From the NCBI RefSeq assembly GCF_011250555.1, contig NZ_JAANMZ010000023.1, positions 1 through 64,000 of the forward strand: a DNA stretch of 64,000 bases. Reading direction: 5' to 3'. Made by a program: the position numbers and the translations under genes. Below are positions 1 to 64,000 of this stretch, piece after piece; the first letter of the stretch is position 1; every line of letters starts with the position of its first letter. The notes beneath the pieces were generated by a model. The model searched no databases and had not been told where the DNA came from. It was given only the letters and a program-made list of their open reading frames with translations. The DNA comes from Bacillus sp. MM2020_4 (lineage in GTDB: Bacteria; Bacillota; Bacilli; Bacillales; Cytobacillaceae).

Positions 1-49
1 TTTGTATCATAATACCCACCCGTTAAAATTGATACTATAATTATACAGC

Positions 50-95
50 AAAAAAGGTATAATTCCCTCAATGAATGAGGTATTATACCCTTTTT
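50..95. terminator. bidirectional intrinsic terminator
   Basis: GGTATAA and TTATACC arms with an inner CCTCA/TGAGG pair form a hairpin, with an A run on one side and a T run on the other. It can end the leftward cytochrome operon and any rightward transcript entering from the left edge. Confidence 0.8.
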
Positions 96-147
96 ACATT
101 TTTTAGGTGGACTTTTTCAGTGCCCTCGTGTGTCTCCGCTCGTTTTT

Positions 148-2073
148 TTATGGATTCGTTATTTTTTTTGGTGAATGTGCAGCTTCCCTAAAGGCATTTT
201 CCCCACCATTACTATGGCAAGTAGAAGAAGAACAAGCTTTTTCCCCATTTTTAGTACCCTTATTATGGTCAGGGATATCTGGATTAATTGCTAAACCAGA
301 TTCCTTATCATAGATCGCTTTACCAGTAACTCCGTAAATCTGGGTTGATCCATTGTGACATTTGCTACAGAATTCTCGTTCATTCTCAGCATTCCACTCA
401 ATACCGGATGAAATAAACTTATCCTTATCATCAGAAATTTTTATATTACCCAATTCACCTCTTATCATTTTTATATTATTGGAACCATGTGTGTCATGAC
501 ATTCCGCACATGGAATCTGGCCATCTAAATTACTCCCACTATCAGCCGTAGCTTTTATCTTGTGTCCAGATTGATTAATATAAATTGAATCACTGTAATA
601 TTGGTTAATATCAGTAATCACCTTTTGGCTTTTTTCATCTTTTGACCCATTATGGCAGCTTAAACATACTGAATAATCATCTGCATTTCCCGTTGCCGTA
701 CTAGCTTTCTTATACGTTCGAATATGACTATCTGTATCGGAAATTGGTTTAAAACTATTGGGATTTTCCTTTGTCCCTGAAGTATGTGGGTTATGGCAGC
801 TAGTACATGTGCTGCCGGAGCTTTGATCATGCTGATTAGTTTTAAGCTCATTTGTATTGTCCACAACCTTCGGTGCAATCATCGTTCCAGTTGTTCCATC
901 GTGACACGCCATACACAAATTTTCTTCGCTATTACCAAATTTCCCCCCCTCCAGCTTATCGCTCTTTCCGTTATGTGTACTATGGCAGTATGAGCAGGCA
1001 TTGGTAACATTCGAATAATTTCCATGAATATTAAAATCTAATGATCTAGCACTGTCAGGCAATTCAGCTAGATTTTCAAAATCGTCCACATCCTGGTGAC
1101 TGGCACTGACGGTTGTAAATTTAAGAAATCTTGGAATGATTTGTTTATCTCCTAATTCATTTGAAAATTCCGGATTTAGATATACATTATAAGTTGTTTT
1201 TGGCAGAAGCTTCTCAGGAGTAAATGTATAAATATTAGCCTTCATGCCATTTGACAGCCCAACGCTCTTTATGAAATTGGGTGTTCCTTTAAAATCATCA
1301 GATACCGTTATTAAAGGTTTACTAGTAGTTAACCCTTCTGTACTTCTAACATCTATTAATAATATGTAATCCAAAGGAACACGTGTCATATCTTCAACTG
1401 GAAGGAAGTAATCAGGTTCTGTTTCCCATAGTACACCTTCATCTAGAGGCTTATATTCATCCACAACATCTTTTGGAATCAGATACATTTTATACATATA
1501 AGGTCTATCCGTCTCTTCACTGAACAGACTCATTTTGCTAACCATGGTGGATACTTGATCTGTACTGGTCTTCTCATTAGAAGACGGCCCCTGAGATGCT
1601 AGGTTATTATCAGGTGCCTTAGTAACATTAGACTGTTCGGTCTCAGCAGTATGAACTGTAATGGACAGATCAAATTGATTACTAAATTCCCCATCACTAA
1701 CTACAAAAGTTAAGGTATGAACCCCTTCACTAAATTCCTTTGAAAAAGAGAAGTCCGCATATAGATCTTGTGGCGTTATCGTAAGCTTGCCTTCATCTGT
1801 AATATCAATAGGCTGCTGTGAATCGCCTTGTTGCTCAAATACTTTTACTGGAAGCTTATCCGGTGTCGTTTGATCATCAGAAATTCTTCCTATAAATTTA
1901 ACCGTTGAAATTTTTACTACGGAATCTGTTTCTGGTGTAAGGATCTTTATTTCTGGAACACCTGTTGCTGAAAGAACAACGTCATCAGGAGAATACAAAA
2001 GGAAGGAACTTAATATAACGCTCCAAATAACAAAGTATGAAATTAGCCTTCGATTGTTGTGCTTCCTTTTCAT
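148..2073 (-). CDS. secreted multihaem cytochrome c, doubled-CXXCH type
   Basis: Exported protein of about 641 residues. An N-terminal hydrophobic segment (signal peptide or anchor) is followed by an Ig/FN3-like beta region and then a C-terminal third with haem sites: CSYCH, CMACH, CTSCH, CLSCH, CAECH, CSKCH and a seventh atypical CX4CH site (CSSSTCH). The doubled-CXXCH layout (CSYCH then CMACH with a GG-K-x-G spacer) is typical of extracellular multihaem cytochromes. It is the last gene of the cytochrome operon, so it probably acts as a terminal, outward-facing electron carrier. I chose the second ATG (2073) because an AAGGATG ribosome site sits at proper distance. No sortase motif is visible. 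The exact electron acceptor cannot be read from sequence. Confidence 0.9.
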   Translation of the reverse strand: MKRKHNNRRLISYFVIWSVILSSFLLYSPDDVVLSATGVPEIKILTPETDSVVKISTVKFIGRISDDQTTPDKLPVKVFEQQGDSQQPIDITDEGKLTITPQDLYADFSFSKEFSEGVHTLTFVVSDGEFSNQFDLSITVHTAETEQSNVTKAPDNNLASQGPSSNEKTSTDQVSTMVSKMSLFSEETDRPYMYKMYLIPKDVVDEYKPLDEGVLWETEPDYFLPVEDMTRVPLDYILLIDVRSTEGLTTSKPLITVSDDFKGTPNFIKSVGLSNGMKANIYTFTPEKLLPKTTYNVYLNPEFSNELGDKQIIPRFLKFTTVSASHQDVDDFENLAELPDSARSLDFNIHGNYSNVTNACSYCHSTHNGKSDKLEGGKFGNSEENLCMACHDGTTGTMIAPKVVDNTNELKTNQHDQSSGSTCTSCHNPHTSGTKENPNSFKPISDTDSHIRTYKKASTATGNADDYSVCLSCHNGSKDEKSQKVITDINQYYSDSIYINQSGHKIKATADSGSNLDGQIPCAECHDTHGSNNIKMIRGELGNIKISDDKDKFISSGIEWNAENEREFCSKCHNGSTQIYGVTGKAIYDKESGLAINPDIPDHNKGTKNGEKACSSSTCHSNGGENAFREAAHSPKKITNP

Positions 2074-2208
2074 TATATTCATCCTTTTCCTAAACCATTT
2101 TTACCGAAAAAAGGGCTTTTTTTTTATTATATCAACTGAATTAACATTAATTATCGTCGTTAAGTTAAATCTTTTTGACAATTTGCCAGTAGCCTGCAAT
2201 AATAGAAC

Positions 2209-2296
2209 AAGGTAGCAATAATTACTATTACTACCTTGTTTACTTAAATATAGGTAAAATTCATTCAAAGTTAACAAATAGTAGGGCTATTTGTTA
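2209..2296 (-). terminator. two hairpins after the second cytochrome gene
   Basis: Two inverted repeats lie just past the stop of the upstream cytochrome gene: AACAAATAG/CTATTTGTT (2274-2296) and CAAGGTAG/CTACCTTG (2209-2238). Their U tracts are weak, so they may attenuate transcription into the last gene or stabilise the mRNA end rather than terminate fully. Confidence 0.45.
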
Positions 2297-2302
2297 GCTT
2301 TT

Positions 2303-3673
2303 TTATTTTGCAGGTTTTCCGTTGTAATCTGCACCTGCAACTCCAGGTGTAGCAACATCTTTAGCATGACATGCTAAACATACCGCGTTGTTTGTGTATT
2401 TCTTTAGTGCTGAACTTGGGTTAGTTGTATAACCATTAGTAGTTTTATCATATGTGCCAGTTACGTTTTCCATATATGCTTCGGCTTTTGTTTGATCCCA
2501 GCCTTTAGCCACATAATCAGCAACCGTTAACCCAGCTGAGTCTTTCATTGTATCAATAGATGTACCATGCGAATAGTGACAAGATGCACAGTTTCTACCA
2601 GCACTGCCACTATTAGTACTGTGCGTGTATCCATGCAATGGATCAGTTGTTTTAGTAACTTTTCCTCCACTTCTGCTAGCAAAATAAGAATCGTGACAAG
2701 ATGCACAGAATTTAGAGTAGTTTGTTATTTCAGTGCTTGTCGAGGCACCTTTTGCTTTCATAATTTTAATCCCACTTGTACTAGCATTAAAATCAGCATA
2801 TGCTGGGTCTTCAATTAAATTAAGAGCAATTTGTTTAACGCCAATATTTGCATCTCCTGCCCACGCTACAGTGGTGGTTGTTCCAGCTCCTGTTTGGACC
2901 TTTTCAGAGATTAAACGATCGTTTACAGAACCGTGTGGATTGTGACAGCTTGAACATTCTAATTCTCCGGTTGATACGTTAGTAACTGCACCAGGAGCCT
3001 GACCAATTTTAACATCTGATCTTACATTATGCATGGAAGAGCTTTTGTGAGATCCATCGAAGTCAAAAACCCCTGCAGAACTTTCTACTTCAACATTATA
3101 AAATCCCATCGTTCCGTCATGACATGACATGCACATGTCTAACTCTGTGCTTTGGTATTTTAATAACATATCATTGCCGCCATTGTGAGCACTATGACAG
3201 TTTGCACAAGAGGCAGTGTTATTTTGGAAATTTCCGTGAGTATTATTATGTGTCATAGGATTTCCGTCATTGCCAATTTCATTATTGACGGATTCTGGAA
3301 GTTTTACTACTTTATCACCTTTAACCACTTCTACTGTACCTCTGTAATGTTGAGAATCACCATTAGTCGTAGCAGCTGCCCAAATTTCATAACGGTGAAC
3401 CCCAAGAGAAGGAGCTGTTACAGTATAGGATAAGGTAGCATTATCTAATGTTACTACATCTCCACCATCCCAAATTATTTTGTAATTATCTACATTGTTA
3501 CTTCCATTCTTGGTCCAAGTAAGTGTATAATCTTGACCAAGTAAAACAGAATTACTAGATGTAACAACTGGAATACCAGCATTTGGTGCTGCAGCAGCAG
3601 ATGCTACAATACTAAACAAGCTTACTAGAATTAACGTCATGATGGTGGATAAACTAATTCTTATCTTGCTCAT
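2303..3673 (-). CDS. secreted hexahaem cytochrome c, doubled-CXXCH type
   Basis: A 456-residue exported protein. A clear Sec signal peptide (basic start, hydrophobic core, SAAAA region near residue 26-30) is followed by an Ig-like beta domain and six haem sites: CANCH, CMSCH, CSSCH, CASCH, CASCH and CLACH. The first pair has the doubled-CXXCH arrangement. It shares domain order with the next gene downstream (beta domain, then haem domain), suggesting duplication or paired extracellular carriers. The start has a GGGAGG ribosome site. Located between the NHL-repeat gene and the seven-haem cytochrome, it is probably a surface or wall-zone electron carrier that receives electrons from the membrane NapC-like proteins. 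Confidence 0.9.
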   Translation of the reverse strand: MSKIRISLSTIMTLILVSLFSIVASAAAAPNAGIPVVTSSNSVLLGQDYTLTWTKNGSNNVDNYKIIWDGGDVVTLDNATLSYTVTAPSLGVHRYEIWAAATTNGDSQHYRGTVEVVKGDKVVKLPESVNNEIGNDGNPMTHNNTHGNFQNNTASCANCHSAHNGGNDMLLKYQSTELDMCMSCHDGTMGFYNVEVESSAGVFDFDGSHKSSSMHNVRSDVKIGQAPGAVTNVSTGELECSSCHNPHGSVNDRLISEKVQTGAGTTTTVAWAGDANIGVKQIALNLIEDPAYADFNASTSGIKIMKAKGASTSTEITNYSKFCASCHDSYFASRSGGKVTKTTDPLHGYTHSTNSGSAGRNCASCHYSHGTSIDTMKDSAGLTVADYVAKGWDQTKAEAYMENVTGTYDKTTNGYTTNPSSALKKYTNNAVCLACHAKDVATPGVAGADYNGKPAK

Positions 3674-3788
3674 TCCAAAAAACCTCCCATTTTTTTCTCT
3701 CTTTCTCTCTCTAATTTTTTTCTACTTCTTCTTAGGTATTCAACAAATCTTACTTTTGTTCATCACCCCCTTAAAAAGAATGATTGAT

Positions 3789-4760
3789 TTAATTGAACTC
3801 TGAAATCCGTTGATTCACTGTATCTGTGACAAATAATGTATCTCTGTTGTCAATAAACAAGCCATTAGGGAGGTTAAATCTGTCTTTATCCGTTCCCATA
3901 CCACCTAGTTCAAATTCCCGCTTTCCATTTTTATCAAAAGCATAGATGTTATGGGAAAGACTATTCACAATATAAACTGTTCCCTGGGAATTCACTGCAA
4001 TACCCCTCGGATTAAGAAAGAGCGTATCTCCTTTTCCATCTATCGATCCATTAATAATTTTATTAAATTTTCCTTTACTATCGAAAACTTGGACTCTATT
4101 ATTTCCAGAATCTGAAACATAAATATAATCATCTTTATCTATTGTTACAGCATTAGGAGCAACAAATTGTCCTTCTTTATTACCTGGCCCACCGATTTCC
4201 ATTAATTTTTTTCCACTTAAATCAAAGATAAACACTTTATTCTGTTTAATATCCGTTACGTATAGTTTATCTTTAAAAATCCGTAATCCACCAGGCGACG
4301 TAATGACTTTATCTTTTTCATCCTTTTCTTTGAAGTAACTTATAAATTTCCCTTTAGCATCAAAAATAGAAATATCACCATTGTAAAGATCAGCTACATA
4401 AATATTTCCCTTTTGATCTCCGGCAATTCCATACGGAAAATTAAACTCGCCTTCCTTGTTTCCTGTCTTTCCAAATTTGAATATGGGTGTTCCAGCCTGA
4501 TCAAAGACTTGAATTTTCCTTCCCGATGCATCACTTACGTAAATATAATCGTTCGCTTTTACAACATCCATGGGTTTTTTGAGAGGGTCACTAAAATCAC
4601 CATAAAAAGATTGGGTGATTTCTGGAGGACCACTCTTATCGATCGAAGCTACATATGGTTTTACTTTGTTTTGTAAATTAAAGAAATAGATGGCTGCAAA
4701 AAAGGCAACGGAAAGTACTACAATAGCGCTCATCGATAGATATAAAGTTTTCTTTTTCAA
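3789..4760 (-). CDS. membrane-anchored NHL-repeat beta-propeller protein
   Basis: A 323-residue protein with one N-terminal membrane segment (about residues 8-28) and an extracellular propeller made of NHL repeats. Recurrent units read like YVSDSGNNRVQVFDSKGK and FNLPNGLFIDNRDTLFVTD. NHL propellers of this type accompany multihaem cytochrome gene clusters in several metal-reducing or dissimilatory bacteria and are thought to be scaffolds; no enzyme residues are apparent. The start is a TTG codon preceded by an AAGGGG ribosome site. It is followed downstream by the two secreted cytochromes, and a TPR gene lies upstream, so an assembly or scaffold role for the electron conduit is a reasonable inference. 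Confidence 0.85.
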   Translation of the reverse strand: MKKKTLYLSMSAIVVLSVAFFAAIYFFNLQNKVKPYVASIDKSGPPEITQSFYGDFSDPLKKPMDVVKANDYIYVSDASGRKIQVFDQAGTPIFKFGKTGNKEGEFNFPYGIAGDQKGNIYVADLYNGDISIFDAKGKFISYFKEKDEKDKVITSPGGLRIFKDKLYVTDIKQNKVFIFDLSGKKLMEIGGPGNKEGQFVAPNAVTIDKDDYIYVSDSGNNRVQVFDSKGKFNKIINGSIDGKGDTLFLNPRGIAVNSQGTVYIVNSLSHNIYAFDKNGKREFELGGMGTDKDRFNLPNGLFIDNRDTLFVTDTVNQRISEFN

Positions 4761-4776
4761 AAGTAGTCATCCCCTT

Positions 4777-5490
4777 TTATTTGTTGTCCTTCTTTTTAGT
4801 TTCTGCTGCAAGTCTCTTTAAACCCTCATTTGCCGGTTTATAGAGAGGATCATAACTTAATGCCTCTTTATAAAGCTTTTCAGCCTCGTCAAAATTCTCC
4901 TGATCTTCTGCTAACTTTCCTAGTTCATTTATGACGTCCGTATTAATCGGACTTAAGTTCAGCGCATCTTGCAAAGACTTTAGAGATTCTTTGTACATTT
5001 TAAGATGGCGATAGGTCATCCCCGCCAATAAATTACTTTTATAATTTTGGGGAGCGAGTTCAACTGTCTTTTGTGCCTGTTTCAGCGCATCGTTATAACG
5101 CTCTTCGTTTAAATATGTTAAACCTAGGTTAAAGTAGGCTCCAAAATTCTTCTTATCGAGGTCGAGTGCCATTTTCAATTGTTTAATCGCTTCTTCATTG
5201 TTGCCTCGAAGATAATACGTATAGCCAAGATTCACCCTATTTTCTGGATCATTGGGTTTTGCATCTACTAAATCTTTGTAATAGTTCGTTTGATCAATTA
5301 AATGTTGTTCATCTGCATCTGGCCATAAATATTTGTCACTGATAAAATAACCGCCAATTAAGCAAATAGCCAATGTAATAAATAAGATGAGAAATGATTG
5401 AAGTTTTGGTAATCGATTTGGTTTCATTTTATTTATATTTTCAGTTCGTGATTGCTCTTCATTATGATTTGATAGCTCCTGCGCTTCCAT
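4777..5490 (-). CDS. membrane-anchored TPR protein
   Basis: A 237-residue protein with a hydrophilic start, one membrane segment (about residues 33-52), then at least four tetratricopeptide repeats (for example the stretch NRVNLGYTYYLRGNNEEAIK and its successors). TPR proteins mediate protein-protein contact. In cytochrome clusters similar proteins assist haem protein maturation or complex assembly (compare the CcmI/NrfG TPR type). It sits between the 12-haem membrane cytochrome and the NHL protein with short gaps, so it is likely co-transcribed. The role in cytochrome assembly is inference from context. Confidence 0.85.
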   Translation of the reverse strand: MEAQELSNHNEEQSRTENINKMKPNRLPKLQSFLILFITLAICLIGGYFISDKYLWPDADEQHLIDQTNYYKDLVDAKPNDPENRVNLGYTYYLRGNNEEAIKQLKMALDLDKKNFGAYFNLGLTYLNEERYNDALKQAQKTVELAPQNYKSNLLAGMTYRHLKMYKESLKSLQDALNLSPINTDVINELGKLAEDQENFDEAEKLYKEALSYDPLYKPANEGLKRLAAETKKKDNK

Positions 5491-5580
5491 AGTATATCCT
5501 CCTATTTTTGTGAAATCCTCGAAAGATATTAACGCCTTCTATTAAATTTTAAGAATAAGAATGATAGATATTTAAACTAA

Positions 5581-6750
5581 TCAATTATCCTTATGACAAC
5601 TTGTGCACCTATCTTTCACATGGCATGTGTAGCATAACTCAGAAGGCTTCTGATCTGGTGCAATTGGAATTTTGTGTATATCCTTCCAATTTGGATTCTT
5701 TTTACTATGTGAACTCTGATGGCACGAAGAACAATTTACTTGATTCGTACTTGGAGTGGACATTCCATTAATACTATGGCATGCTGTGCACATTTGTTGA
5801 TTTACCTTGGCAAGATCACCATGCTTACTTATAAAACTATTTTCATGGCTAGCGGGACGCTTGCTATGGCAATCCACGCAGAACGTATTTTCTTTTGCAT
5901 AATCGTACTGATCCTTGGCTTGTTGTTTGCTGGATTGGTTTAAATACTTATTTAGCGCTGAACCTTCTTCATACCCTTCTAGGTCAACAGAGGACATGTA
6001 TTTATGACACTCATTACATTCCTTGATTCCTTCCCCGGCTAGTAAACCATGAGATTTGGTCTTGAAATTGTCTACTTTATGATTTTTAGGAACCATGCCT
6101 GTTGTATGGCAGGTTTTACATTCAGTTGAAACCTTCCGAGCTTTGTGACATTCCATACAAGTATCCATGTCTGGACGAGTAAACTTCAAATCAGCCATCG
6201 CTTCTTTTCCAATTTCTTCATCCCATTTATCCAGGTCAGTTTGGTATGTCATTTTTCTATCCGCGATTTTCCCATGGGCCACACCACTGTGACATTGAGA
6301 ACACTCAATATCTTTATCCATATGCTTATCGTGTGGAATAATCAGATCCCCGGAAGGTGTTACATCCCTTTTAGAAACGTCATGACATGACTTACAAGCG
6401 CTATCTGGGACCTCACCAATCATTCGGATTGGTGCAGCAGATGTGGATGACGTTTGCTTTATTAAATTTTCAACTGCCTCTTTCGATTTATCTTTCGCTA
6501 ATTCCTTCAACACTGGATTAGTATGACAACTTGTGCAATCCACTTCACTATGAGTGGAGGCTTTCCATGTATAGACCTCTGGCTTCATCTCGTGACAAGA
6601 TGAACAAAACCCTGAGCTAGAGGTAGCCTTTAGCCCAGAGAACCCAAGTGCGAGGAAGATGACTAAGAAAAACAATGCCAGCGTCATAATCTTTATTAAT
6701 TTATAGCGATAACGAGGAGGGTCCAACCGCGTCTTTTCTTCTTCTACCAT
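5581..6750 (-). CDS. NapC/NirT-type membrane cytochrome c, 12 haem sites
   Basis: A 389-residue protein with an N-terminal membrane anchor (about residues 20-42) and twelve CXXCH motifs: CSSCH, CTSCH, CKSCH, CSQCH, CMECH, CKTCH, CNECH, CVDCH, CTACH, CSSCH, CYTCH and CTSCH. The first motifs after the anchor (GFCSSCHEM) match NapC/NirT quinol dehydrogenases, which take electrons from menaquinol. The C-terminal extension beyond the usual four haems suggests a fused wire-like electron carrier. It has a GGAGGG ribosome site, and sits directly after a paralogous 10-haem gene. Together they are probably the membrane entry point of the conduit. Confidence 0.92.
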   Translation of the reverse strand: MVEEEKTRLDPPRYRYKLIKIMTLALFFLVIFLALGFSGLKATSSSGFCSSCHEMKPEVYTWKASTHSEVDCTSCHTNPVLKELAKDKSKEAVENLIKQTSSTSAAPIRMIGEVPDSACKSCHDVSKRDVTPSGDLIIPHDKHMDKDIECSQCHSGVAHGKIADRKMTYQTDLDKWDEEIGKEAMADLKFTRPDMDTCMECHKARKVSTECKTCHTTGMVPKNHKVDNFKTKSHGLLAGEGIKECNECHKYMSSVDLEGYEEGSALNKYLNQSSKQQAKDQYDYAKENTFCVDCHSKRPASHENSFISKHGDLAKVNQQMCTACHSINGMSTPSTNQVNCSSCHQSSHSKKNPNWKDIHKIPIAPDQKPSELCYTCHVKDRCTSCHKDN

Positions 6751-6777
6751 AAATGCGTCCCTCCAGTTTAAAATATA

Positions 6778-8175
6778 TTAATTCTTAACATCTGATTTAA
6801 AACCAGTTCTATGACAATATTGACAATAAACATCTGTAGGTGCTTTTGCATCAGTAGAATCAGCTTTTGGCTTGTCACGATCATGACAGACAAAACATTC
6901 GGCTTTCATATCACTTGTTTTTGCTTTATCAGCATGCCCGGTCAGCCATTGATTACTTTCACCATGGCTTTCTGGACGATCTGCGTGACAGGCACTACAG
7001 AATTTATTCGTTCTTGCTTGGTCTTTAACAAGCGTCATATTCGGTACATATTTTTCTTTTTGATTGCCCATTTTTAGCAGGGACATGATATCTTCTTTAG
7101 GAATTTCTCTGACCCATTTGGAATCCTGGTGACAGTTAACACATTTATCTAGCTGTTGAATAGCATCTCCGCCGTGGTTCCCTGCCCATCCTTCAACCTT
7201 GTGGTTTTTAGGAACTTTAATCTTTTTATGGCACGTTTCACAGGCCATCGAAAGCTTAACATCTTTTTGTTGCTTACCAATTGCTTGTAAAATGATTTCT
7301 TGTGTTTTTTGATCATGTGCTGCTAATGCTTCTGCTTCTTTTTCTTCTGTCGTTACGCCTTCATTTGTCTTCTCTGTTGCAACTTCACCGGATGTTTCTA
7401 TTGCTTTTTCTTCAAGCTTTTTCTCCACCTCTTCTGGATTTGGCGGTACGTTATAAGCAACATCTTCCCAAGGCTTTTCACCGTTGTTTACCTTGTCATG
7501 ACAGTCAATACAGGATCCCATGTTAGGTCGTAAATATTTCTTTTCCACTAATTTTTCAGCATTTTCCTTTGTCCAATGGCCGCGAACATCTTCAGTATTA
7601 ATCCCTCGGGTAACTATTTTCGCGTGAACCACACCAACGTGACAGGAAATACAAGGTATACCTTCTTCGATATGTCCTTTATGGTTAACCTTTAAGTCAC
7701 CAGATGCCGTGACAAGCCGGTTTTTGGAGTGACATTGTAAGCAGTTTTCATTTGAAACAGCTTCTTCTTCTGTTTGAACAATTTGCTCAGGAACTCCTGT
7801 AACGTGGTAATACACTTCTTTCATCGATTTCATTTTGTGGGTTACCATATTAACAAACCCAGGTTTGATATGACATTGAACACATGAAATATTATTGTGT
7901 GCACTGGCAGTATATGTGGAATACTCCGGTGCCATTTCATGACAGCTGGCGCAAAATGAAGGCGAGTTGGTTAAAGAAAGTACTCCATACCCACCGCCAA
8001 AAATAACAATGCAGCCAACAAGGGAAACGAATAGGAGTTTCCACCTGTTAACTGGGTTCTTCCAGTCAATAGCTCTAAATTTTTGCCAAAGTCTGCGAAT
8101 CAGGCCAACTTTTTTTCTATCTTCTCTCGTTTCGGGATCTGTATCTTTAGGTTTCTTTTTCCCCCAAATGGCCAC
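6778..8175 (-). CDS. NapC/NirT-type membrane cytochrome c, 10 haem sites
   Basis: A 465-residue protein beginning at GTG with an AAGGGTG ribosome site. A basic cytoplasmic start and one membrane segment (about residues 46-68) are followed by ten CXXCH motifs: CASCH, CVQCH, CLQCH, CISCH, CIDCH, CETCH, CVNCH, CSACH, CFVCH and CQYCH. The motif after the anchor (SFCASCHEMAP) is the NapC/NirT signature. A Glu/Lys-rich linker of about 70 residues (around residues 225-290) splits the haem region into two blocks. It is the first gene of the leftward cytochrome operon and probably oxidises menaquinol. It is a paralogue of the next gene downstream. Confidence 0.92.
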   Translation of the reverse strand: MAIWGKKKPKDTDPETREDRKKVGLIRRLWQKFRAIDWKNPVNRWKLLFVSLVGCIVIFGGGYGVLSLTNSPSFCASCHEMAPEYSTYTASAHNNISCVQCHIKPGFVNMVTHKMKSMKEVYYHVTGVPEQIVQTEEEAVSNENCLQCHSKNRLVTASGDLKVNHKGHIEEGIPCISCHVGVVHAKIVTRGINTEDVRGHWTKENAEKLVEKKYLRPNMGSCIDCHDKVNNGEKPWEDVAYNVPPNPEEVEKKLEEKAIETSGEVATEKTNEGVTTEEKEAEALAAHDQKTQEIILQAIGKQQKDVKLSMACETCHKKIKVPKNHKVEGWAGNHGGDAIQQLDKCVNCHQDSKWVREIPKEDIMSLLKMGNQKEKYVPNMTLVKDQARTNKFCSACHADRPESHGESNQWLTGHADKAKTSDMKAECFVCHDRDKPKADSTDAKAPTDVYCQYCHRTGFKSDVKN

Positions 8176-8694
8176 TTAACTCACCCTTCCCATTTTGGAT
8201 TTCTTTCTCTATTTATTTTCCATATTTACCTCTCTAAGGGTAGTATCTAACATTGTGAGAGTATATTCCAATGTACAATTTGTGAATATTTTTTCATATA
8301 GACAAAAGTCCCCATTTCTTCTAAAAGCAACATAGAAACGTTGTTAACAAAGGGATAAGTTAGTACTGTTCAAGTAGTGAAAACAATGGAATGGTTGCAT
8401 TTTTATTCAAAATCACCAACATTTATTCATACATTAGGAGTTCATTTTGGCATATTCTCCAATTGACCTTATATTCTCAGCTAAAACGCCACCAATCTGT
8501 CATATTTGACTAAAATTCGAACAATCCAAACCAAAGATTTATAATAGTAGAATGACAATTTTTCCACTCCTGCCAACATTGTTGTCACTGTAATGTGGAA
8601 ATGGTAAGATGATAAGGGAAATCATCGAATTTTTTGATAAGAAATTTTTAAAAAAATAATTACTTAGTCTCGGGTAAAAAGGAGCGTTCATCAG
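8176..8694. promoter_or_regulatory. divergent intergenic region with ResD-like box
   Basis: This gap of about 520 bp separates the leftward cytochrome operon from secA. TTTGTGAAT at 8279-8287 is identical to the ResD binding consensus described in Bacillus subtilis, where ResD activates respiration genes at low oxygen. A TATACT-like minus-strand -10 lies nearby (8260-8265). For secA, TATAAT at 8540-8545 has a poor -35 (TCGAAC, 17-bp spacer). No open reading frame with a ribosome site is seen. The ResD call is inference from one motif. Confidence 0.4.
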
Positions 8695-11208
8695 ATGATG
8701 GGGATTTTAAATAAAGTGTTTGATCTGAACAAACGTGAGCTGAAGAGGTTAGACAAGCTTGCGACGAAAATTGATGCCCTTGCTGCTGATACAGAGAGGT
8801 TAACAGACGATCAGCTACGGGAAAAAACAGAAGAGTTCAAGGCGCGCTATCAAAAAGGCGAAACCTTGGATGACCTGCTTGTTGAAGCATTTGCGATTGT
8901 TCGTGAAGGTGCCCGCCGTGTCCTTGGCTTATATCCGTACCATGTTCAACTAATGGGGGGGATTTCTCTCCATGAAGGGAATATTTCAGAAATGAAGACT
9001 GGTGAAGGTAAAACCTTAACAGCGACCATGCCGGTTTATCTGAATGCTCTTTCCGGCAAAGGCGTTCATGTTGTTACTGTTAACGAATACTTGGCAAGCC
9101 GTGACGCCACTGAAATGGGTGAGCTGTATCAATTTTTAGGTTTGACGGTTGGCTTAAATTTGAACAGCATGGATAAGGACGAAAAGCAGGCTGCCTATGC
9201 CTGCGATATTACGTATGGAACAAACAATGAATTTGGCTTTGACTATCTCCGTGATAACATGGTGCTTTATAAAGAGCAAAAGGTTCAGCGCCCGCTCTTC
9301 TTCGCCGTCATTGACGAGGTTGACTCGATTTTAATTGATGAAGCGCGTACCCCGCTGATTATTTCCGGTTCGGCGCAAAAATCGGCTGTCCTTTATATTC
9401 AAGCAAATGCCTTTGTGCGGATGCTGACAAAGGAAACCGATTATACGTATGATGAAAAAACGAAGGGCGTTATGCTCACAGAAGAAGGAATCAGTAAAGC
9501 CGAAAAAGCCTTCGGCATTGAAAACCTGTTTGATATGGCGCATGTTACCCTAAACCATCATATTAATCAGGCCCTTAAAGCAAATGTCAGCATGCATCTT
9601 GATGTTGATTATGTCGTGCAGGAAGGCGAAATTGTTATCGTTGACCAATTTACCGGGCGATTAATGAAGGGCCGTCGGTATAGTGAAGGGCTGCACCAGG
9701 CGATCGAGGCAAAAGAAGGACTCGAAGTCCAAAACGAAAGTATGACAATGGCAACCATTACGTTCCAAAACTATTTCCGGATGTATGAAAAATTATCAGG
9801 GATGACGGGAACAGCCAAAACGGAAGAAGAAGAATTCCGCAATATTTACAATATGAATGTTATTGTGATTCCAACTAACAGGCCGATTGCTCGTGACGAC
9901 CGTGCCGATTTAATTTACGCGTCGATGGACGGAAAATTTCGTGCCGTTGTCGAAGACATTGCGGAGCGTTATCAAAAGGGTCAGCCAGTCTTGGTTGGTA
10001 CCGTGGCAATTGAAACGTCCGAGTTGATTTCAAATTATTTAACAAAAAAACGGATTCCTCATAACGTTTTGAATGCGAAAAACCATGAAAGAGAAGCTGA
10101 AATCATTGCCCAAGCAGGCCACAGTGGCTCCGTTACGATCGCAACTAACATGGCTGGCCGTGGTACAGACATTAAGCTTGGTGAAGGGGTTATTGAGGTA
10201 GGCGGGCTGGCCGTTATCGGTACTGAGCGCCACGAAAGCAGACGGATCGATAACCAGCTTCGTGGACGTTCCGGACGTCAAGGTGACCCTGGTATTACTC
10301 AGTTCTATCTATCAATGGAAGACGAATTGATGCGCCGCTTCGGTTCCGACAATATGAAGGCGATGATGCAAAAACTTGGAATGGATGATACCCAGCCCAT
10401 TCAAAGTAAGATGGTATCGCGTGCAGTTGAATCTGCGCAAAAACGTGTTGAGGGCAACAACTTTGATGCCCGTAAACAATTATTGCAATATGACGATGTC
10501 CTTCGTCAGCAGCGCGAAATTATTTACTCCCAGCGTGATGAAGTATTAGAGTCAGAAAATCTTCGCGAAATCGTTCAAAAAATGATTCAAAATTCACTTC
10601 AACGAAATGTAGATGCCCATGCGTCACGTCATGAGGATGAGGAGGATTGGGATCTACAAGCAATTGTCGAATATGTACATGGTGCCTTGCTTCACGAAGG
10701 GGACATTACAGTCAATGACCTGAAGGGCAAAGACCCAGAAGAAATCGTCGAAACCATTTTGGCAAAAGTGAATGAGCGTTATGAGGAGAAAGAGCAGATC
10801 CTTTACCCTGAGCAAATGCGCGAATTTGAAAAAGTGGTTACGTTAAGGGCAGTTGACTCCAAATGGATTGATCACATCGATGCCATGGATCAGCTGCGCC
10901 AAGGCATTCATTTGCGTGCGTACGGACAAATTGACCCGCTTCGTGAATACCAGCATGAAGGATTTGCCATGTTTGAGGCAATGATTCAATCCATCGAGGA
11001 TGAAACAGCGATGTACATCATGAAGGCTGAAATCCGCAGCAATCTTGAGCGTGAAGAAGTGGCAAAAGGTCAAGCGGTGAACCCGAAAGAAGACGGCGAA
11101 GCTGTTAAGAAAAAGCCGAAAGTGAAACAACTTGATGTCGGCCGTAATGACCCATGTATTTGCGGTAGTGGCAAGAAATATAAGAACTGCTGTGGGATGG
11201 GGAAATAA
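8695..11208 (+). CDS. secA: SecA preprotein translocase ATPase
   Basis: The motor of Sec protein export, which uses ATP to push unfolded precursors through SecYEG. Full length at 837 residues. Walker A is MKTGEGKT (about residues 100-107), the DEAD-type Walker B is VIDEVD, and the helicase half has GRGTDIKL and [13 protein letters not shown]. The C-terminal SEC-C zinc motif [13 protein letters not shown] is intact. The start [10 protein letters not shown] matches the MLGILNKMFD start of B. subtilis SecA. It runs convergent to hpf here, whereas in B. subtilis hpf (yvyD), secA and prfB share one direction; prfB is not next to it. An intrinsic terminator follows directly. Confidence 0.99.
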
Positions 11209-11220
11209 ATAGGAGTGGGA

Positions 11221-11253
11221 AGAGCCAGCGAACTGCGAATCGCTGGCTCTTTT
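11221..11253 (+). terminator. secA terminator
   Basis: AGAGCCAGCGA and TCGCTGGCTCT form an 11-bp stem followed by a short T run just after the secA stop. Confidence 0.9.
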
Positions 11254-11502
11254 GTGTATATGTTCATAAATTTAGTCAATTATGATAATTTAGGACAGAA
11301 CTTGTGGTATTTGTGGATATCTCCCGCCACTTTGTGGAAAAGCACCATAAAAATAGAGTTATCCACTTGGGGATAACTCTGGCTCCTTAGGGAGGGCCAT
11401 TTTTCAGTTGAACAAATTCAATTTAGGAAAAATAGCAGAGACACCTCCGTTTATTTATACTCCTAGTTTATCAGTAAAATCTCAAATAAGTTTATTAGTA
11501 GG
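11254..11502. other. secA-hpf convergent gap with DnaA-box-like hairpin
   Basis: No gene is seen. An AGAGTTATCC/GGATAACTCT hairpin occupies about 11355-11380; its two arms read TTATCCACT and, on the other strand, TTATCCCCA, each one mismatch from the DnaA box TTATCCACA. TGTGGATAT at 11312-11320 is a third such near match. A T run on the minus-strand side of the hairpin also allows reading it as a second terminator for hpf. Confidence 0.35.
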
Positions 11503-11536
11503 AAAAAAAACGCCACCCCTGATTTAGGGTGGCGTT
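11503..11536 (-). terminator. hpf terminator
   Basis: AACGCCACCC and GGGTGGCGTT form a 10-bp stem with a run of eight T residues on the minus strand, right after the hpf stop. Confidence 0.92.
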
Positions 11537-11546
11537 CTTAAACATG

Positions 11547-12095
11547 TTAATGTGCTTCAATTAAGCCATAGCGGCCGTCTTTACGCTTGTAAACAACATT
11601 TGTACGGTTACTATCGGAATTAGTGAATACATAGAAACTATGACCAAGCATATTCATTTGCAGGATGGCTTCTTCACTATCCATTGGTTTCAAATCGAAT
11701 CGTTTTGTACGAACTAACTCTAAATCGTCTTCATCCACATCGTGCGCTTCTGGGCTCTCAGTGTTAGCAAAGGTTACAGGGAAATCACCTTTTTCGCGGA
11801 ATTTACGGTTTACCTTTGTTTTGTGTTTGCGAATTTGGCGCTCAAGTTTATCAGTAATCAAGTCAATTCCAGCATACATATCTACGTTTGTTTCCTCAGC
11901 ACGTAGAACTAGTTGCGGCAACGGGATTGTTACCTCTACCTTGGACGTTTTATCTTGATTAAATTTAAGATTTACATATACCATTGCATCTGGTGCTTCT
12001 GTAAAATAGCGCTCCAATTTTGTAATTTTCTTTTCTACATACTCTCTAATTGCTGGAGTTACCTCAATGTTTTCACCACGAACGTTATATTTCAT
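11547..12095 (-). CDS. hpf: long-form ribosome hibernation promoting factor
   Basis: Binds the 30S decoding centre and dimerises 70S ribosomes into inactive 100S particles in stationary phase. Length 182 residues, the normal long form: an N-terminal HPF/RaiA fold (MKYNVRGENIEVTPAIREYV) and the C-terminal dimerisation domain (RTKRFDLKPMDSEEAILQMN, ending YGLIEAH). AGGAGG lies ahead of the ATG. A SigH-type promoter sits upstream, in keeping with the known stationary-phase control of yvyD/hpf. Flagellar genes that lie between comFC and hpf in B. subtilis are absent here. Confidence 0.98.
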   Translation of the reverse strand: MKYNVRGENIEVTPAIREYVEKKITKLERYFTEAPDAMVYVNLKFNQDKTSKVEVTIPLPQLVLRAEETNVDMYAGIDLITDKLERQIRKHKTKVNRKFREKGDFPVTFANTESPEAHDVDEDDLELVRTKRFDLKPMDSEEAILQMNMLGHSFYVFTNSDSNRTNVVYKRKDGRYGLIEAH

Positions 12096-12132
12096 TAGTG
12101 GACTCCTCCTTTTGTTAAGGCTTGTGTATACA

Positions 12133-12160
12133 TTTCTATTTTGCCCTATGATTATCCTGC
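12133..12160 (-). promoter_or_regulatory. SigH-like promoter of hpf
   Basis: On the minus strand GCAGGATAA (12152-12160) and ATAGAAA (12133-12139) are separated by 12 bp. They fit the SigH consensus RNAGGAWWW-N11/12-RNNGAAT with one mismatch in the -10. B. subtilis yvyD is known to use SigB and SigH. No clear SigB promoter is seen. Confidence 0.6.
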
Positions 12161-12435
12161 TAAATCAGAACAAAAATTTTGTCGATTTTTTGACAAATAC
12201 AACAGGCAAATAGTGACAATGCTTGACACCACCTTTGACAACGATAGGGTATTTTTACTAAAATGAATGGTTATTCATATATATTATAATATGTATTGGG
12301 ACAATTTGCCACTTCTATGCTCACAGAATAGGTTAAATGGACGCAAAGATGAATGGGGGATTCCATCAAATGGTGCATGAAGAACGAAAATTGCTTGCCT
12401 GGCATGGAGGGAAGGCATCGTCTTGCCGCTCTTCC
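12161..12435. other. comFC-hpf gap
   Basis: No convincing gene. The AT-rich stretch around 12270-12295 contains TTATTCATATATATTATAATATG, given here as a landmark only, and two plus-strand TTGACA sequences (12223-12240) with no good -10 at normal distance. In B. subtilis the corresponding interval holds flagellar genes from yvyF to fliT; none is present. Confidence 0.3.
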
Positions 12436-13152
12436 CTATCTCGCAAGTGTAAGCGCCTGAATACTCCCAGCTCCTGCCGTTTTTAACAGCTTGGCTGCAT
12501 GCCTCAATGTGGAACCAGTCGTGTAAATATCATCAACCAAGATGATGCTTTTTCCTTGTAAATTAGTTTCCGGGGCAAGACTAAATACTTGTGGCAGATG
12601 AATCCGCTCCGACCTTGATTTTTTCGATTGCTTTTCTGAGTGAATTCGGGTAAGTATTTGTGCGGGGGGATAGCCGGATTCATTAATAAGTGCCACTGCT
12701 TGATTAAACCCGCGCTCATATAGGCGTTCATCGCTCAATGGTATAGGGGCAAGTATTTCCGGATGCATGGTTGTCAGTTCCTCTTTAATAAATGGTGCAA
12801 AGACCTTGGCTAGTACATAATCTCCTCGAAATTTATATTTTGCAATGACTTCTTTTAAAAATTCATTATAGTGGAAAAGCGAGTGATTACTATCAAGAAA
12901 TCCTTGCCACTCCGGATCCTCCTCCCAGCGTAAGCAATCATTGCACAAATCCCCCTTACGGAATTTCTCATCGAGCTGGGCAAAAGGTCGACAGCAAATT
13001 CGACAGGTCTCACCATCAATTTTTTCAAGCTTTCCTTCGCATTCAATGCATAGGAAATGTTCCTTTTCTAAAGAAAAAATGGCTCTCCAGCCTATGTCAG
13101 GCTGGATGACATTATTACAAACTAGACAATAGTCTTGTTGAAAGAGATTCAT
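12436..13152 (-). CDS. comFC: competence protein ComFC, phosphoribosyltransferase-like
   Basis: ComFC works with the ComFA ATPase in uptake of single-stranded DNA during transformation. About 238 residues: N-terminal zinc-binding cysteines (CLVCNN, CIEC, CRICC, CNDC) and a C-terminal phosphoribosyltransferase fold with the PRPP motif ILVDDIYTTGST. The ATG at 13152 is preceded by AAAGGAG at a long spacing; an in-frame ATT/ATG further upstream would overlap comFA. It directly follows comFA, and comFB is missing between them, as in many Bacillaceae. Because the prophage splits comFA, transcription of comFC from the comFA promoter should also be cut in the lysogen. Confidence 0.95.
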   Translation of the reverse strand: MNLFQQDYCLVCNNVIQPDIGWRAIFSLEKEHFLCIECEGKLEKIDGETCRICCRPFAQLDEKFRKGDLCNDCLRWEEDPEWQGFLDSNHSLFHYNEFLKEVIAKYKFRGDYVLAKVFAPFIKEELTTMHPEILAPIPLSDERLYERGFNQAVALINESGYPPAQILTRIHSEKQSKKSRSERIHLPQVFSLAPETNLQGKSIILVDDIYTTGSTLRHAAKLLKTAGAGSIQALTLAR

Positions 13153-13171
13153 TTTGGACTGTGCTCCTTTT

Positions 13172-14129
13172 CTAATATTTATCAATCATTCCTCTTTTAA
13201 CCCCTTCCTGGTTCATCGTAACAATTTGCCTTCTTGCCTTAATCATCTCGTCGGTTTTTCCATAATGAAAAAAGGTTACGACACCCTCTGGATGATTCTT
13301 ACTTCGCCCTGCCCTACCAGCAATTTGAACAAGGGCGCTTTCGGTAAAAATGGTATCTTCTGCTCCGATGACGGCAACATCGATATTCGGAAGGGTAACG
13401 CCACGCTCGAGGATAGTAGTTGTTAATAGAATAGGTATCTCTAAAGCCCGCATTTTTTGCACCTTCTGTTTTCGGTCGGGGTCCTCAGCATGAACCGCCT
13501 CAATGTTGGGCGAAATCTGTCGAAGAATAGGTAGGGTCCTTTCCATCATTTGAATATGCGGGAAAAAGAGTAAGACTTGTTTATTCTCCAAAATTCGACA
13601 CTGAATCCACTGGATAATGGTCGGCGGCAATTTGTTTTTTAGAAGCCGCTTTTGCCAGTTGCCGCACCAAACAAATTCGGGTACCGGTAGCGGGTGGCGA
13701 TGGAATCGGGCGGGGATGGTGGTAAAGGCTCTTTTGCCACCGCGGCATTCCTTTTGCCATCTTTCATTTGGTGTGGCGGTCAAATAAATCATCGCTGAGA
13801 TGGGTTTACGTGCCTGTTTTGCAGCATACTGGAGCGACTCCTCCACGGTGTACGGAAAAGCATCGACTTCGTCCAAAATGATGGTGTCGAAAGCTTGGTA
13901 AAACCGCAGCAGCTGATGTGTTGTCGCAATGGTGAGAGGTGCGTATAGATGGCGATCCTCGCTCCCACCGTAAAGGGAGGCAACTGTTGTATGGGGAAAT
14001 GCCGCCTTTAACCTTGGGGTGAGTTCAAGGACTACATCTGTCCTTGGTGTCGCAATGCAGACTCTTTTTTTTGCAGCTAAAGCTGCCTCGATTCCCGCGA
14101 AGAGAACCTCAGTTTTCCCAGCGCCGCAA
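13172..14129 (-). pseudogene. comFA: comFA 3' part, detached by prophage insertion
   Basis: The helicase part of ComFA, about 317 residues from just after the core Cys codon to the stop. It begins within the Walker A motif (GCGAGKTE), then has the DEVD Walker B (IILDEVDAFP), LTATP, and the C-terminal helicase motifs ending QIAGRAGR. The 5' 179 codons lie 40 kb away at 54,557-55,090. Joining the two at the shared TTGCG core gives a seamless 496-residue frame reading WAVCGAGKTE, as in B. subtilis ComFA. A GTG at 14134 could in theory start this fragment, but it has no ribosome site and the protein would lack the zinc domain and half the P-loop context. Confidence 0.95.
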
Positions 14130-14152
14130 CCCACAGGTTATGAATACATAAT
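14125..14152. other. prophage attachment site, comFA 3' side
   Basis: Core CGCAA (14125-14129) joins comFA to phage DNA. The phage arm CAGGTTATGAATACATAAT (14134-14152) is the inverted counterpart of the arm at the other end with one mismatch. Large serine integrases bind such long imperfect inverted repeats in attP. Confidence 0.85.
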
Positions 14153-14155
14153 TTT

Positions 14156-14287
14156 TTATTTCTTGTTTCTGCAATTGCTACATGATTTCCTAGTATGTTT
14201 CTTAGCTTTGAATGATTGTGGATTTCTAAATACTCCACATTTTTCACAAAGTCTATATTCCACCTTTTCGACTAATACCTTAAACAT
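14156..14287 (-). CDS. 43-residue zinc-ribbon protein
   Basis: Small basic protein with two CXXC pairs (LCEKCG and SCSNCR), so probably one zinc ribbon that binds DNA or protein. Its ribosome site AAGGAGGTGATATAG is formed by the last codons and stop of the replication-relaxation gene, and the ATG follows that stop directly: tight translational coupling. It is the last gene before the attachment site. Confidence 0.8.
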   Translation of the reverse strand: MFKVLVEKVEYRLCEKCGVFRNPQSFKAKKHTRKSCSNCRNKK

Positions 14288-14938
14288 CTATATCACCTCC
14301 TTAGAGATTATTTTCGTTTTGACTGGTCTCACTTCCACCTTCACTTCTTTTTCGGTTTTTAAGCTTTTCTCAAACTGAGTAAATGATTCGGCTTGAAATA
14401 TTTTAAATGGATATTTTCCATCGATAGCATATCGCTGATCAGACAGAATGAGTAAGTGCGGAAATGGAGCAGTCATTATTCCGCTATTGTATAATTCGAC
14501 ATATCTATCTAATTTTTCTTCAATTAGCTTATTTGAGTAAAGTGTTCGTTGTACCTCCACAAAGAAATTGGTCTTTCTGTATTGGCAGAATATATCCGGC
14601 TCTGCACATCCCTTTTTACCGTATTTCGGTTCAACTAAAAACGTTTCAAGGTTTCCTAGTTGCTTAAGCTCTTTATATACATTCAGAATGGCTAGAAAAT
14701 GATTTATCTTTGCGGAATCCTTTTTGATATTATTTTCAGCTGCAAAGTAAACATAAGGGACAAATTTTGTAGACCTTTGTACATATCCGTCACGTAGTAA
14801 TCTAAGTAACACGCTATTGGCAGCATAGGTAGGATTTTTTACATTAGAAAAATATAAATCGGCAATACTATCTCGATCCATCACACGGAATTTATGGAGG
14901 TCCTTTATGATGGACTTATCTCTATTGGTCAACGGCAT
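14288..14938 (-). CDS. replication-relaxation family protein
   Basis: A 216-residue protein with an N-terminal winged helix (LTNRDKSIIKDLHKFRVMDR) and a nuclease-like core with spaced acidic and lysine residues (EPKYGKKGCAEPDI, NFFVEVQRT). It matches the replication-relaxation family named after plasmid proteins such as those of staphylococcal and Bacillus elements, which often accompany FtsK-like ATPases. PD and EVQ residues resemble a PD-(D/E)xK nuclease core; catalytic activity is not proven. The start overlaps the FtsK-like gene, so the two are coupled. Its place in phage biology is unclear. Confidence 0.75.
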   Translation of the reverse strand: MPLTNRDKSIIKDLHKFRVMDRDSIADLYFSNVKNPTYAANSVLLRLLRDGYVQRSTKFVPYVYFAAENNIKKDSAKINHFLAILNVYKELKQLGNLETFLVEPKYGKKGCAEPDIFCQYRKTNFFVEVQRTLYSNKLIEEKLDRYVELYNSGIMTAPFPHLLILSDQRYAIDGKYPFKIFQAESFTQFEKSLKTEKEVKVEVRPVKTKIISKEVI

Positions 14939-16067
14939 CAGCGAACACGTCCTTTTCGGTTAATACAGGTTGCTTTGGTTTTTCCGGCTTAACTTCCTTT
15001 ACCGGCATCTTGGTTATGTTAAATGGATTCAAAAGTTTCTTAGCGTCCTCTAATTCCAAGTAAGGAGCCTGTAAATCATATAATTTATCGCTGTTCATAA
15101 TAAACCGTCCACTCACATCTATCTTTTCGGCATCGGGAGTATTAACAATTCTTGCTTCAATTTTATCCCTCAATTTAAAGCCCATTGAAACGGTCAAATT
15201 AGCCCTTATTGTTGTGTCTAATACTTGTGCATTCGGACGTTGCATGGATAGGATAGCAAAGACTCCTAGTGTCCTGCCGATGGCCACAATTTCAGTGAGT
15301 ATATCCATTACAGTTTCATCTTTCCTTAGCATCACAAATTCATCGATGCAGACAACAATATATGGCCGCTTATGTTCTTCTGGTAGATCATCCACATGAC
15401 TAACCTCAAACATTTCTGTAAGATCACTTCTTTCATCCAATTCCTTTTTGATGTGCCTAAGCATCCTGGCAATTTCTTTACCATTGGAAAGTACACATTG
15501 AACATGCTCAACTTTCCTAAAGATATGGAATTCAGACTTTTTGCAATCGCCTAGGTAAAGTTCCAATTCAGATGGCTTTTTATTGAGTATCATTGTGGTA
15601 AGGATGGAACGTAATTGTGTGGACTTACCTGAACCCGTTTCTCCAGCAATAAGAATGTGAGGCTGTTTTAATAAATCGAATGTGATATATTCACCGGTGC
15701 GTTCCCTTCCACAGATGACTCCAAGATTGTGGACGGTAACCAACTTGCTTATTTCTGTAGCATTATATTTCAACACTTTATCAGCACCCCTTTGATATAC
15801 ATTTAGGACATACTTTTTAAATTCACCTTCTAACTTGATTCGTTCTCCAAAGACTTGTAAAAAGGCATAATAATTTTTCTTGAGTAACGATGGATCTAAA
15901 CCGGTAGGAAGAGTAAAAACAAATTCTGTGGATGATTCACTTGTGCGTACTGAGTGGATTTTAGGAAAGATTTTTCTTTCATCGCTGCCAAATGTTTTAT
16001 ATATAGATCCGGCCCGGAAAGCTTTAATTAGATTCTTTCTTGCCATAAGTTCTTGCCAAAAAGTCAT
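14922..16067 (-). CDS. FtsK/SpoIIIE-like DNA translocase ATPase
   Basis: About 381 residues. Walker A GETGSGKST (near residue 150) and Walker B YIVVCIDEF define an FtsK/HerA-type motor, followed by the sensor-like block LSMQRPNAQVLDTTIRANL. It lacks the four membrane spans and gamma domain of chromosomal FtsK. Similar proteins are found in Bacillus anthracis Wbeta/Gamma-type phages and in integrative elements, where they move double-stranded DNA or act as coupling proteins. The start overlaps the small membrane gene upstream; the ATG at 16067 or in-frame GTG codons up to 16082 are possible. Confidence 0.85.
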   Translation of the reverse strand: MTFWQELMARKNLIKAFRAGSIYKTFGSDERKIFPKIHSVRTSESSTEFVFTLPTGLDPSLLKKNYYAFLQVFGERIKLEGEFKKYVLNVYQRGADKVLKYNATEISKLVTVHNLGVICGRERTGEYITFDLLKQPHILIAGETGSGKSTQLRSILTTMILNKKPSELELYLGDCKKSEFHIFRKVEHVQCVLSNGKEIARMLRHIKKELDERSDLTEMFEVSHVDDLPEEHKRPYIVVCIDEFVMLRKDETVMDILTEIVAIGRTLGVFAILSMQRPNAQVLDTTIRANLTVSMGFKLRDKIEARIVNTPDAEKIDVSGRFIMNSDKLYDLQAPYLELEDAKKLLNPFNITKMPVKEVKPEKPKQPVLTEKDVFADAVDQ

Positions 16068-16255
16068 CTTAACAACCACCACACAATTGGATTAGTCTCC
16101 AAAAAGTAAACACCTAAAGCCATTCCCGCTAAAGGTAAAGCAATCTTAATGGCAGTACCGAGCCAATGGACTCCAAACTCCTCAAATGTTTTATCAACAA
16201 CTGTACAAATAATTGTTGCACCAGCTGCTATAAATAATCCTGGTCCAAATAACAC
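16064..16255 (-). CDS. small protein with two membrane segments
   Basis: About 63 residues with two hydrophobic segments (LFIAAGATIICTVV and IALPLAGMALGVYFLE). An AAGGAGG ribosome site lies 8 bp ahead of a GTG at 16255, which is a better start than the ATG at 16273 that would place the ribosome site inside the gene. It overlaps and precedes the FtsK-like ATPase. It may anchor that ATPase at the membrane, or resemble the small pilin-like or hydrophobic proteins of conjugative elements. Not assigned to a family. Confidence 0.7.
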   Translation of the reverse strand: MLFGPGLFIAAGATIICTVVDKTFEEFGVHWLGTAIKIALPLAGMALGVYFLETNPIVWWLLR

Positions 16256-16273
16256 TTTAACTACCTCCTTCAT

Positions 16274-16590
16274 TTTTTTGAATTTTTTCTGTTTCCCTCG
16301 GACCCCCTTCTTCAGGACGTCCGGCTTTGCCTCCCTATTAACAGATTTTGTTTTTTGTTTGTTTAGTGGATTTATTCTTGTACAGGTGTACTTATAGTGA
16401 TGATTTGAAAATAATCCAAAAGTGTTTTTTAAATCATCAAGTAATGATTTGTGGATGATCTGTTAATAGCCTATGCCCATTTATTATAGATATTGCTTGT
16501 ACTTTAAATTTAATTTTGATTTTTATAAAAGAAATATTTCGAAAGGAATTTACTAAGACTAGCAGAATATAAATATAGAGGTGTTTACTG
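16274..16590. promoter_or_regulatory. divergent control region with palindrome
   Basis: Separates the leftward FtsK cassette from the rightward XRE cassette. AAATCAT-N6-ATGATTT (16431-16450) is a perfect palindrome, and a third ATGATTT half-site lies at 16410-16416. This is a plausible operator for the adjacent XRE regulator. No ORF with a ribosome site was found in the gap. Confidence 0.45.
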
Positions 16591-16788
16591 ATGAAAAGCC
16601 GTATCGGGGAAATGATCGAAGCAGCAGGATATAAGAAAAAGTACATTGCTAAAGTATTAGAAATATCGCCTACCCAGCTGTCAAACTGGATTAGTGGAAG
16701 ATCCTATCCAACAATTGAAAAGGCATTTAAATTGGCAACGCTTTTGAAGGTTAAAGTCGATGATCTATACGAGGAGGAAAAGGAATGA
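16591..16788 (+). CDS. XRE-family transcriptional regulator, 65 residues
   Basis: A single helix-turn-helix domain of the Cro/CI type: KYIAKVLEISPTQLSNWISG, then TIEKAFKLATLLKVKVDDLY. AGAGGTG ribosome site. It is the first gene of the rightward accessory cassette and faces away from the FtsK cassette, so it likely represses the shared intergenic region. It is separate from the main lysogeny repressor at 52.4 kb. Confidence 0.88.
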   Translation: MKSRIGEMIEAAGYKKKYIAKVLEISPTQLSNWISGRSYPTIEKAFKLATLLKVKVDDLYEEEKE

Positions 16789-17138
16789 AAAAGGCTTTAA
16801 AAATTATATTAGGGATGTTTGTTGCGTTTTTTATTATTGTAGCAATCATATTAGTAGTAGATATTTCAAACGATGTGGAATATAAGGTTATTGAAAAGAA
16901 AGAAAGCTCCGATTCAATTCGTTTAAAGGTAGAAACTGAGGCAACTAAAGAGGGTGATCTAAAAACTATCGTTGATGAAGTAAAGAAGGAAAGTAAGAAT
17001 GTTGATGCAGTTTGGCTGTGGATTTATAAACCAGGGAAGAATGGGGAATTATTAGCTAAAGCAAAAATCCCTTATAATAACAAAGGTCAAGTAATGGTCG
17101 GTGCGAATGATTTGAATTATATCTTTGAAAAAGAATAG
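16785..17138 (+). CDS. single-pass membrane or exported protein
   Basis: A 117-residue protein with an N-terminal hydrophobic helix (about residues 5-25) and a soluble alpha/beta tail (ISNDVEYKVIEKKESSDSIR). Overlaps the XRE gene by four bases (ATGA), so the two are coupled. No family recognised. Similar anchored small proteins appear as lysogenic-conversion genes in Bacillus prophages. Confidence 0.75.
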   Translation: MKKALKIILGMFVAFFIIVAIILVVDISNDVEYKVIEKKESSDSIRLKVETEATKEGDLKTIVDEVKKESKNVDAVWLWIYKPGKNGELLAKAKIPYNNKGQVMVGANDLNYIFEKE

Positions 17139-17149
17139 AGTGAAATTAA

Positions 17150-17404
17150 ATGACCGTCATCATCCATATCCACTACACATCAGTCGGTAGCAAATCATTT
17201 CAACGTGCCGAGATCCAGCTTCGTGGAAAATTAAAAGAACGTGCAGCCTATGAATTTTGGAAATGGATACAGAAGCAATTACCGTATGGCGGTGAGCTGG
17301 AACAGGTATTAGTCGAAAATGAAGACATAACCGAGGCTGTTTTAGCATTAGAAAAACAGGAACAATTGAAAGCCTTTTACGCAGCGGATAATTTACCATT
17401 TTAG
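17150..17404 (+). CDS. hypothetical protein, 84 residues
   Basis: Soluble alpha/beta protein (VIIHIHYTSVGSKSFQRAEI, then a Trp-containing helix). Third gene of the rightward cassette with an 11-bp gap from the previous gene. No function is evident. Confidence 0.65.
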   Translation: MTVIIHIHYTSVGSKSFQRAEIQLRGKLKERAAYEFWKWIQKQLPYGGELEQVLVENEDITEAVLALEKQEQLKAFYAADNLPF

Positions 17405-17407
17405 GTC

Positions 17408-17602
17408 GTGATAGCCATGTTATTTTTTAAAAAGCGTATTAAAGTAAGAGTATTTGACCGAGGTGATCACTTTATCGCGATGGCAAGCACAAAAGATCAA
17501 ACCGTTTGTAACTGTTACGGATCCACAAGAGAGGCTGCTAAAGAGATGGCCATCTTGAGATTAAAGCAAGCAATAGTCGACCATAAGACTCCTCAATCTT
17601 GA
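17408..17602 (+). CDS. hypothetical protein, about 61-64 residues
   Basis: Small basic protein (FFKKRIKVRVFDRGDHFIAM) ending with a helix, followed by an intrinsic terminator. It may start at the GTG at 17408 or the ATG at 17417. The beta-hairpin plus helix pattern is unassigned. Confidence 0.65.
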   Translation: MIAMLFFKKRIKVRVFDRGDHFIAMASTKDQTVCNCYGSTREAAKEMAILRLKQAIVDHKTPQS

Positions 17603-17615
17603 GGGGTTTTTATTT
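17588..17615 (+). terminator. terminator of first accessory operon
   Basis: ACTCCTCA and TGAGGGGT stem with a TTTTTATTTT tail, just inside and after the end of the preceding gene. Confidence 0.85.
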
Positions 17616-17651
17616 TGCGTAATTTGTCGAAAAGAAATTTATAAAAAGATG

Positions 17652-17704
17652 TTTACAATGCGGTAACGCATGATATAATAAGAGTAGGAAATGCGATAAC
17701 GCAT
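17652..17704 (+). promoter_or_regulatory. SigA-type promoter with twin palindromic operators
   Basis: TTTACA (17652-17657) and TATAAT (17674-17679) are spaced by 16 bp. ATGCGGTAACGCAT fills the spacer (17658-17671) and ATGCGATAACGCAT lies just after the -10 (17691-17704). A regulator bound to both would block the promoter. The regulator is unknown; candidates are the XRE protein at 16.6 kb or the HTH protein at 18.1 kb. Confidence 0.75.
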
Positions 17705-17723
17705 TAAAAAGGAGGAAGTAACG

Positions 17724-18125
17724 ATGAACGTCATGAAAAAAGCTTGGGAAATCGCAAGAGAAGGTCAAAAGAAATTTGGAGGAAAAGTAAAAGAATATTT
17801 TTCCCAGGCTTTGAAAATGGCGTGGAGCATCGTGAAAAATGCTATGGAAAAAGTAGAAATCGGTTATCAAGAAGTAGCTAAGAAAAACGGTGTAATGTAC
17901 TTTGTTGTAAATGACGTTGAAGGATTGGAAGTGTCGTTTTTAAGCACTGAAAAGAATCATTACAACGGCAAAATGATGACTAAAAAAGATGTAATCGAAA
18001 ATTTTAAGCGTGGCACAAACAATAAAACTGGGAAAGCCGCTCGTCTATATGACGTAGCGATCAACTCCGGCGACATAGAAATTACATTAGGTGATGTAGT
18101 TGAGGTTATTAAAAATGCTAGATAA
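17724..18125 (+). CDS. hypothetical prophage protein, 133 residues
   Basis: N-terminal amphipathic Lys/Trp helices (KKAWEIAREGQKKFGG, then FSQALKMAWSIVK) resemble short conserved segments seen in other Firmicutes phage proteins. The C-terminal part is alpha/beta. Strong AAAGGAGG ribosome site, and its promoter has twin operators, so expression is tightly controlled. Function unknown. Alternative start at the second Met four codons in. Confidence 0.7.
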   Translation: MNVMKKAWEIAREGQKKFGGKVKEYFSQALKMAWSIVKNAMEKVEIGYQEVAKKNGVMYFVVNDVEGLEVSFLSTEKNHYNGKMMTKKDVIENFKRGTNNKTGKAARLYDVAINSGDIEITLGDVVEVIKNAR

Positions 18126-18432
18126 CATCATTGGAGTGGAGGAGGCCGCTGAAATTCTTGGTCTCTCTCCTGGTACTGTAAAAAACATGTGTGCAGCTGG
18201 CAAATTAGAGAGTAAAAAAATCGGAAAAACGTGGGTCTTAGATAAAACTAATTTGGAGGTAAATAAAATGGCGAAAGTATTTTATGAAGATATCTTGGTT
18301 GGGGAAGTTATGACAAACCGTAGTTTATCAGTGGATGAAGCATTAGACTTAATCGGCTTTAACGAAGAAAAATTTATCACTGATAACAGGTTTGATGACA
18401 TCGATTATAACGATTTTAAGTTGGTGTACTAA
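18115..18432 (+). CDS. excisionase-like HTH protein with C-terminal extension
   Basis: About 105 residues. Residues 1-50 form an HTH_17/excisionase-type winged helix (IGVEEAAEILGLSPGTVKN, then GKLESKKIGKTWVLDKTNLE). The rest (KVFYEDILVGEVMTNRSLSV) looks like a separate small domain. I chose the ATG at 18115 with GAGG upstream rather than a TTG at 18100. The gene overlaps the previous one. It might regulate the accessory promoter or act as a recombination directionality factor; both are guesses. Confidence 0.75.
   Translation: MLDNIIGVEEAAEILGLSPGTVKNMCAAGKLESKKIGKTWVLDKTNLEVNKMAKVFYEDILVGEVMTNRSLSVDEALDLIGFNEEKFITDNRFDDIDYNDFKLVY
18268..18432 (+). CDS. possible internal start: 54-residue protein
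   Basis: A GGAGG sequence lies 8 bp before an in-frame ATG inside the HTH gene. The product, from MAKVFYEDILVGEVM to the shared stop, equals the C-terminal domain alone. The gene may therefore give two proteins, or two ancestral genes may have fused. Confidence 0.45.
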   Translation: MAKVFYEDILVGEVMTNRSLSVDEALDLIGFNEEKFITDNRFDDIDYNDFKLVY

Positions 18433-18807
18433 GTGCGTAAGCGACTAGACCTAACAGGCAGCCGCTATGGTTGCCTGGTGGTTTTAAAAGAAGAGGAGCA
18501 GATCGGCACAAAGCGTCGCTGGCTATGTCGGTGTAATTGTGGGAAAGAAACAGTTGTCCTTATGGATAGCTTACGCAGTGGAAACACTCAATCCTGTGGA
18601 TGCATAAAGCCGATAAACGTTTCAAAAGCAAATGTTATTAATTTAACAGGTCAGCGTTTTGGAAAGTTGACAGTATTAAGTAGGTCAAAAATCAAAGAAA
18701 ATAAACGGCATACTTTTTGGGAATGCAAATGTGATTGCGGGAATACCTCAATTGTGGACAGTTCCAATTTAAAAAGTGGTAATACTAAATCATGTGGGTG
18801 TATTTAA
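18433..18807 (+). CDS. phage zinc-finger protein with two tandem CxCxCG units
   Basis: A 124-residue protein from a GTG start. Two similar halves each read LTGxRxGxLxVL, then W-x-C-x-C-x-CG, then LxSGxTxSCGC. This unit is normally the N-terminal DNA-binding part of phage AP2/HNH-type endonucleases; here the nuclease part is absent, so it may be a remnant or a stand-alone DNA-binding protein. It starts immediately after the HTH gene stop. A terminator follows. Confidence 0.75.
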   Translation: MRKRLDLTGSRYGCLVVLKEEEQIGTKRRWLCRCNCGKETVVLMDSLRSGNTQSCGCIKPINVSKANVINLTGQRFGKLTVLSRSKIKENKRHTFWECKCDCGNTSIVDSSNLKSGNTKSCGCI

Positions 18808-18814
18808 AGGTTAA

Positions 18815-18846
18815 ACCCCCATCTCACGCGAGACAGGGGCTTTTTA
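18815..18846 (+). terminator. terminator of second accessory operon
   Basis: ACCCCC...CTC and GAG...GGGG arms, followed by TTTTTA on the plus strand. It lies between the convergent accessory operon and the endolysin gene and may work for both. Confidence 0.8.
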
Positions 18847-18849
18847 CTA

Positions 18850-19713
18850 TTAAAACATCATTGACCAGGTTGCAGGACCGACAATACCATCGGATACTAA
18901 CCCATGCCTACTTTGATAAGCCTTTACGGCTGCCTTTGTATTTGGCCCGAAGATACCATCAGGATTAACTCCGACTGCCCGCTGGATCCGTTCCACGTCC
19001 TTTCCTCGACTACCATTCTTAATCAGGTGACCTGGATACGGTACGATGTCTTTAGGTTTAGCAGGCTTTGCTGTCACTACAGGTTTAGGCGCAACAGGCT
19101 TTGGAGCAAGCGGTGTATTTGTACCTGTAAACCATTCCAACGGTTTACCGCCATTAAGGATATTTAAGTCTAAATTACCATTGTATCCGTTTAATATCCC
19201 TGTGCTAGTATATTGCCAAATGTCACATGGATAATCTGGTTTTGTTTGTGGCTTACCATCGTTACAACCATACCGTGGAATCCAAACCGCATCCACTTCA
19301 GCAAAATTTAGATTAAAAGATTTATATAAATGGTGAGCAATATAGATACCAATCTTTTGGACTCCAAAACTACGAAGTTTTTTAACGTAAGCCGAAACAC
19401 CGGCACGCATATCAGCCATGGATTGTTCCTCGACATCGAGCCACCATACAGTAGGGTTTAAATCCTTTGTGCGGTTATAAAAATCTGTTGCTTCCACAGC
19501 CATATCGGATAGGCTGACACCTCTCACCCAAGCATATGCATTTGTGGACACCCCGCGTTTGCGGAGCTCATTATGATGTGTTTTATAATGATAGTCAATT
19601 TTCTGCGAACCATATTGAGTACGAATTATTGCGAGTTCTACTTCCTTTGCAAGTTGATCATAATTAATTTTTGTAGGATCTTGATGATGTGATAAATCAA
19701 TAATTTTACTCAT
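18850..19713 (-). CDS. endolysin: GH25 lysozyme with PG-binding domain
   Basis: A 287-residue phage lysin that cleaves the glycan of peptidoglycan at the end of the lytic cycle. The N-terminal GH25-like domain has IIDLSHHQ, WWLDVEEQ and the closing DIWQYTSTG. A Pro/Lys/Ala linker (about residues 205-225) leads to a C-terminal PG_binding_1 domain (GKDVERIQRAVGVNPDGIFG). It has no signal peptide, so it needs the adjacent holin for release. The start overlaps the holin stop by one base. Confidence 0.95.
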   Translation of the reverse strand: MSKIIDLSHHQDPTKINYDQLAKEVELAIIRTQYGSQKIDYHYKTHHNELRKRGVSTNAYAWVRGVSLSDMAVEATDFYNRTKDLNPTVWWLDVEEQSMADMRAGVSAYVKKLRSFGVQKIGIYIAHHLYKSFNLNFAEVDAVWIPRYGCNDGKPQTKPDYPCDIWQYTSTGILNGYNGNLDLNILNGGKPLEWFTGTNTPLAPKPVAPKPVVTAKPAKPKDIVPYPGHLIKNGSRGKDVERIQRAVGVNPDGIFGPNTKAAVKAYQSRHGLVSDGIVGPATWSMMF

Positions 19714-20120
19714 TATTTACCCTCTCCTTTTTCTTTTAATAGAGTAATAAAGTTTTTTACCGGGCCAAGAGGCACACCTAATTTACCTGCATTCTCCGTT
19801 AAACTAATAAATTCAATAACTATATAAGCAATGGTTACACCATCACCAAGATGTTGAGTACCAAGGATCCCTTTTTCCAATAAATAAATTAAGCCCACAA
19901 TGATTAGAATGTGGACCTTTTTCACAAATCCTATCCGTCCTTTTGCGCTGCTTACTCCACCATTGACAGCACCTGCAGATACTCCCGACACAAAATCAGC
20001 AGCCATCATAATTATAAGTGTGGGAAATGCCCATCCCATTGCTCCCACAATAAAAGACCAAATAGTACCGATTGCTCCAAAAAAACTTTTAATAAATATG
20101 ATAAGCTTATTTCCATCCAT
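19713..20120 (-). CDS. phage holin, phi29/TcdE-type family
   Basis: A 135-residue inner-membrane protein with several hydrophobic segments (ALPTLIIMMAAD-like region, VHILIIVGLIYLLEKG, VTIAYIVIEFISL) and the conserved DFVSGVSAGAVNGGVSS, then TENAGKLG-P motifs of the holin 4_1 family. It forms the membrane hole that frees the endolysin encoded just downstream. It has an AGGA(GG) ribosome site. Confidence 0.93.
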   Translation of the reverse strand: MDGNKLIIFIKSFFGAIGTIWSFIVGAMGWAFPTLIIMMAADFVSGVSAGAVNGGVSSAKGRIGFVKKVHILIIVGLIYLLEKGILGTQHLGDGVTIAYIVIEFISLTENAGKLGVPLGPVKNFITLLKEKGEGK

Positions 20121-20148
20121 CCTCTTTCCTCCTCAAAATAAAAAAGCC

Positions 20149-20331
20149 TTATTCGGCTTCGATAATAGGTATCACTGCTTTTACATCAATTCTGGATAAA
20201 ATCACATTAGTAAAAACTACAGTATTGATTTCGTTGTTATTTAGATCAGCATTAACTTGCACAGCATCATATTCCTCCACAGTAACTTCATACTCGCCAC
20301 CGCTGTGGGTGATGATTTTAAGATTAATCAA
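20149..20331 (-). CDS. small tail-region protein, 60 residues
   Basis: Acidic beta-rich protein (ITHSGGEYEVTVEEYDAVQV) overlapping the stop of the tail endopeptidase-type gene by four bases, so translationally coupled to it. Its position between tail and holin is that of XkdX-like or other small tail accessory proteins. Function unassigned. Confidence 0.7.
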   Translation of the reverse strand: MINLKIITHSGGEYEVTVEEYDAVQVNADLNNNEINTVVFTNVILSRIDVKAVIPIIEAE

Positions 20332-22163
20332 AAGGAACCACCTCCTCGACTTTGAATGAAAAATTGCGTATATATATTTGCATTAATTCGTCCTAAATCA
20401 TTAGGTGCAATCGTAATCGAATGCCATCCACGATCGACTTTACCCTCACTATCCTTTGCTAGATAAGGAATTAAGTCGATATTATCGCCGCTAGTACCGG
20501 TGAAAGGAATGGTATTACCATCGATTTTTATTACTACTGCAGACGGAGTTTTGTTTAATTTATAAATTCCAAACTGGATAGCATGTGTATGGTCAGGCAA
20601 AGTAATATCATGTGTGTGCGCAGGAATATTTACACTATGACTGTGCGCAGGTACTGAAACAGAATGCGTGTGGTTTGGTATTGTCACGTTGTGGTTGTGA
20701 CCTGGAATCACATATTCATGCTTATGATAGCCCCAGTTTTCAGTACCAACACTATTTTCGGGGACACCTGTCATATCATGCAATTCAATAAAGTTAGATG
20801 ATGTTTCCTGTGACCCACCGCCAGCTGCACTTGTAACGGTTGCTTGCCCGCCTGCTGAACTAGTTTGAGTGGAACCACCTCCACTTGATGTGGAAGAAAC
20901 TACTGCCCCACCTCCTTCAATCGCTCTCTCATAAGCTCTAAATTTATCAGTCTTAAAGGATAGCAATAACTTATTGATTTTTACCAATTCGTCAGGTAAA
21001 TAGAAGGTGATTTCTGCCGGGTTGTCCGGATCCGCATTGTCGTTATAATCATGGCTATCGATATTCGTTGCTCCCTGGCTATAAAGTTCATTGATCTGCT
21101 GTCGGCGTTCTATATCAGATTGAGTTGTTGATAAATCATCCGTTTTATTAGCGATTTCTAATTGAATAGCACCAGGATTACCTTTGATATCTGACTTTGA
21201 TTCTTTTATTATCCTCGCTTCGAAGATGCCTAAATCATCATCTATCATTCTTGCAACACGGCCCATTCTCAATTTGTGGATGTCTTCACCGGTAATGGAT
21301 GCGATATCTGCAGCTGATGCTCGATAGGTCACTTTTGGTACCTTCCACTGATTTAATAAAGCTAACGCATTGGCCTTTAAAGTAGGCGCATCCTCAAAAC
21401 GTTTGTCTGCCCATATATACGACCGCAATCCGTATTTAGCGATTGATTCCGCATCTTCGACGTATGGGATTCCGTTATTTACTGACATAATGTTAAGCTG
21501 GTTATCTCCCTCACCGTATCCAAGAGCATAAATTCTATTAAACACAACGGAAGGATCTATTTCCCTTTCAATGGATATTTGATTCTTACCATATCGGATT
21601 TCACAGGTTACTTTCGATTCAGGATCTACTAAATTTAGAGTCCATGGATAAGATTGTGTATCATGCGTCCACTGATAAGGCATGTCAAAAGGCTTTGGTA
21701 TGGAGAACATTGGACTAAGTAATCCATTTTCATTTTCCCACTTATAAGAGAAATACCTTGTAAAATTAATTAGGCCTTTTTGCCAATTCTTTTTAGATTG
21801 TTTGTCCAAGAGGTATTGAATATTATCTGCTGTTGTTAAATTATCATTCTGATGGTACAAAAAAAGCACGTCATCTAGCAAAGTTGCTAGAACGTGCTCA
21901 CATTGATATTTAACTTCGTTTGTACTTTCCGATTTCACTGTACTTTCTGGGATAATACGGAACAAGCCAATATACTCGTCTTGATCAGTCACTTCCACAA
22001 AAAAAAGTGGCTGACATTCTGCGTTTTTTGGGTCATTCAATGGTAGTGTAAAGGTTGCCGTCCACAATTCATTAAAGTTTTTTTCATATCCAATCCCATA
22101 TGCATTTTCTAAAATGGCCACCGGTTGCCGTTGCTGGTTAAGTATTTTAATAATGGTAATCAC
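20328..22163 (-). CDS. phage tail protein, prophage endopeptidase tail type, with His-rich repeats
   Basis: A 611-residue baseplate/tail protein. Residues 1 to about 350 match the prophage tail/Tal family that forms the tail tip. After a Gly/Ser linker comes a series of six HxH units (HNHNVTIP, HTHSVSVP, HSHSVNIP, HTHDITLP, HTHAI), each about eight residues. Comparable HxH repeats bind metal in tail fibre tips of other phages. The gene starts at a GTG with only a close AAAGG. It is separated from the Dit gene by the beta-helix protein and the moron, which is unusual. Confidence 0.88.
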   Translation of the reverse strand: MITIIKILNQQRQPVAILENAYGIGYEKNFNELWTATFTLPLNDPKNAECQPLFFVEVTDQDEYIGLFRIIPESTVKSESTNEVKYQCEHVLATLLDDVLFLYHQNDNLTTADNIQYLLDKQSKKNWQKGLINFTRYFSYKWENENGLLSPMFSIPKPFDMPYQWTHDTQSYPWTLNLVDPESKVTCEIRYGKNQISIEREIDPSVVFNRIYALGYGEGDNQLNIMSVNNGIPYVEDAESIAKYGLRSYIWADKRFEDAPTLKANALALLNQWKVPKVTYRASAADIASITGEDIHKLRMGRVARMIDDDLGIFEARIIKESKSDIKGNPGAIQLEIANKTDDLSTTQSDIERRQQINELYSQGATNIDSHDYNDNADPDNPAEITFYLPDELVKINKLLLSFKTDKFRAYERAIEGGGAVVSSTSSGGGSTQTSSAGGQATVTSAAGGGSQETSSNFIELHDMTGVPENSVGTENWGYHKHEYVIPGHNHNVTIPNHTHSVSVPAHSHSVNIPAHTHDITLPDHTHAIQFGIYKLNKTPSAVVIKIDGNTIPFTGTSGDNIDLIPYLAKDSEGKVDRGWHSITIAPNDLGRINANIYTQFFIQSRGGGSF

Positions 22164-22173
22164 CGCCTTTCTA

Positions 22174-22203
22174 AAAACAAAAGAGCCATGTGGAAGGACT
22201 CTT
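22174..22203 (-). terminator. terminator of the leftward moron gene
   Basis: AAGAG...CC and GG...CTCTT arms, with TTGTTTTT following on the minus strand. It sits between the 22.3-kb small gene and the tail gene. Confidence 0.6.
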
Positions 22204-22270
22204 AAAACTAATCCCGATTGTTAATACGCGGGTTTTTTTATGCAAAATAATAAGCCCGTTACACAGGGTA

Positions 22271-22453
22271 CTAATTCTGATTTTTAACTATTGCAGACGC
22301 CTCATGAAAACGTTGGATATAGCACTGCTTCTTCTTCTCAATATCCTTGATATCTTTATCCAATAAATCAGGAAAACACACTTCTAATGAGTACCATTCT
22401 TCAAGTAAATCATTAAACACTTCATATACTTTTTGTTTATCCATAGTCCTCAT
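22271..22453 (-). CDS. hypothetical small protein, divergent moron partner
   Basis: A 57-60 residue acidic helical protein (VYEVFNDLLEEWYSLEVC, then KDIEKKKQCYIQRFHEAS). Starts possible at 22453 or 22444. Divergent from the 236-residue gene with less than 60 bp between starts. It interrupts the tail operon. No family is recognised; it could be a partner, regulator or antidote of the larger neighbour, which is speculation. Confidence 0.65.
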   Translation of the reverse strand: MRTMDKQKVYEVFNDLLEEWYSLEVCFPDLLDKDIKDIEKKKQCYIQRFHEASAIVKNQN

Positions 22454-22501
22454 CCTTTCCTTACTGTATAATTTTAGCAGAAAGGAGGGATAAAAAACCA
22501 T

Positions 22502-23212
22502 ATGTCATTAAGAGAATCCATTTTACTTTTGAAACAAGCAAAACAATTTTTAGACCAGATTGAATCTTCTTATCCTGTCTATTTAACTCAAAGGGAAGCT
22601 TCTGAAGAATTGCAAATTCAGATCAAAGATTTTCTGGATAAGGTCAATCCTGCGTTAGATTTTGCTGCATACCATATCTTCAATACTTATTGCATTCCTC
22701 ATGTAAAAGGTGATCTAGGTAGAGCAGAAGCAAAGGTGTACTTTCCTTTAAGAGATACAAATAAAGCATTTGATCACTATATAAAGAACATCTACCCTGG
22801 TTTATTAGAGCAACGACCTGATATAGTAGATGTTTTAAGAAAGTATCAACCTTTTCCAACACGTCCTAAATGGTTATTTCATCTAAGAGAACTAGCAAAG
22901 CATAATAAACATAGAAACTTAACTAAACAATCATTCAGACAGTCAACACATATTGATAATCTCACATTTCCAGGTGGTGGTGGAATTAGAGGTATTACTA
23001 TTGTAAATAGTAATGATGTCAGTGCGGTCAGTTACTACGGACAATCTATAGATTTCCAAAATCCAAACAACATCCCTGATTATTTTAATTACAGTGGTTC
23101 TGTTGATTATGATTTTGTCTTTATAGATATTAATCAACCTGTTTTAAATACTTTAAAAAGAATTTACAGAAGTGCTCCAACTGTAATATATGATCTAGAA
23201 AAAATTCTTTAG
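22502..23212 (+). CDS. moron protein with HEPN-like Rx4H motif
   Basis: A 236-residue soluble protein on the strand opposite to the tail genes. The N-terminal half is helical (SLRESILLLKQAKQFLDQIE) and contains a helix with RELAKHNKHR, which fits the Rx4-6H motif of HEPN ribonucleases; the second half is beta-rich with a GGGG turn. AAAGGAGG ribosome site 12 bp upstream, TATAAT at 22466-22471, and its own intrinsic terminator. It is AT-rich relative to the tail genes by eye. This independent transcription unit inside a late operon is a classic moron. A defence or superinfection role is inference. Confidence 0.75.
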   Translation: MSLRESILLLKQAKQFLDQIESSYPVYLTQREASEELQIQIKDFLDKVNPALDFAAYHIFNTYCIPHVKGDLGRAEAKVYFPLRDTNKAFDHYIKNIYPGLLEQRPDIVDVLRKYQPFPTRPKWLFHLRELAKHNKHRNLTKQSFRQSTHIDNLTFPGGGGIRGITIVNSNDVSAVSYYGQSIDFQNPNNIPDYFNYSGSVDYDFVFIDINQPVLNTLKRIYRSAPTVIYDLEKIL

Positions 23213-23238
23213 GAAGGCTGCAACCTTCCTCTTTTTTA
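23211..23238 (+). terminator. moron terminator
   Basis: AGGAAGG and CCTTCCT stem with a CTTTTTTA tail directly after the moron stop. Confidence 0.9.
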
Positions 23239-23269
23239 TGTCAATTTCAGTACACTTCCAAGTCTGAAG

Positions 23270-24925
23270 TTAATACAACGGATTGACAACTCCGCTACCG
23301 TCCTTAAACTTCAATTTCCCATCAGAAGAATGAACAAACAACGTGTTGTTTAATGCCAATGTTTCTGAAACTGGTACAAGTTCAATCCCGATAGGTAATT
23401 TAAATATTGCTCCTGTTTGCTTGAATCGTCCGTATTCTTTATATGTTTCTGACCCTACTGCCCCTTGATATCGTCCAAAGACCAAATCATTGCTTGTAAC
23501 TTCCAAGTCAATACTTGCACGTGCAGCACCATTACTTAGAAAACGTTGTGAAAGTAGTTTAGTATCAGATCCTCTATCTAATTGTTCAATCACATTACCA
23601 CTAGAATTTTTAGTCCGTTTACCATTTGAATCATACGTGATTCTTTGACCCTTACCAGATAAATCAGTAAACGTCATATTCGTTCCTAAATTGTCATATT
23701 CAGAGCTGAAACGATCAATATTAGTCGCTTCTATATAGATTCCTTTTGTAGTTGTACCGCTTACAGCTTGAACAATGTCATTTCGTCTTGTTTCCATAAC
23801 CGTTACACCAACAACATGAATCGCATATTCAGCAAGTTTTGAATTGATATAAACATATCTCACGCTAACAAATTTACAAGGATATGTTGCTGAACCAATT
23901 TCAATATCAGAATATTTATTGGTGGCATCGTTTAATTGTCCGTTTTGTTCATAGTAACCGCCCTCGATACTGAATACATTTCCACCTTCACCGAATACGC
24001 CATGTTTTCTATTTCCTTCAACGTCACATTCGATTAAAGCTACTGAATCATTTCCGTATGTGTAGAATCCATGTCCAAAGTTAAAATTGATTAAACAGTC
24101 TCTAAACACCGCATTATTCGTGTTATTTCTAATGTCTATACCATTGTCTCTATTCCATTGAAAACGACATTTATCAGCTCGAATCGTCCATGAGTTTGAA
24201 GCAACAAATCCTTTATTGTTATAAATAACATCCACATGATTGAGGATAACCAAATTTGTAGCATATTTGGCATTAATACCATGTCCACTATCTATATTGT
24301 TTCCTTTGATAGTTAAATCCCGAATAAGGATATGTTTTTTCTCACTTCCAGCCGTACCACTAATTGCAATCGCATCGTTTACACTATTGTTGTAAAGGAT
24401 GGTAGCACTAGTGCCAACCCCTTCAAAAACAATGTTAGATGGGAGATTAATACCTGTAATGTTGTAGGTTTTTCCTCCTAACACAATACGTCCACCGTTT
24501 GGCAAACTATCTATTGCTCTTTGAATACGTGCTGTGTCATCGGTTTCAGGTATTTGTAAGGGGAATTTTTCAACATACGCAATACTGCTATTAGTCGAAG
24601 TTTGGGCCAACTTCGTCGTAACTTCGTTGTAGTCATCGTCCAATCTTTGCTTTAAATTACCCTTATTTACCCCATTTGCATCCACTGCTGCCTGGGCGGA
24701 CATTGCGTCGGAATCAGTTTCTCGATTGACTACAGCATTAAGCTGTGTTTGAGTACTATCTGATTTTGCATTTGCTGCATTTGCAGTATTAACAGCAGAA
24801 GTTGAATTTGTTTCAGCTGTTGCGGATTTCTTGAATGCTTCATTACTATTGTCAATGGCACTATTTAATTTAGGATAGGTTTGCTTTAAACTATCCGTGC
24901 CTAGAATTTTAGGAGCATCTGCCAT
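23270..24925 (-). CDS. tail spike / receptor-binding protein with beta-helix
   Basis: A 551-residue protein. The first 115 residues form an alanine-rich coiled coil (AFKKSATAETNSTSAVNTAN). Then comes a pectate-lyase-like right-handed beta-helix (IQRAIDSLPNGGRIVLGG through repeated N-x-G/H-x-F/I-x-x-x rungs), and a C-terminal trimer or fibre tip. Such proteins bind and often cleave surface polysaccharide or teichoic acid. Located after the Dit gene, it is the likely host-range determinant. The substrate is unknown. Confidence 0.9.
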   Translation of the reverse strand: MADAPKILGTDSLKQTYPKLNSAIDNSNEAFKKSATAETNSTSAVNTANAANAKSDSTQTQLNAVVNRETDSDAMSAQAAVDANGVNKGNLKQRLDDDYNEVTTKLAQTSTNSSIAYVEKFPLQIPETDDTARIQRAIDSLPNGGRIVLGGKTYNITGINLPSNIVFEGVGTSATILYNNSVNDAIAISGTAGSEKKHILIRDLTIKGNNIDSGHGINAKYATNLVILNHVDVIYNNKGFVASNSWTIRADKCRFQWNRDNGIDIRNNTNNAVFRDCLINFNFGHGFYTYGNDSVALIECDVEGNRKHGVFGEGGNVFSIEGGYYEQNGQLNDATNKYSDIEIGSATYPCKFVSVRYVYINSKLAEYAIHVVGVTVMETRRNDIVQAVSGTTTKGIYIEATNIDRFSSEYDNLGTNMTFTDLSGKGQRITYDSNGKRTKNSSGNVIEQLDRGSDTKLLSQRFLSNGAARASIDLEVTSNDLVFGRYQGAVGSETYKEYGRFKQTGAIFKLPIGIELVPVSETLALNNTLFVHSSDGKLKFKDGSGVVNPLY

Positions 24926-24937
24926 CTCACATCCTCC

Positions 24938-25729
24938 TTATACATATTGGTAAGTTAAACTCTCGCTGATTATTAAATCTAAATTGCTGCCTTCCACAGT
25001 GATTGTGTTTACACCTGGAAATAATTCAAGAAACACTCCATTTGTGGAAGTTAAATTAGTGACCCCATTTACTTTCACTGTATAATTTTCAGTGATTTCA
25101 TATGTTTTATTGGTAAATGAACTAAAAGTCATAGTCTTTCCATTAGTTGAAAATGCAATGTTATCCCCACTTCCTTCCATCCGAAAAGAAAACGGAATTA
25201 CAATCGTCCCGTTATTAATGATTTCAAATGATTGTGGACTAAATATTTTCCTATTGCTAAAACCTGTATCCCACAATAAATCACTCATGACAGGAATGTC
25301 TGAATCCATTATTATTTCATCTGAAGGAACAATAAAATTTTTACGTGGTTTGCTCGCAATCAAAGGCAAATCGAAAAAAGCAAAACCATGTATCCTTCGC
25401 GGAGTAAAACCATTAGCAATTTTCACCCGATAATATTTATCCGGTTCATAGTCGAATGATAGTTTCATTTCCCTTGGCTTTCCATAATGATCAAACAAAA
25501 AAGCAACGAATTCATTTAACCTTCGCTGCTTTTCGTACATGTCATATTCGATAAACCCAAGTGGAAAGTTAAAAGGTTTAGGACCCGATTCGGAACCAAA
25601 ATCCCATTCTCCATCCATCCCAGGAATAGTCATTGTCTTCCTTCTTAAATCAGGCACCGCAGGATGATCATGCTCTTGTTGTATTTGTAAACCCCATTTA
25701 CTGATTGGAAAACCATCAAGTAATATCAC
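24938..25729 (-). CDS. distal tail protein (Dit-like, Sipho_tail family)
   Basis: A 263-residue protein with the Dit N-terminal motif (ILLDGFPISKWGL, MTIPGMDGEWDFGSESGPK) and a C-terminal galectin-like beta domain. It forms the hexameric hub linking the tail tube to the tip. The start overlaps the tape measure gene by four bases. Confidence 0.92.
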   Translation of the reverse strand: MILLDGFPISKWGLQIQQEHDHPAVPDLRRKTMTIPGMDGEWDFGSESGPKPFNFPLGFIEYDMYEKQRRLNEFVAFLFDHYGKPREMKLSFDYEPDKYYRVKIANGFTPRRIHGFAFFDLPLIASKPRKNFIVPSDEIIMDSDIPVMSDLLWDTGFSNRKIFSPQSFEIINNGTIVIPFSFRMEGSGDNIAFSTNGKTMTFSSFTNKTYEITENYTVKVNGVTNLTSTNGVFLELFPGVNTITVEGSNLDLIISESLTYQYV

Positions 25730-27903
25730 AGCATGACCACTCCTTTCCCGCGGGCATTTGATTTGGTTAGATTATATAGTTCCCTTGCAATCTTTTGAAT
25801 GTCGGCTTCTTCCCGTACGATCATTTGCTGTACAACTACACCGCTATTACCACCCATATGTTCACTGATCATACCGGCAATTTTGCCTAAAACTGAATCA
25901 GATAATGGTATAGCTGCCTCTGGCACATTGGCATCCCCCATACCTACTAATCTAGGACTGTTTGCTGGGAACACACCACCATTTTTATACCAGTCTACCG
26001 CTAATTTAGGTACACTCGGAGGAGATAAACTAAATTTACCGCTTAATCCGAAATGAGGTAGTTTAATATGGGGTAATTTCAATGATAACCCTCTGAAAAA
26101 ACCTTTTATTTTTTCAATCTGATCACCCACAAATGAAACAGCTTCCTTAATTGCGCTCTTAATTCCCTCTTTTATATCTTGAAACTTTTCTTTTACAGAT
26201 TGTCCAAGTTCGCCGGCCTTAGTTTTAATAGTATCCCAGTTTTTATAAAGAAGGACACCTATTGCAATGAGTGCCGCTATTGCAGCAATTATTCCAAGGA
26301 TAATAAGCGTCAAAGGAAGCATTCCAATGTTTAACGCAATCGATGCAACCGATAACATACCCATTACTCCCGCTAAAGCCATACCTACCCCAACTAATAT
26401 ACCTATAACAGTTACTATTGCTGTTATAGTAGCCGTAAGAGTAGGATTTTCCGCCGCCCATTCTGCGACCTTTGCTACCATATTTGCTATATCAGTAAGT
26501 AAAGGAGTAAGGGAAGTTTGCATATTAGATAAAGCTGTTTGCAATTGCACCGCTGGATCCGAGTCTAATGCTTTAACCGATTCGTTTAATAAATCCTGAT
26601 TGGCTTTTAAATCCCCTGTATTTTTTTCTGCATTCAATATGGTATCTGTTATTTTCGTGCCATTTTCTTCCCATAGTGTCCCGAAAATCTGAACACCAAG
26701 GGCATTTCTCGTAGTTTCGTCTTTAATATTTAATAAGGCAGACGCTACCTCTTGCATAGCCTTTTTACCGCCTTCACCACCACTTGCAACAGCTTTACCC
26801 CACTCCATAAACTGTGAAGCAGATAGATCAGTACCTTCAATTATGTCAGATATTGCCTCCGGTACTAAAAATCCAAACTCAGCCACTTTAATTCGACCTT
26901 CTTTTAAACCATCTAAAAGTACGTCAATGTTCCAAGTACCTGTTTCGACCCCTGCAGCAAAAATCCCTTGGATTTCTTGAGCATTATAGCCAGCCCTTGA
27001 AAGTTGTGAACCGTATTCGGTGATTATATCCAATTGGTCAGGCGGAAATCCCATTTTCAAAAGTGCGTTAGTCATTCCAAGTGCTTCTTCTTGAGACATT
27101 CCCAAGTTAGAAGCCATTTCATTTGATTCTTGAATTAATTCATTAAAATCAATTTCCCCATAGGCGGCGGAAATTGCGCCTGCACTTTTAATAATGGCAG
27201 CATTCGACTCATCTGAGGCATTTTTATTTAATGCCCATTGTTTGCGCACTCCTTCAAGTGCTCCTTCAGCCTCAACACCATAAACTTCCACACTCGAAAG
27301 TGCATTTTTAACAGCCTGCACTGACTCATCGGGAACTTGAAAAGAAATATCAATTTTTGTGTTTAAAGAAGAACTATCTAATGCCTTTTCAATTACTTCT
27401 TTAATGCCTAACCCAGCTGCTAAACCACCAGCAAGCCCTGCTAACTCTCCACCTAATTCTTTTACAGACCCTTGAGCTTCCTCGGAATCGTCACCAAGTT
27501 GTTGCATATCTTGTCTTACTTCAGTAACGGAACTGTCATTACCAACCTGTGACAATCGTCTTCTTAGACCGTTCAATTGCCCTTCTGTTGCTACAATTTC
27601 ACGCTGGAATGCCCTGTATTGGTCAGCACCAATATCACCGCGCTGGAATTGTTCCTCAACTTGACTTTGCGCCGCTCTTAATCGATCCAGCTTTTCAGTG
27701 GAATTAGCTACTTGTTCAGCTAATATTTGCTGTTGTTGAGCAATAAGTTCGGTATTACCAGGATCAAACTTCAGCAGCCGTTCCACGCTTTTTAATTCTG
27801 ACTGTAAATCCTTGCTTTTCTTGTTTACATCTCTTAGGGCATTTTGTAAGCCGACCGTATCGCCGCCTATTTCTACCGTAATCCCTTTAATATTCCCTGC
27901 CAT
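25726..27903 (-). CDS. tail tape measure protein
   Basis: A 725-residue protein that sets tail length and is ejected with DNA. Residues 1-140 are a long coiled coil (LRDVNKKSKDLQSELKSVER), the middle is helical, and about residues 470-560 contain hydrophobic segments (TATITAIVTVIGILVGVGMA). It follows the gpG/gpGT chaperone gene pair, the standard order. The ATG has an AGTGAGGTGAG ribosome site located inside the stop region of gpT. Using about 0.15 nm per residue, the tail would be about 110 nm. Confidence 0.94.
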   Translation of the reverse strand: MAGNIKGITVEIGGDTVGLQNALRDVNKKSKDLQSELKSVERLLKFDPGNTELIAQQQQILAEQVANSTEKLDRLRAAQSQVEEQFQRGDIGADQYRAFQREIVATEGQLNGLRRRLSQVGNDSSVTEVRQDMQQLGDDSEEAQGSVKELGGELAGLAGGLAAGLGIKEVIEKALDSSSLNTKIDISFQVPDESVQAVKNALSSVEVYGVEAEGALEGVRKQWALNKNASDESNAAIIKSAGAISAAYGEIDFNELIQESNEMASNLGMSQEEALGMTNALLKMGFPPDQLDIITEYGSQLSRAGYNAQEIQGIFAAGVETGTWNIDVLLDGLKEGRIKVAEFGFLVPEAISDIIEGTDLSASQFMEWGKAVASGGEGGKKAMQEVASALLNIKDETTRNALGVQIFGTLWEENGTKITDTILNAEKNTGDLKANQDLLNESVKALDSDPAVQLQTALSNMQTSLTPLLTDIANMVAKVAEWAAENPTLTATITAIVTVIGILVGVGMALAGVMGMLSVASIALNIGMLPLTLIILGIIAAIAALIAIGVLLYKNWDTIKTKAGELGQSVKEKFQDIKEGIKSAIKEAVSFVGDQIEKIKGFFRGLSLKLPHIKLPHFGLSGKFSLSPPSVPKLAVDWYKNGGVFPANSPRLVGMGDANVPEAAIPLSDSVLGKIAGMISEHMGGNSGVVVQQMIVREEADIQKIARELYNLTKSNARGKGVVML

Positions 27904-27917
27904 AATCTCACCTCACT

Positions 27918-28459
27918 TTAAAACGCGTCGAAATCTGTTTGAGATGCTTTGCGTGTTTTTTCATTTTCGGGTTTATTCATTTCAATAAATTCCTCGATAT
28001 AGTCCAAGCACATGCCAATTGTCATGTTTTCTAAATCTACATTTGTTAGTCCACATCTATTACAAAGGACTAGGAACGTTTCTGTCGAGATTTCTTGTTG
28101 TTCGCCGGATGATTCGACTTTTTTTTTGCTTGTAACGAGGCACCAATAAGATCCTGTACCTGTGGAACAATATCCATTAACGGGAATACATCAAAACTAT
28201 CAAGCCACTCCAAAGGCTCTGGAATAGTAGCGTCAGCTGTTTTAGCCATAACCCATGTAATGTTATAAAGGACATCAAAATCAACTAATTCAATGTCCTT
28301 AGCCGTTAAGTCTTCGCCGGTATTAAGCTTTTTAAGAGAGTTTAATCTTAAAATATCCACAAAAAAGTCTTTGTGGAATTGCGCTTTGTATCGCAATGGG
28401 GTGGCGCCGGTACTTTTAAAGCGGACTTGCTTACCGTCAATTACGATTGTTTTTTCCAT
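27918..28459 (-). CDS. tail assembly chaperone GT, made by -1 frameshift
   Basis: At the end of the gpG gene nine consecutive A residues followed by G (minus strand, 28119-28127) give the slippery heptamer A AAA AAG in the right phase. A -1 shift joins gpG to an overlapping reading frame (KVESSGEQQEIS ... ASQTDFDAF) of about 69 codons that ends at 27918, 14 bp before the tape measure start. This is the G/GT arrangement of lambda-like tails. The T part has no start codon of its own with a ribosome site. Confidence 0.85.
28070..28459 (-). CDS. tail assembly chaperone G
   Basis: A 129-residue zero-frame product (TIVIDGKQVRFKSTGATPLR) of the tail chaperone locus. Such proteins bind the tape measure protein during tail assembly. 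Its Lys-rich C-terminus is encoded by the slippery region. It lies between the major tail protein gene and the tape measure gene. Confidence 0.88.
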   Translation of the reverse strand: MEKTIVIDGKQVRFKSTGATPLRYKAQFHKDFFVDILRLNSLKKLNTGEDLTAKDIELVDFDVLYNITWVMAKTADATIPEPLEWLDSFDVFPLMDIVPQVQDLIGASLQAKKKSNHPANNKKSRQKRS

Positions 28460-28469
28460 TTATATCACC

Positions 28470-29042
28470 TTAAACTTGAGCTTTCTTATAAACATTAGTA
28501 AACCAAGAATCATAGATTGCTTGAGTTGTGCTCGATGTTGTTTTAGTTTTGACTATTAATTTATCTCCAATTTCAATGGGAGATGCGGTTAATGATAATT
28601 CTGTTGTTGCAACATCTGTGCCTGCTTGCTTGGTTTGTCCACTCAAACTTGGCCTACTTGCTGTGCAATTATATAAAACATGACGAGTAGCTTTTATATC
28701 TCCTTCGAATTGAAATAAAAGTGCAAATGTCTTACCTTGCACATTTGCAAGTTCATTTAACACGCCATCAACTTCGTCTAATTCTTCCCCTAAGGCATCT
28801 ATTGCAAATTGTTGGGGAATTTTAGCGATATTTAATTTAGCATCATAACCTTGGTTGCTATTAGCGACATAATAAACCATGTTGTCAGCATAAAATTTTG
28901 TTGATTCCCCTACTGGATCAGACGTCATACTGACAGCTCCAGGAATAGGGATAGGAGTTTCAAATGTTATAACGTCACCAGCAACTGTGTATGGTGCATA
29001 ATGAACTTTACTTAACCCGTACTCTACTTTGTTTTCTGGCAT
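28470..29042 (-). CDS. major tail protein
   Basis: A 190-residue phi13-type major tail tube protein (VEYGLSKVHYAPYTV, FETPIPIPGAVSMTSDPVGE). Position between head-tail joining genes and the tail chaperone is typical. It polymerises to form the tail tube. Confidence 0.92.
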   Translation of the reverse strand: MPENKVEYGLSKVHYAPYTVAGDVITFETPIPIPGAVSMTSDPVGESTKFYADNMVYYVANSNQGYDAKLNIAKIPQQFAIDALGEELDEVDGVLNELANVQGKTFALLFQFEGDIKATRHVLYNCTASRPSLSGQTKQAGTDVATTELSLTASPIEIGDKLIVKTKTTSSTTQAIYDSWFTNVYKKAQV

Positions 29043-29043
29043 A

Positions 29044-29373
29044 TTAGATCAACCTCACTTCATATATTTTTTGGAATAATTGTTCTGAATCTAGGTATGT
29101 TTCAGTAGAATCATATGGAATATCATTTTGATCAAACACGCTTTCAAGTTTCCCCTCAGCGACTAAATCCTTTTTCGAAGAATATAATTCAATTTGCACG
29201 TTATCGATTTTTTTATAGACCTTTCCGTCAGCCATAAAATTAGATGAATAGGCAACCAAATAACAAATGTATGGTGGAATAGGTACTGGATTATTTGTAG
29301 TTGCGGTAAAATGCGAATAAGCCACAGGATAACCTGCGGCATCAAGTATTTTTTTCAATTCAGCGAGTGTCAT
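29044..29373 (-). CDS. tail terminator-like head-tail joining protein
   Basis: A 109-residue protein (MTLAELKKILDAAGYPVAYSH). Located right before the major tail protein gene, where the tail completion/terminator protein is normally encoded. Overlaps the preceding HK97 gp10-type gene by four bases. Family assignment is mostly by position and pattern. Confidence 0.8.
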   Translation of the reverse strand: MTLAELKKILDAAGYPVAYSHFTATTNNPVPIPPYICYLVAYSSNFMADGKVYKKIDNVQIELYSSKKDLVAEGKLESVFDQNDIPYDSTETYLDSEQLFQKIYEVRLI

Positions 29374-29726
29374 TGTCTAATCGCCTGCTCTACTTTGTCT
29401 AAATAATTTTCAATTGCCCTCTGTTCAGCCGGGCGAATGTGAACTTTAGCAGGAACACGTCCGCCACCTCTTTTAACATGACCATGTTCAAGCAAATGAG
29501 TGAGTTGATAGTCTGTTTTATTGTGGACGACTAAAGTATTTCCAACCTTCTTAACGCGCCAACCTTTTCTGTAAGAGCCTGTATCCTTTGGGCTAGTTTG
29601 TTTAAGTTCATCTTTAAGATCATCTGCTATTTCTTTTTTAGACGCTTCTAAATCTTCTTCCACAAGGTTAGAGTATCGATTAAGTTCCCTCGCAATTTCT
29701 GCTGCCAAAGCATCTATACCAGCCAT
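29370..29726 (-). CDS. HK97 gp10-type putative tail component
   Basis: About 118 residues with the characteristic order: helical start, DTGSYRKGWRVKK, then LTHLLEHGHVKRGGGRVPAKVHIRPA. This is the gp10 family of head-tail connection. ATG at 29726 has AGGAG upstream. Overlaps both neighbours. Confidence 0.9.
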   Translation of the reverse strand: MAGIDALAAEIARELNRYSNLVEEDLEASKKEIADDLKDELKQTSPKDTGSYRKGWRVKKVGNTLVVHNKTDYQLTHLLEHGHVKRGGGRVPAKVHIRPAEQRAIENYLDKVEQAIRQ

Positions 29727-29727
29727 G

Positions 29728-30075
29728 TTACACACGCTCCTTTGCTAAAATAGTGAGCGTTTTATTTAATTCGTCATCATTGATTGGTGGCTCAATGATA
29801 TCAAAGATACGGCCATTATAATCAATCCTCATATCGGCTGTGATACCCTCCGTGTAGTGGATAATAAAACGGGATGTAATAACCACATGTTCTGCCCCGG
29901 CTGATACATACTCAGAGCCTTTAACTGTTTTTATCATTGCCCAGGCTTTCTTATAGTCGATCCAGGTGGTATCTTCTTGACCTAATTCATCCTCTACCGT
30001 TTCTGGCTTAAGAAAAGTGATACGATTACGAAATTGCCCTGAATTAAAATTGGGATTGTACTTAAAGGGTTGCAT
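29728..30075 (-). CDS. head-tail adaptor / head closure protein
   Basis: About 115 residues of the phage head-tail joining family (FRNRITFLKPETVEDELGQE, VKGSEYVSAGAEH). It closes the capsid portal after packaging. ATG at 30075 has AGAGGA at correct distance. It overlaps the connector gene upstream. Confidence 0.88.
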   Translation of the reverse strand: MQPFKYNPNFNSGQFRNRITFLKPETVEDELGQEDTTWIDYKKAWAMIKTVKGSEYVSAGAEHVVITSRFIIHYTEGITADMRIDYNGRIFDIIEPPINDDELNKTLTILAKERV

Positions 30076-30364
30076 CGGGATCATCCTCTAACACAATTTC
30101 TTCAAGTGCTTTACCAATCGCTAAATTATTGATAAGACTAATAAAATTGTTATTGAAGAATTCTAGAGCATCATTATAGACATACCTAGACCGCTCAAAT
30201 ACGAGTTCTTTAAAGTCCTCGTCTTTTTCTATGTCATAGTCTCCACAGGCTTTGTTTAAGGCTACAATAGACGCAGAAAGGATGCGTTTTAGGTTATCGT
30301 CTTCATAATCCCCTAAGTGCATCCTCTCTTTAAATTCTTGAAGGATTTCAGTTGTGATTGTCAT
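30062..30364 (-). CDS. head-tail connector protein, gp6-like
   Basis: A 100-residue helical protein (LQEFKERMHLGDYEDDNLKR, VALNKACGDYDIE) of the phage connector gp6 family. It forms the first adaptor ring under the portal. It starts just after a small gene. Confidence 0.88.
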   Translation of the reverse strand: MTITTEILQEFKERMHLGDYEDDNLKRILSASIVALNKACGDYDIEKDEDFKELVFERSRYVYNDALEFFNNNFISLINNLAIGKALEEIVLEDDPDATL

Positions 30365-30372
30365 TCAATCAC

Positions 30373-30534
30373 CTACTTTTCTTCTTTTTCTTCAATTCGA
30401 ATTAAAAAAGAGCTATCAAGATTTTTTTCAACCTCATTTGCTCTTTTTACTGTCATTTCGATTTCTGAATTAGCTTTATAAATCTCATTTGTATGGATAT
30501 CACGAAATGCCTTTAATACTTTGAATTTAGCCAA
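30373..30534 (-). CDS. small protein in head gene cluster, 53 residues
   Basis: A TTG-started gene with AAGGAGG seven bases upstream. The product MAKFKVLKAFRDIHTNEIYK... is a small beta-rich acidic protein with a C-terminal EEKEEK tail. Proteins of this size between capsid and connector genes occur in related phages; the DUF-type function is unknown. Confidence 0.78.
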   Translation of the reverse strand: MAKFKVLKAFRDIHTNEIYKANSEIEMTVKRANEVEKNLDSSFLIRIEEKEEK

Positions 30535-30546
30535 TCAAAGTCCTCC

Positions 30547-31707
30547 TTATCCAGCTGGTACTGTTGCTGTAAATTGGATGTTTAAATCGTAAAGCAATGC
30601 TGTTTTGTTATCTTTTGGTTTACCATTAGCGAATTGCTTCATAGTGTATAAACGAGCATCTTCAATGGCTAATGTTTCATCGAATTTATTGATTTTATAT
30701 CCACCAGCAATAGCTGCAAGGTAAGCGTCCTTTACAAAGAATAATGCTTTACCAGTCGGAATTTCTTCTGACTCAACAGTTTGTACATTATACGGTAATG
30801 CAGTCACCCATTGTCCATTTGCTGTTTGAATTGTATTACGAGCTTGCACGGAAATTGCGTCAATAGGATTCACGAGCATTACAACTTTATTTAATACCTT
30901 GCGTGATTTTCCTTTTCCGTCCACAGAGAGATCTTTGATCACATCGTGTAATTCACCAGCTACAACTTCCCCTTTATCAGAGGGTGCAAACGTCAAAGTC
31001 CCGGAAGAAGTTTTAGTAGTGACAGCCCCTGTCCCAGAGTCAACATTCTTCATTAATCCAATAGGCTCATTTTGAGCAGGACCACGACCATTTACAAGGC
31101 CGTATTCTAGACCAACAGAGTAAGATTCAACTAAAATAGTACGAACATAACGCTCTACATACTCAGGTCCAAGCTCCAACATATCTTTCGGAATAACTGC
31201 AAAGGCTGTAAGTTTTAATTGGCCAATTTGCTCTTCGCGGAATGCTGCAGAAATTTGTCCTTTAATTTCCCCGAATAAAGCACCCCAAGCGTATACCTTT
31301 GTTGCATCGGAATAGATGTATCGAGTAATCGCGCCTAAATCTTTCAGACCAATAATATCAAGCAAAGGGTGTTCTGATACTAAATCCTCAAACACGCGCT
31401 CTTGAGTAGTGATCGGTAAAATAGTATCTTCAGCAAAACCGCCACTTGCAATTACTTCGTTAAAGAATTTGCGTTCTGTGGAGGTCAATACATTTTGACC
31501 GCGGGCTGCTAAAATTTGAGCATCATGTATTTCATTGCGTGCCTCCGAAGTAATTTGTTCAGACAAATCAGATTGAAGAGCAGCAAACATGTCGTTAAAT
31601 GCAATTTCCACTTGCTCCGGTGTTGAATTTTCTGCCTTCACTAGATCCATATAAGCTTGTTTTTTAGCATTAAAATTTTCCATTTTACCTTTTAATTTAA
31701 TAGTCAT
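30547..31707 (-). CDS. major capsid protein, HK97 fold
   Basis: A 386-residue protein. The N-terminal helical delta domain (about residues 1-110) is probably removed by the ClpP-type protease encoded just upstream. The body has HK97-fold patterns (FNEVIASGGFAEDTILPITT, GLEYGLVNGRGPAQNEPIGL). The gene follows portal and protease in standard order. Confidence 0.96.
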   Translation of the reverse strand: MTIKLKGKMENFNAKKQAYMDLVKAENSTPEQVEIAFNDMFAALQSDLSEQITSEARNEIHDAQILAARGQNVLTSTERKFFNEVIASGGFAEDTILPITTQERVFEDLVSEHPLLDIIGLKDLGAITRYIYSDATKVYAWGALFGEIKGQISAAFREEQIGQLKLTAFAVIPKDMLELGPEYVERYVRTILVESYSVGLEYGLVNGRGPAQNEPIGLMKNVDSGTGAVTTKTSSGTLTFAPSDKGEVVAGELHDVIKDLSVDGKGKSRKVLNKVVMLVNPIDAISVQARNTIQTANGQWVTALPYNVQTVESEEIPTGKALFFVKDAYLAAIAGGYKINKFDETLAIEDARLYTMKQFANGKPKDNKTALLYDLNIQFTATVPAG

Positions 31708-31734
31708 TTAGATGACCCTCCTTGTTTTTGTGAA

Positions 31735-32433
31735 TTAAAAAAAGAACCCTTTACGTTTAGCTGCAACCTTAGGGGTTGGCTTTTCGGGTTCTTGTTCTGA
31801 ATTTTGTTGTTGCTGAAGTTGTGGAGTAATTTTCGCTACCACCAATTCAACGATTTTTTCAATATCAGCTGATGTATCACTAGATGATTTGATACTATTG
31901 TTAAATTCTTTTGCTTTATTTTCAAAGATCGTAGATTCAACCTCTTCTGGTTCTGCATCCACAATCTCATCAATCAAGCCCATTTCTAGTGCTTTTTTTG
32001 CTGATAGGTATGTTTCCTCATCCAAAAGCTTTTTCGCTTTATTTTCGTCAATTCTATTCGTATAGGAAGCTAATACCGATTCACCTATACTATCTAGATC
32101 ATCAGCAATCTTTCTTAACTGCTTAGCGTTTCCTTGAGCATAAGTCCATGCATTGTGGAGCATTAACTGCGTATTGGAATAAGCCTTGAGAGTATTTGCA
32201 CCCATACAAATAATAGACGCCGCACTTGCTGCAATACCCGTGATTGTGATGGTGACATTTCCTTTATGGCCGCGCAATGTATTCATAATATCGATACCAG
32301 CGAACACATCTCCACCATAAGAATTGATTTCTAATTCAATATCCTCGTCTTCTTTAATGGATTTCATTTTGTAATTAAAATCCCAAATGCTTGAATTCCA
32401 ACTAATGATGTCACCTTTGATTTTATGCTTCAC
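31735..32433 (-). CDS. ClpP-like head maturation protease
   Basis: A 232-residue serine protease of ClpP fold. GIAASAASIICMGANTL contains the catalytic Ser, and LMLHNAWTYAQG the catalytic His. It trims the capsid protein and scaffold. The C-terminal Glu/Gln/Lys region probably acts as scaffold. The start overlaps the portal stop by one base. Confidence 0.95.
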   Translation of the reverse strand: MKHKIKGDIISWNSSIWDFNYKMKSIKEDEDIELEINSYGGDVFAGIDIMNTLRGHKGNVTITITGIAASAASIICMGANTLKAYSNTQLMLHNAWTYAQGNAKQLRKIADDLDSIGESVLASYTNRIDENKAKKLLDEETYLSAKKALEMGLIDEIVDAEPEEVESTIFENKAKEFNNSIKSSSDTSADIEKIVELVVAKITPQLQQQQNSEQEPEKPTPKVAAKRKGFFF

Positions 32434-33569
32434 TATTTCTCACCTCCTTCCACAGATTCAGTGGATTGATAGTTTTTTGTAATAACAAATTTGTCTAACT
32501 CTGGATCATCTGAACGTTCTGCTCCAAACAATTCACGCACCTCATTTCGAGTAAAGGCTCCCGAAGCAACTAGCTTGTCTACTGCTTCAGAATGCTCGAT
32601 CAAGTCCCTTTCAGTTACACCTTTTACTTCAATCCTGGAACCTTTTAAATAGTCATCTTTATCGATTAACTTTGCATTTAGTTCATCCATTATCTTTTTT
32701 ACCAATGGGCCAATACAGAATTTCACATATGCTCTTATGCTAGTTTCATATTCTGCTAGTTCCCCGTGAACCAACGCATTAGGAATGCCTAGGATGTTGG
32801 AGACATCGTCAATCAATGACTTTTTAAGTTTTACAATCTCTTCGATAGATTTTCCATTAACTTCACCTTTAGCAACCTCGGTGTAACTAAAACCTCTTAA
32901 CTTAGGAACCAGCGCCACAACATTTTTTCTGAATGAGTTATACAAATCATCGATAAACTTTTGTAGCTTCGAAGTCTTCTCTTTATCTAGAGATTGAGTA
33001 GAATCAACTTCCACAATCCCTCTTACTTGGTTGCTCAACATCATTGTTTCAATCATTCGACTGTAAAGTCCCGCAAAATCATCAAACATACCTTCCATGA
33101 ATTTTGATAGTTTCTCATTGTTATAAGTAAGGTAAATGACCTCGTCCATATTAAAAGATCGCTGGAAAGTATAGTCCTTCACAGTTACATCTTTAAAAGT
33201 ATCCGGATAAACCGCATATTCAACACGAGTAAAGCTATCCGCAATTAATAAATCATTGTTATCGGTTAGTATGACCAGGACCTCATTTTCGTTGATTAAC
33301 TCGTAAACAAACCTTTGCCAAAAGTCTGCAGCTGATTGATCTGTGTTCGGCCGGACATTTAAAAAGTAATGCCAATCGTCGAGTTGTCGTTTTCCATTTT
33401 TCATTATGCGAAAATCCGACTGACTGATGGTGCGACCAATAAAATTGATACAAGTTTCAAGAGCCATCTTTTTTAAATATGCTCGATGAGTTGTTTCATA
33501 GGTAAAATCTAAATCAAATAAACTTTCAAGCTCACTATTACGCCTTAGTACAGTATCTAAAAATCCCAT
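32433..33569 (-). CDS. phage portal protein, HK97 type
   Basis: A 378-residue portal protein (ETCINFIGRTISQSDFRIMK, GIPNALVHGELAEYETSIRAYV). It forms the dodecameric ring through which DNA enters the capsid. It lies between the large terminase and the protease. Confidence 0.95.
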   Translation of the reverse strand: MGFLDTVLRRNSELESLFDLDFTYETTHRAYLKKMALETCINFIGRTISQSDFRIMKNGKRQLDDWHYFLNVRPNTDQSAADFWQRFVYELINENEVLVILTDNNDLLIADSFTRVEYAVYPDTFKDVTVKDYTFQRSFNMDEVIYLTYNNEKLSKFMEGMFDDFAGLYSRMIETMMLSNQVRGIVEVDSTQSLDKEKTSKLQKFIDDLYNSFRKNVVALVPKLRGFSYTEVAKGEVNGKSIEEIVKLKKSLIDDVSNILGIPNALVHGELAEYETSIRAYVKFCIGPLVKKIMDELNAKLIDKDDYLKGSRIEVKGVTERDLIEHSEAVDKLVASGAFTRNEVRELFGAERSDDPELDKFVITKNYQSTESVEGGEK

Positions 33570-33589
33570 TCTACATTTTCACCCCCTCC

Positions 33590-35302
33590 CTAAAAGTTAA
33601 GTGTATCTAAAGCATCTAATGCATCTGAGACATCGTAATCGTCCAGGTCTCTAGATGCCCACACACCATAAAGAAACATCATGAAACCGTCTGTTTTACG
33701 CTTAACTTCTTCTTTCTTTTTGAATACTTTATTTCCGTTAGGTAATCGTTTAACAAGCACATTATTTGTATACCAGCGCATTAGTGGATTGTCTCCAAAT
33801 ATAATTTGCTCATTCTGGAAAGCTATTTCGATACGTGGTGCTAACAATCCACTTGCAGCATCTGGATTCCGGATGACTTCAACTTCAAAACCGGCCGCTA
33901 TGAATAAAGGTTTCAAAACATCCATCTTAAAATTATCACCGATTATTTTCTTTATGTTCCAACCTTCATTCCGCTTATCAACAAACCATTTAACGACTAT
34001 ATGTGGATCCATCGTTTCAATATTTAGGACAGACAAAAGACCATCGTTTTCCCATTCGCGAATCGGTGCGAATTTACGATGGTCTTTCTTATTATTGTTT
34101 TCTGCCTTTTTCTTGCTATAAGCATAGTGTTTATCGGCAAATGGTTTACAGACATATGAATGAGTCAGTTCCCGGGGGACAAAGTATTTTTCATTCTTTA
34201 GGAACAACAATCCCATCGCAACAAAATCACGAACCGAAGCATAATCCAAACAGCCAATACATTCGCGATTCTTTAATACATCCAGTTCATACTCCTGGTC
34301 AGTGGCCATAATCTTCTTCCACGAGGTTACACTTTTCTCTAAGTCCACTTTTGGCAGATTCATACGTTTTGTAACAAATTCTTCATAACCATCTGGATTG
34401 TGTTCCAATTTGTTATATTGTTTCATCACAGTCCTTAACAGCGTTGTTGCATAACTTGTTAATGGTGGATGGAATTGCGAGTTCGCTTTTTGCCACATGT
34501 CCTGATTGTGCATTTCTTCCTCTTTATCTAAGCAACAGAGAAACGGAAAAAATCCATCTTCACGAATACTAACAGAACCATCCAATAAATTATCTGCTCG
34601 TTCAAGCAATTTGTCTAAAAAACCTTCACGAACATAGCCATCCGAACCAACATAAAAGATCCGGGGATTCGGAACTTTACCAAGACCGGATGTAAATACA
34701 TCAACTGTGGAGGAATTTTCATATTGGTGAATTTCCTCAAAGATAACACAACCGTCTCGCAAACCATCTTTAGTATTCGCATTAGATGTATGGTATTGGA
34801 ATACTGATTTCGTGTTTCTATCCTCAATCAAAGCTTTTTTATGATGAAAATGTCCTTTCAGTCTGTCGTCTTTATCGATTTTATTAAACACTTCGGTAAA
34901 TGACATTTTCGCTTGCTTTTCACTATTCGCTACAACCGATACATTGTAATTATCTATTCCGTGCAAATCACTAATAAAGTAATTTGCAAGTGTAGAAATA
35001 CGTCCCGTCTTCCCGCCCCCGCGGCCTTCATAATCTAAATGTTCATCGAATACTAAAGAGCCATCTTTGTAATAAAGGAAAATGAAACATGTTTTAAATT
35101 TTTGAGTAAGCGTCAGCGGAAAATAATATTTCTCTGTAAAAGCAATATAATTTTCAATCTGCTCACTATCGAAATACATATCATCGGCAGTTAATATATC
35201 ACGTTCAATTAATTTCAGCAGCTTGATACGTCTTTTATTTAAAATAATTTTGCCTTCTTGCCACTGGCGAATATATTCTTCGATGTACGGATAACTAATC
35301 AA
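33590..35302 (-). CDS. terminase large subunit
   Basis: A 570-residue packaging motor with ATPase and nuclease domains. The Walker A-like region is EGRGGGKTGRIS and Walker B VIFEEIHQYEN. Nuclease acidic residues are seen in CLDYASVRDF and the C-terminal DALDALD region. It overlaps the small terminase gene by four bases. Confidence 0.96.
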   Translation of the reverse strand: MISYPYIEEYIRQWQEGKIILNKRRIKLLKLIERDILTADDMYFDSEQIENYIAFTEKYYFPLTLTQKFKTCFIFLYYKDGSLVFDEHLDYEGRGGGKTGRISTLANYFISDLHGIDNYNVSVVANSEKQAKMSFTEVFNKIDKDDRLKGHFHHKKALIEDRNTKSVFQYHTSNANTKDGLRDGCVIFEEIHQYENSSTVDVFTSGLGKVPNPRIFYVGSDGYVREGFLDKLLERADNLLDGSVSIREDGFFPFLCCLDKEEEMHNQDMWQKANSQFHPPLTSYATTLLRTVMKQYNKLEHNPDGYEEFVTKRMNLPKVDLEKSVTSWKKIMATDQEYELDVLKNRECIGCLDYASVRDFVAMGLLFLKNEKYFVPRELTHSYVCKPFADKHYAYSKKKAENNNKKDHRKFAPIREWENDGLLSVLNIETMDPHIVVKWFVDKRNEGWNIKKIIGDNFKMDVLKPLFIAAGFEVEVIRNPDAASGLLAPRIEIAFQNEQIIFGDNPLMRWYTNNVLVKRLPNGNKVFKKKEEVKRKTDGFMMFLYGVWASRDLDDYDVSDALDALDTLNF

Positions 35303-35631
35303 AGTAAACTACCACGCTTCAGGTTGCCTTCCACAGTTGTTGATGCAGGGGCAGGGGCTGTTTTTAATTTAAACTTAATAGATTTCTCAAGCGCGATCTT
35401 TTGAGCATTGATTTTCATTTTCTCATTCATACTGGGATGACTTTTAATAAACTTTTGGGACCCATTTTCAACAACTATACTTACACCATCACGGTCAATG
35501 ACTTCGTCACATTCAGCATCTAATTCATGCAGCCGAATCAAATCATTTACCTTCTTTATTTCCAGTAGATCCTCCGTATCGATTCGGGACAGCAACTGGA
35601 TTCTAAGTTCATCTAATTCTACCTTTTTCAT
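35299..35631 (-). CDS. terminase small subunit, P27 family
   Basis: A 110-residue protein with the P27 features: helical start, central NGSQKFIKSHPSMNEKMKIN motif and a C-terminal helix. It recognises the packaging site. Ribosome site GGGAGGGG. HNH endonuclease upstream fits a cos-type HK97 packaging module. Confidence 0.88.
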   Translation of the reverse strand: MKKVELDELRIQLLSRIDTEDLLEIKKVNDLIRLHELDAECDEVIDRDGVSIVVENGSQKFIKSHPSMNEKMKINAQKIALEKSIKFKLKTAPAPASTTVEGNLKRGSLL

Positions 35632-35758
35632 TTTACCCCTCCCCCCTACCTCCCCTAATGTGAAGGACTTGTTTTTTAAATATTTTTAGACGATCAATTC
35701 CCCCTCACCGGTGCCCCGATATGAAAAAAATTAAAACTTTTTGACCCGGGGGGTATAT
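35632..35758. other. possible cos / packaging region
   Basis: Non-coding 127 bp between the small unknown gene and P27. GC islands (ACCGGTGCCCC near 35708 and GACCCGGGGGGT near 35742-35753) stand in AT-rich DNA. In HNH plus P27 phages the cos site is usually near here. The exact cut cannot be read from sequence. Confidence 0.35.
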
Positions 35759-36013
35759 TTAATTTTTTGATTTCGGCATTGGTGGTCTTAGTCGTAATCC
35801 TAGAATTCTATTTTCATAATCAACAATGTCTTTTGCTAAACAACCAGTAAACTGGCAATCAACATGGTCGCTATTAAAAAACTTATCAAGCTTTGATATT
35901 GTAATATTTCTTTTTGTATACTTACTTGCCATGTCTCTTGCTTTTCTGATTTTCTTCAATCGCTTATATCTTCTTTTCCGTTCAGCTTTTATGAGTCTAT
36001 CTAAAGCATTCAT
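35759..36013 (-). CDS. hypothetical basic protein, 84 residues
   Basis: Lys/Arg-rich helical start (RLIKAERKRRYKRLKKIRKA) followed by a Cys-containing segment (DHVDCQFTGCLAKD). ATG at 36013 with AGAGGTGG. Between HNH and terminase; possibly a DNA-binding packaging accessory, but unassigned. Confidence 0.7.
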   Translation of the reverse strand: MNALDRLIKAERKRRYKRLKKIRKARDMASKYTKRNITISKLDKFFNSDHVDCQFTGCLAKDIVDYENRILGLRLRPPMPKSKN

Positions 36014-36015
36014 CA

Positions 36016-36348
36016 CTACCACCTCTCATCATTCCATTTTGGTTGTTTATACTCAAACGACCTGCCATGTTTAATGTTATGGCAGCGAACACATAAGGTT
36101 TCAAGGTTGTCTTTGTCCAGTGCTAACTCCGGATGATCTTCTAGTTCTTTGATGTGGTCCACGACCAGCTTAATCTTCTTTCGTTTAGCACCTTCACTGT
36201 ATTCGTATGAGTCAATGAATACTTTTCCTTGCCGTTTACATTCCTGGCATTCGTAGTTATCACGCTGCTTTATCTCTTCACGTGTTTGTTTCCAGTCTGG
36301 ACTATCATAAAACTTACGCTTTTGCTGGCGCGTCTTGTATTCAGCCAA
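36016..36348 (-). CDS. HNH endonuclease
   Basis: A 110-residue protein with zinc pairs CQEC and CVRC, the catalytic core VVDHIKELEDHPELALD, and NLETLCVRCHNIKHG. HNH proteins next to P27 terminase cut cos during HK97-like packaging. Overlaps a small gene upstream by eight bases. Confidence 0.95.
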   Translation of the reverse strand: MAEYKTRQQKRKFYDSPDWKQTREEIKQRDNYECQECKRQGKVFIDSYEYSEGAKRKKIKLVVDHIKELEDHPELALDKDNLETLCVRCHNIKHGRSFEYKQPKWNDERW

Positions 36349-36439
36349 CTCTCTCTACCTTCTCATAGACAAGCAATCCAATGAATCTAACTCTGGTAAT
36401 CTTTTGACTGCCAATCTTATGAATAGACTTTCTAATCAT
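36341..36439 (-). CDS. small protein, 32 residues
   Basis: ATG with an AAGGGTGATGAGG ribosome site. Product MIRKSIHKIGSQKITRVRFI..., a basic beta-rich peptide overlapping the HNH start, so probably coupled to it. First gene after the terminator/RNA block. Confidence 0.6.
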   Translation of the reverse strand: MIRKSIHKIGSQKITRVRFIGLLVYEKVERVG

Positions 36440-36462
36440 TTCCTCATCACCCTTCTTTCTCC

Positions 36463-36490
36463 AAAATAAAAAGCACTCCAAAGGAATGCT
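36463..36490 (-). terminator. terminator 3 before late genes
   Basis: AGCATTCC and GGAGTGCT stem with TTTTATTTT on the minus strand. It lies between the tRNA-like RNA and the late operon, so late transcription must pass it or start after it. Confidence 0.85.
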
Positions 36491-36497
36491 GTGATAA

Positions 36498-36627
36498 TTG
36501 CGGGTAAGGATTTGCACCTTACATGACAGCCGAGTTTTCTGTCTCACGAGTTTTTTTATGCGTGTTCACTCACGGATCTCCTACACTTTCAGCGCATGAT
36601 ATACGTCTACCTATTCCGTCACCGCAA
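36498..36627 (-). ncRNA. tRNA-like structured RNA
   Basis: About 130 nt bounded by two terminators. The 5' end TTGCGG pairs with the 3' end CCGCAA; next comes GACGGAATAGGTAGACG, which strongly resembles a tRNA-Leu type D-arm, and the 3' part has a T-arm-like hairpin GTAAGG-TGCAAAT-CCTTAC. Acceptor plus T stem is 12 bp as in tRNA. The section between D and T arms is about 85 nt, far too long for an anticodon arm plus variable arm, and no clear anticodon stem is found. No CCA is encoded. It may be a degenerate or inserted tRNA, or a tRNA mimic. Confidence 0.55.
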
Positions 36628-36656
36628 AATAAAAAGCACCCTCGAAAGGATGCTTT
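36626..36656 (-). terminator. terminator 2 before late genes
   Basis: AAAGCATCC and GGGTGCTTT stem followed by TTATTTT on the minus strand, right after the 60-residue small gene and abutting the tRNA-like RNA. Confidence 0.85.
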
Positions 36657-36661
36657 AAAAA

Positions 36662-36844
36662 TTATTTATTAGCTTTTTGTTTTGATTTCCAGTCCATATA
36701 TTTTGTAAATACTTCCGGACCAGTTAAGTCATGTTTCCTACCAATCTCCCACCATCCTTCTTGAAGAAATGGTAAAGCTTTATCAAATGGTAAGTGACCA
36801 AATTTCGCAACTAATTGTTCACACTCTTTTATTAATGGAGTCAT
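36662..36844 (-). CDS. hypothetical protein, 60 residues
   Basis: Product MTPLIKECEQLVAKFGHLPF..., with AAGGAGGTGG eight bases before the ATG. Single gene between terminator 1 and terminator 2, so it is flanked by RNA structures on both sides. Function unknown. Confidence 0.75.
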   Translation of the reverse strand: MTPLIKECEQLVAKFGHLPFDKALPFLQEGWWEIGRKHDLTGPEVFTKYMDWKSKQKANK

Positions 36845-36920
36845 AGTCCCCACCTCCTTCCACCCACAATTATGGGCAAAAGGAACTATATGGACAAATA
36901 CTATCGTTCGTCAAATTCTG

Positions 36921-37040
36921 ACAAAAAGAAAAGACGATACTGCCTTCACAACAGTAACGTCTTCCACAACTAGAATGAATGGCTTCATTACTAGAACCTT
37001 AGGCTTATTTCCGTAAGCCATGGAAACTATTAAAGGTTGT
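36921..37040 (-). ncRNA. folded leader RNA ending in a terminator
   Basis: On the minus strand AACCTT/AAGGTT arms (36996-37001, 37033-37038) enclose GGCTTA/TAAGCC (37002-37007, 37014-37019). Then CTAG-AATG/CATT-CTAG (36970-36994) forms, and last AAGACGTTACTG/CAGTATCGTCTT (36931-36963) with TTTTCTTTTT. Several helices ending with an intrinsic terminator fit a cis-regulatory or antitermination RNA upstream of the 60-residue gene and late region. Confidence 0.6.
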
Positions 37041-37171
37041 CCCTTAATTAATTTCCTATGATATAAATTTACCATGTTGAAATCCTAACAACACGACTTT
37101 TATCCGTAATTTTTTAGGAATAATTTTGGATTTTTTTTGGACTATTTTCATACTTTCATCGGAAGACGACG

Positions 37172-37252
37172 TTATTTCTTTCTGTTGTTCAAATATTCTT
37201 CTGGAGTAACACAAACAACCTTTATCGGTGGCTCTTTAACTTCGGGAATCAT
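37172..37252 (-). CDS. small protein, 26 residues
   Basis: Product begins MIPEVKEPPIKVVCVTPEEY. The ATG has AAAGGAG nine bases upstream, a strong sign of translation. Last gene of the middle operon before the folded leader. Function unknown. Confidence 0.6.
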   Translation of the reverse strand: MIPEVKEPPIKVVCVTPEEYLNNRKK

Positions 37253-37299
37253 TTCTATTCTCCTTTCTTATTACGTCTTTGATTCGAAATGCATCTTAA

Positions 37300-37752
37300 C
37301 TATTTCATGAATACAAGCCAATGTGTCTTGCTTCGCTTGTTTCCGAATAACGGCTTTTGACCAAAACATTTCAATACTTCTTTTAGTGGTACCTGATCCT
37401 CATTCCATTTAAAAATTAGTGTGCCATTTGGCTTTAGAACCCTCATACATTCGTTAAATCCCTGTGCAATATCATCCTGCCAATCTTGGCCAAGCTTTCC
37501 ATATTTCTTGGCCAACCAAGAATCATCACCAGCCTTTAACAAATGAGGAGGATCGAACACGACCAAATAAAAGGAATCCCTTTCAAATGGCATGTTTCTG
37601 AAATCTGCAATCACATTCGGATTTACTTCAAGTTTTCGGCCGTCACATAACGTATCACTTAATTGTCTGTTATCCATGTACAAAGCATCTTCATGTTGCT
37701 TATCGAACCAAAACATTCGGCTGCCGCAACACGCATCTAAAATACGTTCCAT
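37300..37752 (-). CDS. class I SAM-dependent methyltransferase
   Basis: About 150 residues. Motif I is RILDACCGSRMF and the catalytic-type motif IV is VVFDPPHLL, followed by GFNECMRVLKPNGTLIFKW. DPPH resembles the DPPY motif of N6-adenine/N4-cytosine DNA methylases. ATG at 37752 with AAGGAGGG. Phage genes of this sort may modify DNA against restriction; the substrate is not shown. It follows ArpU. Confidence 0.88.
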   Translation of the reverse strand: MERILDACCGSRMFWFDKQHEDALYMDNRQLSDTLCDGRKLEVNPNVIADFRNMPFERDSFYLVVFDPPHLLKAGDDSWLAKKYGKLGQDWQDDIAQGFNECMRVLKPNGTLIFKWNEDQVPLKEVLKCFGQKPLFGNKRSKTHWLVFMK

Positions 37753-37780
37753 TTCCACCCTCCTTACTTCGCTTTCTGAT

Positions 37781-38236
37781 TCAATCTTTAGTAATAGCAA
37801 TATTCAAATTTAAAGCCAATTTATAAAAAGCTTTCCACCTGATTTTTGAATAAGTCTTTTCTGAAACAGCTGGCTGAAACTTATGATAATAAACATGAAA
37901 ATCAGTTAAGTATTCAGATTCACTGGACATGTATCTTTCTTGAATAAGAAACTTCTCCATCTTTGGTAGTCTGTCCACAGCTCTTTCAGTGCGGAAGATA
38001 AAATTATCTCTAAATTTCTGCTGATCAACATTGTAAATAGCAATATTGGAAGTTTGGTCACTGGTTACATTAGTCGGCCCATGAAATCGTTCCTCTGTAC
38101 TTGCTGTAATGGAAGCTTCTCTATCTTCGAATGCTAAATACTTAAACAGCCTGTATTGCTCTAAATGTTGCTCCACTTTATGTTGTGTCGCTTTTCTATC
38201 TATTTCAGGAAGTATAAATACCATTTGTTCTCCCAC
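37781..38236 (-). CDS. ArpU-family late transcription regulator
   Basis: About 151 residues with the ArpU start (FILPEIDRKATQHKVEQHLE) and a C-terminal sigma-like helix region (FLIQERYMSSESEYLTDFHV, KIRWKAFYKLAL). ArpU and related RinA-like proteins sit at the end of the middle operon and activate late genes. GTG at 38236 or TTG at 38239 follows AGGAGGGG. Here it lies about 1.8 kb before the HNH and terminase genes, with the terminator block in between. Confidence 0.9.
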   Translation of the reverse strand: MGEQMVFILPEIDRKATQHKVEQHLEQYRLFKYLAFEDREASITASTEERFHGPTNVTSDQTSNIAIYNVDQQKFRDNFIFRTERAVDRLPKMEKFLIQERYMSSESEYLTDFHVYYHKFQPAVSEKTYSKIRWKAFYKLALNLNIAITKD

Positions 38237-38351
38237 CAAGACCCCTCCTAATGTTAAAATAGATTAACCAAATACTTTTTTAACGGCTAGGAGAAATCCT
38301 GGCTTTTATTTTTTTATTTAAAAATTAATGGAAAATGAATCGAATTGTGTA

Positions 38352-38714
38352 CTAACTTAATGCTTCTTTCGCTACTTCGATAAGGCAATTTGCAACTAAA
38401 TCAGCACTTTCAGAACCTTCACTAACCTTTGACTCATTAGAAATTATATATAATGCTTTTTCATATCGTTCCACTTTATCCTGCAAAGCATATCGTTCTT
38501 CTTCCCAGCCGTTGTTGATTAGCACTATTTTGGCATCTAATCGCTGTTGTAATGATTCCACTTTTTCTGCCTGGTCAATTAGCCAATCTACATCCTCGAT
38601 TACTTCGTCTAAATTAACATGCCCAAGGAAAGTTTCAGCTTTACCAGCAAGACCTTTAATGGCATCAATTAAGTCACACTCTTTTATTGTTTGTAATCGG
38701 TCTCTTTGTTCCAT
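38352..38714 (-). CDS. coiled-coil hypothetical protein, 120 residues
   Basis: Helical protein with a likely coiled coil (VEDVDWLIDQAEKVESLQQRL-type heptads). Ends before a short non-coding gap. Two bases separate it from its upstream neighbour. Function unknown. Confidence 0.75.
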   Translation of the reverse strand: MEQRDRLQTIKECDLIDAIKGLAGKAETFLGHVNLDEVIEDVDWLIDQAEKVESLQQRLDAKIVLINNGWEEERYALQDKVERYEKALYIISNESKVSEGSESADLVANCLIEVAKEALS

Positions 38715-38715
38715 C

Positions 38716-39075
38716 TTATTTCACCCTCTGAAGCTTAGCTCCATCCGATTCTTCATCATTCATGGATAACTGACCATCTGGCACCGATACATTCCCATTT
38801 CCGTCCACAGAATACTCAATACCATCATGATCATCAATACTCATTTGTCCATCTGGAGCATTATCATTTTGCGGACGGCTTTCCATTACTTCTTTAGGAG
38901 TTTGATAAGCGTAAGTTAAATCAATTAAGAAATACTGACCGTATTTGTTATATTTCTCGGTAATCTTATGCATTTGAAGAAAATCATTTTCCCTAGCCGA
39001 TGAAACGATTTCCTCTGCTTCTTCGCGAGTATCTGCGTAATGTTGTTCCTTTTGATTAAGTTGTACTTTTGCCAT
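38716..39075 (-). CDS. hypothetical protein, 119 residues
   Basis: N-terminal alpha/beta domain (YADTREEAEEIVSSARENDF, YFLIDLTYAYQT) and an acidic Asp/Gly-rich tail with two DGQ(M/L)S units. Found by pattern in many Bacillus phage middle operons; function unknown. Confidence 0.75.
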   Translation of the reverse strand: MAKVQLNQKEQHYADTREEAEEIVSSARENDFLQMHKITEKYNKYGQYFLIDLTYAYQTPKEVMESRPQNDNAPDGQMSIDDHDGIEYSVDGNGNVSVPDGQLSMNDEESDGAKLQRVK

Positions 39076-39144
39076 TTTAATTGCTCCTTTATAAATAGAT
39101 TGATTGATATATAGTTTTAAGGAATTCTCAGCCGATTTCAGACG

Positions 39145-39402
39145 TTATACAGTAATCTTTGATGAAATATATTCCTCTATTCGATTTACATCTAAAACCA
39201 ACTCAGATAAAGTTACAGCGGTTGACTGTTTAATTTTCATTCTAGTGAAAGCTTTAAGGGCTTGTTGGATAGTTCCATAGAAACCAAGAATCTTAAATGT
39301 GTCCTTACCTTCCTTATCCTGTTTGCCGGTATATTCTTTAAGGATGAATTGCCTGTCATCCGATTCAAGAAATAGGTTGTCTTCAATTTGTACTCTCATC
39401 AA
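39145..39402 (-). CDS. hypothetical protein, 85 residues
   Basis: Compact alpha/beta protein (NLFLESDDRQFILKEYTGKQ, then a helix with LKAFTRMKIKQS). Resembles small phage proteins of the DUF5405 type, without certainty. Overlaps the dUTPase stop. Confidence 0.7.
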   Translation of the reverse strand: MMRVQIEDNLFLESDDRQFILKEYTGKQDKEGKDTFKILGFYGTIQQALKAFTRMKIKQSTAVTLSELVLDVNRIEEYISSKITV

Positions 39403-39923
39403 TATCCGACCTCCTGTCTTTGATGATTAATTTTGTTCTTTTCAAGATAAGCTTGTTCGATTTGCTCCCAGGTAAAGCCGAGCATTTCACCTAAGCCTAA
39501 GAACGTCCCTAATATCAATGCATAGCGATATTCAAAAACTTCTGACCAAAAATTTGTTACTGATTGATTAAATGCTATAAATTGAACGGTAATATTTTTG
39601 TGGATGATTGGTCCAATGTCCCATTTACTTGTATCAATATTTATTTGTAAACCCAATTCGAGAATAAAGTGAAGTTTGTCCACAAACTCTTCAAGTAATG
39701 GATTATAAAACTCCTTATCCTCTTCCATCATGCATGGAACCCTTACTGCGGACGTATGCGGCAATTGGTTTACGCTCCAAAATTTGAATCCTCTATGCTC
39801 ATTTGCACATTCTCCTGCTTCCACAAGCAATGCTAGAATCAATTTATCAAAGTGATCCGGTTCGTTATAACCGATACGATCACGCAGCACCTTTTGTATT
39901 TGAAATAATTTTTCTAAATTCAT
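39399..39923 (-). CDS. dUTPase-like all-alpha NTP pyrophosphatase
   Basis: About 174 residues of the all-alpha dUTPase/MazG-like family: helix 1 LFQIQKVLRDRI, acidic metal site LALLVEAGECANEHRGFKFW, and EEFVDKLHFILELG. Hydrolyses dUTP to keep uracil out of phage DNA. ATG at 39923 has GGAGGAG; it overlaps the 56-residue gene upstream. Confidence 0.88.
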   Translation of the reverse strand: MNLEKLFQIQKVLRDRIGYNEPDHFDKLILALLVEAGECANEHRGFKFWSVNQLPHTSAVRVPCMMEEDKEFYNPLLEEFVDKLHFILELGLQINIDTSKWDIGPIIHKNITVQFIAFNQSVTNFWSEVFEYRYALILGTFLGLGEMLGFTWEQIEQAYLEKNKINHQRQEVGY

Positions 39924-40090
39924 TTTGCTCTCCTCCCTGCGTATTTCCGTCCACAATTTCTTGTATATCTAACTTCTTCACGTTTCAGAAGTTCCGTAGC
40001 TGCTAGATGTTTTAAGATATTTGGACAATCCTCAAAATGGGTAATTGTTAATAATTGTTGTTTGCTTGCCTTACTAAAATCTAAAACCAT
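39920..40090 (-). CDS. small protein, 56 residues
   Basis: ATG at 40090 with GGAG upstream; stop overlaps the dUTPase start (ATGA). Helical basic product (FSKASKQQLLTITHFEDCPN, ending KYAGRRAK). Function unknown. Confidence 0.65.
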   Translation of the reverse strand: MVLDFSKASKQQLLTITHFEDCPNILKHLAATELLKREEVRYTRNCGRKYAGRRAK

Positions 40091-40284
40091 GTGTTTTCTC
40101 CGTTTTCTGCATCAATCTCACGAAAAGCAGCCTTAACTAACTCGTATTTCAAATCATCATAAGATAAATTTTCAATGCTAGTGCCATTCTGCGAATGTGT
40201 AATGCCTTGTTCTTTTAATTTATCGATTACAAATTGCCGTTTTAATTCTTGTTGTAGCATGACCGTGTTGTATAGGATTCCCAT
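40081..40284 (-). CDS. hypothetical protein, 67 residues
   Basis: Helical protein (VMLQQELKRQFVIDKLKEQG, then NLSYDDLKYELVKAAFRE). Overlaps the start of the next small gene. Commonly seen pattern in Bacillus phage early operons; function unknown. Confidence 0.7.
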   Translation of the reverse strand: MGILYNTVMLQQELKRQFVIDKLKEQGITHSQNGTSIENLSYDDLKYELVKAAFREIDAENGENTWF

Positions 40285-40302
40285 GCCATCACAACCTTTT
40301 TA

Positions 40303-40443
40303 TTATTGGGTACGCTTTGCCAAATACTGCTGCTTTAACTGTTCAATTTGTTCTAGAGTTGGCTTAGGGTTAACGGACTGCATAAACTCAGCAAGTTGCT
40401 TTTTATAATTGTCATTCCCATATGTTACTTTTTTGGTTTTCAT
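40303..40443 (-). CDS. small protein, 46 residues
   Basis: AAGGAG is eight bases before the ATG. Product MKTKKVTYGNDNYKKQLAEF..., mostly helical and basic. Function unknown. Confidence 0.65.
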   Translation of the reverse strand: MKTKKVTYGNDNYKKQLAEFMQSVNPKPTLEQIEQLKQQYLAKRTQ

Positions 40444-40454
40444 ACAAATGCTCC

Positions 40455-40745
40455 TTAATCGTCGAGATCCATGTAATTTGCTTTTTTAACAATTGGCCGT
40501 TTACTTTCCAATTCTTTAATCCGAGCCTTTGCTTCCACAAGCTGACAGGTTAACTCTACAATTCTTTTAACTAAATATTTTTGTAAGTCGGCAGTTTCTT
40601 CTAGGGCCATTAGTTCCCAATTGTAATTTTCATTTTTAGCCTCATCGATCGTGGTTTGGTACTTTTTCAATCCCTTATCATCCTGGGCATCCACAATCTT
40701 TGCAAACTCATCGATAACTATTTGACTGGTAATTGGTCTTTGCAT
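40455..40745 (-). CDS. hypothetical coiled-coil protein, 96 residues
   Basis: Has MALEETADLQKYLVKRIVEL, a helix like that of phage NTP-pyrophosphohydrolase-like proteins, and a C-terminal coiled coil (LVEAKARIKELESK). Not assigned with certainty. Confidence 0.7.
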   Translation of the reverse strand: MQRPITSQIVIDEFAKIVDAQDDKGLKKYQTTIDEAKNENYNWELMALEETADLQKYLVKRIVELTCQLVEAKARIKELESKRPIVKKANYMDLDD

Positions 40746-40789
40746 GGTAACAACTCCTTTTTACGACTGAATATGTTTCGTAATCTGTC

Positions 40790-41098
40790 TTAGATTAGTG
40801 ATCCATCAATTAGCAAAACACCATTAGTTGTTTCCTCAAACTGTTCGATTAAGATTTTGACATTATCATCTAGATGATTTGGTGCATACATAAACTTCAT
40901 AAACGCATATTCTTTAGTTCTTAGGTTTGGATGTGCTTCATCCAAGACTTCTTCTACGGTTTCTCCCCCAATATATTCAACGTAAAATTCAGTTGCTTTC
41001 TTATATGGATTTGTTTTTAAATCATCTTCTTCTACACTCACTGCAATTAGACCGTAATACTCATTTTCATTAAATTCATAGTAAAATTGTTTCATCAT
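40790..41098 (-). CDS. hypothetical protein, 102 residues
   Basis: Acidic alpha/beta protein (FYYEFNENEYYGLIAVSVEE, GGETVEEVLDEAHPNLRTKE). Strong AGGAGG ribosome site. Function unknown. Confidence 0.7.
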   Translation of the reverse strand: MMKQFYYEFNENEYYGLIAVSVEEDDLKTNPYKKATEFYVEYIGGETVEEVLDEAHPNLRTKEYAFMKFMYAPNHLDDNVKILIEQFEETTNGVLLIDGSLI

Positions 41099-41141
41099 TT
41101 CTCCTCCTTCCTATACGACGGTTTTTTGTTCGAAGTGCGAA

Positions 41142-41312
41142 TTACTTTTTGTATAATCCTGAACCTTTACAATGGTTGCATTTAACTTCTGTATCATCAA
41201 TTCTTATTGAAATTCCATTAAGAGTCATTGCCCTTTGCATTGCCTTTAGTTTTCCTGTTCCAAAGCAATACGGGCATAAATTTGATGGAGTAAAATTGAT
41301 TTTAATTTCCAA
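41142..41312 (-). CDS. DnaJ-type zinc-ribbon protein, 56 residues
   Basis: TTG start with GAAGGTG upstream. The first cysteine set is CPYCFGTG and the second CNHCKGSG, the CxxCxGxG pattern of the DnaJ zinc domain. The 30-residue segment between them is beta-rich. Possibly a small chaperone-like or DNA-binding factor. Confidence 0.72.
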   Translation of the reverse strand: MEIKINFTPSNLCPYCFGTGKLKAMQRAMTLNGISIRIDDTEVKCNHCKGSGLYKK

Positions 41313-41345
41313 TTTTTCACCTTCTTTTCTTCGAACTACGACATA

Positions 41346-41546
41346 TTAAAGTCCTATTTCTGACCAATCCACTTCTTGTGGTTTGTATCCATTTTCATTT
41401 GCATTAGATAAATATAAAACTGGTGCAAGGTTATCGTTAATGTGAAAATTTCTTCTTATTACGTCATTTACTGACAATCTAACCTTTTTGGATTTATCTT
41501 CAACCTTTTGCAATTCTTTAATTAATTCTTCAACAGTCCACTCCAT
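41346..41546 (-). CDS. hypothetical protein, 66 residues
   Basis: Helix then beta strands (EWTVEELIKELQKVEDKSKK, VLYLSNANENGY). ATG at 41546 with AAAGGGAG. Similar small phage proteins are known; function unknown. Confidence 0.7.
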   Translation of the reverse strand: MEWTVEELIKELQKVEDKSKKVRLSVNDVIRRNFHINDNLAPVLYLSNANENGYKPQEVDWSEIGL

Positions 41547-41576
41547 TATTTTCACTCCCTTTTGTCGCAATTTAGT

Positions 41577-41819
41577 TCAACTCTGTTCAAACTTACTAGA
41601 TACCAAATATCGAATTTTATTAGCTGTTACCTCACCAATACCCGGCATATCTTCAAGGCCATCTAGGATTTTTACGACACTTTCGATGTCCAATTTTCTT
41701 TGAGCTACGGCACCATCGTTATATCCACGGTCATAGGCTAATTGCTCCAATAATTTGAGATTTACGGCAGGAGAAGGAATGACCCTCTCCTTTTTAAGTT
41801 TCTTTAAGTAATTACTCAT
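41577..41819 (-). CDS. helix-hairpin-helix protein, 80 residues
   Basis: C-terminal (HhH) element LEDMPGIGEVTANKIRYL binds DNA non-specifically. It is the kind of domain that XPF/Mus81 nucleases carry fused behind their ERCC4 nuclease domain; here an ERCC4 gene lies 110 bp upstream. They may work as a split enzyme. Confidence 0.8.
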   Translation of the reverse strand: MSNYLKKLKKERVIPSPAVNLKLLEQLAYDRGYNDGAVAQRKLDIESVVKILDGLEDMPGIGEVTANKIRYLVSSKFEQS

Positions 41820-41931
41820 CGAAATAACCACGTTTCGATAATAAATTTCGGAATGCTCGTGTAAGCCTGTCCTTTTTACGGCCGGAAATCGCTTTTCTCA
41901 GGCGCCTTTTTTGCTTGCGCTTATTAACCAA
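41812..41931 (-). CDS. small very basic protein, 39 residues
   Basis: TTG start directly after the ERCC4 gene; stop overlaps the HhH gene start (ATGAGTAA). Lys/Arg-rich (NKRKQKRRLRKAISGRKKDR). Weak GGGGG ribosome site, so likely coupled to the ERCC4 gene. Confidence 0.5.
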   Translation of the reverse strand: MVNKRKQKRRLRKAISGRKKDRLTRAFRNLLSKRGYFDE

Positions 41932-42471
41932 TTAAAACGCCCCCGATCTCAGATAATACTTGGCCTGATAATAAAAATGGTGATATATCCAATTGCCGGT
42001 ATATTTTTGATCTAAATACACGATTTCGAAATTGTATTTAGCCTTGAAAGTATTCAGCCTGCCGAGTAAAGCTAATGGATTGTACTTGGAACGATATTCA
42101 CCTTTCAGCATTTTTTCATATCCATGGATATCTTCCACAATTAAAGTGAAGGGAATGTCCTTTGAGCGAATCAATTCATTTTCAAATGCCGTTTGAGTAT
42201 CTTTTTGTAAATTGCCGGTAATTTCATCTATATGAGCTTTCCGTTCCACCCGGCTATTTAAAAAGATATCGCGGGCAATTCTCAATTCTTCATTTTTCGG
42301 AATCATGCAGCCATAATCACCAGTGTCTAATTTTTGAAGTTTGATAGGAATATCCTTTTGCCGTAAATATTCAAGGATATGACCATTGACCTGCTCACGA
42401 GTATCAATGACAATCGTGAGCGTTTTTAAAATCTTGTTTAATTCTGTATCGGTGTAATGATAGGAGATCAT
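41932..42471 (-). CDS. ERCC4-domain nuclease
   Basis: A 179-residue XPF/Mus81-type structure-specific nuclease. Catalytic residues are visible: VIDTREQ, then LDTGDYG, then VERKAHIDE (the ERKxxxD motif). No helix-hairpin-helix is fused, but an HhH gene follows. Probably acts on branched recombination or replication intermediates. Overlaps the YopX gene by four bases. Confidence 0.92.
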   Translation of the reverse strand: MISYHYTDTELNKILKTLTIVIDTREQVNGHILEYLRQKDIPIKLQKLDTGDYGCMIPKNEELRIARDIFLNSRVERKAHIDEITGNLQKDTQTAFENELIRSKDIPFTLIVEDIHGYEKMLKGEYRSKYNPLALLGRLNTFKAKYNFEIVYLDQKYTGNWIYHHFYYQAKYYLRSGAF

Positions 42472-42908
42472 TGACCTCCCTCCAGTAATTTAGGATTTTC
42501 GTAAATGTTACCAATGACTCTCATCAAAGATTCATTATCATGATCTCCATTTCCGTCAACACAGGGGAACAATTCAAACCCCTTCCATTCAAAAACTACA
42601 CCGGTTATAGCAACTTTTGCTGTTTCATCCGAAAAGCTAGGGTGAGAAACAACTTCACGAACGACTGTTTTAATCTTGACTACAAACCTTCTGACTTCTC
42701 CATATCCAAAATCAATTTCTGTAATATCGCCATCAAAGATTTTATTGCCATCAATGTCATTTAGGCCTGTGTATTGAATCAATTCAATTTCATCAAAAAG
42801 CCGCCATGCAGATCCTGTATTTATCATTCTTTTTTCAAAATCTATATTGTCCACAGGAATTATTTCTTTAAGATTCTTTTCCCAAGCTCGAAACTTTATT
42901 TCCTTCAT
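42468..42908 (-). CDS. YopX-family protein
   Basis: A 146-residue protein with the YopX signature (IKFRAWEKNLKEIIPVDNID, IELIQYTGLNDIDGNKIFDG, GDITEIDF, VIGNIYENPKLL). Widespread in Firmicutes phages; forms oligomers; function unknown. Confidence 0.93.
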   Translation of the reverse strand: MKEIKFRAWEKNLKEIIPVDNIDFEKRMINTGSAWRLFDEIELIQYTGLNDIDGNKIFDGDITEIDFGYGEVRRFVVKIKTVVREVVSHPSFSDETAKVAITGVVFEWKGFELFPCVDGNGDHDNESLMRVIGNIYENPKLLEGGQ

Positions 42909-42910
42909 CC

Positions 42911-43339
42911 TTATGCTCCTTTCTTGGCATATGTAACAGCATGGATGTATAATTCATGCGCCAATTTATTAGATTCATCATTTTCAAATTGCCTGTAATC
43001 GTCATATATGTCTTTCCATCCGTTGTTTGCTAGCACAACCATCCAGTCATAAAACATATCTAGTGATTCAACATCATCACACAGCCAGCTATTTAATTTT
43101 TCGTTCTGTTGCCATCCACAACTTTGATGAACCATTTTCATGAGAGTGACTTTTTCATTACTGGCACCCTTCCAGGACTTGAACCAATCATCTATGGCTT
43201 GAAAGTTTTGTTCGGCAGCTTGCATAACAGGAGCCGGAATCAATTTTTGTTTATCTATTGCAATCCGATCATCTTTATTATCAAGATAGATATCTGCACC
43301 GGATTTCCAAATTTGACTTAGAATCATTAGTACTTGCAT
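42911..43339 (-). CDS. hypothetical protein, about 142 residues
   Basis: Helical protein with Trp-rich segments (ILSQIWKSGADIYLDNKDD, QAIDDWFKSWKGASNEKV). The start is uncertain (43339 or 43360). It overlaps its upstream neighbour. Function unknown. Confidence 0.68.
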   Translation of the reverse strand: MQVLMILSQIWKSGADIYLDNKDDRIAIDKQKLIPAPVMQAAEQNFQAIDDWFKSWKGASNEKVTLMKMVHQSCGWQQNEKLNSWLCDDVESLDMFYDWMVVLANNGWKDIYDDYRQFENDESNKLAHELYIHAVTYAKKGA

Positions 43340-43551
43340 GGAAGTAGCTTCACTCCCCATCTAGCAGGCTTGCCATTTGATATATAACGTGCCCCAATCC
43401 GTTCCTTGTGTAACCGAGCGCTAAATCCTTTTCTACCCAATGGTTTTAAATTATTAATCTCGCAATATGCCAAATAACGTTTATATAAACCTTCTGTTAG
43501 TTCGAAATTTTTAATATCTCGTTCTAAATTCTCCTTAATAAATGTTTCCAT
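43327..43551 (-). CDS. primase-associated winged-helix-like protein, 74 residues
   Basis: Contains LYKRYLAYCEINNLKPLGRK and GFSARLHKERIGARY, like the C-terminal DNA-binding winged helix of D5/P4-type primases. ATG at 43551 with AAGGTGG. It is encoded just after the primase gene and the repeat cluster, so it may bind the origin. Confidence 0.72.
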   Translation of the reverse strand: METFIKENLERDIKNFELTEGLYKRYLAYCEINNLKPLGRKGFSARLHKERIGARYISNGKPARWGVKLLPCKY

Positions 43552-43577
43552 AAAAAAATCCACCACCTTTACTAAAC

Positions 43578-43855
43578 GTGTTACTGAAATCACTGTTTTT
43601 TACCCTAAAAATATCTAAAATTACGCTTATTTTTCATTTAGTAACACAGCGCAAACCTTACAGCCCCAATGGATTAAGGCAATTGGTGTTACTTGTGTTA
43701 CCTCAATCCACCATAAAGGCTCCTAATAAGTACTTATATTTATTTTTATTTTTTTGTTTTTATAGGATATTGGTAACAAAAATAACAAAAATATCATAAA
43801 AGGTAACTTAAACCCTTGGTACGACTAACTTTTAAGAAAATTTAAATGTGTTACT
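43578..43855. repeat. iteron-like GTGTTACT cluster, candidate phage origin
   Basis: Exact GTGTTACT or its complement at 43578-43585, 43640-43647, 43686-43693 and 43848-43855. Near copies GTGTTACC at 43695-43702, GGTAACAA at 43772-43779 and AGGTAACT at 43801-43808. The region is non-coding for most of its length, AT-rich at 43730-43800, and lies beside the primase-helicase gene. This resembles an origin with initiator-binding repeats. Confidence 0.6.
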
Positions 43856-46222
43856 TTTTGAAGAATCGCTCGAATTATGGCTGTTATTCGGTAATATTTC
43901 GCCTTTTTCAGTATCATTTGATAGCTGAAAAGTAACATTTGCTCTTTCTTTCAAAGTAATGCCGTAAATCCAGAACTTGTTGTAATTTCCTCGATCACGT
44001 TTATATCCTTTTGTTTCTAAAGCTCTGTAAAAGGCTCTATTTTTTAATGCAAATTCACCGTTTTTAAAGCACCAATTGGAGTAAACTTCGTAAAGTTCTT
44101 TCGCTTCAATCTTTTGGGTACCGTTTATGAAACAACACTCGTATAAAAATGGCCCTAATATATCCATTTCCTCTTTATAGTCACCAGTCGCTTTCATAAC
44201 AGTTGCTGGATCATTAAGCCCCGACTGCTGCCACTTCAAACAACCTTCAAGCGCCCAATTAAGAATGCCTGGCATTTCAAGAGATAATTTTTCTGGCAAT
44301 TTTTTATCACGTTTTTCTTTTGGTAGCTGCAGATTGAAGGGAATCAATCGAATACGCCTCCAGATACCTTCATCTACACCTTTGATTACTGGTTTATGAT
44401 TCGTTGTAAAAAACACTTTAAATTCAGGAATAAACTCGAAATATTCTTGGCGAAGGAAACGAGCCAACACCGGCTCCCCTCCTGTTATCTGCTTAACGAA
44501 AGCTTCAGATAGCTGCTCCCCATCTTCACTTTCAATAGCTGAAACAAACCGGGCACCTACTAATCTAGCAATATCGTTATTTGCACCAGTCTCTTTTTTC
44601 TTAATGAAAGTATCTGATTTTGCTTGTTTACCGTATTCGCCCATTAAATCTTTGATAGTGTTAATAAATGTCGATTTACCATTGGAACCACCACCTATTA
44701 AAAAGACCATTATTTGCTCTGTAATTTCTCCGGTGAGTGAATAACCAATTAAACGCTGCATGTATTCGACAAGTTCTTTATCCCCTTGAAATATTTGATC
44801 CAAGAAACTTAACCATTCGGGGCATTTCGCTTTATCGTCGAATGTAATATTTGTGATTTTTGTTAATCCTAGTTCCCTGTCATGCGGTTGCAACTTACCT
44901 GTTTTCAAATCAATGATTCCATTTTCGACATTGAATAAATATTTATGCCGGTCAAAGTCTTCACGCTCTCCTGGAACCAATGGCATAAGATCCTTAATGC
45001 TATTCATCCGGATATTTCTCCTTTCGCACATTCTGGCCCACTTGGTTTCAGCTTCATCCTCTGATTTATAAAGGCTCCGGAGGACTTTAGCAGTGATACG
45101 TTCTATTTCCTTCTTGGTGTCCAATTTCCACCGTTTGCCGTCCCATATTAACCAGCCCATGTCCGATACATATTTGATTACATGGCCATATTCGTATGCG
45201 ATCCGTTCAGCATTACCAAGTTCGGTTAAACGGAATTTCTTTTTCGGTTTTTGTTCTTCCACAACTTCTGCAGCATCACTATTGTGGAAGTCAAAGGAGA
45301 ATTCAGCGAATTGCTCCTTATTGTCCAATATCGTTGTAGAAGTAGAAGAAATGGCCGTTGCTATTGTTCTTTCGCCGTATGTCTCATTCGTATCTCTGAA
45401 ATGGATAACGTCCCATTTATCGCGCATAAGGCCTGATTCCCGGAACATGGTATCTATTCGAGTTGCTGAATTACCTGTCCAAAATGCAAGATGGTTACAT
45501 AATGCTAGATCACTTGCTGAATGGTCACCATTGATTAAGGTGCCGTTGAATAATGACCGAATTTCATCACCATTTTTAGAGCGAAATATTCTATCCCATA
45601 AAGCATCATTTGAAATTTTAATTTCATCTTTTTCAAATTCAGCAAGGTTGATCCGGCCTTGGATATCGCTATCATCGAAATATTGTTCAAATACTTCTGC
45701 CAGTTCATCCGTCCGATCATAAATTTCATTTGAATTTTCTCGATTACCAGTGAAGGTAAAATAGCGACCGTAGGAATATATTTCTAAACCGTGCTTTGTA
45801 TTTTTTCGACCAGTCCCTATAACTCCTTGTGGAAGACCACCTTTGATGATGATGTGGACCCCTTTGCCGGATGGAGAAAATTCAGTGTAACTATCAAGCG
45901 TGTCAATAATTTCAGTTGAAAAGGTATTTGTCTTTCCTTCTGTTACACACTTATCAATATCAATCCCGATGTAATTGTCTTGCCGGCTGAATACAAATCC
46001 GATGCCGTCATAATCGCCTTGGAGATAAAACTTAACAGCCGTTGCAAAGGTGCTCCAGGTGCGGCGGTTATTAGCCTGTGCCATTTCTCCATTTGCTTGA
46101 TAGGGTACCTTAGTTGGCTTGCCATTGCGCTTCTCACTTTTCCACAAAATCCATTGCGGCAGGGCTTTTAATTCAGCAGGAATATCGTTAAAATTGTATG
46201 GATCTTCTTTCGTGCTGCCCAT
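43832..46222 (-). CDS. phage primase-helicase, D5/P4 family
   Basis: About 796 residues. The N-terminal 200 residues resemble primase-polymerase domains (NYIGIDIDKCVTEG, FSPSGKGVHIIIKGG). The C-terminal SF3 helicase has Walker A GGGSNGKSTFINT, Walker B VSAIESEDGE and sensor FFTTNHKP. It opens and primes the phage origin, and the iteron-like cluster overlaps its 3' end. ATG at 46222 with GGAG is preferred over 46237. Confidence 0.94.
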   Translation of the reverse strand: MGSTKEDPYNFNDIPAELKALPQWILWKSEKRNGKPTKVPYQANGEMAQANNRRTWSTFATAVKFYLQGDYDGIGFVFSRQDNYIGIDIDKCVTEGKTNTFSTEIIDTLDSYTEFSPSGKGVHIIIKGGLPQGVIGTGRKNTKHGLEIYSYGRYFTFTGNRENSNEIYDRTDELAEVFEQYFDDSDIQGRINLAEFEKDEIKISNDALWDRIFRSKNGDEIRSLFNGTLINGDHSASDLALCNHLAFWTGNSATRIDTMFRESGLMRDKWDVIHFRDTNETYGERTIATAISSTSTTILDNKEQFAEFSFDFHNSDAAEVVEEQKPKKKFRLTELGNAERIAYEYGHVIKYVSDMGWLIWDGKRWKLDTKKEIERITAKVLRSLYKSEDEAETKWARMCERRNIRMNSIKDLMPLVPGEREDFDRHKYLFNVENGIIDLKTGKLQPHDRELGLTKITNITFDDKAKCPEWLSFLDQIFQGDKELVEYMQRLIGYSLTGEITEQIMVFLIGGGSNGKSTFINTIKDLMGEYGKQAKSDTFIKKKETGANNDIARLVGARFVSAIESEDGEQLSEAFVKQITGGEPVLARFLRQEYFEFIPEFKVFFTTNHKPVIKGVDEGIWRRIRLIPFNLQLPKEKRDKKLPEKLSLEMPGILNWALEGCLKWQQSGLNDPATVMKATGDYKEEMDILGPFLYECCFINGTQKIEAKELYEVYSNWCFKNGEFALKNRAFYRALETKGYKRDRGNYNKFWIYGITLKERANVTFQLSNDTEKGEILPNNSHNSSDSSKSNTFKFS

Positions 46223-46223
46223 C

Positions 46224-46445
46224 CTACTTATCTCCATCCTTATAAATCAATCCTTGACGAAACATATGAGCGTGACTATCGTGGATATTTTTAGTAATAA
46301 AACGATATTTAGCCCAATCATGACCAATTTTTTCTTTAATTTTGCGAATCGCTTTTGATTTCGTTGGTTCTTGAATACCGAATACAAATTGTTTACTAAC
46401 ACTACTCCAAATGCCGATCATGCCTGTTTTCGGACTTTTTGCCAT
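46224..46445 (-). CDS. hypothetical protein, 73 residues
   Basis: Basic protein (WSSVSKQFVFGIQEPTKSKA, IGHDWAKYRFITKNIHDSHA). Ends just before the primase start. Separated from the SSB-like gene by a terminator. Possibly a replication accessory factor; unassigned. Confidence 0.7.
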   Translation of the reverse strand: MAKSPKTGMIGIWSSVSKQFVFGIQEPTKSKAIRKIKEKIGHDWAKYRFITKNIHDSHAHMFRQGLIYKDGDK

Positions 46446-46473
46446 GGATTTTCACCCCACTTCTCTATTTTTG

Positions 46474-46511
46474 GGTATAAAAAAGAGAAGCTGGGCAAAA
46501 CCAACCTCTCT
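46474..46511 (-). terminator. terminator inside early operon
   Basis: AGAGAGGTTGG and CCAGCTTCTCT arms (46484-46511) with TTTTTTATA after them on the minus strand. It divides recombination genes from replication genes. Confidence 0.75.
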
Positions 46512-46563
46512 ATTTAGTTAATATTGAAGGTCCCACTCGGTTAATCCGAAGTATGGGTCATCA

Positions 46564-47040
46564 TCAAAAGGGTAAATCATCATCGCTGATAGTAATTGCA
46601 CCAGCTGACATAATTGGATTTACATCTGACGCATCATAATATTTAGCCTTAGCAGCCTTTCTTTTTTCTTTTACACCGTCAACAACTTTATCGTATTCCT
46701 CATGTTTAACGGTTATTTTTAAATTTTTACTGATAAGCTGTTTAGCCATATCTTCCGCTGAATTGAATGGATGTCCATGTGGAAATCCGCAAGCTTTTAG
46801 CAATGAATTTACAATTTTCACTGAAACCTCATGATCGAAAGTGAATGTGTTGTACTGTATTTTTGCACCTTGATGATTTTGTGGTACATCACTACGAACC
46901 TCGAAATCTACTGTTAGTTTTGGTTTACCAGCTTGTGTTTTACCAGCTTCAGCATTCAAAATTACAGCTTCATACTTTCCTTCTGCCACCAATTCAAAAG
47001 CTACACTTGCATTTTCTTCATCAAATTTAAAGAATGACAT
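46564..47040 (-). CDS. DUF669 single-strand DNA-binding-like protein
   Basis: A 158-residue DUF669-family protein (FELVAEGKYEAVILNAEAGK, PKLTVDFEVRSDVPQNHQGA). The C-terminal SDDDLPF equals the acidic tip of bacterial SSB (DDDIPF type), which recruits RecA-family and replication partners. Located next to a Sak4-like ATPase, it is probably the phage SSB. The start overlaps the ATPase stop by one base. Confidence 0.88.
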   Translation of the reverse strand: MSFFKFDEENASVAFELVAEGKYEAVILNAEAGKTQAGKPKLTVDFEVRSDVPQNHQGAKIQYNTFTFDHEVSVKIVNSLLKACGFPHGHPFNSAEDMAKQLISKNLKITVKHEEYDKVVDGVKEKRKAAKAKYYDASDVNPIMSAGAITISDDDLPF

Positions 47041-47741
47041 TATTTATTTCCCCCTTGTTTTTCTGGTACGTAACCAATTTTAAAAATATCTTCATGAGCA
47101 CAAGCCTTACGTTTATCAAGTTGATTTTTTGCAGCAATGTAAGGTGAGGGCTCTAAAATGAATCCATAATTTTTGGTTTCTTCATTGATAACCGATTTGG
47201 CAACTACTTGGCATAACCCCATAAAGTTGTTTAATATCTTAATTCGGATATCTGGGTAAGCACGGTTTACAGCTTGACCACTAGGTAATTCCCATTTGTC
47301 TGTGATTTCCCATGCTGTGAATACAACACGTTTTCCCAATGTTTGAATGAAACGGACACTATCAATTATGAAAAAATCAATTTGTTGATAGTTTGCTTGA
47401 GAAGGTACTCGATTGTTATTTCCATCTCTCCCTAAATTTGCAAGCATGGATCTAGTTAACTCTGAAATGTTATCAAAGAAAATTGTGTCGTATTTTGATA
47501 AGTTTGCTGTCGCTAAATCTTTCATAAGTTGATTCCAATTCGTCCAGGCTTCGTAAGTATCGAATTTTACAATATCGATATTTGGATTGCCGGCTAATGG
47601 AGCCTGAGTTTTATCAATCGGGATGTAGAGCGTTTTACCTTCCAAATAATTAGCTGTAGAAGTCTTACGCATTCCGGGATTACCATAAATCAGATATGTT
47701 GAATTATCTGTTGTAATTTGGGCACCGTTTGTTATTTCCAC
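47040..47741 (-). CDS. Sak4-like RecA-fold recombination ATPase
   Basis: A 233-residue AAA/RecA-core protein. P-loop GNPGMRKTST carries Arg where the usual GxGKT has Gly; Walker B is YDTIFFDNISEL. Sak4-type proteins anneal or pair single strands with a partner SSB, which lies immediately downstream. The unusual P-loop may lower ATP turnover. Confidence 0.85.
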   Translation of the reverse strand: MEITNGAQITTDNSTYLIYGNPGMRKTSTANYLEGKTLYIPIDKTQAPLAGNPNIDIVKFDTYEAWTNWNQLMKDLATANLSKYDTIFFDNISELTRSMLANLGRDGNNNRVPSQANYQQIDFFIIDSVRFIQTLGKRVVFTAWEITDKWELPSGQAVNRAYPDIRIKILNNFMGLCQVVAKSVINEETKNYGFILEPSPYIAAKNQLDKRKACAHEDIFKIGYVPEKQGGNK

Positions 47742-47743
47742 TT

Positions 47744-48331
47744 TTATACCTCCACTCCTACTGCTTTTAGTGCGGCCTTGCAGATTGCTAATGGTGCAGT
47801 TTCTGCTGTTTCTATATACACTTCATTTAAAGTAAAATGGAATTCGCATATAAAAAACGAGTCGTCGCAATCCTTTGATAAAATAAAATCACTATTTTTA
47901 CTTAATTTTTCAACCACTAACCAAGCATCTTCAATTTTTGAAAAATATTGTGGAATATCATCCATAAACCATTCAGATTCTTTCCACGTTCTTTCTTCAT
48001 CGGACAAAAGAATAACCTTACCTGTGTATTTATCTGGTTCCAAATTGATTTCTTCTGGCGCTCCTAGCCAATAAGAATTAGCATTTGTTCTAGTGAACCA
48101 TTGCCATCCGAAAATCTTCTCAGCAATCAATTTATCAATCTCTCGATTGTCCAATTTATTAACTCTTTTTTGAGGACGGCAGGGATTGTCTAACCCGGCT
48201 TCATATTCGCCACATATCTTACAGATATTAAGACCACCATCTAAAACTAATTCAGCTGTTCGATTTCCCTCCCATTCTTCCCAGCTCATATCCTTAAAAT
48301 CTTCTTTTGTATAAAGTACATGTCCATTCAT
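47744..48331 (-). CDS. BC1872-type phage ABA-sandwich protein
   Basis: A 195-residue protein. An N-terminal segment with CKIC and CRPQ is followed by an alpha-beta-alpha sandwich (IDKLIAEKIFGWQWF, WFMDDIPQYFSKIEDAWLVV, AICKAALKAVGVEV). This family is common in Bacillus phages; function unknown. Confidence 0.85.
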   Translation of the reverse strand: MNGHVLYTKEDFKDMSWEEWEGNRTAELVLDGGLNICKICGEYEAGLDNPCRPQKRVNKLDNREIDKLIAEKIFGWQWFTRTNANSYWLGAPEEINLEPDKYTGKVILLSDEERTWKESEWFMDDIPQYFSKIEDAWLVVEKLSKNSDFILSKDCDDSFFICEFHFTLNEVYIETAETAPLAICKAALKAVGVEV

Positions 48332-48333
48332 TT

Positions 48334-48882
48334 TTAGACCTCCACAGAATAGGAGATTGATTCCGGCTTAACCGTCATACCTGGCACAAGTTGTCCATTT
48401 TCATCAACTACTACTTTTTCACCAGATATTTCAACGATTTTTACGGATTTCTTAAAATCAGCCCATTTCAGGCTCATTTTGATGTATTCATCCATGCCGT
48501 TTTCAACAACGTGATGCAGGATTTCACCTTCAGCATCTTTGTCAGGTGCTTCTTTGGTTTTACGAGATTTAGATTTGCCGTAAGGAGTAGAAATGGTTTT
48601 AGCTTTAGGATCTGCCGCAAGTTGCTGAGCATGATAAATGGAAATCATATTTTCAAAGAATTCAACACTGTTAGAAATTGTGGACAGCTCCCCACTCTCC
48701 CATTGGGCGATACGTTCCCTTTCCACATCAGCAACCTGTTTGATTTCCTTTTCCTTCGACTTTAACGCGGACAATTTACGGAAAGCCCAATTAAGGCTGT
48801 TAAGATCCGTAATTTCAAAATTAGTTTCCTGCGCCTGAATTTCTTCAACTTCCATTAGTTCGATTTGCTGTAATGAGTTCAT
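48334..48882 (-). CDS. Gam-like host-nuclease inhibitor family protein
   Basis: A 182-residue protein: helical pair SLNWAFRKLSALKSKEKEIK, then IAQWESGELS and the AADPKAKTISTPYGKSKSRK motif, as in Gam-like proteins of Firmicutes phages. Mu Gam binds DNA ends and blocks host exonucleases. Placed ahead of the Sak4-like ATPase and SSB, it completes a recombination module. Confidence 0.82.
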   Translation of the reverse strand: MNSLQQIELMEVEEIQAQETNFEITDLNSLNWAFRKLSALKSKEKEIKQVADVERERIAQWESGELSTISNSVEFFENMISIYHAQQLAADPKAKTISTPYGKSKSRKTKEAPDKDAEGEILHHVVENGMDEYIKMSLKWADFKKSVKIVEISGEKVVVDENGQLVPGMTVKPESISYSVEV

Positions 48883-48898
48883 TATTTAATTCCTCCCC

Positions 48899-49234
48899 TT
48901 ATTTGAATAATGCTTCAGTTATTTTTTGGACATTCCATGAATGGGATAAATTCTTAGCTGCATTTTCCATTAATTGATTACCAGCAGTAGCAGCAATATT
49001 AACAACAGCCTTTTCAAGTTCAACCTGTAATTGAGGCTTTACATTTTCAAGAGCATTTTTAACTTCGCCGGCTAATTCATTTTTAAAGAATTCTTGAACT
49101 AATTTAGATGTTTCTTCTCTAACGCTCCAAGTAAGACTATTAACTATATCTTTCTTGATATTTTCCTTTACCATTTCTGCAATATCTGTTGAGCTATCAC
49201 GAATAATTTTTTGAATTTCAATTTCCATATTCAT
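48899..49234 (-). CDS. helical hypothetical protein, 111 residues
   Basis: Amphipathic helices throughout (EIQKIIRDSSTDIAEMVKEN). AGGAGG before the ATG, which overlaps the previous stop. Pairs with the Gam-like gene; function unknown. Confidence 0.7.
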   Translation of the reverse strand: MNMEIEIQKIIRDSSTDIAEMVKENIKKDIVNSLTWSVREETSKLVQEFFKNELAGEVKNALENVKPQLQVELEKAVVNIAATAGNQLMENAAKNLSHSWNVQKITEALFK

Positions 49235-49414
49235 CTATTTTTCCTCCTTCTCTCTAAGAACAAAATCAAGATATTCATAGGTTTCAACTAAATCCTCAAA
49301 TAGAGCACTGCCACCAATTGCTTTATGATATTGCTCCAATACTTTATAAAACGGCTCCAACTTATCACATTGTGGAGAGAATACCGTACGATCCTTCGAA
49401 TTAAAATATGGCAT
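49235..49414 (-). CDS. small protein, 59 residues
   Basis: GGAGG seven bases before the ATG. Product MPYFNSKDRTVFSPQCDKLE..., acidic and helical at its end. Stop directly abuts the next gene. Function unknown. Confidence 0.7.
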   Translation of the reverse strand: MPYFNSKDRTVFSPQCDKLEPFYKVLEQYHKAIGGSALFEDLVETYEYLDFVLREKEEK

Positions 49415-49478
49415 TTTTATTCCTCCAGTTGATTTTTTGTAAATCTTTGTTAAACTGAAGTTGTTAAGTACTTATTGA

Positions 49479-49507
49479 CTCGTGTTGCAGCACGAGTTTA
49501 TTTTTTT
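49479..49507 (+). terminator. plus-facing hairpin in minus-strand operon
   Basis: CTCGTG-N6-CACGAG followed by TTTATTTTTTT on the plus strand, overlapping the end of the HTH gene. No plus-strand gene feeds it. Confidence 0.5.
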
Positions 49508-49839
49508 GCCCTATATGGCCACTTTTCCAAATCAATTTTCCTTTGCTGGCTGATATATTTATTAAGGATTGCATATGAGACATTCACTGCCTTAGCCATG
49601 TCCGGTATGCTTGTACCAGACATAAATAATTTGTGTAGCTGTTCTTTATCGACAGCATCCATGGCCCTTTTCATATTTTTCTTTCCTCTGTCTTCCACAG
49701 ATTTCTTATACTGCATTTCTGTAACGTTAGAAAACTTAGTACCTTTTGGTCTTTCAGTCGGCACTATAGGGTGTTTGGCGATGTATGCGAGCCGTTGTTC
49801 CTCGCTCATTTGCCAAACGGTTACTTTACCAATGGACAT
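49498..49839 (-). CDS. HTH DNA-binding protein, 113 residues
   Basis: C-terminal helix-turn-helix (DKEQLHKLFMSGTSIPDMAK, AVNVSYAILNKYI) of resolvase/homeodomain-like type, preceded by a basic region. Strong AAAGGGGGTG ribosome site. May regulate the early operon or aid replication. Confidence 0.75.
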   Translation of the reverse strand: MSIGKVTVWQMSEEQRLAYIAKHPIVPTERPKGTKFSNVTEMQYKKSVEDRGKKNMKRAMDAVDKEQLHKLFMSGTSIPDMAKAVNVSYAILNKYISQQRKIDLEKWPYRAKK

Positions 49840-49840
49840 T

Positions 49841-49927
49841 TTATTTCACCCCCTTTGAAGCTAAATAAACTGCGATTAAGCGTTCCTGGACTGACATCGA
49901 TAACCATTGTTTAGGTTTGATTTTCAT
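49841..49927 (-). CDS. small protein, 28 residues
   Basis: Perfect GGAGGTGAT ribosome site before the ATG. Product MKIKPKQWLSMSVQERLIAV... is short and basic. Abuts the HTH gene. Confidence 0.6.
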   Translation of the reverse strand: MKIKPKQWLSMSVQERLIAVYLASKGVK

Positions 49928-49940
49928 ATGTATCACCTCC

Positions 49941-50192
49941 TTATAATTTAGCTAGTTCTTGTTCTAGCTTTTCTATTTCTTCAACTACAGCTTTTTCAAA
50001 AGCAATTTTCATTTTTTCTAATAAATGTAGATCTTTTGTTTCAACATAACTTCCATGCTGATATGCGTCGAATATGAACCTATCTGCTCTTTGAGACTTA
50101 GCAGCATCCTTTTTTAATTTTTCAATCCGGTTCACAATTCCACGCGCTTTTTTCGCTCGTTCCTCCATATACTCAAGCGTTTTTCTGTCCAT
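49941..50192 (-). CDS. coiled-coil hypothetical protein, 83 residues
   Basis: Helical, Lys/Glu-rich (YMEERAKKARGIVNRIEKLK). GGAGGTGAT ribosome site. Function unknown. Confidence 0.7.
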   Translation of the reverse strand: MDRKTLEYMEERAKKARGIVNRIEKLKKDAAKSQRADRFIFDAYQHGSYVETKDLHLLEKMKIAFEKAVVEEIEKLEQELAKL

Positions 50193-50199
50193 TTATGTA

Positions 50200-50451
50200 T
50201 CACCTCCTTAATTCATCAACTAATCCCATCATTTTCAAATGAGCGTCAACTTCACTTTCTGCCTCTTTAATTAATTTCATTTCGGCGAAGTAGTTAGTAA
50301 AAGATTTATAACAACGGATGATTTGATATACTCCCCAAACACCATTTATGCAATCTGGAACATACATTTTCAAATGCTTAATTTTCTTACCAGCAACCTT
50401 TTCAGCTTCACGAACTTGTTCGTAATTTTCTTTTGCTACTAATACCTTCAA
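50200..50451 (-). CDS. hypothetical protein, 83 residues
   Basis: TTG at 50451 has GAAGGTGAG upstream and fits better than the TTG at 50469. Alpha/beta protein (KVLVAKENYEQVREAEKVAG, GVYQIIRCYKSF). Function unknown. Confidence 0.65.
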   Translation of the reverse strand: MKVLVAKENYEQVREAEKVAGKKIKHLKMYVPDCINGVWGVYQIIRCYKSFTNYFAEMKLIKEAESEVDAHLKMMGLVDELRR

Positions 50452-50455
50452 TATC

Positions 50456-50635
50456 TCACCTTCTCTCAAGCTCCTCCTGGATTAATTCAAGCAAAGCTTG
50501 TTGCCTTTGAACATATTCATTAATGGGATTTCCCCCAGCTACGTATGAACCAATTCTGCGTTCAGCATCTTCAACAAGATTTAGCAAATCAGCATAGGAT
50601 AATTGTGGAAGACTTGATTTCCAACTCTCTAGCAT
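50456..50635 (-). CDS. small protein, 59 residues
   Basis: ATG overlaps the previous stop (TAATG). Helical product (MLESWKSSLPQLSYADLLNL, EYVQRQQALLELIQEELERR). Stop overlaps the next gene region. Function unknown. Confidence 0.62.
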   Translation of the reverse strand: MLESWKSSLPQLSYADLLNLVEDAERRIGSYVAGGNPINEYVQRQQALLELIQEELERR

Positions 50636-50946
50636 TAGCAGTTGATTCCTTTGATGTTGATATTCAACAAAGTTAAAGTTGCCCTGACTATCATTTTGTT
50701 ATCTGGAACTAATAGATTGTCGTAATACTCCTTAACCTTTTCTTCCGGCGATTCTTCCAATTCATATCCCACATACAAGGCAGAGCACACTGTATTTAAA
50801 TCCAAATTATTTAACGGGGCTCTATCACCATCCCATAGATCACGAGCGTGCCAGTGGACAAGACTACCTTTTTCTCCGCCATTTACTTCAAGAGCACTTT
50901 CCAATGCGGCAGCTTCTTCTTTCGACAACATAACTTTTTTCAACAT
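50635..50946 (-). CDS. DUF1642-like hypothetical protein, 103 residues
   Basis: MLSKEEAAALESALEVNGGE and the C-terminal VKEYYDNLLVPDNKMIVRAT resemble small phage early proteins of the DUF1642 or similar type; not certain. AGGGGGAG ribosome site. Confidence 0.65.
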   Translation of the reverse strand: MLKKVMLSKEEAAALESALEVNGGEKGSLVHWHARDLWDGDRAPLNNLDLNTVCSALYVGYELEESPEEKVKEYYDNLLVPDNKMIVRATLTLLNINIKGINC

Positions 50947-51055
50947 TTTCTCCCCCTATGATTCTTTTATTTTTTTATTCCTAAATTCGTTCACCAATTT
51001 CTGCAGTGTGGGTAAAAAGGAAAGCCTTACGGCTAATTTTGTTTCGAAAACCGTA

Positions 51056-51265
51056 TTAATCATTTACTTTAAAAAGTCTTTTTCCACATGAACGACAATA
51101 AGCATACTTACCATCTGTGTAAGTTAAACTATCATGTATATCAGAATTATGTTCCTCGTCATAGCTACCATCGAATTTATATCTAAATTCAGCTAAACCT
51201 TTTATTTGAGTTTTTACATAATAACCCTCGTCAGAATGGCAATGAGGACAACTGGTTATATCCAT
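51056..51265 (-). CDS. zinc-ribbon hypothetical protein, 69 residues
   Basis: Two cysteine pairs (CPHC near residue 5, CRSCGKRLF near residue 58) with a beta-rich middle. Likely a zinc ribbon. Function unknown. Confidence 0.72.
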   Translation of the reverse strand: MDITSCPHCHSDEGYYVKTQIKGLAEFRYKFDGSYDEEHNSDIHDSLTYTDGKYAYCRSCGKRLFKVND

Positions 51266-51308
51266 TTTGATTCACCTTTCTTGCGACACAATTTGGTTCC
51301 AAATCGCA

Positions 51309-51686
51309 TCAAATCACATACCGCTTATACTCAACGGTCTCAATCGTGTAATCCAATGTGCCGTAATCAATATTTTTTTCTTTCAATGCATTGATCAGCA
51401 GGCGTTTTATTTTTAAAAGCTTTGTTAATGTTTTTTGTTGTTTTGATTCAGTATTGTTCCAAGTTTCATATCTGATATAGAACGATGTGTGAAGGATTTC
51501 TTCAGGAACTATATCTTTAAAACGCTTTTTAAAAGCTTCTTTCGTTGGAGCCAACCAGAACATTACTTCTGCAACGTTGCTGCTATAATCAACTTCACAT
51601 CCCATTTCCGTTTGCATATGAACCAAAATGGACAATTGCTGAATTTCACCAATCAATCGACTTGCTTTTAAAATGTAATCATTCAT
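51309..51686 (-). CDS. hypothetical protein, 125 residues
   Basis: Helical protein (ILKASRLIGEIQQLSILVHM, LTKLLKIKRLLINALKEKNI). ATG at 51686 with GGAGG. Function unknown. Confidence 0.7.
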   Translation of the reverse strand: MNDYILKASRLIGEIQQLSILVHMQTEMGCEVDYSSNVAEVMFWLAPTKEAFKKRFKDIVPEEILHTSFYIRYETWNNTESKQQKTLTKLLKIKRLLINALKEKNIDYGTLDYTIETVEYKRYVI

Positions 51687-51789
51687 TTTTAAGACCTCCA
51701 TTATCCTTATTGACGTTGCTACCGCCTCATTAGCTATCAATTCCATCACTAACCGTCATTGGCTCGGTTAACAGCGCTTTGGTTAACAG

Positions 51790-51975
51790 TTAATTCTTTC
51801 TCTTAACTAGTTTTGTAATAAGCTGTCCGTCTTTGCACACAACCAATCGGTCATAGCCGTTATCAGTAGCTGTATGCTTTTTTTCTTTTATCCAACATCC
51901 ATTTAGTAGCTCTGATAATCCGACTGGAACCGGAACTGGGAATTCACCCACTTTCATTTCAGTTATTGTAATCAT
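51790..51975 (-). CDS. hypothetical protein, 61 residues
   Basis: Beta-rich small protein (EMKVGEFPVPVPVGLSELLN, DRLVVCKDGQLITKLVKR). Second gene of the early operon, after the Cro-like gene. Confidence 0.68.
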   Translation of the reverse strand: MITITEMKVGEFPVPVPVGLSELLNGCWIKEKKHTATDNGYDRLVVCKDGQLITKLVKRKN

Positions 51976-52001
51976 TTGGCTCCTCCTTCTCTATCTCCTC
52001 C

Positions 52002-52226
52002 TTATGCAGTTTTGAATTTCCGAAAAAACTCGGATTGTGGTCCAAAAAAAATATTGTCTAGAGGGATCTGATACAATTTTTCGACATTTATTAAAAATGT
52101 TCTTGGTACATTTGTTGAATCTTTCTCGTACTTAGAAAGTGTATCTTTATTAATACCAAGGAGAGCTGCCGCATCTGTTAATTTTAGTCCAGCATTCACC
52201 CGTGCTGCTCTTAGTGTGATTTTCAT
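52002..52226 (-). CDS. Cro-like XRE regulator
   Basis: About 74 residues with a Cro/CI helix-turn-helix (GLKLTDAAALLGINKDTLSK). First gene of the leftward early operon, expressed from the strong promoter at 52,265-52,293. ATG at 52226 is preferred: AAGGAGG would be too close to a GTG at 52238. Confidence 0.9.
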   Translation of the reverse strand: MKITLRAARVNAGLKLTDAAALLGINKDTLSKYEKDSTNVPRTFLINVEKLYQIPLDNIFFGPQSEFFRKFKTA

Positions 52227-52264
52227 ATATGTAATCACCTCCTTGTTAACTTCGGCTTGAATCT

Positions 52265-52397
52265 AATATATCCGAGATTTTTCGGAATGTCAACCGGATT
52301 TTCTCGGATTTTTAATAAATATTATAAAGTTTTCGTATTATTTATTCCGTTTATTTTCGGATTTTTTATTTACTTTCCGTATTTTTTCGGATATAAT
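52265..52397. promoter_or_regulatory. lysis-lysogeny switch: two promoters, four 16-bp operators
   Basis: Leftward promoter: TTGACA (52288-52293 complement) and TATATT (52265-52270 complement) with a 17-bp spacer, a near-perfect SigA site. Rightward promoter: TTTACT (52369-52374) and TATAAT (52392-52397), 17-bp spacer. Operators: TCCGAGATTTTTCGGA (52271-52286), ACCGGATTTTCTCGGA (52293-52308), TCCGTTTATTTTCGGA (52346-52361) and TCCGTATTTTTTCGGA (52376-52391). The first and last fill the two promoter spacers. Confidence 0.88.
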
Positions 52398-52441
52398 CTA
52401 AGTAACTTATAAATAAGAAACGATACGTGGAGGGGACCAAA

Positions 52442-53101
52442 TTGTTAGATCGTGATTTACCACTAAAAAAGAAAATTTCCGAGAATATAAAAACTTATAT
52501 GAAAATAAATAATTGGAGTCAAATAAAAACAAGTGAGATTTCAGGAATCTCTAAAAGCACTCTTTCTGATTACATAAATTGTAAAACTTTAATACATCCA
52601 GGAAATGTTGAAAAATTAGCAAAAGCATTTGGAGTTGAGAAATCTGATATTGATCCAAGTTTTGGATCATCAAAAGATATAGTAAACGAAGACCAAGGTG
52701 AATATTCAGCTCCTAATTCTATGAAAAAACTCCCAGTGGTTGGAAAAATTTCATGTGGTGCCGGATCAATTGCGTTTGAAGAAATTGAAGGATACGAACC
52801 TACACCAAGAGAATGGTTAAATGGCGGCGAATATTTTTATCTTAAAGCTAAGGGAGATAGTATGGTCAATGCTCGAATTGTGGAAGGTGATTTGTTATTA
52901 ATTAGAAAACAATATGACGTAGAAAACGGCGAGATTGCTGCAGTGTCAATCGATGATGAAGCTGTCCTTAAAAGAGTATTCAAAACTGGTGATAATGTGA
53001 TTCTTCAAAGTGAAAACCCTAATTATGCTCCAATTGTACTCGACCCTAAAAAGAATATCCGCATCATTGGAAAATTAAAACGAGTAGTTTTAACTTTTTA
53101 A
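52442..53101 (+). CDS. LexA-like CI repressor with S24 peptidase domain
   Basis: About 219 residues. The N-terminal HTH (SQIKTSEISGISKSTLSDYI) binds the operators; the C-terminal LexA/S24 domain has the Ser nucleophile in KAKGDSMV and the Lys in EAVLKRV, with ISCGAGS as the likely self-cleavage region. RecA filaments would trigger cleavage, so the prophage should respond to DNA damage. TTG at 52442 after GGAGGGG is a good start; GTG at 52427 is the alternative. Confidence 0.93.
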   Translation: MLDRDLPLKKKISENIKTYMKINNWSQIKTSEISGISKSTLSDYINCKTLIHPGNVEKLAKAFGVEKSDIDPSFGSSKDIVNEDQGEYSAPNSMKKLPVVGKISCGAGSIAFEEIEGYEPTPREWLNGGEYFYLKAKGDSMVNARIVEGDLLLIRKQYDVENGEIAAVSIDDEAVLKRVFKTGDNVILQSENPNYAPIVLDPKKNIRIIGKLKRVVLTF

Positions 53102-53159
53102 ATACATAGAGGTAGGTGTGATAACTAACTTTTTTATTAAATAGGAGGTAATTTTGTAT

Positions 53160-54521
53160 ATGAGGGCCGCATTATATATTAGAGTTAGTACTCAAGAACA
53201 AGTTGAAAATTACAGTATAGAATCACAAAAAGAGCGCTTGGAGGCATATTGTAAATCAAAAGGTTGGGCAGTTTATGATGTTTACATTGATCCAGGCTAT
53301 AGCGGCTCAAATACTGACCGCCCAGCTCTGCAACGGTTGCTAGCTGATTTAAATAATATTGATGTAGTGGTTGTTTATAAATTAGACCGTCTCTCTCGTT
53401 CGCAAAGAGATACGCTTGATTTAATCGAGGAATATTTTCTAAAAAACAGTGTAGAATTTGTATCTATCACAGAAACTCTCGATACATCCACACCATTTGG
53501 GAAAGCAATGATAGGCATATTATCGGTATTTGCCCAATTAGAACGTGAGACGATAGCTGAGCGCATGAGAATGGGGTTAATCAAACGAGCTGAAGAAGGA
53601 TATAGAAGTGCTGGGGGGAATTATGATCCAGCTGGTTATGGAAGAGGAGAAAATGGAGAACTGTTTATTAAAGAAGAGGAGGCATTGCATATTAAAACAA
53701 CCTATGACCTTTATGAACAATACCATTCGATTACTAAGGTTCAGGAAATATTAAAGGAACTAGAGTTTCCAGTATGGCGATTTAGGCGCTATAACGACAT
53801 ATTAAGAGCGAAATTATATTGTGGGTATGTAAGCTTTGCAGGAACTTATTATAAAGGCCTTCATGATCCGATTGTTACAGAAGAACAATTTAACCGTGTA
53901 CAAGTGCTTTTATCAAGACATAAAGGACATAATGCTCATAAAGCTAAAGAAGCATTGTTATCAGGATTAATTATTTGTGGGCACTGTGGAGAAAATTTTG
54001 TTTCATATCTTTATTATGACAAGCTAAAAAGTGGAGAGAAGAAAAAATACCGTTATTATTTATGCAGGGCAAAAAGATTTCCTTCTGAGTACACTGAAAA
54101 ATGTACAAATAAAAATTGGAATGGAAATAAGCTAGAAAAACTAATTATTGATGAAATCCAAAATTCGATAATCGATAAGAAAACCGAGAAAAGTAAAACA
54201 AAAAAAATTAACTATGACAAATTGATTAAGAAAGTTGATGAAAAAATGGAGCGCACCTTAGCTTTATATGTGGAGGGCAACATGCCAGTTGCATTACTCA
54301 ATAAACAGATCGATGCGCTGGAACAAGAAAAAAAACAACTACAGAATAAAAAGGAAATACAAGAAAAACAATTAGAAATCCAACTCACAGATAAAGAATT
54401 GAAACAGTATACGATTGATCTGCAATCTGCGGATTTCCCCACCAGGCAGGCCGTCATTCAAAAGTTAATAAAACAAATTATCATCCACAATGAAGATGTA
54501 GAAATCGTGTGGAATTTTTAA
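53160..54521 (+). CDS. int: large serine recombinase (integrase)
   Basis: About 453 residues. The catalytic domain has Ser in YIRVSTQEQ, then DRLSRS and the E-helix FAQLERETIAERM. A recombinase domain is followed by a zinc ribbon (CGHCG ... CRAKRF ... CTNK) and a C-terminal coiled coil with a long Lys/Gln-rich helix. This is the A118/phiC31-type integrase, which recombines attP and attB without host factors. It ends 10 bp inside the phage attachment arm, and the interrupted comFA fragment ends in the opposite direction over the same bases. A TTG at 53154 is an alternative start. Confidence 0.97.
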   Translation: MRAALYIRVSTQEQVENYSIESQKERLEAYCKSKGWAVYDVYIDPGYSGSNTDRPALQRLLADLNNIDVVVVYKLDRLSRSQRDTLDLIEEYFLKNSVEFVSITETLDTSTPFGKAMIGILSVFAQLERETIAERMRMGLIKRAEEGYRSAGGNYDPAGYGRGENGELFIKEEEALHIKTTYDLYEQYHSITKVQEILKELEFPVWRFRRYNDILRAKLYCGYVSFAGTYYKGLHDPIVTEEQFNRVQVLLSRHKGHNAHKAKEALLSGLIICGHCGENFVSYLYYDKLKSGEKKKYRYYLCRAKRFPSEYTEKCTNKNWNGNKLEKLIIDEIQNSIIDKKTEKSKTKKINYDKLIKKVDEKMERTLALYVEGNMPVALLNKQIDALEQEKKQLQNKKEIQEKQLEIQLTDKELKQYTIDLQSADFPTRQAVIQKLIKQIIIHNEDVEIVWNF

Positions 54522-55090
54522 TACAAAAAAATTATGTATTCATATCCTGCCACGCAAACAGCCCAGATAAGGTGCTCCTGATTCGCATGGATGGCCTCCA
54601 CCACATGATTTGACGCTACCCTTTGCCCCTCCGAGAGTATCCCTTTCCATTCCAATACCTTCATAGGGGAAAGGGTGTCAGGCACCGGGCCCTTCCAGCC
54701 CATCAGCGGAGTGCATTCACTGATTCTGCCCATCATGAGGCAATGCCGGCAATAGAGGCAGGTTTCGCCACATCGTGAGCATGGAAAGGCGGCAAACCAC
54801 CTTGGGTCCTTGTTGCCACACCGTCCGCAAATAGGTTGTTTTCCATTGTAGACGATTCCTTTACGGTATGTAACATATCCATTTTGATAATGTGTTTGGA
54901 CTTCCTCATGGGTGAATGGAATATCTTCAAGGAGGAGCTGTTTTCCGGAAAGAATCTGCTGAAGGTTAGGGTTGTAGGCAAACTTTGGATTGAGCGGCGG
55001 CTGTGGGATGGTTGGGATTTTCGAGATGGGCAGAGAGTCTTCGACAGTATTGCTTTTTATTAAGAGTTCATCCTTTATGATAAACCGCAT
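54518..55090 (-). pseudogene. comFA: comFA 5' part, truncated by prophage
   Basis: Residues 1-179 of ComFA: N-terminal region, four-cysteine zinc domain (CGRCG, CSRCGETC-L-YCRHC) and the start of the helicase domain up to HLIWAVC. Then 11 phage-encoded residues (VAGYEYIIFLY) precede a stop. The truncated 190-residue product has no P-loop. I chose ATG 55090 because of GAAGGTG upstream; an ATG at 55111 has none. No clear ComK box pair was found upstream, where the gene overlaps a NERD gene. Confidence 0.95.
54531..54557. other. prophage attachment site, comFA 5' side
   Basis: Phage arm ATTATGTATTCATATCCTG (54531-54549) and core CGCAA (54553-54557), after which comFA sequence resumes. Pairs with 14125-14152. 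Confidence 0.85.
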
Positions 55091-56073
55091 GCGGGCACCT
55101 TCTTTGGCCATTGATGGTAAATTCGATTTTTTGTTTTTCCTGTTGATGGTAGGTTTAATTTATATAGGACTTTTTGAGCGGTATCGTTGTTTGGGAGATG
55201 CAGGAGACTTCGAAGCTCGAAATTGGTAATCGTTGGTTTAATCAAGTAAAAATGGTCAATGACGGCTTCTAAATAGGCATCTTTTGAGGTAGTTTTGCAA
55301 GAGGGACAAATCCATTTTCCTCTTTTATAATTCATCGGAATGTGGTGGCAGTTTTCAGTCGGACAACAAACTCCACTGCGAATATCCTTTTCTGTAAGGT
55401 TGTATTCTTTTAAAATATTTATCGGCTTCGGACAGTGCAGACTTAAGAGTAAGTCTCCAATTTTAGTAAGAGTATCGCTATCTACTCTTTCATGACTATA
55501 TCTTTGTTCGAAATGATCAATTTTATTAAAAACATCTCTTCCCTTACAAACTTTGCTAAAATCAACTTTTTCACCGGGATTGGTTTTTAAGATTGTATTC
55601 GTGCTTTTAAAGAAAATTAGGGTATCAATCGGCAATAGATTGCATCCATTATTGACCATCCAGCTTTGAAAGAGGGACTTCAATCGTTGGCATTGGACTC
55701 GAGGGTCTTCGAAGGCCTCTTCAGTACCATCCTCATGAACCCGAATAAGCTGCTTGAATATATTATCAAAAATTAGCGTGCCGGCAATATTTTTTGCTTC
55801 AATGATTAAAATATAGCTTCGAGATAGGAGTAGAGTATCGATTTGAAAGTGAGTACCATTAATTTGGAGTTGGAGGTCATGAAAGGTGAGGTATTTTTCC
55901 TGTGGAAGTTCCTTTACGTAATTTGCTAGAGCCATTTCGCCCCAATATCCTGCCCACCTTTTGGCTAAGTCTCTTTCAATTTCTTGATATTTATAATGGC
56001 TTCTACTAATTCGTCTTTTTAAAATCTCATTTAAAAATAATCTATGTGGCGAGGTGAGTTCTTTCATATTCAA
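55075..56073 (-). CDS. NERD-domain protein with C-terminal zinc ribbon
   Basis: About 332 residues. Nuclease-related domain (KRWAGYWGEMALANYVKELP, HFQIDTLLLSRSYILIIEAKN) is a restriction-enzyme-like fold with the D...E-x-K set. C-terminal cysteines (CCPTENC, CPSCK) form a zinc ribbon, followed by a winged-helix-like segment. The gene end overlaps the comFA start, so the two may be co-transcribed. Role unknown. The start is ambiguous: TTG 56073, GTG 56085 or ATG 56067. Confidence 0.85.
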   Translation of the reverse strand: MNMKELTSPHRLFLNEILKRRISRSHYKYQEIERDLAKRWAGYWGEMALANYVKELPQEKYLTFHDLQLQINGTHFQIDTLLLSRSYILIIEAKNIAGTLIFDNIFKQLIRVHEDGTEEAFEDPRVQCQRLKSLFQSWMVNNGCNLLPIDTLIFFKSTNTILKTNPGEKVDFSKVCKGRDVFNKIDHFEQRYSHERVDSDTLTKIGDLLLSLHCPKPINILKEYNLTEKDIRSGVCCPTENCHHIPMNYKRGKWICPSCKTTSKDAYLEAVIDHFYLIKPTITNFELRSLLHLPNNDTAQKVLYKLNLPSTGKTKNRIYHQWPKKVPACGLS

Positions 56074-56186
56074 TTGGGTTGCCACTCCTTTACCTTATAT
56101 TCTTACTTTGAAGAAATACTGCAAATACTGAAGAATTTCCTGCTTATTTGTCGAATATTTTTGTGATGTTTTTATGTCGGTGTTGG

Positions 56187-56303
56187 ATTCCGCTCACTCT
56201 TGGCATAATTCCGCCAAACTGGGGTTGGATTCCGCCAAACTCGTGAATAATTCCGCCGACATTTGCACTTATTCCGCCAAGCTAACCTCCGATTCCGCCA
56301 AAT
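56187..56303. repeat. six ATTCCGC repeats at exact 21-bp period
   Basis: ATTCCGC begins at 56187, 56208, 56229, 56250, 56271 and 56292. Five of the six read ATTCCGCC, while the filler between them differs. The period equals two DNA turns. On the minus strand it reads as GGCGGAAT units that create spurious Trp-Arg-Asn ORFs. Such units recur in Bacillaceae intergenic DNA. Confidence 0.85.
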
Positions 56304-56391
56304 CCCATTTTCACCCACATACCATACCAAAATACCAATCCAAATATAAAAAACCATTCTGGCCCAAAGACCAGAATGGCAGCTAACTTTT

Positions 56392-57231
56392 CTATTTTTT
56401 CATCCAGCCCATGCCCATTGACCCTTCGCCAAGATGGGCGCCGATGACAGCCCCGAAGTAGCCAATCGAGAATTCGACGTTTGGATACATGGCTGATAAC
56501 TCCTTCCGCCATTCTTCCGCTTCTTCCTCACGATTTGCATGAATGATGACGGCTTGATAGGCTTCGCCTGTTGAAGCATCCTCCGCGAGCAAATCAACGA
56601 TACGTTTCATTGCCTTTTTCCGGGTGCGGATTTTTTCAAAAGGGACAATGACCTTGTCTTTGAAATGCAACAGTGGTTTAACCTGCAGAATGCTGCCGAT
56701 AAAGGCTTGCGCACTTGAGAGCCGTCCGCCACGTTGCAGATGTGTCAAATCATCGACCATAAAATAGGCTCGGGCCGAACGTTTCAACTCTTCCAACCTG
56801 TTCATGATCACATCAGGATCGACACCATGAGAAGCCATCTTAGCTGCTTCTAGAGCATAAAAGCCCTGAACCATGCAGCTGATTTCGGAATCAAACGGAT
56901 AAACCTTGATGCCTTCTACCATCGTACTAGCAGTGACAGCCCCCTGATACGTTCCGCTGATTCCACTCGATAGGTGTACACAAATGACCACATCGTGGTC
57001 TGCCGAAAGCTGCTCAAATAGCTCAACAAATTGGCCAATGGGCGGCTGCGAAGTCGTTGGGAGTTCTTTCGTCTGCACTTCTTCATAAAACTGACTCCAC
57101 GTAAGATCAATTTCTTCTTGATAAACTTCATTCCCAAAAATAACATGTAAGGGAATTAGATGTATATTCCATTTTTCGCGTAATTCTATCGGTATGTACG
57201 CGGTGCTATCCGTGACAATTGCCGTTCTCAT
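56392..57231 (-). CDS. degV: DegV-family fatty-acid-binding protein
   Basis: A 279-residue protein of the DegV/FakB fold, which binds a fatty acid for phosphorylation by FakA. Motifs: IVTDSTAYIP, the TSQPPIGQF region and HLSSGISGTYQGA, GHIG-type ending (IGAHLGEGSMGMGW). Located downstream of degU as in B. subtilis. Confidence 0.95.
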   Translation of the reverse strand: MRTAIVTDSTAYIPIELREKWNIHLIPLHVIFGNEVYQEEIDLTWSQFYEEVQTKELPTTSQPPIGQFVELFEQLSADHDVVICVHLSSGISGTYQGAVTASTMVEGIKVYPFDSEISCMVQGFYALEAAKMASHGVDPDVIMNRLEELKRSARAYFMVDDLTHLQRGGRLSSAQAFIGSILQVKPLLHFKDKVIVPFEKIRTRKKAMKRIVDLLAEDASTGEAYQAVIIHANREEEAEEWRKELSAMYPNVEFSIGYFGAVIGAHLGEGSMGMGWMKK

Positions 57232-57316
57232 AACGTTTTACCATCCTTGTTTAATTACTGCTCCATGTTATCTATTATTTTATCTGAAAAAGGAATAAAA
57301 TGCATTAACTAGTCGT

Positions 57317-57350
57317 TAAAAAGGACACGCCCTCATGAGCGTGCCCTTTT
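57317..57350 (-). terminator. degU terminator
   Basis: AAAGGGCACGC and GCGTGTCCTTT stem with an A/T-rich tail (TTTTTAA on the minus strand) between degU and degV. Confidence 0.85.
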
Positions 57351-57358
57351 AGAAAAAC

Positions 57359-58045
57359 TTATCTTACTTCCACCCAGCCATTTTTAATCGCGACAACAAC
57401 GGCTTGGGTACGGTCATTGACGTTCATTTTTTGTAAAATATTGCTAACATGATTTTTCACAGTCTTTTCACTGATGAAAAGGGATTCGCCAATCCCACGG
57501 TTACTTTTTCCATCCGCAAGCAATTGCAGCACTTCACATTCGCGGCGTGTTAACAGATGCAACGGACGGCGAATTTCGAGCGTTGGAACGTAACCGCCAC
57601 CGCCGTGAGCAACACCGGCAGCCAGCTTCCGATATTCATTAACCAGGTTGTGTGTGACTTTGGGATGTAAATACGATCCTCCGTCAGCGACAACGCGGAC
57701 AGCTTCAATCAAGGCATCGGCGTCCATTTCTTTTAAAAGATAGCCACAGGCACCTGTTTTTAGAGCATGTGTCACATAGTTTTCATCGTCATGAATCGAT
57801 AAGATAATAATCTTTGTGTTCGGGAACTTTTCGATTAGTTCACGGGTTGCTTCGACACCATTCATTTGCGGCATATTAATATCCATAATGACCACATCCG
57901 GCTGGTGCTCCTGCACAAGGCCCAATGCCTCGCTGCCATCATCGCCTTCAGCCACGACTTGAAAAGCTTTCTCAAATTCTAGTATTCTCTTAACGCCTTC
58001 TCTGAACAGTTGGTGATCATCTATAATGACAATTTTGGTAGTCAA
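57359..58045 (-). CDS. degU: response regulator DegU
   Basis: A 228-residue NarL/LuxR-type regulator. Receiver domain with Asp pair IIDDHQLF and phospho-Asp in [11 protein letters not shown]-terminal [23 protein letters not shown]. Controls exoenzymes, motility and competence. TTG start after AGGGGG. It is encoded after degS. DegU is known to aid ComK binding at comK, so it links functionally to the split comFA gene. Confidence 0.98.
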
Positions 58046-58100
58046 ATGCTACGCCCCCTCATTTTTCAATTTCAATTTATCTTTACTTACGAATTTTGCT

Positions 58101-59243
58101 TTAGTTAAGTAATGGAACACGAATGAATACCTCGGTCCCTTTGTCAATTTTTGAATGGAAGGTAATTTCCCCGTCAAGCAGGTCGACACGTTCTTTCATC
58201 CCGATCATTCCAAAAGACTCGGGTTTGCGCTCCGTGAGATCAAATCCAACGCCGTTGTCCTTAATCAAAACGGTTACTGCGGTCTTGGTTATTTCCATTT
58301 TCACGGCAATTTCACAGGCATTTGCATGTTTGATGGCATTTTGCACGGACTCCTGAATGATTCGGAATAGGGCAACCTCAAACTTAGCAGGAAGTCGACG
58401 TTCTAGTCCCATATTTACAAAATTGATCTTCGATTGTTTATGATATTCTTCGATGGTTTGTAAATATTTTCTGAGGGTCGGAACGAGACCCAAATCGTCC
58501 AGCGCCATCGGCCGGAGATCATAAATAATTCGCCGGACCTCATAAAGGGCGGAACGGACCATGATTTTATAATTATGGATTTCAGAAAAAGCCTCGTCAG
58601 GGCCCCTATCTCGGTATACACGCTCAATTAAATCTGAGCGCATGATCACATTTGCCAGCATTTGCGCAGGCCCATCATGAATCTCCCTTGATAACCGCTT
58701 CCGCTCTTCTTCTTGTGCTTCAATAATTTTCAAACCGAAGTCTTGTTTAGCCTTGGCGTTTTGTAATGCTTTACCCACTTGCTCTAAATCGCTGGTCAAG
58801 TAATTCATGACCACTGAAATTTGCGAAATAAGCTGATCGGCACGGTCGATTGTATCATTTAAACCGACTAACCTTTTTTCAAGATCATCCCGTTTGTCCA
58901 ACAGTTGCTTTTTATACTGCCAATTAATCGATAGATCCATTTGCAGCTGGTGGGCTTTTTCGTAGGCTTCCCTTACCTCTTCTTCTGAATACTTTTTAAA
59001 ATTCATACTGACTTCTGATAACATAACCCTGGCTTCCTGAACCTGTACGTCAAGCTTGTCGCCCTCTTCAATCAGCTTTACCATCGTTTGCTTAATAGTA
59101 CGAAGTTCAGTTGTCATATTTTCATAATCTTGGCGGCATTGCTCACCAATTTGAAAAATATCACTTTTACTACATGTTACAGTTTCAATCATTTCTTCGC
59201 GAATTTCATCAATTGACTTCACATTCATCTGCATAATTTTCAT
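58101..59243 (-). CDS. degS: sensor histidine kinase DegS
   Basis: A 380-residue cytoplasmic kinase. N-terminal coiled-coil sensor; HisKA_3 dimerisation helix with phospho-His in RLSREIHDGPAQML; ATPase motifs IQESVQNAIKHA and DNGVGFD. It phosphorylates DegU. GGAGGA ribosome site. Confidence 0.98.
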   Translation of the reverse strand: MKIMQMNVKSIDEIREEMIETVTCSKSDIFQIGEQCRQDYENMTTELRTIKQTMVKLIEEGDKLDVQVQEARVMLSEVSMNFKKYSEEEVREAYEKAHQLQMDLSINWQYKKQLLDKRDDLEKRLVGLNDTIDRADQLISQISVVMNYLTSDLEQVGKALQNAKAKQDFGLKIIEAQEEERKRLSREIHDGPAQMLANVIMRSDLIERVYRDRGPDEAFSEIHNYKIMVRSALYEVRRIIYDLRPMALDDLGLVPTLRKYLQTIEEYHKQSKINFVNMGLERRLPAKFEVALFRIIQESVQNAIKHANACEIAVKMEITKTAVTVLIKDNGVGFDLTERKPESFGMIGMKERVDLLDGEITFHSKIDKGTEVFIRVPLLN

Positions 59244-59606
59244 ATCATTCCTCCAGGAGGGGCATATTTTCCCTTATTCCTTAAGGCCTATTAACATATT
59301 TTACCTTAAATTGCACCAAATAGCTAATCTAACATACATGGGTGGCCTCATACTTGGATGAAAAAAGTAGTATAATAGTAAGTATTCTATCCCATTCAAC
59401 CATCCTTTTTATTAAAAAGTTTCTGGTTGAACCATGTCTATTATATCATTCGAACGTTACTTCTATATTAAAGGTATATTACATCTTTATTTTTAAAAAG
59501 AAAAGTACAAGTGCCCTGGTCCGCATGTAAGGCCTAGAGCGCTGAAGCTGGACAATTTTCAAGATTGAAATTTATACTTACCTTTTACAAAAGAAAGGAG
59601 CTTGTT
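59244..59606. other. degS-yvyE divergent intergenic region
   Basis: About 360 bp. AT-rich with no convincing ORF. A segment at about 59,505-59,555 (GTGCCCTGGTCCGCATGTAA onwards) is GC-richer and may be a dispersed intergenic repeat, but only one copy is in this window. Promoters were not resolved. Confidence 0.3.
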
Positions 59607-60242
59607 ATGCTGCCTCGATACTATACAGTGAAACAAATGGGAGAAAATGAAATCAACATCCAAAAGTCCCGTTTTATTGCCCATATTAAACGAGCCGAAT
59701 CAGAAAATGAAGCCCAGGAATTCATTCAAACCATAAAAAAACAGCATTGGAACGCTACACACAACTGCTCCGCCTATCTCATCGGCGAGCATGACCAAAT
59801 TCAGAAGGCCAATGATGACGGCGAGCCAAGCGGAACCGCTGGCGTTCCAATGCTTGAAGTGTTGAAAAAAAGAAAGCTGAAGGATACGGTTGTCGTGGTT
59901 ACCCGCTATTTTGGTGGGATTAAATTAGGTGCTGGCGGGCTTATACGTGCATACGGCAAAGCAACATCGGAGGGATTAGACGCAGTTGGTATCGTCGAAC
60001 GGAAGCTTGCACAGATTATCCACGTGAAAATTGACTATACCTGGCTTGGGAAAATTGAAAAAGAGGTTCGTGCTTCCGAGTATAAAATAAAAGATATTCA
60101 TTATTTAGATACCGTTGAAGTTGAGGTTTATGTTGCAGAAGACCTTGTGCTACCATTTATGGATTGGATGGTTGAACTTACCAATGGCCAATGCGACATG
60201 AAAAAGGGGGATAAGCTTTATCTTGAGGAAGAATTAGGGTAA
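59607..60242 (+). CDS. yvyE: YvyE/YigZ-family (IMPACT) protein
   Basis: A 211-residue protein of the UPF0029/IMPACT family: KSRFIAHIKRAESENEAQEF, HNCSAYLIGEHDQIQKANDD, GEPSGTAGVPMLEVL and VTRYFGGIKLGAGGLIRAY. ATG at 59607 has AAAGGAG. Divergent from degS as in B. subtilis. Likely a regulatory RNA/ribosome-related fold; precise role unknown. Confidence 0.96.
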   Translation: MLPRYYTVKQMGENEINIQKSRFIAHIKRAESENEAQEFIQTIKKQHWNATHNCSAYLIGEHDQIQKANDDGEPSGTAGVPMLEVLKKRKLKDTVVVVTRYFGGIKLGAGGLIRAYGKATSEGLDAVGIVERKLAQIIHVKIDYTWLGKIEKEVRASEYKIKDIHYLDTVEVEVYVAEDLVLPFMDWMVELTNGQCDMKKGDKLYLEEELG

Positions 60243-60309
60243 TGCTATTTTAATGAAAATGGAAAACAATCCCAATGAACCCTTTATTTCCATAACACTA
60301 AACTACATA

Positions 60310-60371
60310 GGAAAAGTCTGGCTCAAAAGGTTACTAAATAAACTACCTTTCGAACTAGACTTTTCCTTTTG
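60310..60371 (+). terminator. yvyE terminator
   Basis: GGAAAAGTCT and AGACTTTTCC arms (60310-60319, 60357-60366) with TTTT after, long loop. Confidence 0.75.
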
Positions 60372-60481
60372 TTCTGAATTTATAAGATTAATCATGGTGG
60401 ACAATCGCTAAAAACCAAACTTAGTGGATAATTTAATCAATTATCAATAGAAAAATCTACATATAGCATAAGTATAGGAGC

Positions 60482-61564
60482 TTATCGGTCGAACCTACCT
60501 TTGAAATCGATCGAGCTGCATTTTTCCAATGGCAGTTTAACACTTTTACCTTCTGCAGCAGATTTATAAATGGCAAGAACAAGCTCAAGTGCCCTTCTTC
60601 CATCTTCAGCAGTAACATACGGCTGTCTGTCATTTTGAATGGCATCAATAACGTCTGCGTAAAGAGGTGTATGCCCAAAACCGTACACACTTGGTGGATT
60701 TTCTTGATACTCTGCTTTAACAGCCTCGGGATCATCTTTTTTGTCTGCAAACTGCCACTCTTCAATTAAATTGACAGACTTTCCACCAGCTTTAACCGTG
60801 CCTGTTTCCCCGAATATATATAATGTTTCTTCAAGATTAGTTGGAAAAATATTTGTGGTCCCTTCCACAATTCCGTAACTTCCATTTGAAAATTTTATTA
60901 GAGCCATCCCTAAATCTTCCGATTCGATAAAGTCATGTTTCAAATTATCTGTCATACCGACTACTTCTGTTATGTTATCGCCCATCATCCAGCGCAATAA
61001 ATCGATATTATGGATGCACTGATTCATTAGTGCCCCACCATCTTGTTCCCATGTACCACGCCAAGGCGCCTGTTTATAATAATCTTCTCCTCTATTCCAA
61101 CGAATATGCGCTGTACCATGAAGTAATCTTCCAAAGCGTTCTTCTTCTATTGCTTCTCTTATTTTTTGGATAGACTTATTAAAACGGTTTTGGTGGCATG
61201 CACTTACTTTTACATTTTTTTCTTTTGCCATTTCAATGATTTGATCAGTTTCCTCTAACGATAAGGCAATAGGCTTTTCGATAATCAAATTACAGCCTGC
61301 TTCTATACAATCCAAAGCAATTTTCCCATGTTTTCCACTCTCGGTGCAAATAGCCACTAAATCCGGTTTTTCCTTTTCAAGTAGCTCTTTATAGTCAGTG
61401 TATTTAGGAGTCGAATGTGGAAGGTTAAAATTTGCAATTTTGTCCTCCATATTTTCTGGTACCACATCACATAAACCAACAATTTCAAGTTCGTTTTTAA
61501 TAGCTGCGGCTATATGATTGGGTGAAATTCTCCCACAGCCAATGATTGCATATCTTAGACTCAT
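60482..61564 (-). CDS. Gfo/Idh/MocA-family NAD(P)-dependent oxidoreductase
   Basis: A 360-residue sugar-type dehydrogenase. Rossmann motif IIGCGRISPNHIAAAIK, the EKP motif in LIIEKPIALS, and MNQCIHNIDLLRWMMGD. Similar to enzymes of UDP-sugar oxidation or inositol metabolism, often in wall or capsule sugar pathways; the LCP gene next door fits that. Substrate unknown. It is not part of the B. subtilis yvyE-tagV layout. Confidence 0.9.
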   Translation of the reverse strand: MSLRYAIIGCGRISPNHIAAAIKNELEIVGLCDVVPENMEDKIANFNLPHSTPKYTDYKELLEKEKPDLVAICTESGKHGKIALDCIEAGCNLIIEKPIALSLEETDQIIEMAKEKNVKVSACHQNRFNKSIQKIREAIEEERFGRLLHGTAHIRWNRGEDYYKQAPWRGTWEQDGGALMNQCIHNIDLLRWMMGDNITEVVGMTDNLKHDFIESEDLGMALIKFSNGSYGIVEGTTNIFPTNLEETLYIFGETGTVKAGGKSVNLIEEWQFADKKDDPEAVKAEYQENPPSVYGFGHTPLYADVIDAIQNDRQPYVTAEDGRRALELVLAIYKSAAEGKSVKLPLEKCSSIDFKGRFDR

Positions 61565-62015
61565 GATGATCCCTCACTAATAATTCAATATTTTTTTCAT
61601 TACTATTATCCTTCATTTCATTATTGTAATCAAGAGGGACAAGACGCCTGTTCACTTTTACGATAGCATATTGAAAAGAATGTAAGTGATCATGATAAAA
61701 AGGATCTCATCAATCATTGTCGAACTTTCGTACAATTCAACTTTCTAAAAACGGAAATAATCGTACCTTACTTCTCTATGTCCATCCGTTACACTCTAAA
61801 AAGGTGACAATATTCACTAAAATCAGCCAATACTCCTATTTTTTGCGACACCATTTAACATGGTTTTTTCCTTGCTTCAAATAAAGTCAATTGCCGCATA
61901 TTGTCTTTTTTTGGAGAAGAGTGTCAAAAAAACCAATTGAATATATGAAGCAAATGAAATATAATTTAGCTGACATTAATTTAGTTTACTTCTATAGATG
62001 AAAAGAGGCGAATAT
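61565..62015. promoter_or_regulatory. divergent intergenic region with LCP gene promoter
   Basis: TTGAAT (61937-61942) and TATAAT (61960-61965) with a 17-bp spacer give a good SigA promoter for the LCP gene. The rest shows no ORF with a ribosome site. Confidence 0.7.
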
Positions 62016-63044
62016 ATGGATAGAACTAGGGCCGGTAAGCGAAATAAGAAAAATTCAACGCCCTTTAAACGTGTGTTAAAGGGGATTTTAATATTGCTTC
62101 TTATTATTACCATTGCAGGTTTAGGCTATGCCGGGTATCTTACTTACACCATAAAAAACGTTGCAGATAAGAGTTATGAAGAACTTGACCATGGGAAAAA
62201 GTCAGATCTTCGTGAAGAGAAAGTAACATTAAAAAGTGATCCAGTTACAATCCTCTTAATGGGTGTAGATGACTATGTAAAAAATGATAAAGGCAGAACG
62301 GACACTCTTTTATTAATGGCCTTTAATCCTACTTCAAAAGAAGTCGCTATGGTTAGCATTCCACGTGATACAAGGGTGTATTTACCTTCTAAAGACAAAA
62401 GAGATAAAATTAATGCTGCATATGCATATGACAATGAACAGGGTGCAGTAGACGCAGTCCAAAGCTTAATCGATGTACCTGTTGACTATTACATTAAGAC
62501 CGGTGTGAAAGGATTTAAAGAGGTAATAGATGAGCTTGGAGGAATCACAGTAGATGTCCCATTTAATTTTAAACAGGTAGATTTAAAAAATAAATATGTT
62601 TACTTTAAAAAGGGTCCAATGACATTAAATGGCCGAGAAGCCCTTGCCTTTGTCCAAATGAGAAAAGAAGATCCTCGTGGTGATTTTGGAAGAGAGGAAA
62701 GACAACAGGAAGCCATAAGAGCAATGGCAGATAAGGCTGTTTCATTAAATACTTTGACCAAGGCTAATAGAATTATTGAAACGCTGGGTTCAAATATTAA
62801 AACCAATATTCAATTAAATGAGTTGCTAGGTTTACGCACATTTTATGAGGAAATACAGAATAAAGAGTTTAACAGACTAGAGCTTGAGGGGGAAGATAAG
62901 ATGATAAATGGTATATACTATTTTGTTCCCACCCAACAATCTGTTCAGGAAGTTGGAGATGAGTTAAGAAGAGTTCTTGAAATCAACCAAAATACTCAAG
63001 CATCTACTGACCTCCAAGATAATAATTCAGACTCAAATAATTAA
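62016..63044 (+). CDS. tagV: LCP (LytR-CpsA-Psr) wall polymer transferase
   Basis: About 342 residues. One N-terminal membrane segment (GILILLLIITIAGLGYAGYL) and the LCP catalytic domain: ILLMGVDD, GRTDTLLLMAFNP, MVSIPRDTRVYLP, DELGGITVDVPF and RKEDPRGDFGREERQQ. It attaches teichoic acid or other phosphate-linked polymers to peptidoglycan. Synteny with yvyE suggests the TagV (YvhJ) member of the LCP trio. ATG at 62016 has AAAGAGG. Confidence 0.93.
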   Translation: MDRTRAGKRNKKNSTPFKRVLKGILILLLIITIAGLGYAGYLTYTIKNVADKSYEELDHGKKSDLREEKVTLKSDPVTILLMGVDDYVKNDKGRTDTLLLMAFNPTSKEVAMVSIPRDTRVYLPSKDKRDKINAAYAYDNEQGAVDAVQSLIDVPVDYYIKTGVKGFKEVIDELGGITVDVPFNFKQVDLKNKYVYFKKGPMTLNGREALAFVQMRKEDPRGDFGREERQQEAIRAMADKAVSLNTLTKANRIIETLGSNIKTNIQLNELLGLRTFYEEIQNKEFNRLELEGEDKMINGIYYFVPTQQSVQEVGDELRRVLEINQNTQASTDLQDNNSDSNN

Positions 63045-63063
63045 ACATAACAAAAAAATATAA

Positions 63064-63121
63064 AATAAAATCCTTTACTTAGTATTATGCGTTTACTTAT
63101 TCAATGTAAAGGATTTTATTA
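63064..63121 (+). terminator. LCP gene terminator
   Basis: AATAAAATCCTTTAC and GTAAAGGATTTTATT arms are 15 bp, with a loop of about 27 bases. Confidence 0.75.
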
Positions 63122-63269
63122 TGAACTACTTTTTTTAGCCAATTCCAGCTAATAATCTAGTGATAATTAGTTGTATTTCTATTGGAAATTACAGAAATAC
63201 ACTTTGAAAATATATTATTTTACGTTAATCTATCAATATTACAAAATTATATTCTTCTAGGAGGAAAAA

Positions 63270-63920
63270 ATGAAAAGAAAAGTTTTGAGCACAGTAATTT
63301 TATTAACTGTTGGATTTGGAATCGGAACAGTAACTACAACTAGCGCTAATGCAGAAACCAATTATGTTATAGCTAGTGTTGAATGGGTATTATCGAAAAT
63401 ATCTCCTCTTGAACAGAAAGTTAATCAACTAGAGCAAAGAGTCTCAAGTTTAGAAAATGGGGAAGCACCCACAGCTCCACCAGTTCAATATTCTAGTGTT
63501 TTTGTAAACAAAGTAACTGCAGTAAAAAAAGGAGCAAGTTCCACCTATGATACCTTCTTTAATGCTCCTCAAGGAACAATTCTTTCATATGATAGTACTT
63601 ATCAAAATAGTGTAACAGGTGAAAAATGGTATATTGTTAAATTATCAGATAATAGATTAGGAGCAATTAAATCGACAGATACTTCATTGCAATCTCAGAA
63701 TCCATCTAGTTTTTCTAAAGTGGTGTTCACAAAGAATGCAATAATTAAACGTGGGGCAGCGGCAAGCTATGAAACTATTTATACAGCAAGTACTGGGGAA
63801 TCACTTGTTTACAGCAGTACTTATGTAAATTCAACAACTGGAGAAAAGTGGTATATCGTAAAAACTCCAAATGGGAAATTTGGTGCTGTACTTTCTTCAT
63901 TTGCTGAGGTGATTAAATAA
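63270..63920 (+). CDS. secreted SH3-like repeat protein
   Basis: A 216-residue exported protein. Signal peptide (VLSTVILLTVGFGIGTVTTT, cleavage near SANA-ET), a coiled coil (LEQKVNQLEQRVSSLENG), then two similar units of about 65 residues (KKGASSTYDTFFNAPQGTIL and KRGAAASYETIYTASTGESL), each ending GEKWYIVK. They resemble SH3b-type wall-binding repeats. AGGAGG ribosome site. Possibly a wall-associated protein related to the LCP neighbour. Confidence 0.85.
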   Translation: MKRKVLSTVILLTVGFGIGTVTTTSANAETNYVIASVEWVLSKISPLEQKVNQLEQRVSSLENGEAPTAPPVQYSSVFVNKVTAVKKGASSTYDTFFNAPQGTILSYDSTYQNSVTGEKWYIVKLSDNRLGAIKSTDTSLQSQNPSSFSKVVFTKNAIIKRGAAASYETIYTASTGESLVYSSTYVNSTTGEKWYIVKTPNGKFGAVLSSFAEVIK

Positions 63921-63922
63921 TA

Positions 63923-64000
63923 ATGCGCCAAAAATTCTTTATGGTAATAGTATTTACTTTTGCTATATTATTATTAAGCGATCAAGATACACAAGCAGCT
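63923..64000 (+). CDS. exported protein, truncated by window edge
   Basis: The first 26 codons (MRQKFFMVIVFTFAILLLSD...) look like a signal peptide. The start lies two bases after the previous stop, so the genes are probably coupled. The remainder is outside the window. Confidence 0.65.
   Translation, partial: MRQKFFMVIVFTFAILLLSDQDTQAA

Follow-up and report, generated by a model that had tools for sequence, protein, structure and literature searches.

A prophage with a large serine integrase divides the competence gene comFA at the codon preceding the Walker A motif

The divided comFA gene and the prophage within it

The window (the whole 64,000-nucleotide stretch of DNA that was analysed) carries comFA on the minus strand, interrupted by a 40.4-kb prophage at the Cys codon that immediately precedes the Walker A motif (WAV/C/GAGKTE). 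The features of the locus are the following:

12436..13185, minus strand: comFC-like gene downstream of comFA, with a phosphoribosyltransferase domain (domain search)
13172..14128, minus strand: 3′ part of comFA, from CGAGKTE to the stop codon (Pfam helicase domains)
14065..14072, minus strand: run of eight A in comFA, seven in the sibling genome G141 (sequence read and G141 alignment)
14125..14152, minus strand: far-side junction, with TTGCG core (14125-14129), spacer and palindrome arm (14139-14152)
14129..54555: prophage (about 40.43 kb, measured from one crossover TG to the other)
14922..16082, minus strand: FtsK/SpoIIIE-like gene near the far end
18850..20120, minus strand: lysis genes (endolysin and holin)
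25726..27903, minus strand: tape measure protein
28470..29042, minus strand: major tail protein
30547..31707, minus strand: major head protein
31735..32433, minus strand: head maturation protease
32433..33569, minus strand: portal protein
33590..35302, minus strand: terminase large subunit
43832..46237, minus strand: phage DNA primase
52427..53101, plus strand: CI-like repressor with S24 peptidase and HTH domains (domain search)
53154..54521, plus strand: large serine integrase with Resolvase, Recombinase and zinc ribbon domains (domain search)
54531..54557, minus strand: integrase-side junction, with palindrome arm (54531-54544), spacer and TTGCG core (54553-54557)
54555..55111, minus strand: 5′ part of comFA, ending with WAV and the start of the Cys codon (alignment to the same-species genome G141)

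The 5′ part of comFA, for which ATG 55111 and ATG 55090 are both candidate starts, reads as far as WAVC, continues through 11 phage codons and stops at 54518, while the 3′ part picks up again with CGAGKTE. Copies of TTGCG stand at 54557-54553 and 14129-14125, the coordinates at which the sequence-only reading of this DNA had placed the split. Its 496-codon comFA agrees with our total for ATG 55090 (186 + 318 - 1 - 7 = 496; 503 from ATG 55111), both figures being arithmetic on two separate halves and not counts on a joined sequence. That comFC would be cut from its promoter follows from position, the gene now lying about 40 kb from the start of comFA with the prophage between them; a scan for a replacement promoter gave five promoter-like sites, where shuffled sequences had a mean of 9.0, and thus carries no information on the matter.

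All examined prophage frames proved intact, as had been claimed for the integrase, repressor and structural genes: those for the integrase, the S24-type CI-like repressor, both terminase subunits, portal, protease, major head, major tail, tape measure, holin and endolysin are open, and judged by sequence the phage gene set looks complete. In a relative (L032), too, a gene of the FtsK kind is found beyond attP.

Empty site, palindromic ends and recurrence of the junction

Three findings establish that the insertion is real. In the same-species genome G141, which has no match to the integrase at E <= 1e-60, the two host flanks join exactly at TTGCG and form a natural empty site. The prophage ends form an inverted repeat that agrees at 25 of 35 positions, a score that one end, shuffled 20,000 times, never attained, and together make up a palindrome of about 50 bp around TG that matches the published design of the A118 attP; the crossover TG lies at 54555-54556 on the integrase side and at 14127-14128 on the far side. 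Finally, the junction recurs in other genomes: among 193 genomes of the family, five others carry the integrase and four of these have comFA split at the same codon, no comFA being found in the fifth (G189, 66% complete). The insertion of a prophage in comFA is thereby confirmed. A defective remnant or an assembly artefact, for which the draft state of the assembly (150 contigs) might speak, is very improbable, as both junctions lie within one contig, the examined module genes are open, the same junction is met in other genomes and the flanking host DNA close to the site agrees with the G141 chromosome.

The 5-bp core was rejected as proof by itself, six 5-mers including TTGCG being common to the 80-nt and 100-nt ends. 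Likewise rejected was a tract of raised identity at the site as a mark of recent exchange: identity to the sibling there is 97-98% per 150 nt, like most of the flanks, and lower-identity patches occur at about 13195-13795, at 55003-55303 and elsewhere. In the G141 assembly, the seven-A run (eight in the window), which may be a homopolymer error, shifts the comFA reading frame even without a phage.

An integrase lineage at the codon before GAGKTE

All 20 host junctions that were read for this integrase clade (17 distinct sequences) lie in comFA and stop after WAV. The tree unites the 20 integrases so typed in a single clade (SH-aLRT 96), sister to the clade of Listeria comK integrases, and members of the clade occur at this codon in several genera. 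The tree comprised 98 integrases, namely that of the window, those among the best 80 of 150 confirmed loci that exceeded 330 residues as read, 15 of 80 loci from another search, the four other carriers from the order genomes, and A118. Among the best 80 of 150 confirmed integrase loci, ten have at least 60% identity; nine of these sit in comFA, and the tenth (L115) runs into a contig edge. The remaining 70 gave no comFA match (E 0.01) in the fetched flank of up to 2.5 kb. Carriers are rare: six of the 193 genomes of the family and five of the 397 of the order have the integrase (this genome included in both counts), and in the "phages" collection the 1179 records that matched all fell below 60% integrase identity. 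When the 53 prophage ORFs were compared with five elements, the integrase alone matched in all of them; phages that differ in most of their other genes have this integrase and its site in common.

Where the host codon is one for Cys, TG is the crossover dinucleotide. Two relatives, one of them within a comFA, have AC instead, in agreement with Thr-encoding genes found elsewhere. The motif W-A-V-C-G-[A/S]-G-K-T-E was present in 32 of 32 comFA regions, a count that took in 20 of 24 listed comFA places from other families. Unsplit attP sites lie next to related integrases at L029, L032 and L040.

The sequence-only reading compared the locus with the A118-type prophages of Listeria comK, and the comparison is apt: the integrases are 46% identical, belong to sister clades and divide a competence gene in both cases, and the domain composition of the present one is that of the A118 kind. 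The attP of A118 is a palindrome of about 50 bp in which exchange takes place at the central 2 bp (PMC3556126), and by its ends the present attP would be of the same kind, with exchange at a shared central dinucleotide. In contrast to A118, the target is comFA and not comK and the crossover TG and not GG; when 27 A118 proteins were compared with the window, only the integrase, a methyltransferase and, weakly, a repressor (E 0.002) matched.

The same reading knew of no earlier comFA case in print. Croucher et al. (2016; PMC4774983) nevertheless describe comFA of B. cereus VD214 and of B. thuringiensis sv. tolworthi as occupied by prophages whose integrases are A118-like, and the present case is therefore not new. 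These integrases, about 44% identical to that of the Listeria comK phage, resemble ours, and for VD214 the 5′ half of comFA is stated. The hosts belong to another genus, and the two published sites are termed orthologous but nonidentical. The same paper describes a separate insertion in streptococcal comFA (S. suis, S. equi), with an integrase only 34.1% identical to that of B. cereus and a site much further downstream. As in the cases of Croucher et al., the coding sequence of a competence gene is here cut by a phage whose integrase belongs to a dedicated clade.

A second prophage in comGA and the consequences for competence

Another serine-integrase prophage, on contig C74 of the same genome, splits comGA after residue 234 of the 354 translated; its integrase is of a different lineage from that in comFA. 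Prophages likewise divide comGA in Staphylococcus pseudintermedius (SpST71A, PMC7029219; phiAI14-Pro1, PMC8297860), where the published split is at 509 of 988 bp. Since comGA is also split, DNA uptake is not expected to return once the comFA prophage alone has excised, and the earlier proposal that excision would restore competence is not supported here. By our own arithmetic the double hit does not exceed chance, nine comGA carriers and six comFA carriers among the 193 genomes overlapping in one genome against 0.28 expected.

A lysogeny switch on ComFA had also been proposed. In the form of active lysogeny, the prophage would excise on cue and restore the gene without lysis, as reported for Listeria comK, the only one of these cases for which excision-based regulation has been reported. 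The kinship with the comK integrases, the two open comFA halves, their dN/dS of 0.25 and 0.11 against the sibling and the unsplit attP sites of relatives are all compatible with such a switch, but recent insertion also explains the low dN/dS and lytic growth is just as apt to yield unsplit attP. No sign of regulated excision was found in the sequence, no excision was seen in that of this strain, and a search of the window for the A118 directionality factor gp44 gave nothing convincing (best tblastn E 0.68); as these factors vary widely, another type may be present. With comGA still split, we regard a competence switch of this kind as improbable.

Rather unlikely, though less so, is that the Walker A stretch serves merely as near-invariant DNA in a dispensable gene, the loss of competence bringing no benefit. 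The uniformity of the motif apart from A/S, the rarity of the integrase and the near-chance overlap of comFA and comGA carriers agree with a neutral target, whereas the choice of other competence genes by the sister clade (comK) and by an integrase of different lineage (comGA), together with the repeated targeting of competence genes by prophages in published surveys (PMC4774983), argues against it.

The account that we favour, and hold to be probable, is that of a temperate phage of a Neobacillus-like host inserted in comFA by its own large serine integrase. A roughly 50-bp attP palindrome centred on TG is joined to the comFA stretch for WAVCGAGKTE, the comFA Cys codon supplying the matching TG, and the insertion parts the 5′ region of the gene from the Walker A motif. 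The lysogen would be incapable of transformation; from its sequence, the element is most likely a temperate phage that shuts transformation down by inserting here. Excision would require a phage directionality factor and would probably follow inactivation of the CI-like repressor. The comFA site may be favoured because protein constraint holds its DNA nearly invariant across hosts, and the loss of transformation probably protects the prophage against being recombined out, as hypothesized by Croucher et al. (PMC4774983). Selection of the site for its effect on competence is at most a hypothesis; a conserved motif is also simply a good target in a wide range of hosts.

More tentatively, and at less than even odds, the integrase lineage may have been passed among otherwise different phages and have specialised on the comFA Walker A codon across Bacilli, its crossover following the host residue (TG for Cys, AC for Thr); with the comGA lineage it would form a double lock in this strain, opened only if both phages excise.

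The att site is placed to the base, and a testable rule emerges, namely that crossover takes place at a dinucleotide identical to bases one and two of the codon preceding GAGKTE. The occurrence of cut comFA and comGA in one genome is a warning that one split gene is not enough for a verdict on competence. Further genera of Bacillaceae join the known cases of phages cutting competence genes, and the comFA and comGA insertions fit, without proving it, the idea that phages gain by halting transformation.

The interrupted comFA gene and its prophage

The proposal, made from the sequence alone, that a prophage splits comFA at its Walker A codons is borne out: the 40.43-kb element separates the codons through WAVC from those beginning CGAGKTE, and the two flanks meet at TTGCG in G141, a sibling genome of the same species. 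The 5' part of the gene continues into 11 codons of phage DNA and then a stop, while the Walker A motif is retained on the 3' part.

Genes at the comFA locus of the window
comFA, minus strand; on its 5' side a NERD-domain gene and degV/degU/degS-like genes
3' side of comFA: comFC-like gene and, named from their protein starts, hpf- and secA-like genes

The prophage carries a serine integrase, an S24-type repressor, a primase, an SSB, a Sak4-like annealing protein and a Gam-like protein, together with packaging and head genes (both terminase subunits, portal, protease, major head), neck and tail genes (neck, major tail, tape measure, minor structural protein), a holin, an endolysin and an FtsK-like gene. 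The set looks complete, and we regard the anatomy of the element as very nearly certain. Within the minus-strand stretch lies a plus-strand cluster of small genes (16785-18807) encoding an HTH_17/excisionase-like protein (18100-18432) and Gp111-like and HNH-like proteins, and a solitary plus-strand gene of 236 aa matching neither Pfam nor PHROG (22502-23212) sits amid the tail genes. A DNA-methyltransferase-like gene (37303-37746) is 72% identical to its counterpart in A118, the Listeria phage inserted in comK, but beyond this gene and the integrase the two phages have little in common.

G141 represents the empty site: a single TTGCG ends the alignment of its comFA with the 5' flank and begins that with the 3' flank, and at E <= 1e-60 its genome yields no match to the integrase. 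An A-run 56 nt past the crossover counts 7 A in the G141 assembly (locus L108) versus 8 in the window (14065-14072), which shifts the frame; G141 comFA is thus either a pseudogene or the product of a homopolymer error. Since dN/dS between the two strains is 0.25 for the 5' part and 0.11 for the 3' part after the A-run, comFA has diverged mostly under constraint. An open comFA frame of at least 497 aa is found in 34 of 36 same-genus genomes (the window's counted, G141 not), the two exceptions, the window's genome and G121, both being prophage-split. We note that the NERD-domain gene (55075-56085) immediately precedes comFA and that about 800 bp of it (55270-56087) are absent from G141. Two patches (13195-13795 and 55003-55303) are only ~78-89% identical to G141 versus mostly >93% in the surrounding flanks, hinting at past recombination in comFA.

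Related integrases and the crossover dinucleotide

At E <= 1e-60 the integrase is found in 6 of the 193 family genomes, and at E <= 1e-140 in 5 of the 397 order genomes sampled, the window's included in both counts. On genome contigs 150 loci were confirmed, of which the best 80 were kept, and on viral contigs 97, of which 80 were kept, most of the latter being Listeria-like (46-47%); the "phages" collection contained no record with an integrase at or above 60% identity, its top matches being Listeria phages at 46-47%. Among 24 att ends examined, 20 were integrated, three unsplit and one at a contig edge. The junction sought by the sequence-only reading in other genomes does recur, as all 20 integrated ends (17 distinct, three pairs being identical in sequence) stop at WAV, in hosts titled Neobacillus, Bacillus, Cytobacillus, Alkalihalobacillus, Paucisalibacillus and Oceanobacillus. 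In a 98-row integrase tree, built by a quick method with no bootstrap, all 20 comFA-typed rows fall inside one 28-row clade (SH-aLRT 96) whose remaining eight rows are without a host flank usable for typing; its sister is a group of five comK rows (support 100; joint support 99), typed via A118 and by eye from their flanks.

Beyond the integrase, gene content varies. Of 53 ORFs in the window prophage, 8, 9, 15 and 13 have matches in the prophages of G121, G017, G064 and G051, respectively, and five in the 7.35-kb stretch of viral contig locus L032. The integrase is the sole ORF common to all five compared elements; that at 38716-39075 is also present in all four prophages, and each of the 10 ORFs tested from these four bears the signature of a phage polymerase or of a terminase, portal, major head or tape measure protein.

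The window phage ends in two inverted repeats centred on TG, their arms resembling ATTATGTATTCATA. The minimal attP of A118 is a 50-bp imperfect palindrome whose central two bases are the point of exchange and must be identical (PMC3556126). Unsplit sites of such shape lie next to related integrases on three viral contigs (L032, L029, L040), and non-integrated relatives therefore exist. In L032, whose integrase is 80% identical to the window's, an FtsK-like gene lies past attP, the arrangement expected if the two ends of the window prophage met; in its own genome the latter was found in integrated form only.

W-A-V-C-G-[A/S]-G-K-T-E is encoded in all 32 comFA regions compared (11 same-genus, 20 from other families, and G141), TG opening the Cys codon, and TG stands at 19 of the 20 integrated ends. 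The other, L026, has AC after WAV, and its nearest tree row, L029 (support 92), has a symmetric attP centred on AC. When the N-terminal part of the L026 comFA was compared with 299 class genomes, three matched, each encoding WAVTGAGKTE with AC opening the Thr codon. The crossover dinucleotide thus seems, from these sequences, to track the host codon, the AC side being represented by two phages, one not seen integrated. The host comFA before the L026 phage site (L026:4304-5333) is readable in two frames, reflecting either a frameshift or a sequencing error upstream of the phage. No report of a codon-matched crossover was found in the open-access literature searched, with queries not worded for a crossover rule.

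A second prophage in comGA and its bearing on competence

In the window's genome (G000), a T2SSE search showed comGA to be broken in two on contig C74, at 110538-111239 and at 150744-151097, as opposed to an open 362-aa frame in G141.

Second prophage
G000:C74, about 111227-150756 (loci L244, L245, L246, L002): ~39.5-kb insert in comGA

The comGA flanks align to G141 at 97.2% over 1640 nt and 99.0% over 5028 nt, overlapping by 11 nt at GHLVL|STMH, and CATCTGGTACT is present at both junctions. The insert encodes a serine integrase of 484 aa that shares 37% identity with residues 3-305 of the window integrase, as well as portal, endolysin and virion protein matches, two of ten proteins tested being without a family. 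This integrase type occurs in nine family genomes, the window's included (E <= 1e-120), adjoining a comGA half at the same site in eight, seven of them other than the window's, and lying at a contig edge in one; as it stands next to the 3' half in two genomes and the 5' half in six, comGA insertion occurs in both orientations.

The expectation that excision would restore competence is not supported here: with comGA split by a second serine-integrase prophage in the same genome, excision of the comFA phage alone is not expected to do so, and for the same reason a reversible competence switch is quite unlikely in the window's strain. comEC and two comK-like genes are open in this genome, the ComK-family genes lying at G000:C35:24047-24490 and G000:C46:70296-70733; G141 also has two. 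In G121, the comEC match (G121:C76:153870-154658) lies in an open frame of 509 aa, compared with 810 aa in both G141 and the window's genome, and may be broken.

The sequence-only reading knew of no described comFA case, yet Croucher et al. (2016, PMC4774983) have described comFA prophages of B. cereus and B. thuringiensis whose integrases resemble that of the Listeria comK phage, and also a comFA insertion of unrelated kind in streptococci. Other papers describe comGA prophages in S. pseudintermedius (PMC7029219, PMC8297860), mention comG of macrococci as subject to negative lysogenic conversion (PMC6008420) and cite the Listeria comK phage as excising in phagosomes (PMC7029219). The splitting of comFA and comGA by two prophages in one genome returned no report in the open-access literature searched, most subscription papers lying outside it.

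Croucher et al. (2016, PMC4774983) hypothesized that mobile elements block competence and thereby escape removal by transformation. Competent cells form RecA-ssDNA filaments, to which C1-type pneumococcal prophages are described as sensitive (PMC12637031). We infer that blocking DNA uptake may benefit a phage whose repressor is of the S24 type. The lysogen would very likely not be transformable; that the target was kept because it stops competence and that it is a neutral one are roughly even propositions.
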